Source of the DNA: Membranipora membranacea | Lineage: Eukaryota > Bryozoa > Gymnolaemata > Cheilostomatida > Membraniporidae | Assembly (NCBI GenBank): GCA_914767715.1 | Contig: OU612074.1 | Location: 7,391,501 to 7,455,500 of the forward strand | Direction of reading: 5' to 3' | DNA length: 64,000 nt | Shown here: positions 1 to 64,000 of the stretch, in pieces | How the letters are laid out: each line of letters starts with the position of its first letter | Position numbering within the stretch: the stretch's first letter is position 1 | Notes under the pieces: model-generated | What the model was told of the DNA's origin: nothing | The model's database searches: none | The model's input: only the letters and a program-made list of their open reading frames with translations | Made by a program: the position numbers and the translations under genes

Positions 1-800
1 AAAATAACATTTCTTTAGTTTTGCCTGCGTTTAGAAAGAGGTCCAGATCTGAGCATTGATTAGCTATTCTATTTACTTCAGAAAAATAACAATCTAAATC
101 AGGGGAATTACCTATAAGTCCAATCAAACAAGTATCATCGGCATATTTTAAAACATGAAAGTTCTGACATCTAGATCTTATTCCATAAGTATACAATGAA
201 AACAATAGAGGACTTAGTACAGATCCTTGTGGGGTGCCAGTGTTGGTAATGAGTGTTTCTGAGAGTAGGCTATTATTAATAGATATTGTTTGTTGTCTGC
301 GATTACTGAGGAAGCTAATAATCCATTGTGTAACGGTTGAGTCAAGGTGTTGCAGTGATGGGATGAAATATTCTACTCTAATTGTATTGAAGGTTGATGA
401 AAAATCTAGGAAGAGACAACGAGCATAGTTTGTCTGGGCTTTATTGATGAAGTTGGTTATTGTTGTCATGAGGCACATAACTGTGTCTGGAGCGATTTGT
501 TCTGTATGCAAATTGGTATGGGTATCGGTGTGTGCTGTGTTATATAATGTTTGATGAGTCTCTCCAGCATTTTGCAGAGGCAGCTTGTATGAGCTATCAG
601 TCTGAAATCTTTCAGTTGAGTAGGCTTATTAACTTTAGGTATAGGCTTAATAACAGCTGTTTTCCAGAGTGTTGGTGTCATATGGATTTCAATAGAGCAT
701 GTGAATAGTTTGGTAATGACAGGTGCTAGTTGGTAGGCAAAAAGTTTCAGGACTTTAGGGATGACCCCATCCGGCCCTGGCCCTTTGCGAGGATTTAGAG
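1..800 (-). pseudogene. LINE-A reverse transcriptase fragment
   Basis: On the minus strand the fingers motif WKTAVIKPIPKVNKP lies at about 620-670. Next come the catalytic motif A region CLFLDFSSTFNTI (near 390-430), the TGTPQGSVLSPLLFSLYT motif (near 200-245) and YADDT, with YADD at 134-145. The sequence runs off the window at base 1. Frame changes separate these pieces, for example near 466, so the enzyme is not encoded intact. The RT would copy the element RNA at the nicked target. Confidence 0.8.
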
Positions 801-867
801 ATTTTAGTTGCTTTAAGACTGTGTCGTCGTTAATTTCAAAAAACAGGTGCTGTCACTTTTGCTGAAT

Positions 868-1413
868 CTACAATTGGTTGGCTAATGTCTGGTTTTTCAA
901 ATAGCAGAAGAAGTTGTTGAGCTCATTTGGTTTGAAGTCTGTAGGGGTAGTGTCATTTGTAGGTAATCTGCTGAGTTTTTTAATATCGTTCCACGCTCTG
1001 GCAGGTTCGTTGACTAGGTGCTGTTGTATTTTGGCAGAGTATTCTTGTTTGGATTTTTTTATTGCTGTGCTAACATTTCTTTTCAGTTTATGATATAGTT
1101 TTTTATTTCCAATTTGATGAGCATAGTGTTTCTGATCTATTAAGTGTTCGATGTTTTTGTTGATCCAGGGTTTTTGGGTAGGCTGTTTCTTTACTGTTTT
1201 AGGTGGGATGCAGAGGTCTGTGCAGAATGTGATACAATCTGATATGACGTTGGTTTGAGTGTCTATGTTGTCGTCTTCACGGGTTAGGTTTTCCCAGATT
1301 GTTGTGTCAAAACAGGCGAGGAGATTATTGCAGTTTTCATCAGAATAATTACGGCATGAAATATATGTTGGTTTGTTGGTTGAGAGAGGTCTGTAGGTCG
1401 GTATTAGGTGCAT
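868..1413 (-). pseudogene. LINE-A endonuclease-RT linker
   Basis: A 181-residue open stretch between the endonuclease and RT parts of LINE-A. It is rich in Lys and Asn and includes PWINKNIEHLIDQKHYAH, RNVSTAIKKSKQEY and PARAWNDIKKLSR. These are typical of the region ahead of the RT palm in Jockey-group LINEs, where a phrase like 'W...I..L......N' precedes the fingers. It continues colinearly into the RT fragment at lower coordinates. Confidence 0.65.
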
Positions 1414-1428
1414 AACATGGTGATCAGA

Positions 1429-1905
1429 TTATCCAAAGTTTCCTAATTGACGGCATTGGTCATATCCATATTTTACACGGACAAAGCACTTGTCCAAAGT
1501 TCTCTTGTTACGTGTGGGTTTTTTAACGATCTGGTAGTAATTGTTGAGTTTGATGGGCAGTTGATTAAAATCACTCATGATCATTATACAGGCTTCAGGG
1601 TAATTTTTCTCCATTTCCTTGACGTGAGCTAGGATTGTGTGGATTGTAGCAATTTTAGAATTTTTCAAGCGTGACTGTCCGGTGAAGGGAGCATAGCATG
1701 ATATTGTTATTACTGAGGAGAATTCGCGTGGTAGCCAGTGAGTTTGAGATTCGATCGTCATTAGTTCGCAGTTGCTATCAGTGTGGTTGAAGATTGTTTT
1801 ATTATTTGTTGACCTTTTTTTTAGGATTTTAATAACATATACACATATTGCTTGCCAATTAATGACAGCAACTGCAACTAGGCACTTGACAAAAGTTTTA
1901 GGCAC
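1429..1905 (-). pseudogene. LINE-A endonuclease remnant
   Basis: A 158-residue open stretch with the second half of an AP-like endonuclease. VITISCYAP matches the strand before the active site and IMIMSDFNQLP is the metal-binding (G/S)DFN motif. The usual C-terminal SDH catalytic motif is not seen before the frame ends, and the N-terminal N and E motifs are missing. In an intact LINE this domain nicks the chromosomal target to prime reverse transcription. This copy is truncated and cannot be functional alone. Confidence 0.7.
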
Positions 1906-2529
1906 GATATAAATCTCTCAATAATATTTCAAAATCAACCAATGAGAACCAGTAAAATGTGGGGCGGGTAATTTGAAATCTCTGCGGCTGTGCAATTTCG
2001 AGCTGATGCATTATCACCACTTTCTAAATCGATTTTTTGAATAAGATTTATATAGGGCTCTGTGTATGAAAAATCTGCATCAATCCATGCAATGTTCATC
2101 TCAATGAAGTCAAGACTGCTCATCGTATTCCCGAAAAAGCAGAAGACAAATTTGAATGCTGCTAAACCTACTTGAAATTGGTATGACCGGGTGATCTCTT
2201 TAAATAATAATTGTTGACTGGGCCTTCTATACTTGTCTTTGCACTTTAAACCACCAGTCAAAATTTGAAGAGAGCTGTGGCAACAAAACGACTAGCCATT
2301 AGCTTTGCATGGAGTTATATGAGCTCTCAAAAAGTAAGGAGTATCTTCTCCCGAGCCATCTGACATTAGTGATGACAAAGCCAGGTGCCTTTAAAATCTA
2401 GCTGAGATCCAACATGTTATGAATTCCACTTCTCATGAAGCACATTCCTCGCAATGATTACAGCAGTCAATTAAATTTATATAAAAATTTAAAAAATGCC
2501 ATCTGGAGTGCAATTTGTTTCATTCAAGG
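1906..2529. other. Intergenic, no recognisable gene
   Basis: A 108-residue open frame on the minus strand (1935-2261) has no motif I recognise, and its composition is that of the background. No repeat shared with the rest of the window was seen. Confidence 0.5.
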
Positions 2530-3104
2530 CTGTTTTTGCTGATACCTAAATTGCCTATCTTATTCCCTGGATAAACATCTTCCAAAACTAAGAAAAATAA
2601 TAGATGCAAGTTCGTATTTATTATTTGGGGCAAGAGGCATAGAAATCAGTCGTTGGCGTGAGTTTATGATTGCTATACTCCTGAATCACCCCGGTATTTA
2701 TTAAAGAGAGACCGGTAAAGAATTGGGGTTTTTCTGTTGGTTTGGAATTGTGTCCTCACCACAAGTCAACAAACAACTTTCACATCTCATCGACACGCTT
2801 TTAATTGTTAGCGCAATGATTGCAGGACGTTGTAGTGCGCTGTGATGTCAATAGCGTTTTGAGGTTGTCTCTGTACATATCTGGCTAAATTAGAATAGTT
2901 TCACAGACTTAGCGCCTATTAAAAATTACCAATACACAGAAAATGCATTGTACTCACCTACTTCATCGTACTTGAGTGAATCGATCAAAGAGTTTCAGAT
3001 ATTGAAAACATTGCCTTGCTGGAAACATGTAGTTCAGGTGTTTTTCACACTATTTTTACGCAAATCAGTTTTGGGTTGGGTCCCTAGCTTGAAACAATTG
3101 TGTG
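2530..3104 (+). repeat. R1 interspersed repeat, copy 1
   Basis: This is the first of about ten related segments, here called R1. Diagnostic landmarks occur in fixed order: TTATTCCCTGGATAAA, ATTGTTAGCGCAATGATTGC, GAGGTTGTCTCTGTACA, TTTCACAGACTTA, CCTTGCTGGAAACA and TTTTCACAC, then GGTTGGGTCCC. It is followed directly by R2. There is no coding capacity, so it behaves as a non-autonomous element or part of one. Confidence 0.75.
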
Positions 3105-3744
3105 CATATCCATTTGACCATTTGTAGGTGGATTGGTTGACTGACACCAATACAATAGTACAAAGGTAAGTATTAAATGGTGATCCATCTGTCAGTTAAA
3201 TGACAGAGGATCAAACTTTTGTCACAACCACAGGCCCACGGTCCAGATTGTGTATTGCCACATCTGGTACTGTAATAATAAAAAAAAAAACAAAGCTCAC
3301 CAGCTGAACCTGGGTCAGCACTTAGGAAGAGATTGACCTGCTTGCAGCACCTTGATTGACTGAGATGATGGATGTGTTGTCAAAGGGCACATGATGTAAA
3401 TGTAACAATCTTACCTTGCTGTCTACATAACATAGACATTACCGTTAGCCAAGCTTCCGTTCCTGTCACAAGGGGAGTTTGGGGATAGTGCCCTGTCCCA
3501 TAAGCCGGGGGAAATCAGATGTGTTCAGCCTGGTCAGTACTCAGAGAGAATTGGTGTCAGATTGACCCAAGAAATAGCCGATGGCTTCAAATATAACAAC
3601 TTTTAAAACCTTTGATCGCGATCATCAACTAAACCACACATCTCACAATACTAACTGAGCTTTCCAACAAGGATAAAAACTACAAGACTATGGTGCCGGA
3701 GGTACCCACATTTAAAAGATGATTGACAGACAATTAATTGATTT
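3105..3744 (+). repeat. R2 interspersed repeat, copy 1
   Basis: About 600 bp, beginning near GGATTGGTTG and including AAGGTAAGTATTAAATGGTG, GACAGAGGATCAAAC, CCACAGGCCCACGGTCCAG and ATTGCCACATCTGGTACTG. It is shared with 17816-18430 and 19690-20214. It always lies downstream of an R1 copy, so R1 and R2 may be parts of one about 1.2 kb unit. Confidence 0.7.
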
Positions 3745-4140
3745 GCTAATTTTTGCTAACATTTTCACTGAAGGGCTTTGGAATCAGTCATTGGTGTGAA
3801 CAATTGATTGTCAAGTTTTTAATCATCCTAAATTGTGATTTCCAGTTGGTTAGATATTGTATCTTATTAAAACAACCAACAATCATTTGCGCATTGATTA
3901 CAGAAGCCACGGCTTTGAATGGATATGATGTCAAAAGCGTTCGAGGTTGTCTCTGTACACATTCGGCTAGAAAAGGACAGTTTCGCAGACTGAACTGCAA
4001 GTAATACTTGCTCATACACTGATAACAAATTGTAGTTTATTAATTAAATGGCACTTGTGTAAAATGAGATATTTATAACATGACCTTGCTGGAAACAGGC
4101 AGCTCAGTATGTTTTCACACTTGTTTCACAGTGCAGGTTT
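3745..4140 (+). repeat. R1 repeat, copy 2, leading into an 11-bp array
   Basis: R1 landmarks recur (GAGGTTGTCTCTGTACAC, TTTCGCAGACTGAACTGC, CCTTGCTGGAAACAGGCAG, TTTTCACACTTG). Here R1 passes directly into the 11-bp minisatellite instead of into R2. The overlapping short open frames on both strands are not genes. Confidence 0.7.
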
Positions 4141-4560
4141 GCGGGTGAATTGCGGGTGAATTGCGGGTGAATTGCGGGTGAATTGCGGGTGAATTGCGGG
4201 TGAATTGCGGGTGAATTGCGGGTGAATTGCGGGTGAATTGCGGGTGAATTGCGGGTGAATTGCGGGTGAATTGCGGGTGAATTGCGGGTGAATTGCGGGT
4301 GAATTGCGGGTGAATTGCGGGTGAATTGCGGGTGAATTGCGGGTGAATTGCGGGTGAATTGCGGGTGAATTGCGGGTGAATTGCGGGTGAATTGCGGGTG
4401 AATTGCGGGTGAATTGCGGGTGAATTGCGGGTGAATTGCGGGTGAATTGCGGGTGAATTGCGGGTGAATTGCGGGTGAATTGCGGGTGAATTGCGGGTGA
4501 ATTGCGGGTGAATTGCGGGTGAATTGCGGGTGAATTGCGGGTGAATTGCGGGTGAATTGC
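4141..4560. repeat. 11-bp minisatellite, about 38 perfect copies
   Basis: The unit GCGGGTGAATT is repeated head to tail for 420 bp with no visible mismatch. Eleven is not a multiple of three and the minus strand of the unit has no stop, so all minus frames read as an 11-residue repeat (IHPQFTRNSPA). That explains a 182-residue open frame which is not a gene. The same unit occurs at 7256-7520 and 18900-19113, each time beside R1. Confidence 0.95.
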
Positions 4561-6589
4561 GATTAGGATTAGGAAGTTTTCTTGGTTTTTGGGTCTGGGC
4601 TGTTGGTGGAAAAGGGACTTAGTTGTTGAAAATGCTGTTGATGACTGTTTCTGCATCTTACTTAACATTAACAAACGTTCAAATCTAGTTTTAAGGGTGT
4701 CAGAAGGACCGAAGCAATATTAAGTCAGGCAACAAGTTCTAAAGGAGATATGCAATATTTTGACACAGGAAAATCATATCAACTCTATATAAATATAAGC
4801 TGTAGTGTTGAAAATTGCCCTTTTTCGTATCTATGAATGAGGTTTCAAAGCCCAGTGCTGCATCAGCACAATAAGCAATCAATTCCATATATATAAGTTA
4901 AAGTGGAACGATACAGAGGGGGTGCACGGGGATTAATCATAATTAGTATTTGCTATTGACAAGCAAAACCATTGGATAATGAGTGTCATGTCACGCCTAG
5001 TTACTCCTCTTTTAGCCCTATCAATGTTGCATTTGAGTTTTGCAGAAATCGAGCTTGCATGTTTCAAGTGTTTTCTCAAGTGCTCAAATGTGTTATGCAA
5101 GAAATCAAGCAACACCTGTGCCCTTGCAGCTTCGCAGCTGACTGCAATATTTATTTGATGTTGGAAGGATGCGACACTTCACATCAGCTGATGAAAACAT
5201 TTGAATTTGTGTACAAACAAGGATTATTTGTATAACAGGGCTGTGGATTAGAACAAAATGGTAGGGGAGGCAAAGGACCGAGGCGAGTCCATTGCATCAC
5301 CAGTAACCTCCTCCCCGAGAATTTTAAGCCATGTAATAAGCAACTAGAAATCCCAGAGGAGCTGATTCTGACATGGATTATTGAATAAGAGTGTTTTTAG
5401 GCCACTGTATTTATCTTTCTAGGGGAGGCAGTGCCTTTCTGCCTCACCTAGAACTACGGTCTTGTACAATGAATAGTGTAAACTAATTCTAACCATCGTA
5501 GAGCTATAATTGTAATAATCTTTGATACAATGATAATAAAAATAATCTTGCAGAAATGAAAGTGAATTAGAGAGTTGCTGCTGCATTACCTTCCTCTAGA
5601 AAAAACTTGTAACGGAAAAACTTGTAGTTCAAATTTTTAATGGTATGTGTTACATTCGAGGCCTATGGGCAGATGAAGATAAATGCAAAAGACTAAAGTG
5701 AACATATGAAGGGAAATCATGTTGACTGTGAAAGTATGTGATAATCCGACCATGGCCAACCTCCGGTCGATTGTGAGTGTTGCCGAAAAGGTCCTTTTGT
5801 TTGGCCGGTTGCAGCCTCACCACAGAGAAAAGTGGGCAATCTAAAGAAAAACATTTGGTCATGCATGCCCTAATCCTTTGCAAACTTTCCCTATCACCAG
5901 TAATAGGTTCTTCTAAGTGTTTCTTTTGAAATGACATGAGATTGTAGGACTTCTGGGTAAAAATAATGTTTAGTGATGAAAATTGCTCCATTTCTCATCT
6001 ATAGATGAGGTTTCAAAGCCCAGTGCTGCATCAGTGAAATTGGCTATCAGCTCTATCTGTATTAGATAACTGTGCTGTCAAGGTTAAGGAATAAAGTCAA
6101 GATACAATTGTGTGGAAAAATCAGAAATAAAAACAATTGTGAAGGTTCTTTTGCTCTGGTATTGAAACTATATCACATGTAATAGAAAACCTGAATTTCA
6201 ATCATAATACAGACACAGCATTTCGCAGCAATGCATTAATGGGTAGCAAATAATGTGCTGGGCAGCATCAGCTTTGTGCATTACGCGATGCAAAACTCAA
6301 AGTAGTTGCTGACTCTAAGAAGGGTAACACTTCAGTTTAGGGGAGGTTCCAATACATTGCTGTAATGATGATAGAGCACAGGCTAAATAATAACAGGAAC
6401 AGGAAACTGCTCTGTGGTTTTCTATTTTAGCTGAGTTTGAGTGCCTGATGGAGAAAATGTTTCACAAGAATTCTGGCTGAATAATCATCCGAATTATATT
6501 TTGTCTTTTTCCCCATGCAGAAGGTGCAATCTGCTATTAATCAATGGCCATCAATGAGAAGTTGTTTGAAACCTTGGTTGCACTTTAAG
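4561..6589. other. Intergenic, no recognisable gene
   Basis: No supported coding region. A short phrase containing GGTTTCAAAGCCCAGTGCTG is found at about 4840-4870 and again at about 6005-6035, each preceded by GAAAATTGC, so one small dispersed repeat is present twice in the same direction. Short open frames here lack motifs. Confidence 0.5.
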
Positions 6590-6925
6590 AACAGTAGTGT
6601 GCTTTGATGCCCCTGCTTGGTTCACGTTCCTGTCTAACCACAACAAAGATCGGTTGGAAAGAATTCAGCGATCAGCAACACAAATACTCTACCCTGACGC
6701 TGAATATGACGAGAGGCTCACACTTTTAAGCATTCCTCATTTAATTGATTTTATGTTTGATCTTTCCTTTTCTCATTTTACAAAAATAATGGGTAGCAAG
6801 TCTCATCCACACTACCACTACTAATTAGCACTGCAAACAGGACATCCTCTCGGGCCAGTCAAACATTCCGCCCTATCCGATGCCGTACTACTAAACGGTC
6901 TAATAGCTTTTTAAACTACTTCATG
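6590..6925 (+). pseudogene. LINE-E: 3' end of a LINE reverse transcriptase ORF
   Basis: The 75-residue stretch contains DRLERIQRSATQILYPD, then LTLLSIPHL and FTKIM. This is the classic C-terminal tail of Jockey/CR1-type RTs, where the phrase 'ERIQ+.A..II.P' is followed by 'L.....P.L..RR'. In another frame the next 90 bases read RTSSRASQTFRPIRCRT, matching the Arg/Thr-rich extreme C-terminus. There is at least one frameshift, so this is a 5'-truncated dead copy. Confidence 0.7.
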
Positions 6926-7175
6926 ACATATTACGATAATGGTTTCATTTATAAAGAGTAGATAATTGTCATTTTTTAGTAACCAACTTGTTATGCACAA
7001 TACATCAATGTCAAAGTCAAACTCAAATTTTGACCAGAAGCTTTGATAAAATGGGTATTGAAACCATAATGCCCTCTTCAACTGAACATTATTCAATCTC
7101 ACTGATGATATTGCTGAAAACAGGGCTGAACAGAGACAAAATTCTCACTATGAAGGCATTCAAATATAAAACCTT

Positions 7176-7590
7176 ATGGTCACAAATTTTAAAGCACCGC
7201 AGGTCCCAAATAACATTGTGCCGCAACAAGACGCCAAATGCAGTGCAATTGACCCGCACTTCACCCGCAATTCACCCGCAATTCACCCGCAATTCACCCT
7301 CAATTCACCCGCAATTCACCCTCAATTCACCCGCAATTCACCCTCAATTCACCCGCATTTCACCCGCAATTCACCCGCAATTCACCCTCAATTCACCCTC
7401 AATTCACCCTCAATTCACCCGCAATTCACCCGTAATTCACCCTCAATTCACCCGCAATTCACCCGCAATTCACCTGCAATTCACCCGCAATTCACCCGCA
7501 ATTCACCCGCAATTCACCCACAACATATAAGTGTTTGAAAAATGTGAAATCATGCTGAGCTGCCTGTGTCCTGCAAGGAAATGATATCTA
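7176..7590 (-). repeat. R1-linked minisatellite element, minus orientation
   Basis: An 11-bp array (7256-7520) lies between a short R1 3' piece (7528-7590, with the reverse of CCTTGC and TTTCACA landmarks) and a flank at 7176-7255. The reverse complement of that flank (GGGACCTGCGGTGCTTTAAA) recurs at 19117-19160 beyond the third array. The array is therefore internal to a conserved element, not a random microsatellite. Confidence 0.75.
7256..7520. repeat. 11-bp minisatellite, about 24 imperfect copies
   Basis: Units of AATTCACCCGC alternate with variants AATTCACCCTC and AATTCACCCGT, so this array is older or less homogenised than the perfect array at 4141. Two overlapping open frames here are repeat artefacts. 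Confidence 0.9.
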
Positions 7591-8538
7591 TATGTTAAAC
7601 TTTCTTTTTTATTTACACAAGCACAAATACATTTCCATAAATTTCAATGTGCTCTCAGTGTATGGGCAATCACATAAGATAAGTAACGCTTTCTCGACTA
7701 ATATGCTGATGATGGACATCAATATAGCCACCCATCTTTCTATATCTAAATCTAGAAAGTGCGGAGGGTCCCCTCATAGAAAAAAGAGAGGGTGGCCAAC
7801 AATGTCTCAAATATTTGATAGCTTTGGAACAAGATATTGAGGGTAGGAGGGAAAAGTCAGTGGGGTAAACATAAGCTAGTTAAGGTAGTTTTGGGATGAC
7901 TTTGTGTTAGCTAGCAACAAATTTGGCTAGCTGAGGTTGCAGTTTAAGTAAAGTTAAGATGATGAGTAAATATTAGCTAGACGTAATAATTCCCGATTTG
8001 AAGCTTATGAAAATTTTCCTCTTATATCTCAACTAAACATGCTAAATAATAAAAAAAAAACATATATATTTCAGGGGCCCTGGAGCGCCTCAGTAAGTCT
8101 AGTGTTTGCCTTGTTTGCCTTGACAGGGAAGGATTAACCAGTGGAGAGAGTAACTCTGGCTGATGAGAGTAATACGGAATTGAAATGTGTACATAATAAA
8201 GGACCATTATGAGGAATAGACATGATATTCTGTCTTATAATTAGGTCAAAGTCAAAGAAGGTGCGATACTAGATGCTAGAACCCCTCACCCTTATTAACT
8301 TTTTAACCTTGATTCACAAAATGACAAGGTACAATCATTAATTAATGTTAACAGCTGGTTACGAGAGCTTTTGTACCAACATGTTTCAGGTTGTTGTGAT
8401 AACTCCGGTGAGATTGGCTCACATCTACTTCGATATGTTTAGCCACCCACTAGCTTACTTTGTAACAGACACAGCCTCTACAAGAGGCCATCCTAATGTA
8501 CATTTACAGGTTGGCCAAATTTGATCAAAAATCTATTC

Positions 8539-8569
8539 ATTTGAAGCAGTATAATATGCTGCTTCAAAT
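8539..8569. repeat. Short inverted repeat (11-bp stem)
   Basis: ATTTGAAGCAG and its exact reverse complement are separated by a 9-base AT-rich loop. The structure lies 9 bases before a second, longer hairpin. Confidence 0.85.
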
Positions 8570-8578
8570 AAATAATTC

Positions 8579-8615
8579 ATTTGGTTATCCTACATATTAT
8601 GTAGGATAACCAAAT
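8579..8615. repeat. Perfect 17-bp-stem hairpin with 3-base loop
   Basis: ATTTGGTTATCCTACAT is followed by a three-base loop and its exact reverse complement. Two back-to-back palindromes within 77 bp are unusual here. They could be the ends of a small foldback element or a cruciform-prone site. Confidence 0.9.
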
Positions 8616-8779
8616 AAAAATACAGCGATTGAGGAGATTGGGGTAACTGATCTTTTTGTTTCATGGGATGTTCTCAGACTCTTAATAGTAAATAGTTGAT
8701 TATTATCATACATTTGCAAAATTTAGTTTCAAATAATGTTGTCTGTTCCTGAGATGACATTTAATTCAATATTTAGCTA

Positions 8780-9060
8780 ACTGTCACATTGTAGAATGTG
8801 ATCAGAGAGCCGTCAAAGAAGCACATGGCACCAAGTCCAGTAGAGAACCCAGAATTCATCATCATTATTTCAGATCCATTCCATTTGATGGAGAAATTTA
8901 AGTGAGCTGAACTATTGATATGGCTTTTCAATATCCAGTATCTCTACGAGTATATCAAACAACAACAGCTAACTCAGCTTACTACAATCATTCCAACACC
9001 ATCACATGAATGGGCAATGGTTGCATAACGGCTACGCATTAGCTTGAATTGTAGGGCTTG
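8780..9060 (-). repeat. S repeat, copy 1
   Basis: This is shared with 25950-26190 (opposite orientation) and 62030-62270. Landmarks include GATCAGAGAGCCGTCAAAGA, AAGCACAT, CAAGTCCAGTAGAGAA and CAACAACAGCTAACTCAGCT. It is noncoding, and in each copy it is followed by M. Confidence 0.75.
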
Positions 9061-9250
9061 GGTAGGTAGTTTGACCGTCTCTGTCAATTGACTGGGTGGA
9101 CTGCTTGACAATATTCATATTATCATAATAGATGGCGTCAAGAAATCCAACCCCCTTTTAATACTTACCTTTGTACTATTACTGCCAAGGTTAGTATTAA
9201 ATGGTGATCATATTGTCAATTGATTGGCAGAGGATCAAACCTCCGTTCCC
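9060..9250 (-). repeat. M repeat (MITE-like), copy 1
   Basis: About 200 bp, shared with 15885-16095, 25690-25905 and 62300-62510. It contains an internal imperfect palindrome built from AATACTTACCTTTGTA and its complement, plus GACCG(G)TCTCTGTCAATT(A/G)ACTGG and GGCAGAGGATCAAAC. Short length, lack of coding and internal symmetry suggest a MITE-like element, but terminal repeats and target duplications were not established. Confidence 0.6.
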
Positions 9251-9420
9251 AAAGCAAGTGTGAAAACACGATGAATTACCTATTTTCAGCAAGGCTATGT
9301 TTTCAATATCTAAAATTGTTTGATCATTTTACTCAAGCACGATTAAGGAGCTAAAAATAATGTATTCTCTGTGTATGGACAAGTTCTACTAGTAGTTCGG
9401 TCTGTGAATCTATTATATCT
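9250..9420 (-). repeat. R1 fragment, minus orientation
   Basis: The reverse complement of R1 landmarks is visible (CAAGTGTGAAAACAC, CAGCAAGGCTATG, TCTCTGTGTATGGACAAG). Together with S and M it forms a block matching, in reverse, 25525-26190 of the left palindrome arm. It abuts a truncated LINE-B. Confidence 0.7.
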
Positions 9421-9461
9421 GTGAATTCGGTTTGTGAATTCGATATCTCAGGTCCTCTAGT

Positions 9462-11205
9462 GAGATGATAGAAAGTTTCAATCAGTTTTTTTTGGAGAAA
9501 ATTAATTGTCTAAATGTTAGGAGGAAAGTTCGTTTTGTAAAGACAGAAGTTTTACCACCATGGCTTGATATTGAAGTCTCTAGACAAATGAAAATAAGGG
9601 ATTCACTAAAACACTCTCAAAACTGGGATGATTACAAAAAGCAGAGAAATTTAGTTACAAATCTTATAAACAAAAAAAAGAAGACGTATTTTTCTGGTTT
9701 GGTTAAAAACTCAGCAAATAATAATACAAAACCAATTAGGGACGCCCTCAACATCGGAAAGACAAAGAAAAAGTCTTCTAGTTCTTCTTCAACTCTTACC
9801 AGCAAAGGCTTGAACAATCATTTCTCAATAATCGCTGATATACTAGGTCATGGGTTTAGAAAGGAAAATCATTCAAAAAATACCCCTGAAATCAGAGATA
9901 ATATACTACCTACAAACTCTCAGGAAAAATTCTTGTCTAACTTTAAAAGATTTACTCCTGCATCAATGTACCTATATCTCAAATCCTTTTCTGATAAGAA
10001 ATCGAATGGTCCTGATGGTATCTCAGTTATGATGCTTAAAAAGACGCTCCCTTTTGTCGTTAATATATTGACCGACATCTTCAATCAGATTCTTATTGAG
10101 GGTGATTTCCCCAAATGTTGGAAGACAGCTAGAGTAACCCCTGTTTTTAAGGGTGGAGATCCGAATGATCCACCGAATTACAGACCTATATTGTCAAAGA
10201 TTTTTGAAAAACATATAAATAAATGTTTAATGACTTTCCTGACTGACATAAAAGCTATTCACCCTCATCAATCAGGATTCAGAAGTAATTACTCTTGCTC
10301 TGATGCTGTACATAAAGTGGTGTCAGATGTGCTCCACCAAAAGCAAAAAAATAGGTGTGTTATAGGAATGTTCTTGGACTTCTGTAAGGCTTTTGACTGT
10401 GTAAACCATGATATCGTGTTTAATAAACTCACTTCCTATAAAATAATTGGTCCCTCATTGAAGTTGATAAAATCATTTCTTGATGACCGGCAACAATATG
10501 TATTTTATAATCAAATTGCTTCAGAAAAAAAACCAATTAACATAGGTGTCCCACAGGGTTCAATTTTAGCTCCAACTTTATTTCTTGTGTTCATAAATGA
10601 TATGTTAAACTTACCCCTGTCCTCAACTGCTTATGCGTACGCAGACGATACTGTATTTATATGCCATCAGAAAGATCCACAGTCTCTGGAGCAACATTGT
10701 AGGGGTGACTTGGGTGTCATCCAAGAATGGTGCTATAATAATCGGATGACCATAAATATAAAAAAAATCCCATTACCTTGTTTTTGGCAATGCAAAACAT
10801 AAATTTGATTTAAAATTCTCCAATACCACCCTGTTACGATCATCTACCACTAAAATACTCGGATTTACAATTAGTGATTCGATGTCATTTGATAATCATA
10901 TTGAATATATAAAAACTAAAATACAAAAAAATACCAATTTGTTACAATTATGCAGAACATTTTTGACCACACAATCAGCCAGACAGTTTTACTTTCAATT
11001 CATACATTGCCACATCATAAATGGAATACAATTTTTCTTGAATATCAGTCCAAAATATCAGCTAGATTCACTTTATGTTTATCAGAAAGCTGCGCTAAGA
11101 ATTATTGCAAATATTCATGACAATCCAGTTCAATTATCAAATACATTTTTCTTATGTCGTACCTTAAAAATATTACCACTTCCTAGTCTTCTAAATATAT
11201 ATTAA
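9462..11205 (+). pseudogene. LINE-B copy 1: CR1-like LINE reverse transcriptase, 5'-truncated
   Basis: A 445-residue frame (9465-10802) continues in another frame at 10882-11205. In order: linker (EVLPPWLDIEV), RT fingers (KKSNGPDGISVMMLKK, WKTARVTPVFKGGDP, YRPILSKIFEKHI), motif A (MFLDFCKAFDCVNHD), motif B (IGVPQGSILAPTLF), YADD (AYAYADDTVF) and the thumb/C-terminus. The copy starts at the endonuclease-RT boundary, so the endonuclease and ORF1 are missing. The frame breaks after the palm (near 10790), and the fingers have lost a few residues between NYRP and ILSK. It is related to, but clearly diverged from, LINE-B at 46398-51355. It is the best preserved RT palm of its family in the window, but not a working element. 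Confidence 0.9.
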
Positions 11206-11235
11206 TTCTCTCTATGCCTACAGAATAATGGGTTA

Positions 11236-11520
11236 TTGGGTCTGTTCCGTTGCTGGGCGCGTTCAGGCTCGCCCTACCTCGCCAAGGCGCGCTGGTAGGG
11301 CTCGCCATATTGTGGCCGGGCGAGCCTGGTGGGCCATGTTGCCTGAATGCTGTTCCGCCACACAGTCGCCCAGCAACGCCTCGTGCTCGCCCACGCGGCG
11401 AGCCACGGCGAATATGGACACTTCAGCCTCCCCTGTTAGCCCATTGTGTCACCTTCAGCCCATGTTCGCCCTCAAACGCCCCTCGCCCTGTTTCGCCGGT
11501 TCGCCCAGAGGCTAGCCTGA
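11236..11520. other. GC-rich, CpG-rich island
   Basis: About 285 bp with composition unlike the AT-rich surroundings. It repeats GCTCGCC, CGCCCCTCGCC and GGCGAGCC-like words on both strands. Two overlapping open frames of about 100 residues arise from the low stop frequency of GC-rich DNA and show no known motif. It replaces the expected 3' end of the adjacent LINE-B copy, so it may be an inserted short element or a transposed GC-rich fragment. Confidence 0.6.
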
Positions 11521-11529
11521 CTAAAACAC

Positions 11530-12159
11530 CTTTTGCCCATGCACAAATATCTACATAACTGGAAACCAACCACTGAACAGTGTATGGCCTATCATTCTTT
11601 ACTATCTGTCAGTCAACTAATTTTGTCAATCCAAGCCACAATAAATGACATTGATGGACCCATTGCAGCTGACCTATTTATTTTTCAAATTGGGAAGGCA
11701 CACAACTCCCAACCCACAGTTACAATCAATCACACACAACTCCCAAAGACAAAAATTCTCTTGTTAATTTGATCAATGACAATTTCTTGCACTCCAACCA
11801 TTCCAATGTTTCTACCATAACCATGTGATGTGCAGAATTGCTGTATTTTCTTGCACACAGCCCTTATACATGATCTAAGACCGAAAGAGGCGAAGGAGCG
11901 TACACAGATTAGGCAGATTAAGCGACCATGGAGAATGGAAACAATGTCAAAGCATATTAATGGTGAAATATGCGAATTCAAGTTCCACCGAGATCTGCTT
12001 GCTGTCAACTCTGCACTATTTGGACATTGCTTGATCTTGATGGCTTAGCACTCTTGTGCTTCCAATAGCTTTTCACTTCACATGGGCTTATCATGTAACC
12101 CATTACCACCTGCCACATGGTCAAGGCCCCCGGTGACTAATCCGGAAATCACTCTGGCC
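11530..12159. other. Intergenic, no recognisable gene
   Basis: No motif or shared repeat was seen. Short open frames on both strands overlap each other and look random. Confidence 0.45.
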
Positions 12160-13069
12160 TTCATAGACAGTAGGAGGGTAGGTAGATGCCCTGGTAGGAT
12201 TTAAACAAAACCTGTCTATAAGAGTGCACGCACCTCAAAGTAGATCACAACACTGGAATCACTAAATATGAATCAACTTGCAATTTGCCTTCACAGGTAA
12301 GGAACATACTCATCATCGAATATTCAAAATATTAGCCCTGGTTGCGCACCCCAGGGCAGGCAGCACTAAGTTGAGAAGCTTTGAGTTGATTACACTCTCA
12401 CAAAATAAGGTGGAATTGTTTTTTTATTTTGAGCTCATCTACCAACCACAATCCCTGCTGCCTTGCAGCCGTCTGCCTTCTGGACAAAGCTTAAGGGAGC
12501 AAACCCCAACAGAAAACCCAGTGTAAGTGGCACCCTGACTCAAGGGCAGCAGACTCACTGAACTACATGTTTCTTCCAGCCAGCCATAGCAACTACTTGG
12601 GCCGTGGACTCGTCTTGTTTTCTCTTTGCCAGGATACAAAAGCAACTTTAGTGGAGAGAACTACTTATGTAACTGGCAAAACCCTGTGAAGTTAAATACC
12701 TTGCCAACAATCTCTACAAATCATACTGGCTTGGTCGTCACCGGAGTTAGTAAGATCCAATCAAAGAAAATGAAACTAGCTGAATGGAATGAAGTTGTAG
12801 ACCGAAACGAAGAACAAAGGAACTCATAAAATAAACTATCGACGCCGCAGCGCTTGCTGAGACGAGGTTCCCAGGCTGTTAGAGTATAAGAGAAGAAGCT
12901 GCAGGATACACCACAATGTTTCAGAACGGAAAACCATCCACAGATCTAAAGCAGGCTGGTGTAGCTGTAGCAATCACTATCAATCTCCCAGATGGACGAG
13001 GAGCCGAAAGCAGTAACCAATAGAATAATATCTCTACTGCTACCACTGAAGCACAAAAGGCACATCAAT

Positions 13070-13510
13070 ATCATAAGTGTCTATGCCCCAACCATGACAA
13101 ACCCACTGTAAATCATTGATGGGTTCTATGACGAGCTAAGCTAAACATTCAAAATTCAGACAGAATAGTTATGCTAGGAGACTTCAACACCTGTGTGAAG
13201 GATCACACCATAGGCTCTGGACTTAAGTAATGGTAAAATTCAACACTGGTAGAGCAAACAGCAATGGAGAAATCCTCCTTGCCATGTGTTCTGAACACCA
13301 GCATGACATTACTGACACCTACGTATATCAACCAACAACCAGTGCACAATTATCCATGGATGCATCCAAGATCTGAGCAATGGCACTTGATTGACTTTGT
13401 AATCACCAGTCAACGAGATATCTAAGATTTCCAGAACACCAGGGCATTTAGAGGCCAACACTGCAGCACTGACCACATAATGATAGTTTCGATAGTAAAC
13501 TTTATCATTT
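13070..13510 (+). pseudogene. LINE-C endonuclease remnant
   Basis: Across shifting frames one reads ISVYAPT(M), IIDGFYDEL, IVMLGDFNTCVKDH (metal-binding GDFN), ITDTYVYQPTT, WMHPRSEQWHLIDFVITSQ and CSTDHIMIVS (the catalytic D-H pair). These are the hallmarks of an APE-type LINE endonuclease in the right order. Open frames on the opposite strand are antisense shadows. Confidence 0.75.
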
Positions 13511-13949
13511 GCAAACACACGAAGCACGATCAGAAATGATGAGACGGACCACAGGATCTACTGCTGCTGAATATAAGCAGGCACTACAGAAGGACTACAA
13601 CATTAATGCAGGGAGCTTAAGAACCAATGATGGATGGGAAAGCGGCTGAACGACAGGAACTGGCTGACTTCAATGACAAAAAAGGCTTCTACAAGAGCAT
13701 GAGAGCAATATGGGGACTGAGAGTAATCCATCCCTCAAAACTCTTGGACGAAATGTGTTGTCAGAGAATCCTGACCTGCTGCATAGATGGATTGAGCGCT
13801 ACAATTGTCTATTGAACGAAGAGACCACAGTGACATCTGCAACAACTAAGAGCATCAGGCAGGCATCCCCTCAGGATTGGATGGATGAAACCTAGAAATT
13901 TAGGAAATCAGAAAATCTGTGGAAATGCTATAGGATGGAAAGTGACCAA

Positions 13950-14660
13950 GTGCTGGTAGAATACACCCAGAGATCATAAGAGGCGGAGGTGAAGGAGCCT
14001 TGCAAGCGCTGACCAACACCATAAAAAAGCATGGAAGGAAAATGAAGTTCCGCAGGACTGTAAACCTGGTTACCATATTCAAGAAAGGTGATAGATGTAT
14101 CCGCGGTAATTATAGAGGGATCCATGCAAGGAACAGTGTTGCAAAAGTTCCTATGAACAGACTCGCCTCTCGGTTTCTCCCAGAGGCTCAGTGTGGCTTT
14201 TAAGGAGGTAGGGGTACAGTGGCTATGGTGTTCAGTCTGAAACAGGTGCAAGAGAAGTGCATTGAGCAAAACATGCCAATGTAAATGGTTTGCGTAGACT
14301 AAACTGAAGCATTTGACTAGAACTGAATGAACATGAATAGAACTGTCCTAATGGAAGCTGCTAAATAGATATGCCTGCCTCATCAAAGCTTGGCAAGATA
14401 ACATGTTAGCCCGAGTTAGCCCGAGCGGTAAACTCTCAGATCCGTTTATGGTATCAAATTGGTCAACAAAGGATGTGTTTTCGCACCAATGAATTTTTCC
14501 ACATTACACAATGTAGCCCTAACCCATGCCTTCAATGACTGTAACAAGAGAGTCCTAATCAAAAGCTGCCAAAATATATTCGATATCAAAAGGTATAAAT
14601 GAACAAGACCATAGATAGATGTCCATCGCATCACATCCCACAGGGTTAGCACATATAATT
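13950..14660 (+). pseudogene. LINE-C reverse transcriptase remnant
   Basis: Readable pieces are PEIIRGGGEGALQALTNTI, FKKGDRCIRGNYRGI, NRLASRFLPEAQCGF, VFSLKQVQEKCIEQNMP and a KAFD-like motif A. Poorly conserved palm residues lead to a DPFMVSNW-like phrase where motif B should start. No YADD box is recognisable. It is a dead copy. Confidence 0.7.
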
Positions 14661-15052
14661 ATGAAGACACACCTGAGTTACATTCTCAACATGAAAGACA
14701 GTTATCGAAGCAGGAGGTGACCAAGGCAGAGATACAAGGACACAGTCAAGAGGAGTGTCAAAGATCTTGACATACTGACAAATGGTTGGCAGACGCTGAC
14801 TAAGAACAGAGTGTTCGCGCAAAATGATTCAGAAGCAGGAGTCATTATCACAACCGATGGACTGCCAGAAGTAGTATTAGAAGTATAGGGAGAGTGGGGG
14901 AATATGGACCGCTTAGTAATATGGACTACTTGATGAATGGCTTAAGTATTTGCTGAATCATTTTTCTCTCTTTGTTATTTAAAAAGACTAGTCCATCTTG
15001 ATGTGGTGTCGGATTATTCAACTCAATTTTCCTTGACACTGCTAGTTTATTT

Positions 15053-15215
15053 ATGGTGCCCTATAGCCATCGGTTGCCTTATAGCTGTGGGGTGCCTTAA
15101 AGCTGTGGAGTGCGTTATAGCCGTTGGGTGCCTTATAGCCGTGGGTGCATTATAGCTGTTGGGTGCCTTATAGCTGTGGGGTGCCCTTTAGTTTTTGGGA
15201 ACCTTATAACTGAAG
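15053..15215. repeat. 18-bp minisatellite, array 1
   Basis: About nine diverged units of GCCTTATAGCTGTGGGGT. The same array sits after LINE-C at 24614-24818 and, inverted, at 63165-63312, so it is a fixed part of the LINE-C downstream region. Because 18 is a multiple of 3, related arrays give a six-residue protein repeat (GCLIAV) that is not a gene. Confidence 0.9.
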
Positions 15216-15249
15216 CATTTTTTTATTTTTCTGAGGGGGCGGTAGGTAT

Positions 15250-15850
15250 GTTGATATATATTTTTGCTGATAACTAAGGAGTTACCTACCTTATTTCCTG
15301 GATAAAAGATTTCCCAAATTACAATATAAAAATTAATAGATGCAATCTCGTGTTATAGGTATGGGGCTAGAGGTATGGAAATTGGCGTGACTCAACGATT
15401 GCCATGATTATTTTGAATCATCATAAATATAAATTCAGTGGTATATTAGTGAAGAGAAACCATTATCGCACTGTGATCTCCTGTTAGTTAGGAATTGTGT
15501 CTTCTCCACACAATCAACAAACATCTTACTTATCTGATTTTTACGCTTTCAATTGTTAGCGCGATGATTGCAGGACGGCATAGTGGGCTGTGATGTCAAA
15601 AGTGTTTTGAGGTTGTCTCTATACAGATTCGTTGAAATGAGAATGGTTTCACAGACTTAACTGCCAGTAAAACTTCCCCATACACAGAGAACAAAATTGT
15701 TTTTATCTACTTAATCATGTTTGAGTAAAATTATCAAGAAATTTTAGATATTGATAACACAGCCTTGCTGGAACAGGCAGTTCTGCGTGTTTTCACACTT
15801 TTTTTACACAAAAAATTATTCGGTTGGGTCCCTACCATGAGACTTTAAAT
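15250..15850 (+). repeat. R1 repeat, copy 3
   Basis: Full R1 landmarks occur from GGAGTTACCTACCTTATTTC to TTTTCACAC and GGTTGGGTCCC. It follows the 18-bp array by about 35 bp, as also at 24840 and, inverted, at 62560-63130. Confidence 0.8.
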
Positions 15851-15884
15851 TGGGGCTCTGGTAGCAAACGGAACGGAGACTAGT

Positions 15885-16095
15885 TTGATCCTCTGCCAAT
15901 TAATTGACAATAGGATCACCATTCAATACTTACTTTTGTAAAAATAATACAAGGGTAAGTATTGAAAGGGGGGTGGATCGTGCTTGACACAATCTATATA
16001 ATTATTATTATATGAATAGTGTCAAGCAGTCCATCCAGTTAATTGACAGAGACCGGTCAAACTACCTACCCCAGCCCCACAATCTCTGACTTTTT
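15885..16095 (+). repeat. M repeat (MITE-like), copy 2
   Basis: It shares with the other M copies TTGATCCTCTGCCAATT, AATACTTAC, GAATAGTGTCAAGCAGTCC and GACCGGTCAAACTACCTACC. It is embedded between two R1 copies. Confidence 0.65.
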
Positions 16096-16129
16096 TCAAG
16101 CTTAATGTAGCTCTTATGCTACACTTTGC

Positions 16130-16690
16130 CTATTTTCAATTCACGCGAAAATTGTATAAGATAACAGGTGTGTTCTCGTGTTTATGGTGTGGGGATATAG
16201 GGGTAGAGGTCAGTCATTGACATGAATTTATGATTGCCATATCTTGAATCATCCTAAGTCTTAATTCAGTGATCTCAATCCAAAATCTTAATTGAAGAAA
16301 AACCAGTGAAGCATTGTGAAATCCAGTTGATTAGGAATTGTGTCATCTCCGTGCAACAAGCAAACAACTTACTTATCTAAACATCACGCTATCAATTATC
16401 AGCGCAGTGTTTTCAGAGTGCCATAGTTTGCTGCGCGGTCAAAAGCGTTTTGAGGTTGTCTCTGTACATATTCAGCTAATTTAGAATAGTTTATACAGAC
16501 ATAACTACCAGTAGAACCTGACATTCCAAAAAGATTAGATTGTTTTAATCTACTAAATTATGCTCGAGTAAAATGAACAGGAGATTTTGGATATTGAAAA
16601 CACAGCCTTGCTGGAACTGGCGATTTTGCTTTTTTCACACTTGTTTCACACAAAGCACTATATGGTTAGGTCCCAAGGTTGGGTTCATTA
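16130..16690 (+). repeat. R1 repeat, copy 4
   Basis: R1 landmarks are present (GAGGTTGTCTCTGTACATA, CCTTGCTGGAACTGG, TTCACACTTG). It runs into R2, which a LINE-D fragment interrupts only 43 bases after its start. Confidence 0.75.
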
Positions 16691-16733
16691 GTGTCATATC
16701 AATGTTGGTCATTGTAAGTGGATTGGTTGCCTG

Positions 16734-17815
16734 TACAAGAGTCCTTCGAACACCAAAGACTTGATCTTTTTTGGTATTTTTTCTCTTTCTGGACAAGAAA
16801 TCTGTTTCCATATACATATACTAAAAACAGTGCACACTGCTTCAAACTTCTGGACCAATATAAAAAAGCACAAACTGTACTAGATAAAATAGAGGAAAAA
16901 TCTAAAGACATTCTAAAAATAAGCCTTGTGTCAACCAATCAACTTTATCAATTTCTCATAGAAGAGGGTGATCTCTTACCCATTAAAATTCATACGAACC
17001 AAGAGTTAAGTGAAATTGAGAAAACCAGATTAATTAAAATATGGAACAATCATAAAGTGTCATCACAAAATTCCAGCTTTATATGGAAGACAGCCATGAA
17101 TTGCATAGTAAATGGAGCCACCCTTTTAAAATGGGAAATACAAGGAGTGAAACCAACTTGTAACTTTTGCATAAAACCAGAAACAGAGACATTAGAACAT
17201 GTATTTGCATCATGCAGTTCCCTTCAGGAGACAAGAAATATAATGATAGAATCTGTTAAAAAGCTGGGAACACACATTAATACGGATAAAAACAACAAGC
17301 AAATCCTTTTCTGTTTAGGTTTGACCCCTACTGACTAGGGAAACACCATCAATATGAACGTTTTTGAATATGTAGCAGAGTGCAATAGGAAGATATGGAA
17401 CGGCAGGCATGAAATAGTTTTTGAGAGAGCGGATAGGGAAAACAAGATAATTGAAATGGAAAGGAAAATAAAAGCATTCAGTGACTTCTTCTACAATGAG
17501 AGAATAGTCCAAGAAAGTAACTTAAAATGTGAGGGCAGGTGAGGTTGATAGAGGAGTAGCCTGTCCTGGTGACAGTAGTTGAGTAAACAGTACAACTCAC
17601 GCCTTAAGCAAGTCACCGAAGACATCTGCTCTTTTTTTAGTCTTTTTTTTTCAGCAGCCACAATTTTTTTCTTTTTCAATGGCTAAGCAGAGGTACTTTA
17701 TTAGAGAATTTTTACCATCATAAAAAAACACATCCCAAGATAAAAACTAGTTTCTAAAGATACAGTACAGATAAGTTAAATTTTTTCTTTTTCGTTCGAG
17801 TTCCTCTAATAAACA
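16734..17815 (+). mobile_element. LINE-D 3' fragment with 14-bp target-site duplication
   Basis: A 1082-bp insertion lies between two copies of GGATTGGTTGCCTG (16720-16733 and 17816-17829). The 5'-truncated insertion with a target duplication is the normal product of LINE target-primed reverse transcription. The 3' end is AT-rich (TAATAAACA) without a long poly-A. It carries the C-terminal part of a Tx1/L1-like ORF2. Confidence 0.85.
16760..17545 (+). pseudogene. LINE-D ORF2 C-terminus with zinc-knuckle-like motif
   Basis: The 206-residue frame contains SSFIWKTAMNCIVNGATLL, then CNFC(x6)ETLEHVFASC, a CCHC zinc-binding motif (CxxC...H....C) of the type found after the RT thumb in Tx1/L1-like LINEs. 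A further frame (17354-17542) supplies the extreme C-terminus (AECNRKIWNGRHEIVFE). The same layout is seen in the palindrome-arm LINE-D copies (VMCAFCTECLVETTVHHFSDC at 58227-58640), but the two differ strongly in sequence, so they are separate subfamilies. One in-frame stop separates the two pieces. Confidence 0.75.
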
Positions 17816-18429
17816 GGATTGGTTGCCTGACACCATTGAAATATTACAAAGGTAAGTATTACATGGTGATCCAACTGTCAGTTGATTGACAGAGGATCAA
17901 TCTGGTGTCACAACCACAGGCCCACGGTCCAGATTGTGTATTGCCACATCTGGTACTGTAATATTGAAACAAAAACAAATCTGACCATCTGAGCCATCAA
18001 CAGCCTTCTGAAAAGAATGGTTTGCATGCAGTCTCTTGTTCTACTGAGCACATGATAATAATTCATCTAAACATGACGCTGAGGTATAAATCTTACCTTG
18101 CTGTCTACTTACACATAACCATTAGCCGAGTTTCTGTTCCTATGATTAGGGGTGTTTGTAGGTTGTTTGGTGAATCCCCAGTCCCATGAGACCGGTGAAA
18201 TCAGATGTGTTCGGTCTGGTCATTACACAAAGAGACCTGATGTCAAATTGACACAAGAAATATCCAATGGCTGCAAATATAACAAATTGTAAAACCGTTG
18301 ATCACAATGATCATCATAACAACACATCTAACACAAAAACTGACATTTCCAACAAGGATAGAATATACAAGGCTTCGACACCCAATTCAAACACACATTC
18401 AAAAGATAATTGACAGAAAATTTATTGTT

Positions 18430-18899
18430 TTAATTTATTAAGGTTGCTCAATTCGAATTTTTGAATTAAATGCTTGTTCAATGAAGAGCTTAGAAAGCAG
18501 TTAATGGTGAGAATGACTTGCAATAATTGCAATATTGTGAATCATCCTAAATCTTGTTGCAAAGAAACCGGTAAGGTATTGTGATTCTCCTTCAAACAAC
18601 CAACAACAACTCACCATCTTATCTTGACGTATTCAATCATTTGTACATATACAGGAGCCATGATAGCTGTGATGTCAAAAGCGTTTTTGGGTTGTCTCTG
18701 TACAGTTTTGGCTTAAATAGGACAGTTTCAAAAACTGGACTGCCAGTAAAACTTGACCATACACTGTATAGATTTTATTTTAGTATTTAATCGCACTCGA
18801 ATAAGATGATCAGGAAATTATAGATATTGATAACATGACCTCGCTGAAAACAGGCAGTTCAGAGTGTTTTCACAATTGTTTCACACATAGTATTATATG
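18430..18899 (+). repeat. R1 repeat, copy 5, leading into an 11-bp array
   Basis: R1 landmarks are present (GGGTTGTCTCTGTACAG, GACCTCGCTGAAAACAGGCA, TTTTCACAATTG). The start of the copy is diverged. Confidence 0.7.
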
Positions 18900-19113
18900 G
18901 TTGCGGGTGATTTGCGGGTGAATTGCGGGTGAATTGCGGGTGAATTGCGGTTGAACTGCGGGTGATTTACGGGTGGATTGCGGGTGAATTGCGGGTGAAT
19001 TGCGGGTGAATTGCAGGTGAATTGCGGGTGAATTGCGGGTGGAATGCGGGTGAATTGCGGGTGAATTGTGGGTGAATTGCGGTTGAATTGCGGGTGAACT
19101 GCGGGTGAACTGT
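18900..19113. repeat. 11-bp minisatellite, about 19 imperfect copies
   Basis: Units of GCGGGTGAATT occur with scattered substitutions (GCGGTTGAACT, GCGGGTGATTT, GCGGGTGGATT). The conserved flank GTGGGACCTGAGGTGCTG follows at about 19130. Confidence 0.9.
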
Positions 19114-19170
19114 GGCTGACAAGGCTATGTGGGACCTGAGGTGCTGTAAAATTTTTGACCATGAGCTTTT

Positions 19171-19690
19171 CTTTTCAATGTCTTAAAGTGTCTTATAAAT
19201 CAGTCATTGCCGTTAATTGCTGCTTGCCGTTCATTGAATCATTCTGCCTGATTCTAAATTAGGTGTTACATTATTGATGAGAAACCAGGAAAGTATTGTG
19301 ATTTCCAGTTGAGTAGGAGAAGTCTCTTCTTCACACAATCAACAAACCGCCTGCATATCTTACCTTTGCGCTTTCGATTGTTAGTGCGATGATTGCAGGA
19401 CGCCGTAGTTAGCTATGATGACAATTAATGCGTTTTGAGGTTGTCTCTGTACAGCTTCTGCTAAATAAGAATAGTTTCACAGACTTAAATATCAGAATAA
19501 CATGCCCATATACAGAAAATACATGCTGTGTGACTACTTAATTGCACTCAAGTGAAAGGGTCAGGAAATTTGAGCTATTGTAAACGTAGCCTTGCTAGAA
19601 ACAGGCAGTTCAGCGTTTTACACACACTTTTTCACAAATCACTATTCGGTTGGGTCTCAAGCTTGAAACCATAATTGACATAACCATATG
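19171..19690 (+). repeat. R1 repeat, copy 6
   Basis: R1 landmarks are present (ATTGTTAGTGCGATGATTGC, GAGGTTGTCTCTGTACAG, CCTTGCTAGAAACAGGCAG, GGTTGGGTCTC). It passes into R2. Confidence 0.75.
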
Positions 19691-20214
19691 GACCATTTGT
19701 AGGTGGAATGGTAGCCTGACACCATTGAAATAATACAAAGGTAAGTATTAAATGGTGATCCAACTGTCAGTAAATTGACAGAGGATCAAACTGGTGTCAC
19801 TACCACAGGCCCACGGTCCAGTTTGTGTATTGCCACATCTGGTACTGTAATATTCAAGCCTAAGCAAAGCTGACCATCCTAGCATTTAGGGCAAGATTGG
19901 CCTGCTAGTTACCGTCAAAGCCAGCAATAAAGTTAGTTTTGACAGTGTGCACTTGGTAATAATCCATGCAAATATGTCTGAGATATACATATTACAGCTG
20001 CAGTGCTGGAGGCATAGACATGACCTTTAGACGAAATGCCTTTCTATTGTCAGAAGGGCCTGTTTTTGGGTAGTTTGGTGACTGCCCTGACCCATTAAAC
20101 TGGTAAGATCAGATGTGATTGGTCAGATCATAACACAGGAGAATTGGTGTCAAATTGACACATGATATCCATAGGCTGCAGATATAACCATTTAATTATA
20201 AAACCGTTGATCAC
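19690..20214 (+). repeat. R2 repeat, copy 3
   Basis: R2 landmarks are present (GGTAAGTATTAAATGGTGAT, CACAGGCCCACGGTCCAG, CACATCTGGTACTGTAATAT). It ends where the LINE-C leader begins. Confidence 0.75.
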
Positions 20215-23200
20215 AAGCCTTGATATACAGTAGGATTGAAGTGAGACACCCTGGTAAGATAAAAACAAAACCTGCCTATAGGAGTGCATGCACATTTAGT
20301 CTTGCGCTCATCTACAAACGCCGTACCCTCTTGCCACCATCTCCTTTCTGGACAAAGCCTAAGGGAGCAAACTCCAACAAAAAATCCAGAGAAAGTGGCT
20401 CCCTGACCCAATGGTAGCACACTCACTGAACTCCATGTTTCTTCCAACCAACAATAGGAACTACTTGGGCCTTGTCTTGTCTTGGATTCTCTTTGCCAGG
20501 ACACATAAACCACTTTAGTGGAGAGAACTACTTATGTAACTGGCAAATTTCTGTACAGTCTAATTCCTTGCAAACAATCTCTATGAATAATTCTGGCTAG
20601 GACGTCGCATAAGTTAAAATGATCAAAACACAGAAAATGAAATGAACTGAATGGAATGGAATGACGCTTGTAGACCGGAACAAGGTTCCCAGGCTGTTGG
20701 AGTATAAGAGAAGAAGCTGCAGGATACACCATATTTCGGAGCGGAAAACCATCCACTGAACTAAAGCAGGCTGGTGTAGATGTAGCAATCACTAGTATCA
20801 TCTTCTCCGAGATGGACCAGGAGCCCAAAGCAGTAAGTAATTGAATAATATATCTGACAAATAAACAAACATGACAAACCCACTGGAAATCATTGATGGG
20901 TTTTATGATGAGCTCAGCCAGTTGCTCTACGACATTAATAATGAAAACAAAATGGTTATGCTAGAAAACTTCAACACCTGTGTGTAGGATTGTACCCTCA
21001 CATAGGCTATGGCCTCAAGTACTGGTAAAATTCAACGGTGGTAGAGAAAACAGCAATGGAGAAATCCTCCTTGCCATGTGTAGAGCAATGGCACTTGATT
21101 GACTTTGTGATCACCAGTCAACGAGATATCTAAGATTTCCAGAACACCACGACATTTAGAGGCCAACACTGCAGCACTGACCACATAATGATAGTTTCGA
21201 TAGCAAAGTTTATCATTTGCAAACAGATGACAAAAATAAGAAAGTAAGAAATTGAAGCTGGATAACAACATGAAAGTTCAATCTGTAAAAAACAGTGCTG
21301 AAAGAGGCACTACCTGAGAAATTAGAAGAATGTGATCAAATGCTTGACAAACCAATGTAAGAGCAGATTTTGAGAAATTTGAGAAAATACTGTACAAAAT
21401 ATCTCCATAAAACTGTGACTCATCAAAAGGAAGCATGAAGACTGGTTTGCTGACATCGAAATCGGACTGCTTGAGATGATTAAGACCAGTAATAAAGCAC
21501 AATCAGAAATGATGATCTGAACCACAGGATCTGCCGCTGCCAAATATAAGCAGGCACACAAATGACGACAACATTGATGCATGGAGCTTAAGAACATGAT
21601 GGAAGGACAAAGTGGCTGAACTACAGGAACTGGCTGACTTCAATGAGACAAAAGACTTCTACAAGATCCCTCAAAACTCTTGGACAAAGGAGGCAAAATT
21701 GGTTGTCAGAGAACCCTGACCTGCTGCACTGATGGACTGAGCACTTCAATCAACTATTGAACCAAGATACCTCAGAGATTATAAGAGGCAGAGGTGAAAG
21801 AGCCTCGCAAGCACTTACCAGCATCATAAAAAATATGAAAATGAAGTTCCACAGGACTGTAAAGCCCTTTTCCATATAGAAGAAAGGTGATAGATGTATC
21901 CGCGGTAACTATCGAGGCATTTTTATATTCTTTCCATACAAGGAAAAGTGTTGAACAAGTTCTACTGAACAGACTCGCCTCTTGACCAGTTTCTCCCTGA
22001 GGCTCAGTGTGGCTTTTGAGGTGGCAGGGGTACAGTGGATATGGTGTTCAGTGTGAAACAGGTGCAGGTGATGTGCATTGAGCAAAACATGCCATGTAAA
22101 TGGTTTTTGTAGACTAAATTAAAGCATTTGACGCTATGAATATGAATGCCCTTATTGCTGCTGATTGGCTAATTCTGAAAAATTGAAAAATGATGTGCAT
22201 GCATAAATAATGGTCACTTGAAATTAGAGAGTGATCAGTAAAAAATTGAATTGCAATCATTAGGAGTAATTGTTTATGATGAAACATGGTTATGAGGGAT
22301 AACAGGACTCATACCTTCAACTGCCTGTCCAAAATTCCATGATTTAGAGTCAGATGACACATTCCTCAGCATATCTTGCTTGTATATGCTGATTTTAATG
22401 GGTTTTTCATCATTTTACAATCAAAATGTGAATGTTCAATGTATTTACCTGAAAGGTATATGTTCTTTGCAATATGGCCCATACCTCCATGTTTTTAGAT
22501 TGATCAATTATGGGTTCTGCATAAAGATAAGAATGAAAAATTAACATTTTAATGACTTTTCTCTGGATTATTTTTGAGGTTTAGGCATACTTGTAACCTG
22601 TACGCATAAAGCGTTTGTAAATGCTTATTTGACACTAATTGAGTTTTAAACGCAAAACGCTAGTTGTACTCATTTATGGTTTTCCAAACGCCTGTTCATC
22701 TAATTAGGCAGTCAAAAACGCATCTTTTATCTTTAGTGTTTACTTGGTTGTCATGGTTAAATAATAGTCTAAAAATCTGGTATTGGCTGCAGAAACCATG
22801 ATGTTGAATTACAGTTGACTTTTTACTTGTCCAAGTTTTGCATGAGCCAAATTGCAACTTTTCTTCAATGAGACACAACATAACTAGTAATCCATTGTAG
22901 AATATGGTGGTTCTGCCAACTTCAACTTTTCTTTAATCTGAGTAACAAAGTTGTCTACCTCCTTGTTGGGGTGAGATAACCCAGATCTCCTGCCCCAGTG
23001 TTTCAAGGGCAAACCAGGGAGGATGGGCAAACAGGGTTTCAAATAGCCAGGCTAGGTTACAAACAACTTCCCATTTATCATTTGCAGATTGCACCTTACA
23101 ACGCAAAGGGAAAAAGACTAATGTTGAGTGATCTGCACTCCTACGCTACTAAGGACTACTTACTGTGATAATAGGATTTTTTGCGCGTAGCGCGAAAAAT

Positions 23201-24440
23201 CTTTTGGGGCGTTTTTTGGTCATTTGAGGCACCCTGGAGTTTTGTAAGCATTTTTAAGCATTTTGCAAATTTTTGTACTCATTTTGGAAAAATTAGGTTG
23301 GCAAGTCTGGTTTAAGCAATGTATATCTGAAAAGGATGGCACCTCAACTGTCAATGAGCATCTTCTCTATAGTCCCATGTCTCAGTGTAGTTAAATAAAC
23401 CATCAGTTATGAGAATATTTGGTGTCAACACCATGGCCATCAAGCCTCATCACTAAGCATATTCACAGAATTGCGGTTATTTTCTAGTGAGTCAGTGTAT
23501 TCAGTGTAACCCACCCCTAATTGCTACCAAAGAACTTGGGCTATCATGGAGTTATGTTTCCAATTTAGTGTGGTTTTGAGGGGACAACTCCGAACCAACT
23601 GCACACACCTCAATTGGTCATGTGACTGCAGTTGTTCTTCCTTGAGGTTTAGTTCATTGTTGAAGGTGCTAAATAGATATGTCTGCCTGAAGAAGTTCAT
23701 CAACCTCATCAAAGCATTGCACAAAAACATGCAAGCCCGACTAAGCCTGAACGGCAAACTCTCAGATCCGTTTACGGTATCAAATGGGTCAACCAATGAT
23801 GTGTTCTTGCACTTATGTGCTTTTCCAAATTCCTCAATGCAACCCTTACCCATGCCTTCAATGTCTGTAACAAGAGAGTCCTAATCCAAAGCCGCCGAAA
23901 TGTAGATTTCTTCATTTACACCAGTTTAAATGAATAAGACCAAAGATGTATTAGTGAGAGAATTGATGTTCGTGGACTCTGGTCGATCACGGCTCTGATG
24001 ATGCAACCAAGTTGTCTGAACAGACGTCAACATCAACAAGATGTACCAACTATTCAAAGGATCCAACACCAAGGGCCTGAATATAAAAAAAACTGATAAT
24101 CAAGATTTTAACAAGGTTAACCACTTCAAATATCTAGGGTCAACCCTGTCAGACACGAACAAGCTAGACAAAGAACTGAAATCCAGGAAGCCAAAACGAT
24201 CACTGCTTTTGGGAGTCTGTGAGAATGAGTATATGGCATGATAAGCACCTCACCATCAAGACCAAAGCCGCAGTCTACCATCCAATCAAGCCAATTAAGC
24301 ACATATATGTTGAGGCACCTGAGGTACATTCTCAAGATGAACACCAAACACCGAACACTGAACACCATCACAGCTAATTATTTTCTCTCAACTGAAAGAC
24401 AGTTACCGAAGCAGACAAAAAGCAGAGTGTAGTAGTAGTA
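20215..24440 (+). mobile_element. LINE-C copy 2, interrupted by a 1.5 kb insertion
   Basis: The order matches copy 1: leader (20215-20640), endonuclease remnants (20880-21200), RT remnants (21780-22147), then after an insertion the RT palm and thumb (23650-24300). Readable thumb phrases are VNHFKYLGSTLSDTNKL and FINLIKALHKNMQARLSLNG. Every domain has stops. From 22093 outward it is also the outermost visible part of the left palindrome arm, matching 63312-64000. Confidence 0.8.
22148..23650. other. 1.5 kb insertion in LINE-C, present only in the left arm
   Basis: The right arm reads straight from CCCTTATTG into AAGGTGCTAAATAG (reverse of about 63925-63945). In the left arm these are separated by 1.5 kb. 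The repeated TTG at the junctions is too short to prove a target duplication. The inserted DNA has no recognised gene. It holds a GCGCGTAGCGCG palindrome near 23187 and repeated AAACGC words near 22600-22730. Confidence 0.6.
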
Positions 24441-24613
24441 GTAGCCAGTAGTAGTAGATGGAGAGTGGGGGAATACGAACCACTTGATGATTGGCCAAAG
24501 TAATTGCTAAATCATCTTTCTCTCTTTGTTATATTAAAAGACTTCCAACTGAAGCTGTCTGCATGTGGTGTTGGATTATTCCACTCAATTTCTTGACACT
24601 GCTAGTAAATTCA

Positions 24614-24818
24614 TGGTGCCTTATAGCCGTGGGGTGCCTCATAGCCGTTGAGAGCCTTATAGCCGTGGGGTGCCTTATAGGTGTTGGTTGCCTTATAGCT
24701 GTGGGGTGCCTTATACTTGTTGGTTGCCTTATAACTGTGGGGTGTCTTATAGTCGTGGGTTGCCTTATAGCTGTGGGGTGCCCTCTAGCTGGTAGGTGCC
24801 TTATGACTGAAAAATTTT
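24614..24818. repeat. 18-bp minisatellite, array 2
   Basis: About eleven units of GCCTTATAGCTGTGGGGT and variants. The 109-residue open frame over it (a GCLIAV repeat) is an artefact of the 18-base period. Confidence 0.9.
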
Positions 24819-24839
24819 GAGGGGGCGGCAGGTATGACA

Positions 24840-25404
24840 GTAAATAATTTCGCTGATATCTCAGGAGTTACCTACCTTATTCCCTGGATAAAATATTTCC
24901 AAAATTACTATATAAAATAAAAGATACAAATTCGTGGTTATGATATGGGGCTAGACACATGGAAATTGGTCTGAATCAATTATTGCCATGATGATTATTT
25001 TGAATCATCATAATTATAAATTCAGTGGTATATCACTGAAGAGATACCGCTATAGCACTGTGATCTCCTGTTATCTCCACACATTCAACAAACATCTAAA
25101 TTATCTGATTTTCATGCTTTCAATTGTTAACGCAATGATTGCAGGACGCCATAGTTAGCTGTGATGTCAAATGTGTTTTGAGGTTGTCTCTATACAGATT
25201 CATCTAAATAAAAATAGTTTCACAACCTTAACTGCCAGTAAAACTTACCCATACACAGAGAAAAAAATTGTTTTTATCTACCAAATCATCATTTAGTGAA
25301 ATTATCCGAAAATTTAGATACTGATAACACAGCCTTGCTGGAAACAGGCAGTTCAGCATGTTTTCACACTTGTTTTACACAAACAGGTATTTGGTTGGGG
25401 CCTA
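24840..25404 (+). repeat. R1 repeat, copy 7 (left arm)
   Basis: All R1 landmarks are present, ending at GGTATTTGGTTGGGGCC. It mirrors 62560-63130 in the right arm. Confidence 0.8.
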
Positions 25405-25690
25405 AACATTGAACTTTCCTCCTAACATTTAGACAATTAATTTTCTCCAAAAAAAACTGATTGAAACTTTCTATCATCTCACTAGAGGACCTGAGATATC
25501 GAATTCACAAACCGAATTCACAGATATAATAGATTCACAGACCGAACTACTAGTAGAACTTGTCCATACACAGAGAATACATTATTTTTAGCTCCTTAAT
25601 CGTGCTTGAGTAAAATGATCAAACAATTTTAGATATTGAAAACATAGCCTTGCTGAAAATAGGTAATTCATCGTGTTTTCACACTTGCTT
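25405..25690. repeat. Left-arm-only block matching 9245-9530 in reverse
   Basis: About the first 85 bases are the reverse complement of the start of the LINE-B copy at 9462, and the rest is an R1 fragment in plus orientation. The right arm has an unrelated short sequence here (62517-62570) that resembles the copy at 15840-15885, so the right arm looks ancestral. An inverted ectopic conversion or insertion from the 9.2 kb locus is inferred. Confidence 0.75.
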
Positions 25691-25905
25691 TGGGAACGGA
25701 GGTTTGATCCTCTGCCAATTGATTGACAGTAGGATCACCATTTAATACTTACCTTGGTAATAATTATACAAAGGTAAGTACTAAAAGGGGGATGGATTAC
25801 TTGACGCCATCTATATATTATAATATGAATAGTGTCAAGCAGTCCATCCAGTTAATTGACAGAGACCGGTCAAACTACCTACCCCAGCTCCACAATCACT
25901 GTCTT
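25690..25905 (+). repeat. M repeat (MITE-like), copy 3
   Basis: It mirrors 62300-62510. Internal symmetry around AAGGTAAGTACT is visible, with GAATAGTGTCAAGCAGTCC and ACCGGTCAAACTACC. The 62-residue open frames in both arms are not genes. Confidence 0.65.
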
Positions 25906-25949
25906 TTTTAAACCTAATGGGTAGCCATTATGCTACACTTTGCCTATTT

Positions 25950-26190
25950 TTGATTTATGTGATATCGTGGGATTGATTGCAGTTAGCTGAGTTAGCTGTT
26001 GTTGTTTGAATTATGCTAAGTGATACTGACTATTGAAATGCCACATCAAAATAGTTCAACTCACCTAAATTTCTTCATCATATTGGGAGAATCTGAAAAA
26101 ATGATGATGGATTCTGTTTTCTCAACTGGACTTAGTGACTATGTGCTTCATTGACGGCTCTCTGATCATGCTCTACAATGTGAAACGGTG
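25950..26190 (+). repeat. S repeat, copy 2
   Basis: It shares GAGTTAGCTGTTGTTGTTTG and TCTTTGATGGCTCTCTGATC-type phrases (here TTGACGGCTCTCTGATCATG) with the copies at 8780 and 62030, in the orientation opposite to 8780. Confidence 0.7.
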
Positions 26191-26276
26191 TCCCAACTTT
26201 TGAGAGTGAAATCATTGACTGTTTAGGCAGTAGGTTATAGGCCCATACCTGGTCCAACTGTGCCTCGGTAGACATT

Positions 26277-26312
26277 TATATATATATAATATATATATAT
26301 ACTTTTATTGTA
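26277..26312. repeat. AT dinucleotide microsatellite
   Basis: A run of TA repeats with one interruption directly abuts the 3' end of LINE-B copy 2. It is mirrored at 61913-61940. Confidence 0.9.
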
Positions 26313-26739
26313 AGCAATAATTCATTATTACTAATGTTTTCATGATGTGACATAAATGGCAAAAAAGAAGAATGATACAAACAAAGATTCAATAAATAAT
26401 AAGACTATGCCAATAAACTGAAACTATGTTGCATTAGCCTTTTCTTAAACATATTTAAAGTAAGAGTGCTTCTCGAAAATATTAAAATATTAAAGTTTGT
26501 TGCTATTTTGTGGTTAAAGTTGTCCAATGGAAGTTTGAGTAATTGTGTATCTCTTCTTGGAAATCGGTGTGGTAACAAAAAAATCAGAGATGTATGGAGG
26601 GGATTAATTACTCAGAGCATTAAATCCTGTGATGCAAGTAAAATAATTGCTCAGTATTGGAAGGGGTAAAATTTAAGTGATGTACATAGGTCATTAGTAG
26701 GTGATAAATAAAAATGGGTATGTTATGGAGTGCCATCTG

Positions 26740-27422
26740 TAAAATAATTGGTCAAGGATTAGATGGGTGCATCTTTACTTATGCGGACTATAATGTTTGC
26801 ATGGTGGATTTTTTAATTTTTGCCATGTCAACTTTTATGTTTATATAGTGAATAATGATGTTTACCTGGTGGATTTTGATTTTCAGTATGCCAACTTTCA
26901 TGTTTGTTAGGTAGACTTTCATGTTTAGTGTGTGAATTCCCATGTTTAGTAGGTGAACTTTTGTGTTTAGTAGGTGAACTTTCATGTTTAGTAGGTGAAT
27001 TATACTGTTTTGCCTGTCAACTGTAAATGCTTTTGCGCATCATGTTTCACAGGTGGACTTTCAATTTTACTGGGCGGACTTTCATTTGTTGGGTGATCTC
27101 TGTTATAGGGCATTATGAGGAAATGGCATCAATGGAGTTGTGTTCTCAATAGAATAGCCTGTGATCCTCAGTAAATAAAGCTAATTGAGATACTTGTCTG
27201 TCAAAGCTTATTTAGACTTTGAATAACCAAAATGGATGGTTTCAGTTCAACGCAGCAACACATAAATGGGAATTATGCCCCCTGAATAAGATCACTATGG
27301 CCACTCTCTCTTTCAAAACATGCATACTATTGTATTTGGTAATTAATCATGTTGATGGCATTAGGCTTCAAACAGGACAACCATATCTGAGCAAGATCAA
27401 ATCTTCAATACAGGTTTATTAG
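26740..27422. mobile_element. Insertion with 21-bp minisatellite inside LINE-B
   Basis: The uninterrupted LINE-B at 46398 shows that about 15 bases of the host LINE were lost and replaced by this segment. It contains about 14 diverged 21-base units (TAGTAGGTGAACTTTCATGTT) at 26795-27110, translated as a seven-residue repeat in spurious frames. It is present in both arms (60788-61490), hence older than the palindrome. No terminal repeats were established. Confidence 0.65.
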
Positions 27423-27522
27423 ATTCTCAAGGCTCTTTTTTGCTGAGTGAAAATTGGGTTTGTCATACTTGATGCACATAAGTTGTAATATATATGGATA
27501 CCATAAATGAGATAACAGGGAA

Positions 27523-27757
27523 AAATATTGCTTCTCCGCCTATTGGCTAAGATCAAAGTGTCACTGCCAATGGCCGATTAGTGCCAGTTCAGTTTTGGCA
27601 GCCCGCTGCACACCCACGATCAGGAGGTCCACCATGGCCTCACCTCTAGGATGCATTCTAGTTTTCTAGGATGTATCACGTTCTCAGTATGAGGATTTAG
27701 GGCACCTTGCGTCCCTCTTTAGGGGCAGCCGAATCTTCTGTTTCTTCGCAAACAGCA
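27523..27757 (+). mobile_element. SINE-like element with a U2 snRNA-like 5' end
   Basis: A 235-bp insertion in LINE-B is flanked by the 13-base duplication AGATAACAGGGAA (27510-27522 and 27758-27770). From 27527 about 34 bases resemble the 5' end of U2 snRNA with roughly three substitutions and one inserted base. GGCTAAGATCAA (27545-27556) is the conserved branch-point-interaction neighbourhood. The remainder (27562-27757) does not resemble U2. There is no clear poly-A tail. The long target duplication indicates LINE-mediated insertion. It could be a true snRNA-derived SINE or a one-off chimaera made by template switching. Confidence 0.7.
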
Positions 27758-28850
27758 AGATAACAGGGAATAAATTGAAAATAAAATTGTTTAGCAGAAT
27801 GTGTGGTCAAGTAGGGTCTGCATAGCTTAAGTAAGTTTGTATTTTTTGACACCTTATCCAAAGCAGTCTCACAATGACCATTCAATGAAAACGAGTCAGA
27901 TATCTTAAAGCCAAGAAGTTCTGTTTCATGTCTTTGAATTTATCTGGTTATTGCCAATTTATAAATTTAACAATGAATCCTCCCCCAAAGAACTTAGAAA
28001 GTGTGATTTTTTTATAATTTATTCTCATATGATTACTTTTACACCACTTGTTGATTGAAACCAAATCCCGATTACAGTTCGAGGAGAGAGGTAGATTGAG
28101 TAGGTCATTTAAATAAATCTGAAATAAAGTTGGTGCCAGTATTGAACCTTGCGGAACCCCAATTTTGATGTCAAGTATTGATGACACTGCACCATTATAA
28201 TGAACATACTGAGACCTGTCTTGTAGAAGTGATGATAACAACAAAAATTCCTTCTTCTCAAAATCAAAGATTTGTAGTTCATCTTTTTATAGTTGGTGAT
28301 CAACACAATCAAATGCTTTGCAGAAATCAGTAAACATTAAAATACTCTTCCTTTGTTTGAGTTTCTCAGGGGAAAGTCAGAAAAATTTTGTGAACGACGT
28401 CACTGCATGAATGTGCAGTGCGAAACCAGACTGCGATAGAGATAATAGATGGTTTTCATTTAAAAATACCTGAATATTGATATTCAAATGCTTTTTCCTG
28501 GGTCATCTTTTGACCCTGACTTAAAAAAAAATAGGGGTTACGTGAGCAATTTTCCAGACTTTTGGAAATACTACTTTATCTAAAATTCTATTGAAAATAT
28601 CTGTGAGCACTTGACTTAGGGAAATGTTTTGCTTAACATCTGAACTGAAATCAGGACCAGTGCTTTTGCCCATGGGTATTGATTTTAGAAGCTTATCCAA
28701 TGTGACTGTTGTCAATTTTGGAAATTGTTTCGAACCTTTGTGGTGGTAATTTGGTAAAGTGCTAGGAAAATCAGAAATCAAAGAACATGTGTGTTGTGTT
28801 TGACCAGAGTCACAAGACCTGTCTTGATTGGGGCCTTTTCTCACTCTTTA

Positions 28851-29269
28851 AAGAAATACCTTCTGCTTGAGTATGAAAGCATCAGAAGGTTCTCCTAAAA
28901 TTGATAAATTAAGAGCAAATTAGAGGCGCTAATGGGCTAGAGCTATATTCTATAAACTGGCCCAATAGCAATGTTTTAGTTCCTCTTGGAAAACATTTGT
29001 TTTCGTAAGGATGATTTTTTATTGCTATTATGTTTGCTAGGGGATAGCGCGAACGCAGTCCCCAACTACCAAAAATTACTCTCTTGAGTTACCCACATTT
29101 GGGGCAATCGCAAGCGTCAGCCAAACTGAAGTGCAATGGTAAGGCCTCTTCTTGGGGGATCTGCCATACTTCCTTATTTATTACAGATCTAGTGAGAAAA
29201 AACTTTTAAATTAACATTCAAATATTATGGAAAAAAGATTATATTATTACGAAGTTATTAAATAGGGTG
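28851..29269. other. Sequence between LINE-B and LINE-D, no gene
   Basis: No gene was recognised. It is mirrored at about 58975-59395. Confidence 0.5.
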
Positions 29270-29379
29270 TTGATGAAAAACTGTAATAAATGCACCTCCG
29301 GTCAGATGTTCATGACCATCATTGGACTTTGGTAGAGAGATGTTAAATCTACCAGGGGCACCTACTCCTCACCTTGGTG

Positions 29380-30039
29380 TCCCTCTTAAAATTGTGTTCA
29401 GAATATATTTCATACATATTTTTAATTTTTGCATCGAGTTGTTTTAGTTCAACTGAAACAGTGGATGAGTTGAAACGTATGGCATTGCGGCTGTCCCATA
29501 TCGCTTTATTAAAAGAAGCAAAGATTTAAAAAAGTTCACGTTCATCATATGTGTTTAATGGGGTTTGTATGACTCCTGTGCAGCAAAGGAGAATGATCTC
29601 AGCTCTTTGGAGGTGTTTAGCTTGTTATAAATTAATTTTATTTATTAGTTCTATTATTAGTCTTCTATATGTGACAAGAGTTTCACAGTCAGAAGAAAGG
29701 TGGACCGTTGTTTCAACCAAACACTCTGTACAAAAGGCGCACATGACATTTGCCTTGGGAAGTTTTATCTTTTTTATTATATTCACCTGTTTTAAGCCCT
29801 TCAAAAGCTAGGCGCCACATAAAATAAAAGAGTGGTGCAGGAAGAACAGAGTCTGTCCAGATTTTAGAAATCTTTTGAGGTAATTCTTTTCTATGGTTTA
29901 ATATCTTTAATAATTTAATAGTGGCTTCTTCTTCATCGCCTCTCAGCCATAGATAATTATAGCTTAGTTTTTGTCTTATTAAGTTTACCTCCCGTACCCA
30001 GATACATTTCATCAAAAACAGAAAAAATTGTCTCGACAT
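29380..30039 (-). pseudogene. LINE-D RT C-terminus with CxxC zinc motif
   Basis: It overlaps the RT end in another frame and carries LPQKISKIWTDSVLPAPLF and FMWRLAFEGLKTG, leading to the CAFC...H motif (partly shifted here, intact in the right arm). It ends in the NAIRFNSSTV-type tail. Confidence 0.7.
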
Positions 30040-30715
30040 CAGCTATGCTATCACAGAAAAAAAGGTCATCAGCATAAGCTGTGCAAACTGCCCTTTGGGT
30101 ATTGGGCAGTGATATACCTCTATACTCTTTCCTTTTACAAAAAAATGAAATGCAGGATTGGATATATGTAGTATAGAGAGTGGCCAACTGAGGGCATCCT
30201 TCTCTGACACCTCTCTCTAGAGAAATGCTCTGCGATAGACGAATATTGACTTCAAGGCATGTCACAGTTTTTGAATATATAGTTGATATGAAATTTATTA
30301 TGTCTTTGTGTATCTTCATGGCTTTCATAGTTTTCAATAAAAAATCGCGATTCACCATGTCAAAAGCCTTTTGTTGGTCTAGTGACATGAGTATTGCGGA
30401 CAGTATTTTATTTCTCATAAAAACTGTTGTATCTCGTATAAAGATGTTGCCGTCATGGATAGAGCGGCCTGCTACGGTGCAAAGTTGAACATTTGGTATT
30501 ATTGTTGACATAATATTTTTTAAATAATTTAAATTGATATGTTTAGTGAGAAGTTTGTAGTCAGTGTTTAAAAGAGTAATAGGTCGGTAGTTGGAAGGGT
30601 TGTTATTGTCACCTTCTTTTGGGATAAGTTCAGTGACAGCTGTAGACATAGAGGGGGGTAGAACACCATGTTGTATAGTTTCCTTGAAGACATCCACTAT
30701 TTTGTCGGATATCAC
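29957..30715 (-). pseudogene. LINE-D reverse transcriptase
   Basis: This 252-residue stretch holds most of the RT: ELIPKEGDNNNPSNYRPITL (fingers), SLDQQKAFDMVNRDFLL (motif A), ERGVREGCPQLATLY (motif B) and CTAYADDLFFCDS (motif C, YADD). It is the least broken LINE-D RT, but the upstream (GPDG-type) fingers and the thumb lie in other frames. The right arm equivalent is split by a fold-back duplication. Confidence 0.85.
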
Positions 30716-31461
30716 ATCGAAAAAGCAATTATAGAATTATACAGTTAAACCATCCGGGCCTGGTGTTTTATTTTTATTCATTAAAGCTAAAGTTTTTTTA
30801 ATAGAGTCATGTTTAAGGACATCTTGAGTAGGATCTATGGAAGGGTCACATTTTAATTCGTCTGTTGTACAACTTAAGATTTCATCTTGAACCGAGCTGT
30901 CACCACTGTGATTTTATATAGATCATGGTAGAAATTTTTGAATATATTAAACATTGAAGGGTTGTCATAATGCATGATGCTCGTTTCAGGGTTTTTAACT
31001 GATTTCATTTTATTTGATTTACACCTGTTCTGTATCCTACCAAAGAAGAATGCGCTGCACTTTTCATCTCTCAGTTATTTGAGGGAATGAGATCTTATGT
31101 GGAGCATTTTAAACTGTTGCTCCTAATACTCGAAGTTCTGTTTTTAGCTAAAACATTGATATTGGGTCAGTTCCACTCTCCAGTAGCATTGTTATTATTC
31201 TTTCTGTTTTATTCTTTTCTTTTTTAATATAAGAGCAATGGTTCGTAGTGATTCTTTTAATTCTCCGTTTTATTTCATCCCACCACTCTCCAGTGGATGC
31301 AAATCCTTCTCTAATAGTACGACGGTCATCAAAAGGGTTTTTAACTTTTTCTTTAAAGAAATCACTTTTTAAACATTCGTTTTTCAATTTCCAGAATGAT
31401 TTACCAGGTAGAGTAAATGGGTGCACTGACTTGTGGTCAGAAGAAGGAAAAAAAGAAGACT

Positions 31462-32070
31462 TTATTTCGGATTTGAAAGCAGGTGGTAGAAAAACCGATC
31501 AAGACGGCTGGCTCTGGTTGAGTCGCCGCTGTACCAAGTGTATTCAGACAAATTGGGGGTTTCGTCCCGAAAAGAATCAACGAGACAAAAGTTCTCAAGC
31601 AAACAATCAAACTTTCCGAGAGCCAAAAAGAGGCACTCCGCATTGCTATTTTTAGCATCCAGCTCGACTGAGGATACACAGTTCATGTCATCTGCATAAA
31701 TGTTTGGTCTATCCGCTGACAAGAAACTTGGAAGTTTGTTTGAAGTGGGGGCATACACACTTATCAGTCGGATTTTACTTTTACAGAAAAAAAAAACTCC
31801 TGCACAAATCCTGCCATCATCACTTCTATGCACTTCTTCAACCAGACAGTCAAGACCAGGTTTAAACAAAATTGAAACACCACACGATTTAGACGAGAGG
31901 AAGCAGTGGAAAGATTCACCACTCCATTCAGTACATTCTTTACTGTGAGTTTCTTGGAGGAATATGATATCGGATTTTATTTCTTTAAGAAGTTTAATGC
32001 ATTTGTTACGTCTGGTTCTATTTGCCATACCATTAACATTCAGGGATGTAATTGTTAGATTTGGAATCAT
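31462..32070 (-). pseudogene. LINE-D endonuclease
   Basis: It starts near MIPNLTITSLNVNGMANRTR and continues with IIFLQETHSKECTEW (metal-binding Glu), LISVYAPTSN, an ADDMNCV phrase where GDFN normally sits, and RASRLDRFFYH near the end. The order is that of an APE-like LINE endonuclease. The GDFN motif is altered (ADDMN) and the frame stops before the final SDH motif, so activity is doubtful. The right arm copy is near-identical (56109-56717). Confidence 0.8.
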
Positions 32071-32410
32071 GAAAGAAAAAATAAAATTGATGTAGAAGAG
32101 AAAAAAAAAGGTAAGTAAGGGGGGGTGGTTTAATAGAGCCTGGTCCGGTCTTGAGTGAGGGGTTTGAGTATAAAGGCTAAGAGGTGATAGAGTGGTATAT
32201 TTCAACCAGTACTGGGACTTTCATTCAATCCACTAAATTTATTTGCAAGAGGCAATGTTGTAAAGTTAATTGCGGACGAGCTCTGGGAAAGAGGAGATAG
32301 ATGCGGTAATTTCATAGGAGTGAGTTTCGGGGCCCGTTGTCCAGATTTTTTGGATTGTGCTTTAGGTGAACTCAGGTCAGTTATGATTTTAAGTCTTTTT
32401 GAGTCTTGGT

Positions 32411-32995
32411 TTAAGGTAGAGACAATGATAATGACTGAGAGCTTGTTTTATTGGCCTTGTACGGTTGAACATAAGAATCAGGGCTCTGATCCTGGCTCAC
32501 TTCTAGGTTGACATCCTGTTCTGCCTGTTTCCCTACTTCCCATGATTTCCCGAGCATCACCTTTAGGGCATACGATTTGGAGCATGAGGTGTAATCATGT
32601 CCCATATCTCCACATATGGAGCATTTGTCGATATTTTGACATTCTGACTTATCGTGCCCAGATTGGTGGCATCTGTTACACCAGGGGGTGGGGCACCCTG
32701 ATGCTAAATGGAGGGTGGACTGAAATTTGTGGCATGTTCTTGTTTGATCTCTGTAGGCTACTCGGAAACCAGCCCGACCAAATCCCAATGAGCTAAGGAT
32801 GACTGCACCCCTGCGAAGAACTACAACGAATTGTCTAACTCCATTTTCTACACTTGGCAACTCTTCATAGAAGAGTTTCCGGCCCTTCTTTACCTCCCCG
32901 TAGTTGCTCAATGCTGCCCAAAGAACCTCATCATCTACCATTAAATGACCCTCACCCACCTAGGGAGAAACTGTTACTAGTCGGTCTTGACGTAA
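32411..32995 (-). pseudogene. LINE-D ORF1 with CCHC zinc knuckles
   Basis: The 182-residue frame reads C-terminally CPTPWCNRCHQSGHDKSEC, then CSICGDMGHDYTSC. These are two close-set CCHC knuckles (CxxCxxxGHxxxxC), as in retrotransposon nucleic-acid-binding proteins that package the element RNA. An in-frame stop sits just upstream of the methionine in both arms (LVTVSP*VGEGHL), so the protein was already cut before duplication. The N-terminus survives only in the right arm. Confidence 0.85.
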
Positions 32996-33125
32996 ATCTG
33001 TTCTTAAACTCCATGCTTTTGGTGCTCTGTTAAGAAAATTAATTGCAGCTTCTTGGCTCAAGAAGGTTATATTATACCCTTCTTTGAGAATCACGTTTTA
33101 TGTCTGTTATACAATTAGTATACAA

Positions 33126-33782
33126 AAGCAGGTATTGTATACCAGCTCTAGCTAAGAACGGATGCACAGTAATTACTGAGAAAGGTAAGTAATCTACATG
33201 AGTGCAAGAAATAATGTACAAATGCAATGCTGCACCAAAATATATCGCTTGAGCAAAAGAGAATCTGAACTAGCCGACAAAATTCGCCTAGCAAGACCTC
33301 GCGCGCAGTACCTGTTACGCCTGTGACAGTGTCCTAGATGACCCTGTGCCAGGTAAGTATGAGTCAAGAAAGGTCAAGTTTATATCCAACTCAAAACCGA
33401 GTCACAAATAAATAGTGTCAGTTGAAATCGTTTTATAATAAGGAGTTATCATTACATCTCCTGTTACAAATTTGCTTGTTTATAGTTGTATAGCATAAAT
33501 CAGTATTCAATGAATTTCTGAATTCATAAATTGACGAAGTTTCTGTTGTACTCTCAAATAGTCAAGTGGAGGCAATGCTTAAAGTATCTGACCTCACTAC
33601 GCTATGCACCATGAGCTGTGGCGTTCTATGACCAAGGCAGTTATTATTATTATTATCTACTAATGCTAACAAGGTTTGATTGGCAGTTTACAATAACAGT
33701 GCATGTCTTATTGGCCTGGCACATGAACTGGCTAATGATCAATTACTGTAAAACGCGTATGCCCTCTCTCGCTGTATTACTT
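33126..33782. other. Between LINE-D and DIRS-like hairpin, no gene
   Basis: No protein motif was found. A short ATT trinucleotide run occurs near 33640-33658. Small indels distinguish it from the mirror (54272-54950). Confidence 0.5.
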
Positions 33783-34072
33783 ACAAGTTAAGTGAGACTT
33801 ACCTACGTTGTCCGTAAGTTGAAACTTGACTATAATTCTCATTGAAGCACTGCTATACTATGGGAGACCAAAGGAATTCCACCGCGCCTGCGCAGCTCAT
33901 CACAATTTACCAGCACCCGACAAAGTTGTGACGCAAACAAAAAATTTTATACCTCCCTCTGGTTAGGGTGGGATGGAGGGCCTTTGGTCTCCCATAGTAT
34001 AGCAGTGCTTCAATGAGAATTATAGTCAAGTTTCAACTTACGGACTACGTAGGTAAGTCTCACTTTACTTGT
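33783..34072. repeat. Long hairpin (92-bp inverted repeat, 106-bp loop) at DIRS 3' end
   Basis: 33783-33874 and 33981-34072 are reverse complements with about two mismatches. A third related segment (GAAGCACTGCAATAATACTA, 34083-34120) follows in the orientation of the first. It lies just downstream of the DIRS-like recombinase stop, where such elements carry their inverted terminal repeat and internal complementary region. A separate foldback insertion is the alternative. Confidence 0.85.
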
Positions 34073-34313
34073 AAATTCTCATACGGAAGCACTGCAATAA
34101 TACTATGGGATTCCCAAAGGAATCTTTGTCCGGTCACAGCTAGGGTGCTTCAATAAATAATACTACCTTTCTTACCGAATTTAGAGTCAATGTAAGTCAT
34201 TTCTATCAGACCTTCATTAATGAGTACGGTAGTAATAACAGATATGAGATACTTCTTTTTGTAGATCATACATATCTTAAGATAATTGTATTTCAAACAA
34301 TAAACAAAACAGT

Positions 34314-35140
34314 TTATGATAGCACAGCATGAGTAAAAGTATCATTCTGATTGATTATAGGTTTTTTATAAAACCTAGCAAAAGTATGGGCGTTAGACCA
34401 CCCAGCTGCTTTCAAGATAATGTCAATGTCAGTTCTACTGGCAGCTTTACTGCTGCTTGCAGCCCTGGTACTATGGGCAGAGAACGAATTAGGTACACCA
34501 GCAGTGTGAATGCAATCACATATCCACCGACTAATCGACTGAGTAGTAACACCTTTATGAGGCTTTTGGAAGCTTATAAAAAGTTGAGAGATATCTTGTC
34601 GAAGGTCTCTCGTCCCTTCAATATATATATCAATATATGTATCATCTATGTTAAATCTACAAATTTTCAAAACAGTATGATAGCCAGGTCTAGTAGTTTT
34701 GAGTACCTTGGTAAACTGGCAAACAATGCCATTACCATCGTTGCTACATAAAGAAATATCCATAGCTCCTAATGATTGAACTCTATGACCAGAAGATAAG
34801 GCTATGAGAGTCGCACATTTATATGTTAACTGTTTCAAAGAGGACAGATTATTGTAACAGTTTTTAAATGGTTTAGCACAATGCCAACATCCCAGGTTTG
34901 TTGATGCTTAGGCAGAGCTGGTCGTAGTTTGAAGATGCCTTTCATAAATTGAACGGTGAGTAGATGTTTACCGAAGTCAATATTAGCAGGTTCATCAATT
35001 AGCTGAACAGTTTGAGACAAAGCTGATCTCGCCGAGTTTATGGTGGAGTAGCTCTTACCATTCTTAAAGAGTTCTGTTAGGAAGTTGATTCCAACTGTGA
35101 TCCTCACATGGAGAAAGTCAATCACCTGATTGATGTACTG
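34314..35140 (-). pseudogene. DIRS-like tyrosine recombinase
   Basis: The N-terminal SAM-like half (34835-35125, LHVRITVGINFLTELFKNG) and the catalytic half (34314-34838) are in different frames here, because of a small indel near 34855-34860. The catalytic half has the expected Arg (SSGHRVQSL), the HxxR pair (SAHSTRAASSS) and the nucleophilic Tyr (FARFYKKPI). This enzyme would integrate the circular cDNA without making target duplications. The right arm lacks this indel but has a hAT-like insertion instead. Confidence 0.9.
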
Positions 35141-35435
35141 TAATCTTTAAAGAGTTGCGTATAATGTAGATATTGATCATGAGTAGACTTTGATAAGCTA
35201 GCCGCACAGATAGTGATTGCTTCTTGAGATAAGTTAGGGTAAGCCCTTATCATCTTCCCGATAACCTGAAACAATGTAAATTGAGTTTAGCCCATATGGG
35301 ATGCTCACTCATAGGGTCATGCGGTAAATGTACAGTGTCACTTTGCACTGGTAACGGTAGTAGATGGTCGACTAAGCAGTCGAGGATTAATGGCAACCAG
35401 TATTGTGTATTCCAAAATGGAGCCACTAAAATAAG

Positions 35436-36298
35436 TTAAGCTTTATCATCAACACTTTTGTTGACAACTTTGCCAACAAGGGCAAAGGGAGGTAAAGCAT
35501 AACATAGTTTGAAAGTGCCCCAGTTTACACTAAATGCATCAGTGGCGACACTATGAGGGTCAGGTTTCCATGAAATGTACCGGTCCACTTTGTGATTAAA
35601 TCTAGAAGCAAACAAGTCAATGTCAGGATTGCCAAAGTTCATTGTGATTTTTCTGAAACATGTATTATTGATAGTCCACTCCGTGTATGGAGTAAAATTT
35701 CTTGATTCAAAATCTGCTTCATGGTTATTTACCCCGGGTATATACGAGGCTGACAGCTGAATGTGCTGTTCTTTACACCATAGCCAAAGCTGTTTTGCTA
35801 GTGAGTCTAATTCTTTTATTCTACCACCCATGTTGTTTATATAATACATAGCACAAGTATTGTCCAGCTTTTCAGCTATATGCTGAGAACTGGTTGGGTG
35901 AAAAGATTTGATAGCAAGCCAACATGCATAAAGCTCAAGCCAATTTATGTGCCTGAGTCGTTCGTTAGGAGGCCATAAACCACCAGTTTTTGGAACTATC
36001 ACAAACACCTCCCCATCCCTTTAGAGATGCATCAGAATAAATAGACATATATATAGTTGACTTTTTGATGTCCACAGGTATCAGAATGTCATCAGACAAC
36101 CACCACTCAATGTTAAGTACTGCCCGTTGTGACAGTTTCATACTCGCATCAAAATTACCATGAGAGAATTTTAGAGCAGAGATTTTATCTCTCTCCAAGA
36201 CCCGGTAGAATAATTTCCCCCATTTACATCCTGGAGAATTTGTTATCAAAAGGGCGACAAGACTGGCTACTTCTCTTATGTTGTACGTTGCTTGCCTG
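35436..36298 (-). pseudogene. DIRS-like RT C-terminus and RNase H
   Basis: Two overlapping frames carry ITNSPGCKWGKLFYRVLERDK (end of RT) and MSIYSDASLKGWGG (RNase H first Asp). Then follow NWLELYACWLAIKSF (Glu), DNTCAMYYINNMGG (second Asp), SASYIPGVNNHEAD (last Asp), and PDIDLFASRFNHKVDRY and SWKPDP, typical of DIRS RNase H regions. A frameshift at about 35990 separates them. The right arm copy extends further (to LSGRR). Confidence 0.85.
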
Positions 36299-37058
36299 AC
36301 CTATCCAGTGAGGAGCAAGATTGACGAGAATAAGATTGACATGTCATATCGGATATATCCCTTGTATGACATTGGAAGATCTACATTTGAATCATATGAG
36401 TGGTTGTCTGCCCCGTCTCAATGTCATGACAACTTCTTCTCAATGGCATTATGAGATGAGATGTTGTAAAATATCAGCTTCAGTTTTTAAAAGAGTTCTC
36501 GGGTTGGCTAGGTATATATCATTGAAGCTTCTCTGCGCCCAATTTTTACGATGAAATCCACCTTTATATATCTAGTAGACAAAGGTTTGGATGATAAATT
36601 CGAAGTTAACCGGACAGATTTTCAACTGATCTTTAATACTTGCTGTGTGTGTGACTCTAATTTTCATTTTTCCAGTTGTGCCATTGCAGCAGAAGGTCAA
36701 TCACATTGGTGGTTCAAGAGAATTGGAGGACATCTATTTCCAGAATTAACATTAACACAAGCAGCCACAGGTTTCTCTGTGACACGAAGACAGGTTTAGA
36801 TTTTTATCGTTGTGATCTTTAAGTGATAAATAATTACGGGATAAGCAACAAAACCGGCACACGGACATGAGCACATCAAACCTTCAATTATCAACTGTCA
36901 GATATGAGGCAGGTATCAAAGTGTAGGCAGGAGGTTGATGAAAACGGTGATCTGTATCTTGGGAGCAATTTACCACTGCGTTGACCAGGTAACAGTAGAT
37001 AATGCTAGGTCTCTCCTGATCCAGCTCGAAAAAATCGAGGAGTTATCCCTCCATCTGA

Positions 37059-37132
37059 GTCTTCGTGGCGCAATCGGTTAGCGCGTTCGACTGTTAATCG
37101 AAAGGTTGGTGGTTCAAGCCCACCCGAGGACG
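37059..37132 (+). tRNA. tRNA-Asn (GTT)
   Basis: 74 nt. The acceptor stem GTCTTCG pairs with CGAGGAC (one G-U), followed by discriminator G. The D arm region contains TGGCGCAATCGGTTAGCGC (A box). The anticodon stem is TTCGA/TCGAA with loop CTGTTAA and anticodon GTT at 37093-37095. The T arm is GGTGG TTCAAGC CCACC (B box). CCA is not encoded and there is no intron. A TTTT run at 37137-37140 can end pol III transcription. It is identical to the inverted copy at 45617-45690. Confidence 0.97.
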
Positions 37133-38161
37133 ATTGTTTTCTCAACTGTACCCCCAACCCAAACCGAGCACTCATAGCATCATCAACATTCATAGAATCT
37201 TGAGGTTAATAAATTGAGGGATCTGATATAAAGTCACACAAGGTGTGCCAAACCTATCCAATGAGAAGTAAAATCAACCAGAGTGAGATAGAGATGTCAG
37301 ATATACTATATTGCTTGTATGACATCAGCAGGTCTATATTCAAATCGTTTGCGTGGTTGTCTGCCCCTTCTCAATGTCATGAGAACTTCTACTTAATGGC
37401 ATAAAACAATCATGTAATCACTATCACCTTCAGTTTTTTAAGCGGAGCACTAGGGTTGGCCAGGTGTGTCATATTGTCCTTCTGCACCAATTTTTACGTT
37501 GTAACCTACCTTCACCTATCCATATACAGAATGATAAATTCAAAGCTCAGACCAACTGATTTCCAAATGATTTTGAATATTTGTGCCAAAACTTTGTAGC
37601 AGACATTGTGGCCGATAGTGAGCATAGACTACAGAAACATATGCCGAATCACAGTCTAACACTGGCCGCTACTCTAGTAGGCTCAAAGATATACCACAAG
37701 TTTACACATACTAATTATAATTATGTGGTCTAGAAAAATATTTTCTGAATCATTCTTGTCGCTATTGGTTTTTGCCAACCTCGTATTTTCTATTTTTATT
37801 AATTTGTAATGCATGCTTTATATGATTTGTATTACCTGTTACGAATTTTAGAAGCAAAGAAAATAAATCATCAATTTAAGCTCTGTGTCTTTCATTTCAA
37901 CCTTTAATCAGTATTGACATTTCAGCAGAAGGTTGATCTCCTTGGTGGTTCAAGACAACTGGTGGACATTTGTTTTCAAAATTACCATAACAACACTTAG
38001 ACTTAGATCTTTATCAGTGTGATCTTTAAGTGATAAATAATTGGGGATAAGCAACAAAACCGGCACATATAACCATCAATTATTAACTGACAGATGTGAA
38101 ACAGATATCAAAGTGTAGGTTGGAGGTTGATGATTCCGGAGATTCATATCTTGGGGCTATT

Positions 38162-38164
38162 AAT
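38162..38164 (+). other. Harbinger target-site duplication, left
   Basis: AAT precedes the 18-base terminal repeat, and AAT (43752-43754) follows the right end. An equally valid reading is TAA, the canonical Harbinger target, with slightly unequal ends. Removing the element and one copy restores a sequence alignable to unit a near 36965-36985. Confidence 0.75.
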
Positions 38165-38240
38165 AGAGAGGTTGCGAAATCTCGTAATTGTCTTCTCCCG
38201 GAACGTGAAGTTGTCGCCACGTATACGTTTCACGTTTTAG
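38165..38240 (+). repeat. Harbinger left terminal and subterminal repeat
   Basis: The 18-base TIR is followed by GAAGTTGTCG (38207-38216) and ACGTTTCACGTT (38225-38236). Both words recur in the same orientation near the right end, so they are likely binding sites for the transposase or its Myb-like partner. Confidence 0.8.
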
Positions 38241-38855
38241 GTAGATGGTCATTTTTGACACTGACGTGATACGAGCCCATAGCAACAACCTTGAACTTGT
38301 AAACATTTTTGACTACACCATCTATGTCAAATTTCTGCTTGAAAATTGCTTCTCCCTCCTTATGTTAATTTTACAAGGGGTAACTGTAACTACTTGGTTT
38401 TACCTTGCACAGCATAAGTGAGTAGTAAGTTCTAACATTTACACCCCACCAGACTATTTGTTGAATAGTCAGCTTGGAATGTAACTCTTACTGCAAGAGG
38501 ACATAGGTAAGTCACAATTTTGTTCCTAGTAGTAGTAGTACATCCACACACTAATCCTTGCTCAAATATAATAATGCCCCCCCCAACTCCAATTCAAATG
38601 AAATTGATTTAAATGACCTTAATTAAGTTGTCCTGACCTGTGTGAGCACATGGTAACAATCCTTCCCTTATCCCTCATGGGTCACAGTTTGTATTCATGG
38701 ATATCAAAAATGGAATCATAGCATGACTATTTTCTGGTCTGTCATTCAGTTCTACAGCCTCTATATGTTTTATCACATACACACATTAGAGGTAAAAAAA
38801 TTCATTCATTCATTACAGATCCGAATGCTGTTTGTTCTCACTATACACACAAGCA

Positions 38856-40328
38856 ATGGCAAAACGCGCAAAAAAGTGAGTGGGCTTCTAATTTTCTATA
38901 TGAGGACATGCTTGAATTGACTAGCTGGAATATTTTGTTTGATATTCAAATAGCTGGCATTGAGCTCTTTGGATCTCATGAGAGTACTGCTTTTTGTTTC
39001 ATCTGTACTGTGTCATAGGTTTTGTCTGCATGTTAACATCTGTGACGGAATTGTGTTTTAGGAGAGAGTTGAATGAATTGCTTGCTGTGTTCATGATGGA
39101 ATCCGATTTTGATTCTGAAGAAGAGGAAATAGTTACAATGCTTTCCGCTGAGCTCAAAAAGTTCACTAAAGAAGAAATTCCGAAGGAGAAGTTTGATGCG
39201 AGCCGTATGTCTGACAATTGGTTCATTGAAAACACTAGGTAAGATACAAATACCCCTCACTGTCAGTACCCAGAACCCATCGGCATTCAGCCAAGGTACA
39301 CATATACTGTTGTAAAATAAGCAGTGAATTGTCTATCGACCAATAATCGAGCGTTAACAGGGAGTTGTATTCTCACGATGTTGGATAAGACAATCTCTTC
39401 AAACTCATTATATTTGTTCCACTCATTTATTTCCAGGTTTACATACGCCGACATCACGCTACTAGTTGAACTTTTAAAGTGTCCAGCAGAATACACACTG
39501 GACAATCAATCAAGATTCAGGCCTGAGGAAGGATTGATTATTACACTGTGCCGATTGGCCTATCCGAACCGCCTCTCTCAACATGTGTCGCTGTTTGGAA
39601 GGTCCAGATCAATGATTTCAAGAATATTTAATTGCTTTATTAAAGACATTGATAATCGTTCGAAGTTTTTACTAGAAACCATCCAGCATCCATCATATAA
39701 TCTAAATGATCTAGCCGAAATTACTGCAAGGCAATGCCCCCTCACATCCTGTATAGGATTTGTAGATGGCACTGTTCGACCTATGTGTCGGCCAAGCAGG
39801 TTCCAGGAGATGGTATTCAATGGACACAAACGAAAGCATGCTCTAAAATACCAGAGCATAATGTTAGTTAATGGTATCATGATCCTACATGGTCCTTTTG
39901 AGGGAAGGAGGCACGATAGCTTTCTAATGCAGGAAAGTGAGATTGTCGGTCAGCTCGCACAGCTGCCTCGAAGACCAGATGGTTCTCAGTACGTTATATA
40001 TGGCGATCCTGCATATGCTCTGCAGGCACAGGTGGTATGCCCATACCCCCAGCATATCAATTATACACCAGACAAGCAGCTTTTTAATGAATCCATGTCA
40101 ACTGTCAGACAAAGCGTAGAATATGGTTTCGGCAAGACGGTGCAATATTTTAGTTTTCTCGATTTTGCCAAGGGGCAAAAGTTACTGCTGTCACCTATTG
40201 GCAGGTATTATAGAGTAGGGGTTCTGTTATCCAATATTCATACTTGTTTGTATGGCTCAGCAGTGACCTCTCTTCTCAGGTCACAACCACCTCATATCAG
40301 GGAATACCTGAGCCTAGTGAGAGATTAA
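38856..40328 (+). CDS. Harbinger DDE transposase (three exons)
   Basis: Model: exons 38856-38875, 39062-39238 and 39437-40328 (1089 nt, 362 residues). Both introns are GT-AG (GTGAGT...TTTTAG, GTAAGA...TTCCAG) and the phases match exactly, giving MAKRAKK|RELNELL and NTR|FTYADI. The N-terminus has an acidic stretch (SDFDSEEEE) and a helix-turn-helix-like part (LFGRSRSMISRIF). The DDE nuclease has Asp176 (GFVDGT), Asp256 (YGDPAYAL) and Glu294 (VEYGFGK). The HKRKHALKYQS and GRRHDS blocks are typical of the family. The role is element excision and insertion in the nucleus, with the Myb-like partner. A polyadenylation signal AATAAA lies at 40551. No lesion is visible. The short first exon is the least certain part. 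Confidence 0.9.
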
Positions 40329-40559
40329 GTGCCTACTAATTTCCTTCCCCGTAGCAGTCATACTTCATTATTAGTTTGTTCTTGAATTATCTGTCTTATT
40401 TTTGTATCAATATTGACTTTGGCCATGTTGTAAGAATTATGATCAAAATATTACTATGAATTTGAACCCTATTTTTTTATCCACAGACAAGGTGCGCACT
40501 CTGTTTTGTACATAAATACATAATCTGGGTGAAGAAATATGACATTTTTTAATAAATAA

Positions 40560-40910
40560 CAATATAAAAAAAACAAAAAACAAGAAACATTCTTTCATAC
40601 AAAACAACCTCATAACATTCAACAAAAGCAGCATTAACCAACAGTTTTCATTTTTATAAAAATTAAATAATAGCTCATTTACTTAGTCCAACAGTATTCA
40701 TTATATATATATATATACAAAGAAAAACTACAATCATTTAACCAATAACACAAAACAACCTGATAACATTCAGCAAAAACAGCATATTCGAATCATTCAA
40801 GTTAACAAATAATAGTTCATCGAGAAAGCCCAACAGAGATTAACCAACAGTTTTCATTTATAAAATAATAGCTCATTTAGTTAGCCTAACAGTATTCATT
40901 ATAAAAAAAA
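40560..40910. repeat. Intergenic direct repeats between the Harbinger genes
   Basis: A segment with ACAACCTCATAACATTCA, CAACAGTTTTCATTT and AATAATAGCTCATTTA is present twice (about 40600-40690 and 40755-40900). It probably arose from a short tandem duplication in the shared 3' region. Confidence 0.7.
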
Positions 40911-40960
40911 AAAAAAGAAGAAAATTTTGGATTATGTACAACACTACGAATTGAAAATCA

Positions 40961-42355
40961 CTACTGCTCCTCCATCCATGGATTAAAAGATTGAAAAAAA
41001 TTGTTGGGGTTTGAATTGTTTGGTTGTTCATTTTTATCTTGCCTAGCTAGTAAAGTCATTATTAAATCGTTTTGTTGTCTCATCATGGTTTCCATGATTT
41101 CGATTCTTTTTTTTTCATTTTCTGCTTCAGTTTTTCTTACTTCCAGCTCCTTTTCCCTCAACTCGAGCTCTCTTAATTTAAAATTACCTTTATCCTCAAG
41201 TTTTTTTTCGAGCACAGCAGCAATACTCCTACTTGATGAGCTCTTTTTCGACTCTGGCTCAGCCTCACGATTCTTTTCTGAAATATAATACATAATCTAC
41301 ATATATCTTACAGCATGCAGAAATCTTTCAATGAATCAGCTCGGAGTTTGGTTAGTTACACCAGGAGTCCCAAACTCCCTGGTTACACAAACTTACATGT
41401 GCTCAATTGATTGTAGTTGTCCTGTCATGTAACACGAACAGACAACTCCTATGTTCTTGTTTGAAACTCTACCTTATCTGGTAGTAGTAGCAGTTTCAAT
41501 TGATGCCTTAATTGTTCATTGGCAATACGGAGTCTATTGTGCTCTAACATTTAGTGCACAGATTAAATATTGGCAGAGAAGTGTAAAGGTTTTTTAGCCT
41601 TATGGACAAATAAAATAAAAGAAAGGGTCGAAAGGATCAATCATTTTAACATGCCATTTCCCAAAATCATTGGCCATTGCATACCTTTCAATGTTTGCAT
41701 CGCTGTCTCTCTCAATGCCTGGCCTGCCTGCTTATCCGCAGCCCGCTTCTGTGCAGATGTTGCGACCGTAGCAGCACTGACTGCGGCCTCCTCCCGCCAC
41801 CACTCACTAAGCTCTTGAAGGAGCACAACAACTTCATCGACTTCCTCTTCTGTACCTGATCTGATGAATATACAAAGCAATGTGATAAATATTGGGAGAA
41901 AGTAAAAAATCGCCAGCAGAAGCACTTTAACAAACTAATTATCCTAACTTTTTGATTGAGTTAGAAATTTATTTAGAGTTGAGCTCAGAATGATGTAAGC
42001 AAGACACCTTAAGAAATGGCAAACATGTGCCAATGTGAATATATATTTCAGCTCACAAAATATTTATTCTACAGAGCAACTTAGGTCTGTATTAATCATA
42101 TCCTTAGGTCTACACTTAGAGCACTCACTTTGCTATATTCCTCCTGTCACCACCTCTAAATTTACGTAAGGCCGTCTCGAAATGCTCCCGACAATTCCTC
42201 TTTGTTATCTGAACCCTTGGTGAGAGTTCTTGATTCAGTTGGCTACTTACAGCCTCCCACTCCTCTTGGGACTTTGGTTTTGAGGCATTCACAGCCTTAT
42301 ACAACAAGATTTCTGATTTTATATTCCAGCGAAAACACTGTCTTATTGAAGCCAT
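40961..42355 (-). CDS. Harbinger Myb/SANT-like accessory protein (three exons)
   Basis: Minus-strand model: exons 42355-42129, 41860-41685 and 41277-40961 (720 nt, 239 residues). The introns are GT-AG (GTGAGT...CATCAG, GTATGC...TTTCAG) with consistent phases. Residues 1-75 form a Myb/SANT-like domain (spaced aromatics FRWNI, EEWEAV, REHFETALRKF). The middle is acidic then basic (EEEVDEVV, WWREEAAV). Residues about 135-210 form a long charged coiled coil (LRELELREKELEVRK). The C-terminus is Asn-rich (NNSNPNNFFQSF). In this superfamily such proteins bind the element ends and help the transposase enter the nucleus. No disabling change is visible. Confidence 0.85.
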
Positions 42356-42369
42356 CTACAAACAAATGA

Positions 42370-43620
42370 ATAACGCTTAGAAAGTGATTACATACAAAAA
42401 TTTATTTCACCTTGTTTGTATGAGGTAATAGTCAACCGAGCTGATACACTGCTGATTTTAATGGGTTTTTCGAGAGCCACACAACACGTTCTGATAATTT
42501 GGCATCAGCTTATTGTGAGTGATAGAATAAAATTTAAAAGCTGACTAATGCTAATATCAGATTTGTGCGACGAAAACCCATTTTAGTGATACTAAAATAC
42601 TACTCATGATAGTATGAATTTATATGACATATGCGCAAGGTATTCTATCTATCCTAAGCCTACAGAAGTTCTAATACTCCCTCAACTCCTCTTAGCCAGC
42701 TAGTAGGTTCATTTAAAAGCCAAAGTACAGGATAACCCTATATGAATAGCGCAGCCTCTTTCACTTGGGCTTAATCAAGGTGTCTCTCCCACACCTTCCT
42801 TGGACCAATGAAGAGGGAGTTCATTGCTTGGACCAATATAACTACCCTTCCTATATATATTACTATTCTCTTGTTGTTCATTCAACCAAGGAGTAAGTCC
42901 TTGTTCCAACAGACAGACACTAGACCAATGAACTCCCTCATTGACTAGACCAAGGAGTCCTCTAACTCTTTGGTATATCCAAGGAGTTAGAGACCTAAAT
43001 CAAAGTCCTTGGTTGGAGCAACTTATGGTTTATGATCTGCTAGAAGAGAAGTGTCTACCAACATTAGAAAAATATCCAAATCCTAACAACAAGGACTTGC
43101 AATGCAAGTGAAAATAAAATAGTTGTACATAAAATTGTTCTGCACTGAAACTAGCGAAGATATCCCAGTAAAATTTTGATGGTCACTCCCTGATAACACT
43201 AGTTAGATAGGCCTAAATAGGGCTAAATAGATACCTTAATAACACACAGTTGATACCACAATCTGTAGAAGTACCAGTGCAAAATCAGTCTGAAGTAGGC
43301 CTACTGCTATGTAAGTTGATAATCATCAATCTTATACTCTGACTCTGAGTTACTAGTTAGAAAGGTCATCACTTGAGTACATATAACTGATGAAATAGTA
43401 CACAAAATTTGTCCATCATGCTCTAATTTTGTACCAACACATACAGTTATGATCTTACTTTGCTCAATGATGAATGGTATGAGGCTAAAGGTGTCTCTTA
43501 CTCTGAAAACAACAGCACAACAAGATTTATCGCTTGACTTAAATGGGTTCTCTCTTAGTGGAAATTATGCTGATAGTCCTAGAAATAAATTCTCAATACA
43601 AGTTTGTAGGAACATAAGCT
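42370..43620. other. Harbinger right noncoding region
   Basis: About 1.25 kb between the Myb-like start and the right end has no supported gene. It is the likely promoter side of the Myb-like gene. Several AAGGAGT/CCAAGGA(G/C) words cluster at 42790-43010. A 22-base word (42440-42461) also occurs at 22387-22408. Confidence 0.5.
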
Positions 43621-43639
43621 AAATATGCTTTTCCGTGAA

Positions 43640-43751
43640 ACGTAGAAGTTGTCGTGCTATTGTACACGTGACACGTGCTGGTTTCCCGGATCCGAGAAGT
43701 TGTCGTATCTCGTCACGTTTCACGTTCCCGGACAGATTTCGCAACCTCTCT
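43640..43751 (-). repeat. Harbinger right terminal and subterminal repeat
   Basis: Two GAAGTTGTCG words (43645-43654, 43696-43705) and one ACGTTTCACGTT (43715-43726) precede the 18-base TIR (43734-43751). The subterminal words are in the same strand orientation as at the left end, so they are not part of a simple inverted repeat. Confidence 0.8.
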
Positions 43752-44300
43752 AATGACTGCTTGGACCCCTGAAACAGGAGATAATGCTTGTCTTCCAACT
43801 GCTGCCGAAAATGCCGAAATTTTACCATACCAACCAGGTCTTCGTGGCGCAATCGATTAGCGCGTTCGACTGTTAATCGAAAGGTTGGTGGTTCAAGCCC
43901 ACCCGAGGACGGTTATTTTCTTAATTGCACCCCCACCCAGGCCCCAAGCACTCATAGCATTTACAACAGAAATTCTAATACCCAGAATACAGAGGTTAAT
44001 TATGTATGAGATCTGGTATGATGACATACATGGTATGCCTCATCTATTACATGGAAAGAAAAATCAACCAGCATAAGATTGATATGTCAGAGATATCGTT
44101 TTTGTCTCATCGGCAGGTCTGTGTACATAATCATATGTGAGATTGTCTTCCCCTTCACATAATCTCACAATGGTGTGACAACTTCTACTTAATAGCATAA
44201 TAGCATTACATAATCGCAGTTATTTATGTGTGTTGAGTTGACAATTACCAAACCAACACCTTGTAACCATTTTATTTTATTTTTACATCCTTTCCCAGTA
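43752..44300 (+). repeat. tRNA-Asn-linked tandem repeat, rest of unit b and start of unit c
   Basis: After the transposon the unit resumes with GGAGATAATGCT, the tRNA, CCCCACCCAGGCCC, then AAAAATCAACCAGCATAAGA and GACAACTTCTACTTAATAGC. It follows units a and b at lower identity and fades by about 44300. Confidence 0.75.
43838..43911 (+). tRNA. tRNA-Asn (GTT), second tandem copy
   Basis: 74 nt, differing from the copy at 37059 only by G to A in the D loop (CGATTAG instead of CGGTTAG). All stems pair. The anticodon GTT is at 43872-43874 and a TTTT terminator lies at 43915-43918. The Harbinger right end lies 86 bp upstream. Confidence 0.97.
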
Positions 44301-44711
44301 TTGAGGATTCCTTATTTATGGTGAAGAGGGCAGCATTCCTTATATAATTCAGACCTCCATAGGATAACCAAAGTTTCTGAGTGTGTATTTGTGTTGAGAG
44401 GATGTACATGCGCATTGATACAAATATATAATGTTCGCTTTGTTTTTTACTAATCATTTTCAAAATAGCACTAAATAATTTCTACTCACTCTTCTACATC
44501 ACATTCTATCTTATATTTGGACTCTTCGCTCTTCAGAGAGGCAAACCTCAGCAGGTGCTCCTGTACTGTCATACTAAAACATGTCAGAAAATATACAATT
44601 GAACAAACACCGGGATTAACGCAATAAATATAAATGTTTATAAAAATGAATATGATAGAATGAACTTATCCCCCCCCCTTTCCATATTTCTCTAATACAC
44701 CTACTAAGCTA
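44301..44711. other. Palindrome spacer, right part, no gene
   Basis: Nothing was recognised. The start of the right arm at CTATTTATCACTT marks its end. Confidence 0.5.
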
Positions 44712-46397
44712 TTTATCACTTAAAGATCACACTGATAAAGATCTAAGTCTAAGTGTTGTTATGGTAATTTTGAAAACAAATGTCCACCAGTTGTCTTGAA
44801 CCACCAAGGAGATCAACCTTCTGCTGAAATGTCAATACTGATTAAAGTTTGAAATGAAAGACACAGAGCTTAAATTGATGATTTATTTTCTTTGCTTCTA
44901 AAATTCGTAACAGGTGATACGAATCATATAAAGCATGCATTACAAATTAATAAAAATAGAAAATACGAGGTTGGCAAAAACCAATAGCGACAAGAATGAT
45001 TCAGAAAATATTTTTCTAGACCACATAATTATAATTAGTATGTGTAAACTTGTGGTATATCTTTGAGCCTACTAGAGTAGCGGCCAGTGTTAGACTGTGA
45101 TTCGGCATATGTTTCTGTAGTCTATGCTCACTATCGGCCACAATGTCTGCTACAAAGTTTTGGCACAAATATTCAAAATCATTTGGAAATCAGTTGGTCT
45201 GAGCTTTGAATTTATCATTCTGTATATGGATAGGTGAAGGTAGGTTACAACGTAAAAATTGGTGCAGAAGGACAATATGACACACCTGGCCAACCCTAGT
45301 GCTCCGCTTAAAAAACTGAAGGTGATAGTGATTACATGATTGTTTTATGCCATTAAGTAGAAGTTCTCATGACATTGAGAAGAGGCAGACAACCACGCAA
45401 ACGATTTGAATATAGACCTGCTGATGTCATACAAGCAATATAGTATATCTGACATCTCTATCTCACTCTGGTTGATTTTACTTCTCATTGGATAGGTTTG
45501 GCACACCTTGTGTGACTTTATATCAGATCCCTCAATTTATTAACCTCAAGATTCTATGAATGTTGATGATGCTATGAGTGCTCGGTTTGGGTTGGGGGTA
45601 CAGTTGAGAAAACAATCGTCCTCGGGTGGGCTTGAACCACCAACCTTTCGATTAACAGTCGAACGCGCTAACCGATTGCGCCACGAAGACTCAGATGGAG
45701 GGATAACTCCTCGATTTTTTCGAGCTGGATCAGGAGAGACCTAGCATTATCTACTGTTACCTGGTCAACGCAGTGGTAAATTGCTCCCAAGATACAGATC
45801 ACCGTTTTCATCAACCTCCTGCCTACACTTTGATACCTGCCTCATATCTGACAGTTGATAATTGAAGGTTTGATGTGCTCATGTCCGTGTGCCGGTTTTG
45901 TTGCTTATCCCGTAATTATTTATCACTTAAAGATCACAACGATAAAAATCTAAACCTGTCTTCGTGTCACAGAGAAACCTGTGGCTGCTTGTGTTAATGT
46001 TAATTCTGGAAATAGATGTCCTCCAATTCTCTTGAACCACCAATGTGATTGACCTTCTGCTGCAATGGCACAACTGGAAAAATGAAAATTAGAGTCACAC
46101 ACACAGCAAGTATTAAAGATCAGTTGAAAATCCGTCTGGTTAACTTCGAATTTATCATCCAAACCTTTGTCTACTAGGTATATAAAGGTGGATTTCATCG
46201 TAAAAATTGGGCGCAGAGAAGCTTCAATGATATATACCTAGCCAACCCGAGAACTCTTTTAAAAACTGAAGCTGATATTTTACAACATCTCATCTCATAA
46301 TGCCATTGAGAAGAAGTTGTCATGACATTGAGACGGGGCAGACAACCACTCATATGATTCAAATGTAGATCTTCCAATGTCATACAAGGGATATATC
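44712..46397 (-). repeat. tRNA-Asn-linked repeat units, inverted copy
   Basis: This mirrors 36352-38037, including the tRNA. The inner 60-base sample is identical to the left arm. The unit continues at 51356-51412 beyond the LINE-B insertion. Confidence 0.85.
45617..45690 (-). tRNA. tRNA-Asn (GTT), inverted copy
   Basis: It is identical over 74 nt to 37059-37132, on the minus strand. The anticodon complement AAC is at 45654-45656. The pol III terminator (TTTT on the minus strand) lies at about 45609-45612. Flanks are identical for more than 100 bases on each side. Confidence 0.97.
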
Positions 46398-46451
46398 AAA
46401 AACTGCTCTGACATTGTTTTTAGTAAAACCTATACTAGTAATATTTAACAA

Positions 46452-48587
46452 ATGATAAAACATTTTCACCGAGCGCTGAAAAAGAATAGCAATGGCTTAG
46501 ACTCGGATAATACTTCATCTTCCTCTGAACCTACACTGGTTTTCACAATGAAGCCTAATTCAACTGAGGAACATGTCAACCAAGTGCCATATTATCTGGA
46601 CAAGATAAATGCCATTCAGAAGAAGCTGGATAGTACCTTTAACCAAACATCAACTATAGAAGTTAAGGGCACTACCAAAAACCCGCAGATAGTGATTGTA
46701 TGTAACACCGCTGCATTCGAGTGGATCAAAACTTCACTAGCAAACTTTCACAAAACTAAAGATATTGAAGGTGTGTGTTCTAAGTTAACTGTTGATAAAA
46801 GTGGAGCATGTATAAGTGTTTCGAAAAAGCTAAAAAAAAGGAAAAAAAGTTTATACTATCAACTTTTTTAATATGACATCCACTATTTTGGTGAACGGAA
46901 ATTCAGATATTAACTATTTCATGGCTCACTACGAGGAACTAATGTCTAAGATGCCTCATCACGTTGTTGATGCTGCTAACCAGGATTATCAATCAATCTG
47001 CCACACAGCTCTGGCTAGTGTAAAAAACTATGAAAGAGATAGCTTCTCAGACGAAAGTAATATGGATACATCAATCAATAGTCCATCTTTCACACATAGC
47101 AGAGATGAAGCTACTGAGCCATCGCTCCCAACTCACCCTGTCCCATCAACTTCATCAAATATTGAAAGTGAGTCATCAAAGGGTTTGCCTTCCCATCCCA
47201 CCACCCCTTCCCAACAGAACCCAGTCAAAAACCAGAGCCCAATTAACAATACGGCCAGTCCTATATCACCCATCCCCAACACCTCATCTCCTATTATCCA
47301 GTCTGACATAGATATCACTCATGTTCGAACCGCTATAACAAATTCCTCTCCCATCAACCAACAGCTTAAATCTGCAACCTTTAACAGGAGACAAGCTGAG
47401 ACAGGAAAACATGACCAACTCACTCCACCAAAGAAATCAAGAGAAAAATCAAGATCAAGATCTCCTCTCAATAAATCGATCCCTCCACCAATCCATGACG
47501 TAAGTTCTTACCCACCAATTTCTTCACCACCTACCAAAATTCCAGACTGCAGTCTAAATATGTGCAAGGCTTTGAACAAGTCACTGCAATCAAGAATTCA
47601 AGAACTGGAAGAGGTAGTCAATAACCAGGCCAAGATCATCCAACAAATGCAGGAGAGCAGAAACATCGGACCATTAACCAATGACACATTACGTGCTCAC
47701 CTGAGCCATTTCTCAGAAACTATGGAGCAGAAATTTAACCATCAACTGTTCTGTGTAAAACAACAACTGGAATCTTCCATCAACCAGAAATTTGGAACGT
47801 ATGCAGAGGTTGCTGGAAAAACACAAAGTCACGACACTGGTGCACATGTTTCCCCCTTCATACCAACACCACACACCTCCACTCAACAAAACCAGGCAAA
47901 CCCTTTATCCCGACCACTATCCTTCCAATCCCACGGCTGGCCTTCCCATTCACCACACCATAGTGGATCACCAAACAATAATACCCTTCACAGCAGAAAG
48001 TCAAAACTCAAATCATCCAGTAAGGACCAACACAGCTCAGACCATCCACAGTCAACGTATAGAGAACCATTTGCACCTGAAAGAAACATTATCGTCAAAT
48101 TGAGAAAGACTCAGCTTTCCATTTAAATTACAACCAAGATATTACTCGACAAGAGATCTGCAAACATTATGGTCTAGTGATTGTAGACAAAATAACGCCA
48201 TATAAGTTTAAGTCAGATCATCCAAAACTGGCCATTCAATTTAGAGATACTGCTGCAGTTATAAAAATTGTATCGGAATGGAATTGTCTCCTCTTTGGTG
48301 GATCGACTGCAAGGAGACCACGCGACCCCAAGACTCAGAATTTAAACTGTGCCATGATGTACAATGTCCCTAAAGAAGGCAGTAACAATGATATAGAGCG
48401 AGATATCAAAGCAGTTTATCCGGAGGCCACTATTGAGAGACTCACAAAAGGTGGTGAGACCTTGCGCACTGTGAAGGTAAAATTCGCATCACAAACCGAC
48501 ATGAAACACGCTATACACAATAGTATACCACTCAAATCTTTATTCATATATTGCCACCTATCAGAAATTTCAACTCCAAATGTCTAG
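46452..48587 (+). pseudogene. LINE-B ORF1 (nucleic-acid-binding protein), two frameshifts
   Basis: There are three open pieces: 46452-46871, 46873-48126 and 48177-48587. The first breaks in an A-rich run (near 46830-46850) and the second near 48120. The middle is Ser/Pro/Asn-rich with a short basic stretch (KKSREKSRSRSPLNKS), a coiled coil (LQSRIQELEEVVNNQAK) and a TYAEVAGK phrase common in LINE ORF1s. The last piece (MMYNVPKEGSNNDIERDI through VKVKFAS) resembles the RRM-like ORF1 C-terminal fold. It would bind element RNA. There are no CCHC knuckles, unlike LINE-D. Confidence 0.75.
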
Positions 48588-51098
48588 TTATTTTACTCAA
48601 GGCATGAAAATAGCTCATCTAAATATTAGAGGGCTTACAAGCAAAATTGATGAAGTTAAAAAGATCTTACATGAAAATGATCTTGATATTTTTTGTTTAT
48701 CTGAGACTTTTCTAAATGAGTCTAAATCAAATAGTTTTTTCCATATATTGAACTATAATAATATTGTAAGACAGGATAGGAATACTGGTCAAGGAGGGGG
48801 TTTGCTATGCTACATACGTGTTGGTATTTCATTCGAAGAGATCAATGTTGCAAACCATTCAATGCCTGAGTCAATTACTTTGAAAATCTCCCAAACCCAC
48901 TCACAATCTTTTTTAACATGCTTCGTTTATCGCCCACCTAGCACACTTGTTGATTGGAACCATGTCTTCACTCATTACATCGAAAACATTGTATCAATTT
49001 GCAGGGAAGTAATCATTTTGGGTGATTTTAATGTTGACCTCAGTCATAACAGCACATTGGTCAGGTGGTTTAGAAATGTCATAAATCCACTTGGACTTAC
49101 ACAACTAATAAAGGATTTTACAAGAATTGCAGAAAATTCTGAATCTATCATTGATCACATATACACTAACCAACCAGCCAATGTTCGTTCTAGCTTAGTT
49201 CTGAAATACTCTTTAAGTGATCATTTTTTGGTTATGGCAATACGAAAAAAGGGTGTTGTAAAATCAGAGAAAAGAATTAAGATAAATTTCAACGATTATA
49301 GCAAATTTACCGATGAAAATATACACAAATATTTCAGCAATGTTGACTGGCACCAATCTCTATGTTACAGCAACATCAACCATGTCATAGAGAATTTCAA
49401 TGAAACTTTCTTAAATTTAACATCAAAACTTATAAAACGGAGGACTCGCTATGTATAAACCTGAGGTCCTTCCTATGTGGATTGATGATGAAGTGCGTGA
49501 TCATATGAGACTAAGAGATCAGTATAAATCTCAAAATTTATGGGATTTTTATAAAACTGAAAGAAACTCAGTCACTAACATGATAAAAAGAAAAAAGAAG
49601 AAGTATATGACAAAACTGGTAGAAAATTCCAAAGGCCATAATACCAAATCATTGTGGAATGCGCTAAATATCGGGAACAAAACTAAAACCTACATTGACA
49701 ATGCTGCTGATATTTCTAGCAGTAATTTGAACGAGCATTTTACATCTATCGCTGCGAAGCTATCAAAAGATTTTTCGTTCATTTCGGATTTTTCTAGTAC
49801 TTTACCAAATTACCACCACAAAGGTTTCATTGCATAAGCTTCTAAAATCAATACCCATAAGCAAAAGCACTGGTCCTGACCAGATTTCAGTTCGGATGTT
49901 AAACAAAACATTTCCCTACATAGGTCCAGTGCTCACAGATATTTTCAATAGAATTTTAGATGAAGGAGTATTCCCAAGTCCGGAAAATTGCTCGCGTAAG
50001 CCCTATTTTTAAGTCAGGGTCAAAAGATGACCCAGGAACTTATAGACCTATATCAGTTTTACCCGTTCTTTCAAAGATATTTGAAAAACATTTAAATATT
50101 AATATTCAGATATTTTTGAATGAAAACCATCTAATATCTTCATCGCAGTCCGGTTTTTGCACTGCACATTCATGCAGCGACGCCGTTCACAAAATTATTT
50201 CTGACTATTCTTCTGAGAAACTCAAACAAAGGAAGAGTATTTTTCTGTTTATTGATTTCTGCAAGGCATTCTACAGGACAGGTCTCAGTATGTTCATTTT
50301 GATGGTGCAGTGTCATCAATACTTGACATCAATATTGGGGTGCCGCAAGGTTCAATACTGGCACCAACTTTATTTCAGATTTATATAAATGACCTACTAA
50401 ATCTACCACTCTCCTGGAACTCTTATGCATATGCTGATGACACTGTTTTTGTAGCAAGCCATTCTGTTCCCTCTACATTAGTTCAAATTTGTAATCGAGA
50501 TTTGGTTTCAATCAACAAGTGGTGCAAAAATAATCACATGACAATAAATTATAAAAAATCACACTTTTTAAGTTCTTTTGGAGAGGATTCATCATTAAAT
50601 TTAAAAATTGACAATAACCAAATATTTCAAAGGCATGAAACTGAACTTCTTGGCTTTAAGATATCTGACTCATTTTCATTGAATGGCCATTGTGAGACTG
50701 TTTTGGATAAGGTGTCAAAAAATACAAACTTACTTAAGCTATGCAGACCCTACTTGACCACGCATTCTGCTAAACAATTTTATTTTCAATTTATTCACTG
50801 TTATCTCATTTATGGTATCCATATATATTACAACTTATGTGCATCAAATATCACAAACCCTATTTTCACTCACCAAAAAAGAGCCTTGAGAATTGTGGCC
50901 AATGTTCAACATATACCTTTTTATTTGTCACCTACTAATGACCTATGTACATCACTTAAAATTTTACCCCTTCCAATACTGAGCAATTATTTTACTTGCA
51001 TTACGGGATTTAAGGCTCTGAATAATTTATCACCTCCATACATCTCTGATTTTTTTGTTACCACACCGATTTCCAAGAAGAGATACACACTTACTTAA
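48580..51098 (+). pseudogene. LINE-B ORF2: endonuclease plus reverse transcriptase, broken
   Basis: The start codon overlaps the ORF1 stop by 8 bases (ATGTCTAG), consistent with coupled translation. The endonuclease (48580-49458) is complete: HLNIRGL, CLSETFLNES, FVYRPPS, VIILGDFNVDL, SIIDHIYTN and YSLSDHFLV. A one-base insertion at about 49460 shifts into the linker (49451-49837). A small deletion near 49832 and a frameshift near 49978 follow. About 100 bases between motif A (FIDFCKAF) and the next palm part are missing at 50268. Motifs B (IGVPQGSILAPTLF) and C (SYAYADDTVFV) and the C-terminus (50310-51098) remain. Confidence 0.9.
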
Positions 51099-51464
51099 AC
51101 CTCCATTAGACAACTTAAACCACAAAATACCAACAAACTTTAATATTTTACCCTCTTCATTGAGAAGCACTCTTACTTTGAATATGTTTAAGAAAAGGCT
51201 AATGCAACATTTTTTCAGTTTATTGGCATAGTCTTATATTTTTTGTTGAATCTTTGTTTGTAACATTTTTCTTTTTTGCCATTTATGTCACATCATGAAA
51301 AACATTTGAAATAATGAATTGTTGCTGACAATAAAAGTAAATAATAGTAATAATTATATATCCGATATGACATGTCAATCTTATTCTTGTCAATCTTGCT
51401 TCTCACTGGATAGGTCAGGCAAGCAACGTACATCATTAGAGAAGTAGCAAGTCTTGTCGGCCTT

Positions 51465-52510
51465 TTGATAACAAATTCTCCAGGATGTAAATGGGGGAAA
51501 TTATTCTACCGGGACTTGGAGAGAGATAAAATCTCTGCTCTAAAATTCTCTCATGGTAATTTTGATGCCAGTATGAAACTGTCACAACGGGCAGTACTTA
51601 ACATTGAGTGGTGGTTGTCTGATGACATTCTGATACCTGTGGACACACTTAATTAGATTCTTCTCTATGGAATTCAATGCTGTGGACATCAAAAAGTCAA
51701 CTATATATATGTCTATTTATTCTGATGCATCTCTAAAGGGATGGGGAGGTGTTTGTGATAGTTCCAAAAACTGGTGGTTGATGGCCTCCTAACGAGCGAC
51801 TCATGCACATAAACTGGCTTGAGCTTTAGGCATGTTGGCTTGCTATCAAATCTTTTAACCCAACCAGTTCTCAGCATATAGCTGTAAAGCTGGACAATAC
51901 TTGTGCTATGTATTATATAAACATCATGGGTGGTAGAATAAAAGAATTAGACTCACTAGCAAAACAGTTTTGGCTATGGTGTAAAGAACAGCACATTCAG
52001 CTGTCAGCCTCGTATATACCCGGGGTAAATAACCATGAAGCAGATTTTGAGTCAAGAAATTTTACTCCATACACGGAGTGGACTATCAATAATACTTGTT
52101 TCAGAAAAATCACAATGAACTTTGGCAATCCTGACATTGACTTGTTTGCTTCTAGATTAAATCACAAAGTAGACCGATACATTTCATGGAAACCTGACCC
52201 TCATAGCGTCGCCACTGATGCATTTAGTGTTAACTGGGGCACTTTCAAACTATGTTATGCTTTACCTCCCTTTGCCCTTGTTGGCAAAGTTGTCAACAAA
52301 AGTGTTGATGATAAAGCTAAACTTTTTTTAGTGGCTCCATTTTGGAATACACAATACTGGTTGCCATTAATCCTCGACTGCTTAGCCGACCATCCACTAC
52401 CGTTACCAGTGCAATGTGACACTGTACGTTTACCGCATGACCCTATGAGTGAGCATCCCATATGGGCTAAACTCAATTTACATTGTTTCAGGTTATCGGG
52501 AAGAAGATAA
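51465..52510 (+). pseudogene. DIRS-like RT C-terminus and RNase H (right arm)
   Basis: It is split by a 34-bp insertion at 51646 and a frame change near 51800. RNase H motifs follow (AMYYINIMGG, SASYIPGVNNHEAD, PDIDLFASRLNHKVDRY), and then a C-terminal extension (LPLILDCLADHPLPLPVQ) that is lost in the left arm frame. Its end overlaps the start of the recombinase frame by 28 bases (52483-52510), as is common in DIRS elements. Confidence 0.85.
51646..51679. mobile_element. 34-bp hAT-like scrap with 9-base flanking duplication
   Basis: It is inserted between two copies of CTGTGGACA (51637-51645 and 51680-51688) and is absent from the left arm (empty site 36069-36077). It begins CACTTAATTAGATTCTTCTC, nearly matching one end of the 287-bp MITE, and ends AATTCAATG. 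This looks like a drastically shortened derivative of that MITE. The duplication may be 8 bases plus a chance match. Confidence 0.75.
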
Positions 52511-53740
52511 GGGCTTACCCTAACTTATCTCATGAAGCAATCACTATCTGTGCGGCTAGCTTATCAAAGTCTACTCATGATCAATATCTACATTATACGC
52601 AACTCGTTAAAGATTACTGTACATCAATCGGGGTGATTGACCATCTCCATGTGAGGATCACAGTTGGAATCAACTTCCTAACAGAACTCTTTAAGAATGG
52701 TAAGAGCTACTCCACCATAAACTCGGCGAGATCAGCTTTGTCTCAAACTGTTCAGCTAATTGATGAACCTGTTAATATTGACTTCGGTAAACATCTACTC
52801 ACCGTTCAATTTATGAAAGGCATCTTCAAACTACGACCAGCTCCGCCTAAGCATCAACAAACCTGGGATGTTGGCATTGTGCTAAACCATTTAAAAACTT
52901 TTGACAATAATCTGTCCTCTTTGAAACAGTTAACATCACTGAATTCTATATCTGGAATAGGATCATTAGCTTTCTTTTGCAAAACAAAGGGCTTGCAAAA
53001 ATAGCCAGTCCCTAGTAGCAATCTAGAAATGCCCTAATCATCGACACTGTAGGGGTATAATTACTGTTTGCAATTTTGTAAACAAGACAATTTCTCAGGC
53101 TATTTATTTATGCTACTAGGGACAGCCAATCAGATAACAGTCAGATGGGTCCCTGTGTTTAGTGTCCTAACCGTATAACGCTATGATACTATTTCCATTC
53201 TAAGAGAAGAATCTAATTCAGTGGTTAACATATAAATGTGCGACTCTCATAGCCTTATCTTCTGGTCATAGAGTTCAACCATTAGGAGCTATGGATATTT
53301 CTTTATGTAGCAACGATGGTAATGGCATTGTTTGCCAGTTTACCAAGGTACTCAAAACTACTAGACCTGGCTATCATACTGTTTTGAAAATTTGTAGATT
53401 TAACATAGATGATCCATATATTGATATATATATTGAAGGGACGAGAGACCTTCGACAAGATATCTCTCAACTTTTTATAAGCTTCCAAAAGCCTCATAAA
53501 GGTGTTACTACTCACTCGATTAGTCGCTGGATATGTGATTGCATTCACACTGCTGGTGTACCTAATTCGTTCTCTGCCCATAGTACCAGGGCTGCAAGCA
53601 GCAGTAAAGCTCCTAGTAGAACTGACATTGACATTATCTTGAAAGCAGCTGGGTGGTCTAACGCCCATACTTTTGCTAGGTTTTATAAAAAACCTATTAT
53701 CAATCAGAATGATACTTTTACTCATGCTGTGCTATCATAA
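52483..53740 (+). pseudogene. DIRS-like tyrosine recombinase, split by a MITE
   Basis: The N-terminal half (52483-52928) includes KIRAYPNLSHEAITICAASL, HVRITVGINFL and HLKTFDNNLSSLKQ, with the frame kept. A 287-bp MITE follows, then the catalytic half: GHRVQPLG (Arg), SAHSTRAASSS (His/Arg) and FARFYKKPI (Tyr). If the MITE and one target copy are disregarded, the two halves are in one frame. The left arm instead carries a small frameshift without the MITE, so neither arm encodes an intact enzyme. Confidence 0.9.
52937..53223. mobile_element. 287-bp hAT-like MITE
   Basis: It is flanked by the 8-base duplication GTTAACAT (52929-52936, 53224-53231). Terminal inverted repeats are CACTGAATT/AATTCAGTG. 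The left arm has the clean empty site at 34823-34830. Eight-base duplications and CANNG ends are hAT features. A subterminal inverted pair (GTCCCTAGTAG near 53010, CTACTAGGGAC near 53112) adds foldback potential. It is noncoding and needs a transposase from elsewhere. Confidence 0.88.
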
Positions 53741-53981
53741 GCTGTTTAGTTTATTGTTTGAAATACAATTATCTTAAGATATGTATGATCTACAAAAAGA
53801 AGTATCTCATATCTGTTATTACTACCGTACTCATTGATGAAGGTCTGATAGAAATGACTTACATTGACTCTAAATTCGGTAAGAAAGTTAGAATTATTAA
53901 TTGAAGCACCCTAGCTGTGACCGGACAAAGATTCCTTTGGGAATCCCATAGTATTATTGCAGTGCTTCCGTATGAGAATTT

Positions 53982-54271
53982 ACAAGTAAAGTGAGACTTA
54001 CCTACGTAGTCCATAAGTTGAAACTTGACTATAATTGTCATTGAAGCACTGCTATACTATGGGAGACCAAAGGCCCTCCATCCCACCCTAACCAGAAGGA
54101 GGTATAAAATTTTTTATTTGCATTACAACTTTGTCGGGTGCTGGTAAATTGTGAGGAGCTGCGCAGGCGCGGTGGAATTCCTTTAGTCTCCCATAGTATA
54201 GCAGTGCTTCAATGAGAATTATAGTCAAGTTTCAACTTACGGACTACGTAGGTAAGTCTCACTTAACTTGT
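53982..54271. repeat. Long hairpin at DIRS 3' end (right arm)
   Basis: 92-base inverted repeats lie at 53982-54073 and 54180-54271, mirroring 33783-34072. The copies keep pairing with only a few mismatches in both arms. Confidence 0.85.
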
Positions 54272-54950
54272 AAGTAATACAGCGAGAGAGGGCATACGCG
54301 TTTTACAGTAATTGATCATTAGCCAGTTCATGTGCAAGGCCAATAAGACATGCACTGTTATTGTAAACTGCCAATCAAACTTTGTTAGCATTAGTAGATA
54401 ATAATAATAATAATGGCCTTGGTCATAGAACGCCACAGCTCATGGTGCATAGCGTAGTGAAGACAGATACTTTTAGCATTGCCTCCACTTAACTATTTGA
54501 AAGTACAACAGGAACTTCATCAATTTATGAATTCAGAAATTCATTGAATACTGATTTATGCTATACAACTTTAAACAAACAAATTTGTAACAGGAGATGT
54601 AATGATAACTCCTTATTATAAAACGATTTCAACTGACACTATTTATTTGTGACTCGGTTTTGAGTTGGGTACAAACCTGACCTTTCTTGACTCATACTTA
54701 CCTGGCACAGGGGCATCTAGGACACTGTCACAGGCGTAACAGGTACCGCGTACAGATTCTCTTTTGCTCGAGCGATATATTTTGGTGCAGCATATTGTAA
54801 AGTGGATATTTTCTATTTTCTTGGGTGAGTTATAAAATATCATAATCTTTGCATTGGTACATTATTTCTTGCACTCATGTAAATTACTTACCTTTCTCAG
54901 TAATTACTGCGCATCCGTTCTTAGCTAGAGCTGGTGTACAATACCTGCTG
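54272..54950. other. Between hairpin and LINE-D, no gene
   Basis: The mirror of 33126-33782 with small indels. No gene was recognised. Confidence 0.5.
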
Positions 54951-54977
54951 TTGTGAGCTTAGTCGTAGCTTGCACAA

Positions 54978-55978
54978 TGGTACTTAAAAATGTGGTTTTG
55001 TTAAAGGATGTAACCTTCGATCCAAAGGACAGGGTAACTTTATTTTCGGAAATTAAAAAGTATACTAATTGTATAACAGACATAAAAGGTGATTCTCAAA
55101 GAAGGGTATAATATAACCTTCTTGAGCCAAGAAGCTGCAATTAATTTCCTTACCAGAGCACCAAAATCATGGAGTTTAAGAACAGATTTACGTCAAGACC
55201 GACTAGTAACAGTTTCTCCCTAGGTGGGTGAGGGTCATTTAATGGTAGATGATGAGGTTCTTTGGGCAGCATTGAGCAACTACGGGGAGGTAAAGAAGGT
55301 GTAGAAAGTGTAGAAAATGGAGTTAGACAATTCGTTGTAGTTCCTCGCAGGGGTGCAGTCATCCTTAGCTCATTGGGATTTGGTCGGGCTGGTTTCCGAG
55401 TAGCCTACAGAGATCAAACAAAAACATGCCACAAATTTCAGTCCACCCTCCATTTAGCATCAGAGTGCCCCACCCCCTGGTGTAACAGATGCCACCAATC
55501 TGGGCACGATAAGTCAGAATGTCAAAAGATCGACAAATGCTCCATATGTGGAGATATGGGACATGATTACACCTCATGCTCCAAATCGTATGCCCTAAAG
55601 GTGATGCTCGGGAAATCATGGGAAGTAGGGAAACAGGCAGAACAGGATGTCAACCTAGAAGTGAGCCAGGATCAGAGCCCTGATTTTTATGTTCAACCGT
55701 ACAAGGCCAATAAAACAAGCTCTCAGTCATGATCATTGTCATCTGATGATGATGATGTCTCTACCTTAAACCAAGTCTCAAAAAGACTTAAAATCTTAAC
55801 TGACCTGAGTTCACCTAAAACACAATCCAAAAAATCTGGACAACGGGCCCCGAAACTCACTCCTATGAAATTGCCGCATCTATCTCCTCTTTCCCAGAGC
55901 TCGTCCGCAATTAACTTTACAATATTGCCTCTTGCAAATAAATTTAGTGGACTGAATGAAAGTCCGAGTACTGGTTAA
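54978..55978 (+). pseudogene. LINE-D ORF1 with CCHC knuckles (right arm)
   Basis: It begins MVLKNVVLLKDVTFDPKD, shifts frame near 55105, has a stop shared with the left arm (near 55222), then continues with CPTPWCNRCHQSGHDKSEC and CSICGDMGHDYTSC. A Ser/Pro/Lys-rich tail runs to 55978 in another frame. A small deletion (lost KGRKLFYEELP region) is specific to this arm. Confidence 0.85.
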
Positions 55979-56108
55979 AATATACCACTCTATCACCTCT
56001 TAGCCTTTATACTCCAACCCCTCACTCAAGACCGGACCAGGCTCTCTTAAACCCCCACCCCTTACTTACCTTTTTTTTCTCTTCTACATCAATTTTATTT
56101 TTTCTTTC

Positions 56109-56717
56109 ATGATTCCAAATCTAACAATTACATCCATGAATGTTAATGGTATGGCAAATAGAACCAGACGTAACAAATGCATTAAACTTCTTAAAGAAAT
56201 AAAATCCGATATCATATTCCTCCAAGAAACCCACATTAAAGAATGTAGTGAATGGAGTGGTGAATCTTTCCACTGCTTCCTCTCGTCTAAATCTTGTGGT
56301 GTTTCAATTTTGTTTAAACCTGGTCTTGACTGTCTGGTTGAAGAAGTGCATAGAAGTGATGATGGCAGGATTTGTGCAGTAGATATTTTTTTCTGTAAAA
56401 GTAAAATCCGGCTGATAAGTGTGTATGCCCCCACTTCAAACACACTTCCGAGTTTCTTGTCAGCGGATAGACCAAACATTTATGCAGATGACATGAGCTG
56501 TGTATCCTCAGTCGAGCTGGATGCTAAAAATAGCAATGCGGAGTGCCTCTTTTTGGCTCTCGGAGAGTTGGATTGTTTGCTTGAGAACTTTTGTCTCGTT
56601 GATTCTTTTCGGGTTGAAAACCCCAATTTGTCTGATTACACTTGGTACAGCGGCGACTCAACCAGATCCAGCGGTCTTGATCGGTTTTTCTACCACCTGC
56701 TTTCAAATCCGAAATAA
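56109..56717 (+). pseudogene. LINE-D endonuclease (right arm)
   Basis: 202 residues, close to the left arm: MIPNLTITSMNVNGMANRTR, IIFLQETHIKE, LISVYAPTSN, ADDMSCV and SGLDRFFYH. Several substitutions differ from the left copy. It stops at the same point. Confidence 0.8.
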
Positions 56718-57461
56718 AGTCTTCTTTTTTTCCTTTTTCGGACGACAAGGCAGTGCACCCATTTACTCTACCTGGTAAATCATTCTGGAAATTGAAAAAC
56801 GAATGTTTAAAAAGTGATTTCTTTAAAGAAAAAGTTAAAAACCCTTTTGATGACTGTCGTACTATTAGAGAAGGATTTGCATCCACTGGAGAGTGGTGGG
56901 ATGAAATAAAACGGAGAATTAAAATAATCACTACGAAACATTGCTCTTATATTAAAAAAGAAAAGAATAAAACAGAAAGAATAATAACAATGCTACTGGA
57001 GAGTGGAACTGACCCAATATCAATGTTTCAGCTAAAAACAGAACTTCGAGAATTAGGAGCAACAGTTTAAAATGCTCCACATAAGATCTCATTCCCTCAA
57101 ATAACTGAGAGATGAAAAGTGCAGTGCATTCTTTTTTGGTAGGATACAGAACAGGTGTAAATCAAATAAAATTAAATCAGTTAAAAACCCTGAAACGGGC
57201 ATCATGCATTATGACAACCCTTCAAAGTTTAATATATTCAAAAATTTCTACCATGATCTATATAAAATCACAGTGGTGACAGCTCGGTTCAAGATGAAAT
57301 CTTAAGTTGTACAGCAAACAAGTTAAAATGTGACCCTTCCCTAGATCCTACTCAAGATGTCCTTAAACATGACTTTATTAAAAAAACTTTAGCTTTAATG
57401 AATAATAATAAAACACCAGGCCCGGATGGTTTAACTAGAATTCTATAATTGCTTTTTCGAT

Positions 57462-58309
57462 GTGATATCCGACAAAATAGTGGATGTCTTCAAGGAAACT
57501 ATACAACATGGTGTTCTACCCCCCTATATGTCTACAGCTGTCACTGTACTTATCCCAAAAGAAGGTGACAATAACAACCCTTCCAACTACCGACCTATTA
57601 CTCTTTTAAACACTGACTACAAACTTCTCACTAAACATATCAATTTAAATTATTTAAAAAATATTATGTCAACAATAATACCAAATGTTCAACTTTGCAC
57701 CGTAGCAGGCCGCTCTATCCATGAGGGCAACATCTTTATACGAGATACAACAGTTTTTATTTCTCATTAAAACTGTTGTATCTCGTATAAAGATGTTGCC
57801 GTCATGGATAGAGCGGCCTGCTACGGTGCAAAGTTGAACATTTGGTATTATTGTTGACATAATATTTTTTAAATACTCATGTCACTAGACCAACAGAGGC
57901 TTTTGACATGGTGAGTCGCAATTTTTTATTGAAAACTATGAAAGCCATAAAGATACACAAAGATATAATAAATTTCATATCAACTATATATTCAAAAACT
58001 GTGACATGCCTTGAAGTCAATATTCGTCTATCGCAGAGCATTTCTCTAGAGAGAGGTGTCAGAGAAGGATGCCCTCAGTTGGCCACTATCTGTACTACAT
58101 ATATCCGATCCTGCATTTCCTTTTTTTGTAAAAGCAAAGAGTATAGAGGTATATCACTGCCCAATACCCAAAGGGCAGTTTGCACAGCTTATGCTGATGA
58201 CCTTTTTTTCTGTGATAGCATAGCTGATGTCGAGACAATTTTTTCTGTTTTTGATGAAATGTATCTTGGTACGGGAGGTAAACTTAATAAGACAAAAACT
58301 AAGCTATAA
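57462..58309 (+). pseudogene. LINE-D reverse transcriptase, broken by a fold-back duplication
   Basis: The fingers (VLIPKEGDNNNPSNYRPITL) are intact to about 57757. A reversed copy of 105 bases follows, replacing about 25 bases up to motif A. Then EAFDMVSRNFLL, ERGVREGCPQLATI and CTAYADDLFFCDS (58180-58215) resume. The left arm shows the uninterrupted order. Confidence 0.85.
57653..57873. repeat. 105-bp fold-back inverted duplication
   Basis: 57653-57757 and 57769-57873 are reverse complements with about one mismatch and an 11-base loop. The left arm has only one copy in normal order. The loop is the reversed version of the next bases in the left arm (ATGAGAAAT), which is the mark of template switching during replication. 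Confidence 0.92.
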
Positions 58310-58866
58310 TTATCTATGGCTGAGAGGCGATGAAGAAGAAGCCACTATTAAGTTATTAAAGAAATTAAACCATAGAAAAGAATTACCTCAAAAGATTTCT
58401 AAAATCTGGACAGACTCTGTTCTTCCTGTGCCACTCTTTTATTTTATGTGGCACCTAGCTTTTGAAGGGCTTAAAACAGGTGAATATAATAAAAAGATAA
58501 AGCTTCCCAAGGCAAATGTCATGTGCGCCTTTTGTACAGAGTGTTTGGTTGAAACAACGGTCCACCATTTTTCTGACTGTGAAACTCTTGTCACATATAG
58601 AAGACTAATAATAGAACTAATTAATGAAATTAATTTATAACAGGCTAAAGACCTCCAAAGAGCTGAGATATGATGAACGTAAACTTTTTAAAATCTTTGC
58701 TTCTTTTAATAAAGCGATATGGGACAGCCGCAACGCCATACGTTTCAATTCTTCCACTGTTACAGTTGAACTAAAACAACTCGATGCAAAAATTAAAAAT
58801 AATTTTATGTATGATATATATTCTGAAAACACTGTTAATAGTGACACCGAGGTTGATGAGGAGTAG
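58227..58866 (+). pseudogene. LINE-D RT C-terminus with CxxC...H...C motif
   Basis: VMCAFCTECLVETTVHHFSDC gives CxxC, His and Cys in zinc-binding spacing. It is preceded by WTDSVLPVPLFYFMWHLAF and followed, after a stop, by LFKIFASFNKAIWDSRNAIR. It probably follows the RT thumb and binds nucleic acid. Confidence 0.75.
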
Positions 58867-58900
58867 GTGCCCCTGGTAGATTTAACATCTCTCTACCAAA

Positions 58901-59394
58901 GGCCAATGATGGTCACAAACATCTGACCGGAGGTGCATTTATTACAGTTTTTCATCAACACCCTATTTAATAACTTCGTAATAATATAATCTTTTTTCCA
59001 TAATATTTGAATGTTAATTTAAAAGTTTTTTCTCACTAGATCTGTAATAAATAAGGTATGGCAGATCCCCCAAGAAGAGGCCTTACAATTGCACTTCGGT
59101 TTGGCTGGCGCTTGCGATTGCCCCAAATGTGGGTAACTCGGGTGCGTCATTTTTGGTAGTTGGGGACTGCGTTCGCGCTATCCCCTAGCAAACAAGATAG
59201 CAATACAAAATCATCCTCATGTAAACAAATGTTTTCCCAGAGGAACCAAAACATTGCTATTGGGCCAGTGTATAGAATATAGCTGTAGCCCATTAGCGCC
59301 TCTAATTTGCTCTTAATTTATCAATTTTAGGAGAACCTTCTGATGCTTTCATACTCAAGCAGAAGGTATTTCTTTAAAGAGTGAGAAAAGGCCC
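58901..59394. other. Sequence between LINE-D and LINE-B, no gene
   Basis: No gene. It mirrors 28851-29269 with small indels. Confidence 0.5.
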
Positions 59395-60452
59395 CAAACA
59401 AGACAGGTCTGGTGACTCTGGTCAAACACAACACACATGTTCTTTGATTTCTGATTTTCTTAGCACTTTACCAAATTACCACCACAAAGGTTCGAAACAA
59501 TTTCCATAATTGACAACAGTCACATTGGATAAGCTTCTAAAATCAATAACCATGGGCAAAAGCACTGGTCCTGATTTCAGTTCGGATGTTAAGCAAAACA
59601 GTCAAGTGCTCACAGATATTTTCAATAGAATTTTGATGAAGGAGTCCAAAAATCTGGAAAATTGCTCACGTAACTCCTATTTTTTTTAAGTCAGGGTCAA
59701 AAGATGACCCAGGAAAAAGCATTTGAATATCAATATTCAGGTATTTTTAAATGAAAACCATCTATTATCTCTATCGCAGTCTGGTTTCGCACTGCACATT
59801 CATGCAGCGACGTCGTTCACAAAATTGTTCTGACTTTTCCCCTGAGAAACTCAAACAAAGGAAGAGTATTTTTATGTTTATTGATTTCAGCAAAGCATTT
59901 GATTGTGTTGATCACCAACTATAAAAAAATGAACTACAAATCTTTGATTTCGAGAAGAAGGAATTTTTGTTGTTATCATCACTTCTACAAGACAGGTCTC
60001 AGTATGTTCATTATAATGGTACAGTGTCATCAATACTTGACATCAAAATTGGGGTTCCGCAAGGTTCAATACTGGCACCAACTTTATTTCAGATTTATTT
60101 AAATGACCTACTCAATCCACCTCTCTCCTCGAACTGTAATCGAGATTTGGTTTCAATCAACAAGTGGTGTAAAAATAATCATATGAGAAAAGATTATAAA
60201 AAATCACTCTTTCTAAGTTCTTTGGGGGAGGATTCATTGTTAAATTTATAAATTGGCAATAACCAGATAAATTCAAAGACATGAAACGGAACTTCTTGGC
60301 TTTAAGATATCTGACTCGTTTTCATTGAATGGTCATTGTGTGACTGCTTTGGATAAGGTGTCAAAAAATACAAACTTACTTAAGCTATGCAGACCCTACT
60401 TGACCACACATTCTGCTAAACAATTTTATTTTCAGTTTATTCCCTGTTATCT

Positions 60453-60687
60453 TGCTGTTTGCGAAGAAACAGAAGATTGGGCTGCCCCTAAAGAGGGACG
60501 CATGGTGCCCTAAATCCTTATACTGAGAATGTGATACATCCTAGAAAACTAGAATGCATCCTAGAGGTGAGGCCATGGTAGACCTCCTAATCGTGGGTGT
60601 GTAGCGAGCTGCCAAAACTGCACTGGCACTAATCGGCCATTGGCAGTGACACTTTGATCTTAGCCAATAGGCGGAGAAGCAATATTT
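60453..60687 (-). mobile_element. SINE-like element with U2-like head (right arm)
   Basis: The reverse copy of 27523-27757. The U2-like segment is at 60649-60683. The flanking duplications are TTCCCTGTTATCT (60440-60452) and TTCCCTGTTCTCT (60688-60700), now differing by one base. Confidence 0.7.
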
Positions 60688-60787
60688 TTCCCTGTTCTCT
60701 CATTTATGGTATCCATATATATTACAACTTATGTGCATCAAGTATGACAAACCCAATTTTCACTCAGCAAAAAAGAGCCTTGAGAAT

Positions 60788-61490
60788 CTAATAAACCTGT
60801 ATTGAAGATTTGATCTTGCTTAGATATGGTTGTCCTGTTTGAAGCCTAATGCCATCAACATGATTAATTACCAAATACAATAGTATGCATGTTTTGAAAG
60901 AGAGAGTGGCCATAGTGATCTTATTCAGGGGGCATAATTCCCATTTATGTGTTGCTGCGTTGAACTGAAACCATCCATTTTGGTTATTCAAAGTCTAAAT
61001 AAGCTTTGACAGACAAGTATCTCAATTAGCTTTATTTATTGAGGATCACAGGCTATTCTATTGAGAACACAACTCCATTGATGCCATTTCCTCATAATGC
61101 CCTATAACAGAGATCACCCAACAAATGAAAGTCCACCCAGTAAAAATGAAAGTCCACCTGTGAAACATGATGCGCAAAAGCATTTACAGTTGACAGGCAA
61201 AACAGTATAATTCACCTACTAAACATGAAAGTTCACCTACTAAACACGAAAGTTCACCTACTAAACATGGGAATTCACACACTAAACATGAAAGTCTACC
61301 TAACAAACATGAAAGTTGGCATACTGAACATCAAAATCCACCAGGTAAACATCATTATTCACCATATAAACATAAAAGTTGAGATGGCAAAAATTAAAAT
61401 CCACCATGCAAACATTATAGTCTGCATAAGTAAAGATGTACCCATCTAATCATTGACCAATTATTTTACAGATGGCACTCCATAACATAT
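60788..61490. mobile_element. Insertion with 21-bp minisatellite (right arm)
   Basis: It mirrors 26740-27422. The array at about 61120-61430 reads AACATGAAAGTTCACCTACT in 21-base steps. The 74-residue open frame is a repeat artefact. Confidence 0.65.
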
Positions 61491-61912
61491 CCCTTTTTAT
61501 TTGTCGCCTTCTAATGACCTATGTACATCACTTAAATTTTACCCCTTCCAATACTGCGCAATTATTTTACTTGCATCACATGATTTAAGGCTCTGAATAA
61601 TTAATCCCCTCCATACATCTCTGATTTTTTTGTTACCACACCGATTTCCAAGAAGAGATACACAATTACTCAAACTTCCATTGGACAACTTAAACCACAA
61701 AATAGCAACAAACTTTAATATTTTAATATTTTTGAGAAGCACTCTTACTTTAAATATGTTTAAGAAAAGGCTAATGCAACATAGTTTCAGTTTATTGGCA
61801 TAGTCTTATTATTTGTTGAATCTTTGTTTGTATCATTCTTCTTTTTTGCCATTTATGTCACATCATGAAAAACAAGAGTAATAATGAATTATTGCTTACA
61901 ATAAAAGTATAT

Positions 61913-61940
61913 TTATACAATATTATATATATAAATGTCT
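61913..61940. repeat. AT microsatellite (right arm)
   Basis: A short AT-rich run after LINE-B, shorter than its mirror at 26277. Confidence 0.85.
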
Positions 61941-62029
61941 ACCGAGGCACAGTTGGACCAGGTATGGGCCTATAACCTACTGCCTAAACAGTCAAAAATT
62001 TCACTCTCAAAAGTTGGGACACCTTTCAC

Positions 62030-62270
62030 ATTGTAGAGCACGATCAGAGAGCCGTCAAAGAAGCACATAGTCACTAAGTCCAGTAGAGAAAACAGAATCC
62101 ATCATCATTTTTTCAGATCCTCCCCATATGATGAAGAAATTTAGGTGAGTTGAACTATTTTGATGTGGCTTTTCAATAGTCAGTATCACTTAGCATAATT
62201 CAAACAACAACAGCTAACTCAGCTAACTGCAATCAATCCCACGATATCACATAAATCAAAAATAGGCGAA
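62030..62270 (-). repeat. S repeat, copy 3
   Basis: It mirrors 25950-26190 and is also in the same orientation as 8780-9060 (GATCAGAGAGCCGTCAAAGA, CAACAACAGCTAACTCAGCT). Confidence 0.7.
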
Positions 62271-62299
62271 GTGTAGCATAATGGCTACCCATTAGGTTT

Positions 62300-62510
62300 A
62301 ATAAAGACAGTGATTGTGGGGCTGGGGTAGGTAGTTTGACCGGTCTCTGTCAATTAACTGGATGGACTGCTTGACACTATTCATATTAAAATATATAGAT
62401 GGCGTCAAGTAATCCATCCCCCTTTTAGTACTTACCTTTGTATAATTATTACCAAGGTAAGTATTAAATGGTGATCCTACTGTCAATCAATTGGCAGAGG
62501 ATCAAACTTG
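62300..62510 (-). repeat. M repeat (MITE-like), copy 4
   Basis: It mirrors 25690-25905. The right arm then continues into sequence like 15840-15885, not into the LINE-B scrap found at 25405. Confidence 0.65.
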
Positions 62511-62559
62511 TCTCCTTTACATTCACTACCGAAGCCCCACTAGAAAAATCTCATGTTCG

Positions 62560-63130
62560 GGACCCAACCAAATACTTGTTTGTGTAAAACAAGTGTGAAA
62601 ACATGCTGAACTGCCTGTTTCCAGCAAGGCTGTGTTATCAGTATCTAAATTTTCTGATAATTTCACTAAATGATGATTTGGTAGATAAAAACAATTTTGT
62701 TCTCTGTGTATGGGTAAGTTTTACTGGCAGTTAAGGCTGTGAAACTATTTTTATTTGAATCTGTATAGAGACAACCTCAAAACACGTTTGACATCACAGC
62801 TAACTATGGCGTCCTGCAATCATTGCGTTAACAATTGAAAGCATGAAAATCAGATAATTTAGATGTTTGTTGAATGTGTGGAGATAACAGGAGATCACAG
62901 TGCTATAGCGGTATCTCTTCAGTGATAAATACCACTGAGTTTATAATTATGATGATTCAAAATAGTCATGGCAATAATTGATTCAGGCCAATTTCCATGT
63001 GTCTAGCCCCATATCATAAACCCGAATTTGTATCTTTTATTTTATATAGTGATTTTGGAAATATTTTATCCAGGGAATTAGGTAGGTAACTCCTGAGATA
63101 TCAGCGAAAATATCTACTGTCATACCTACC
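62560..63130 (-). repeat. R1 repeat, copy 8 (right arm)
   Basis: It mirrors 24840-25404. GACCCAACC, CAGCAAGGCTGTG and TAGAGACAACCTCAAAAC mark the reverse R1 landmarks. Confidence 0.8.
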
Positions 63131-63164
63131 GCCCCCTCAAAAAATTAAAAATGTTTCAGTCATA

Positions 63165-63312
63165 AGGCACCCACCAGCTAGAGGGCACCCCACAGCTATA
63201 AGGCAATCCACGACTATAAGACACCTCACAGTTATAAGGCAACCAACAAGTATAAGGCACCCCACAGCTATAAGGCAACCAACACCTATAAGGCACCCCA
63301 CGGCTATAAGGC
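63165..63312. repeat. 18-bp minisatellite, array 3
   Basis: About eight units of ACCCCACAGCTATAAGGC and variants. This is the inverted form of array 2, with fewer copies. Confidence 0.9.
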
Positions 63313-64000
63313 ACTCAACAGTAGTGTGGACAGCTTGATTGGATGGTAGACTTCGGCATTGGTCTTGATGGTGAGGTGCTTATCATGCCATACTCATTCT
63401 CGCAGCCTCCCAAAAGCAGTGATGCTTTTGGCTTCCTGGATTTCAGTTCTTTGTCTAGCTTGTTCGTGTCTGACAGGGTTGACCCTAGATCTTGATTAAC
63501 AGTTTATTTTATATTCAGGCCCTTGGTGTTGGATCATTTGAATAGTTGGTACATCTTGTTGATGTTGATGTCTGTTCGAACGACTTGGTTGCATCATCAA
63601 AGCCATGATCGATCAACGAGTCCACGAACATCAATTCTCTCGCTAATATATCTTTGGTATTATTCATTTAAACTGGTGTGAATTTAGAGGTCTACATTTT
63701 GGCGGCTTCGGATAAGGACTCTCTTGTTACAGTCATTGAATGCATGGGTAAGTGCTGCATTGAGGAACTTGGAAAAGAACATAAGTGCGAGAACACATCA
63801 TTGTTTGACCCATTTGATACCGTAAACGGATCTGAGAGTTTGCCGTTCAGGCTTAGTCGGGCTTGCATGTTTTCGTGCAAGGCTTTGATGAGGTTGATGA
63901 ACTTATTCGGGCAGGCATATCTATTTAGCACCTTCAATAAGGGCAGTCCTATTCATAGCGTCAAATGCTTTAGTTTGGTCTTCAAAAACCATTTACATTG
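63312..64000 (-). pseudogene. LINE-C copy 3 RT remnant (right arm, runs off window)
   Basis: On the minus strand: motif A region (AFDAMNRT-like, near 63950-63965), VLNRYACPNKFINLIKALHE, NMQARLSLNGKLSDPFTVSN, a degraded motif B, then the thumb phrase FKYLGSTL-like near 63470. It lacks the 1.5 kb insertion present at 22148 in the left arm. A 148-base stretch seen at 24440-24610 is shortened here, joining the array to the LINE. Confidence 0.8.

Follow-up and report, generated by a model that had tools for sequence, protein, structure and literature searches.

A probable interstitial inverted segmental duplication in a low-copy-repeat cluster of the bryozoan Membranipora membranacea

The arms and their insertions

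The stretch of DNA analysed here (the window, 64,000 nucleotides) holds an imperfect palindrome of about 50 kb overall. Its inverted arms are present in the assembly, where 22.1-38.0 kb is the mirror image of 64.0-44.7 kb. A preliminary description, made from the letters alone, had called it a giant inverted palindrome with arms of 16 and 19+ kb, and this is borne out by self-BLAST, in which the collinear inverted matches below stand against no minus-strand self-hit at E<=1e-10 in 5 Markov-shuffled windows.

22093..38039, + strand, left arm as within the window; homology carries on to 16149
44710..64000, - strand, right arm as within the window; homology carries on, beyond the window, to window coordinate 69916
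23657-24291/63940-63333, collinear inverted match, 88.7%
24647-25409/63319-62553, collinear inverted match, 94.8%
25702-30395/62507-57872, collinear inverted match, 95.4%
30417-33123/57760-55060, collinear inverted match, 95.9%
33122-34830/54954-53224, collinear inverted match, 94.7%
34823-36358/52936-51356, collinear inverted match, 94.6%
36352-38039/46397-44710, collinear inverted match, 99.6%

The left limit first given, 22.09 kb, is an effect of the window's end. When 100 kb was fetched on either side (264 kb in all), the mirror was seen to persist outward, gapped, at 88-92%, as far as 16149/69916; past these points, a search of 100 kb for further collinear inverted matches (400 bp or longer, 85% or better) found none, so that the self-comparison of the window and its neighbours, a check proposed in the preliminary description, shows both the mirror and its end. 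The locus is interstitial, lying 7.4 Mb into a contig 24.4 Mb long, with sequence running on both sides, and there are no N bases in the 264 kb. The arms form a mosaic, with a divergence of about 3% over 26-36 kb, about 10% in the outermost parts and 0.4% in the 1.69 kb adjoining the axis; blocks other than the innermost have identities of 93.9-97.4%. We thus find two opposed arms of more than 1 kb and at least 90% identity that one dispersed repeat does not explain, as in an inverted segmental duplication, and the first of the two origins proposed is supported.

29180..33335, - strand, LINE-D inside a U1 copy (ends approximate), an old insertion common to both arms
33780..36275, - strand, DIRS-like fragment (ends approximate) with Phage_integrase and Dam-like ORFs, common to both arms
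46398..51362, + strand, LINE with endonuclease and reverse transcriptase ORFs, right arm only; 7 bp target-site duplication (TSD) ATATATC; left arm is the empty site
52937..53231, no strand, short TIR element (MITE-like) of 295 bp, right arm only; 8 bp TSD GTTAACAT; left arm is the empty site
22155..23659, no strand, 1505 bp in the left arm only; insertion there or deletion in the right arm
36352..38039, + strand, inner left arm, putative recent conversion tract; 7 differences in 1688 from the right arm
44710..46397, - strand, inner right arm, partner of the preceding tract

Old insertions common to both arms, as previously claimed, are LINE-D inside the U1 copy (with its right-arm partner at about 54.7-59.07 kb), the DIRS-like fragment, which is truncated where a tRNA piece joins it, and the tRNA piece itself. 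The claim of newer one-arm insertions also holds; they are flanked by target-site duplications, and the opposite arm has the empty site. The greater length of the right arm comes chiefly from the 4965 bp stretch 46398-51362, which comprises the LINE and one of its two 7 bp target repeats. LINE-D itself is dispersed. The idea that it is a U1-specific element was rejected; among the LINE-D matches listed, only the palindrome's two coincide with listed U1 places, and degenerate copies may escape both lists.

Gene conversion between the arms, which the preliminary description had raised, is retained for a limited part of them. The inner tract differs at 7 of 1688 positions, against 40 of 1529 in the adjoining stretch (Fisher p 1.4e-7) and 306 of 10224 over 26-36.35 kb (p 4e-13), and the jump in divergence coincides with the LINE that only the right arm carries. 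Conversion probably acted on this inner tract of 1.69 kb. The arms diverge almost evenly across 26-36.35 kb (chi-square p 0.039); long stretches of identity are not in excess there, nor does any one of them stand out. Moreover, a conversion-maintained palindrome exceeds 99% identity over most of the arm, and here 36352-38039 (99.6%) is the only such block.

The axis and its tRNA-Asn array

At the axis lies part of a tRNA-Asn array that is otherwise found on another contig, C2.

36276..38164, + strand, tRNA-Asn array piece, collinear with C2:31630057-31631979 (L029 5057-6979, 94.5%)
38165..43751, + strand, PIF/Harbinger-like DNA transposon; DDE_Tnp_4 ORF 39321-40325; 3 bp TSD AAT; empty site on C2
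43751..44628, + strand, the same C2 array piece resumed beyond the transposon (L029 6976-7860, 87.7%)
44630..44709, no strand, junction filler of 80 bp directly before the fold-back point
37059..37132, + strand, tRNA-Asn(GTT), left arm
43838..43911, + strand, tRNA-Asn(GTT), spacer
45617..45690, - strand, tRNA-Asn(GTT), right arm

Collinearity with C2 thus identifies an empty site for the spacer transposon and, for the axis piece, a source. The gap of 6.7 kb first described is present, but it consists of two parts: subtracting the transposon (about 5.59 kb) and its TSD from 38040-44709 leaves about 1.08 kb of older sequence, a single-copy spacer such as defines a fold-back duplication. The transposon, 1.3 kb of which is matched at 99% on contig C1, arrived later in a spacer that was then about 1.1 kb long. 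The spacer part of the array piece is more diverged from C2 (86/875) than the arm part (66/1687; p 6e-9), a difference for which one simple capture does not account. Neither the C2 piece nor the 264 kb yielded a convincing match for the filler, and neither microhomology of a diagnostic kind nor a short inverted repeat is shown at the fold-back junction, where the filler sits. A reading of the 10 kb core (36352-46397) as a single transposon with 1.7 kb terminal repeats was rejected, because the "terminal repeats" match the C2 tRNA-Asn array and the C2 copy is uninterrupted through the Harbinger site.

The surrounding U1 cluster

The palindrome sits inside a cluster of low-copy repeats of about 165 kb, in which five degenerate U1 snRNA copies, spaced 29-33 kb, alternate in strand; this larger setting was out of view for the preliminary description. 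The unit starts are given in coordinates of C10, the contig that holds the window; the last two lines are window coordinates.

C10:7354054, - strand, start of U1 unit 1
C10:7387176, + strand, start of U1 unit 2
C10:7420538, - strand, start of U1 unit 3
C10:7450547, + strand, start of U1 unit 4
C10:7479961, - strand, start of U1 unit 5
29038..29206, - strand, degenerate U1 snRNA copy of unit 3 (Rfam); its first ~25 bases lie past LINE-D near 33.34 kb
59047..59187, + strand, degenerate U1 snRNA copy of unit 4

The chance of five alternating signs alone is 1 in 16; at least three copies alternating in orientation, the arrangement of ODIRA-type events, are present. Two further inverted pairs, units 1/2 and units 4/5, lie next to the palindrome. 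Units 1 and 2 match at 96.3% over 5.1 and 2.4 kb, units 3 and 4 at 94.6-95.9% over 11.5 kb and 99.6% over 1.7 kb, and along most of their length the members of each of these two pairs are closer to each other than to the other units. The DNA of the right arm past about 65 kb has, on the whole, a closer relative in unit 5 than in the left arm, so one duplication does not account for the outer arms. Over the 390 bp from the U1 on, the distance between units 4 and 5 (4.6%) is smaller than that between 3 and 4 (5.5%); the tree of this U1-adjoining stretch still joins units 3 and 4, with a support of 93.

Block 24647-26200 is a local duplicon, since 52 of its 77 listed matches (its own place counted) fall in C10:7.316-7.478 Mb, on both strands; for this block, the notion that the arms are a mere chance meeting of dispersed repeats was rejected on the same count. 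A cluster block of about 570 bp was tried as a coding exon and rejected, with stops in all six frames of the 3 copies tested. A literature search for a comparable U1/tRNA cluster found no report.

Origin of the palindrome

The explanation we favour, and consider probable, is an interstitial inverted segmental duplication within the low-copy-repeat cluster. What is present in both orientations is a composite of a U1 segment cut by LINE-D, the DIRS-like fragment and about 2.8 kb of the C2-type tRNA-Asn piece. A repair or replication fork would have copied through the tRNA piece, switched strand, by fold-back or by origin-dependent strand switching, and copied back; similar earlier events in the cluster could have yielded the alternating U1 units, and a single late arm-to-arm conversion may have homogenised the 1.69 kb adjoining the axis, halting at the LINE. 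Later layers are present in the Harbinger-like element of the spacer and in the LINE and MITE-like element of the right arm.

The main alternative in the preliminary description, an assembly artefact in which a tail-to-tail join between two divergent haplotypes of the same locus made a false palindrome, is improbable. An arm divergence of about 3% and one-arm insertions would suit alleles of a very polymorphic animal, but there is no N in the 264 kb, the strong mirror homology stops at 16.1/69.9 kb, divergence climbs along the arm, from 3% up to about 10%, the right arm's outer part is on the whole nearer to a third copy (unit 5) than to its left-arm partner, the inverted pairs 1/2 and 4/5 lie alongside, and the junction is filler DNA and not a long shared overlap. 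In a fold-back artefact of assembly the mirror would hold one level of identity until it met a gap or the end of the contig, and here the identity falls outward. Sister-chromatid fusion, also named as a possible origin, would follow a terminal break and feed a breakage-fusion-bridge cycle; such cycles do produce inverted duplications, but we consider this origin very unlikely here. The available sections of PMC3907307 give the sister-fusion model as predicting no spacer, against about 1.08 kb of single-copy spacer here, and those of PMC10766186 tie the pathway to loss of distal DNA, whereas this contig runs on both sides.

It is also unlikely that old inverted paralogues, about 10% diverged, existed beforehand and were homogenised by long conversion over 13 kb, with no recent duplication. 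The older divergence is visible in the outer arms and in units 4/5, conversion probably did act near the axis, and one single long tract would resemble a duplication; repeated conversion, however, should leave patches, and the near-uniform divergence over 26-36.35 kb therefore counts against this rival. A bolder and rather doubtful extension of the strand-switch reading is that the cluster grows by serial strand-switch replication, a unit of opposite orientation being added in each round, so that neighbours stay closest relatives, and that the C2-type tRNA-Asn piece was captured in the fold-back event because transcribed tRNA arrays stall forks.

Known systems and significance

Primate low-copy-repeat clusters are made of mosaic blocks in both orientations, limited to one region. 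The cluster described here resembles them in having such blocks in one region, and differs in what the blocks contain, namely degenerate copies of U1 and part of a tRNA array. In human nonrecurrent fold-back inverted duplications, as the accessible part of PMC3907307 describes them, the inverted copies flank single-copy DNA that in most cases measures a few kb, and some junctions contain inserted sequence; both traits are paralleled here. Those duplications are tied to terminal deletions, translocations and rings, whereas the present locus is interstitial, old (about 3%) and has arms of 13-22 kb, and the contig continues where a distal terminal deletion would be expected. ODIRA inverted triplications are, in the portion of PMC10766186 consulted, likewise interstitial with copies alternating in orientation, and in yeast their spacers are extended to 1.1-34.9 kb by secondary events; the Membranipora cluster differs in its five units and diverged mosaic edges, without a shown origin or short junction inverted repeats. 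Sex-chromosome palindromes, according to excerpts of PMC3723533 and PMC8981503, have large inverted arms of more than 99% identity kept alike by gene conversion; here the arms are also large and conversion is suggested near the axis, but such identity extends over 1.69 kb only.

The structure is thus of a known kind and not new, and its history is unusually readable. As far as the sequence goes, no function of its own is demonstrable, and the palindrome reads as a product of local instability; it appears to belong to a local series of segments that were copied to and fro in alternating orientation. The published examples compared here, in the parts consulted, are fresh disease mutations, yeast events and conversion-polished sex-chromosome palindromes; at this locus, age layers can be separated (an old cluster, an inverted copy at about 3%, insertions in one arm that face empty sites, and a probable late conversion of short extent), and the axis holds part of a tRNA array that is otherwise found on a different contig. 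Models of fold-back and of strand switching could be tested on this locus, as could the question of whether a one-arm insertion blocks arm-to-arm conversion. If the doubtful reading of serial growth were true, the locus would record long-term serial inverted amplification in an animal germ line.

Anatomy of the palindrome and the U1 cluster around it

The preliminary description had proposed a giant imperfect palindrome, and self-comparison of the window (with cut-offs of 150 bp for inverted and 200 bp for direct matches) confirmed its inverted arms; inverted matches of this type were absent from five shuffled windows. When 22000-38200 was globally aligned with the reverse complement of 44600-64000, aligned-column identity per 500-bp step was 92-96% at 23.5-26 kb, 94-99% across 26-36.5 kb and 99.4-99.8% across 36.5-38.0 kb. 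Divergence over 26-36.35 kb is 3.0% (306 of 10,224 columns, a block sum with two columns double-counted; 10,222 in a recount). At 57750-57875 in the right arm, about 126 bp of LINE-D, the LINE within the U1 copy of both arms, are reversed relative to their neighbours, a micro-inversion in one arm.

The window corresponds to C10:7391501-7455500; its source contig, C10, holds 24,422,204 bp of a 339,339,785-bp genome in 18 contigs. With 100 kb added on each side (264 kb in all, no N), the mirror extends, with gaps, at 88-92% identity out to 16149 and 69916; the scan behind these limits took inverted matches from 400 bp and 85% identity upward. A further inverted match, 15261-15832 with 69971-69406, has 73% identity, like the block common to the cluster, so weak mirror pieces may lie farther out. 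Within the 264 kb Rfam finds five U1 snRNA copies spaced 29-33 kb apart, each defining a unit:

Rfam matches to U1 snRNA (window coordinates)
-37446, minus strand: U1 of unit 1
-4324, plus strand: U1 of unit 2
29038, minus strand: U1 of unit 3 (left arm)
59047, plus strand: U1 of unit 4 (right arm)
88461, minus strand: U1 of unit 5

The strand alternation, with a chance of 1 in 16, is suggestive only. A block of about 570 bp, non-coding, has 38 matching pieces in the same 264 kb (23 plus, 15 minus) in 9 orientation runs, counted by hand, versus about 19 expected if mixed; hence blocks, not single repeats, are inverted. The block at 24647-26200 has at least 77 matches genome-wide, its own place counted (40 of 256 candidates scored): 52 of those listed lie, in both orientations, within C10:7.316-7.478 Mb, 7 near C10:3.57 Mb and 4 near C9:17.82 Mb, and the other 14 span only the block's 18-bp array portion (query 3-172) or a 91-bp piece. 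The palindrome is a member of a cluster, not a single palindrome. The outlying block copies are at C10:3.570-3.576 Mb, with a weak U1 match of 47 bits at 3.576 Mb, and at C9:17.818-17.827 Mb.

Genome-wide, U1 has at least 36 matches, at least 31 of them above the cut-off, lower bounds because 42 of 5342 first-look candidates were scored. Fourteen of the 36 listed, on C3, C4, C6 and C9, score 143-152 bits; the cluster's five score 78-129 bits and look degenerate. Among the matches listed, ten U1-like copies at C4:19463902-19474761 lie on one strand about 1.1-1.3 kb apart and score below full U1 genes elsewhere on C4. ARAGORN found no tRNA genes in the 20 flanking loci. Separate direct repeats (0.5-3 kb pieces, 90-99%, about 8-17 kb apart) occupy window coordinates 143.5-164 kb, beyond the window itself (C10:7535008-7555500; fetched loci L026-L028). 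A perfect 11-bp tandem array of 38.5 copies lies at 4139-4561, with diverged arrays of its unit at 7245-7523 (inverted) and 18901-19109.

Relations among units and the order of insertions

When the units are oriented by their U1 copies, units 1 and 2 share stretches of 5.1 and 2.4 kb at 96.3%, separated by a 5.7-kb insertion in unit 2; farther upstream, pieces match at 88-95%. Units 3 and 4 match at 94.6-95.9% across 11.5 kb and 99.6% across 1.7 kb, dropping outside to 88-92%. Unit 5 matches units 3 and 4 mostly at 87-95% close to U1 and 72-78% farther out, and units 1 and 2 match units 3, 4 and 5 mostly at 72-91%. In a three-way alignment of units 3, 4 and 5, ten windows at 29.2-24.95 kb give 128 sites for 3+4, 42 for 3+5 and 67 for 4+5, although 25.81-25.26 kb alone, contrary to the trend, supplies 30 of the 67; a break-straddling eleventh gives 22/7/7 in the same order. 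Six windows at 21.1-19.15 kb sum to 42/49/93, favouring 4+5, with one (19.75-19.45 kb; 7/20/10) supporting 3+5; a last 37-column stub (0/3/18) was left out. Thus the right arm is a mosaic: its inner part is close to the left arm, its outer part, taken overall, to unit 5. A tree of 390 bp from U1 on joins 3 with 4 (support 93), 5 next; over the same 390 bp, however, units 4 and 5 have the lower raw distance (4.6%, against 5.5% for units 3 and 4).

The anatomy and part of the insertion order are demonstrated. Both arms have LINE-D inserted after about base 25 of the U1 copy, and both carry a DIRS-like fragment and a tRNA piece; these form an older layer, followed by the inverted copy. The newer layer, after it, comprises a right-arm LINE (target duplication ATATATC) and a right-arm MITE-like element (target duplication GTTAACAT), for each of which the left arm is an empty site. 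Another 1505 bp are peculiar to the left arm and show no clear long target duplication.

Across 26-36.35 kb, differences in 40 windows of 250 bp are near-even (chi-square p 0.039). A longest identical run of 217 is unremarkable (P 0.33), and this stretch therefore shows few signs of repeated conversion. The inner arms (36352-38039 and 44710-46397) differ at 7 of 1688 sites, C2 having the right arm's base in 5 and the left arm's in 2. Compared with C2 they carry 66 and 63 differences in about 1687 sites, and hence the inner stretch is not simply slow. The sharp identity change at the LINE suggests a single late conversion tract with the LINE insertion as its limit.

The axis

In a genome search with the inner arm (40 of 106 candidates scored), the matches listed, at least 50, include its two palindrome copies and one whole-length copy, at 94%, on C2; the others listed are shorter or poorer, many within C2 tRNA-Asn clusters. 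Locus L029 (C2:31625001-31635000) has five tRNA-Asn genes and one tRNA-His gene, and its positions 5057-7860 run uninterrupted and collinear with window 36276-38164 plus 43751-44628. We therefore read the axis as a transplanted piece of a C2 tRNA array. Homology to C2 stops near 44630; an 80-bp filler follows, then the inverted copy from 44710, opposite 38039. At about 36275 the tRNA piece abuts the DIRS-like fragment, from which the expected reverse-transcriptase part is absent; the domain order of DIRS elements places that part beyond this point. The arm piece differs from C2 by 3.9%, slightly more than the arm divergence (p 0.049), and the spacer piece by 9.8%, unevenly and significantly more than the arm piece (p 6e-9). 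Capture and fold-back may have been a single event or two.

The spacer also contains a 5.59-kb Harbinger-like element, without which it is about 1.08 kb. An empty site on C2 reads ATTAATGACTG, and AAT is doubled where the element is present. The element has DDE_Tnp_4, some of its protein relatives bear the name nuclease HARBI1, and it is probably young, since 1.3 kb of its length matches C1 at 99%. Named relatives of two transposon proteins are scattered, chiefly invertebrate.

Origin of the inverted units

The main alternative in the preliminary description, a misjoin of haplotypes, would make the palindrome an assembly artefact. We consider this improbable: a misjoin predicts a mirror continuing at even identity, whereas the observed mirror does not, and three inverted pairs (units 1/2, 3/4 and 4/5) lie in the same neighbourhood. 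Two papers (PMC3907307, PMC10766186) give criteria separating fold-back or strand-switch replication from sister fusion. Sister-chromatid fusion, one of the two origins initially suggested, is disfavoured by the single-copy spacer and the interstitial site, and these same features lead us to argue for fold-back or strand-switch replication over terminal sister fusion, although we infer the replication mechanism itself. Serial events of fold-back or strand-switch type would yield alternating units, and the alternating units of this Membranipora membranacea cluster are compatible with such a series.
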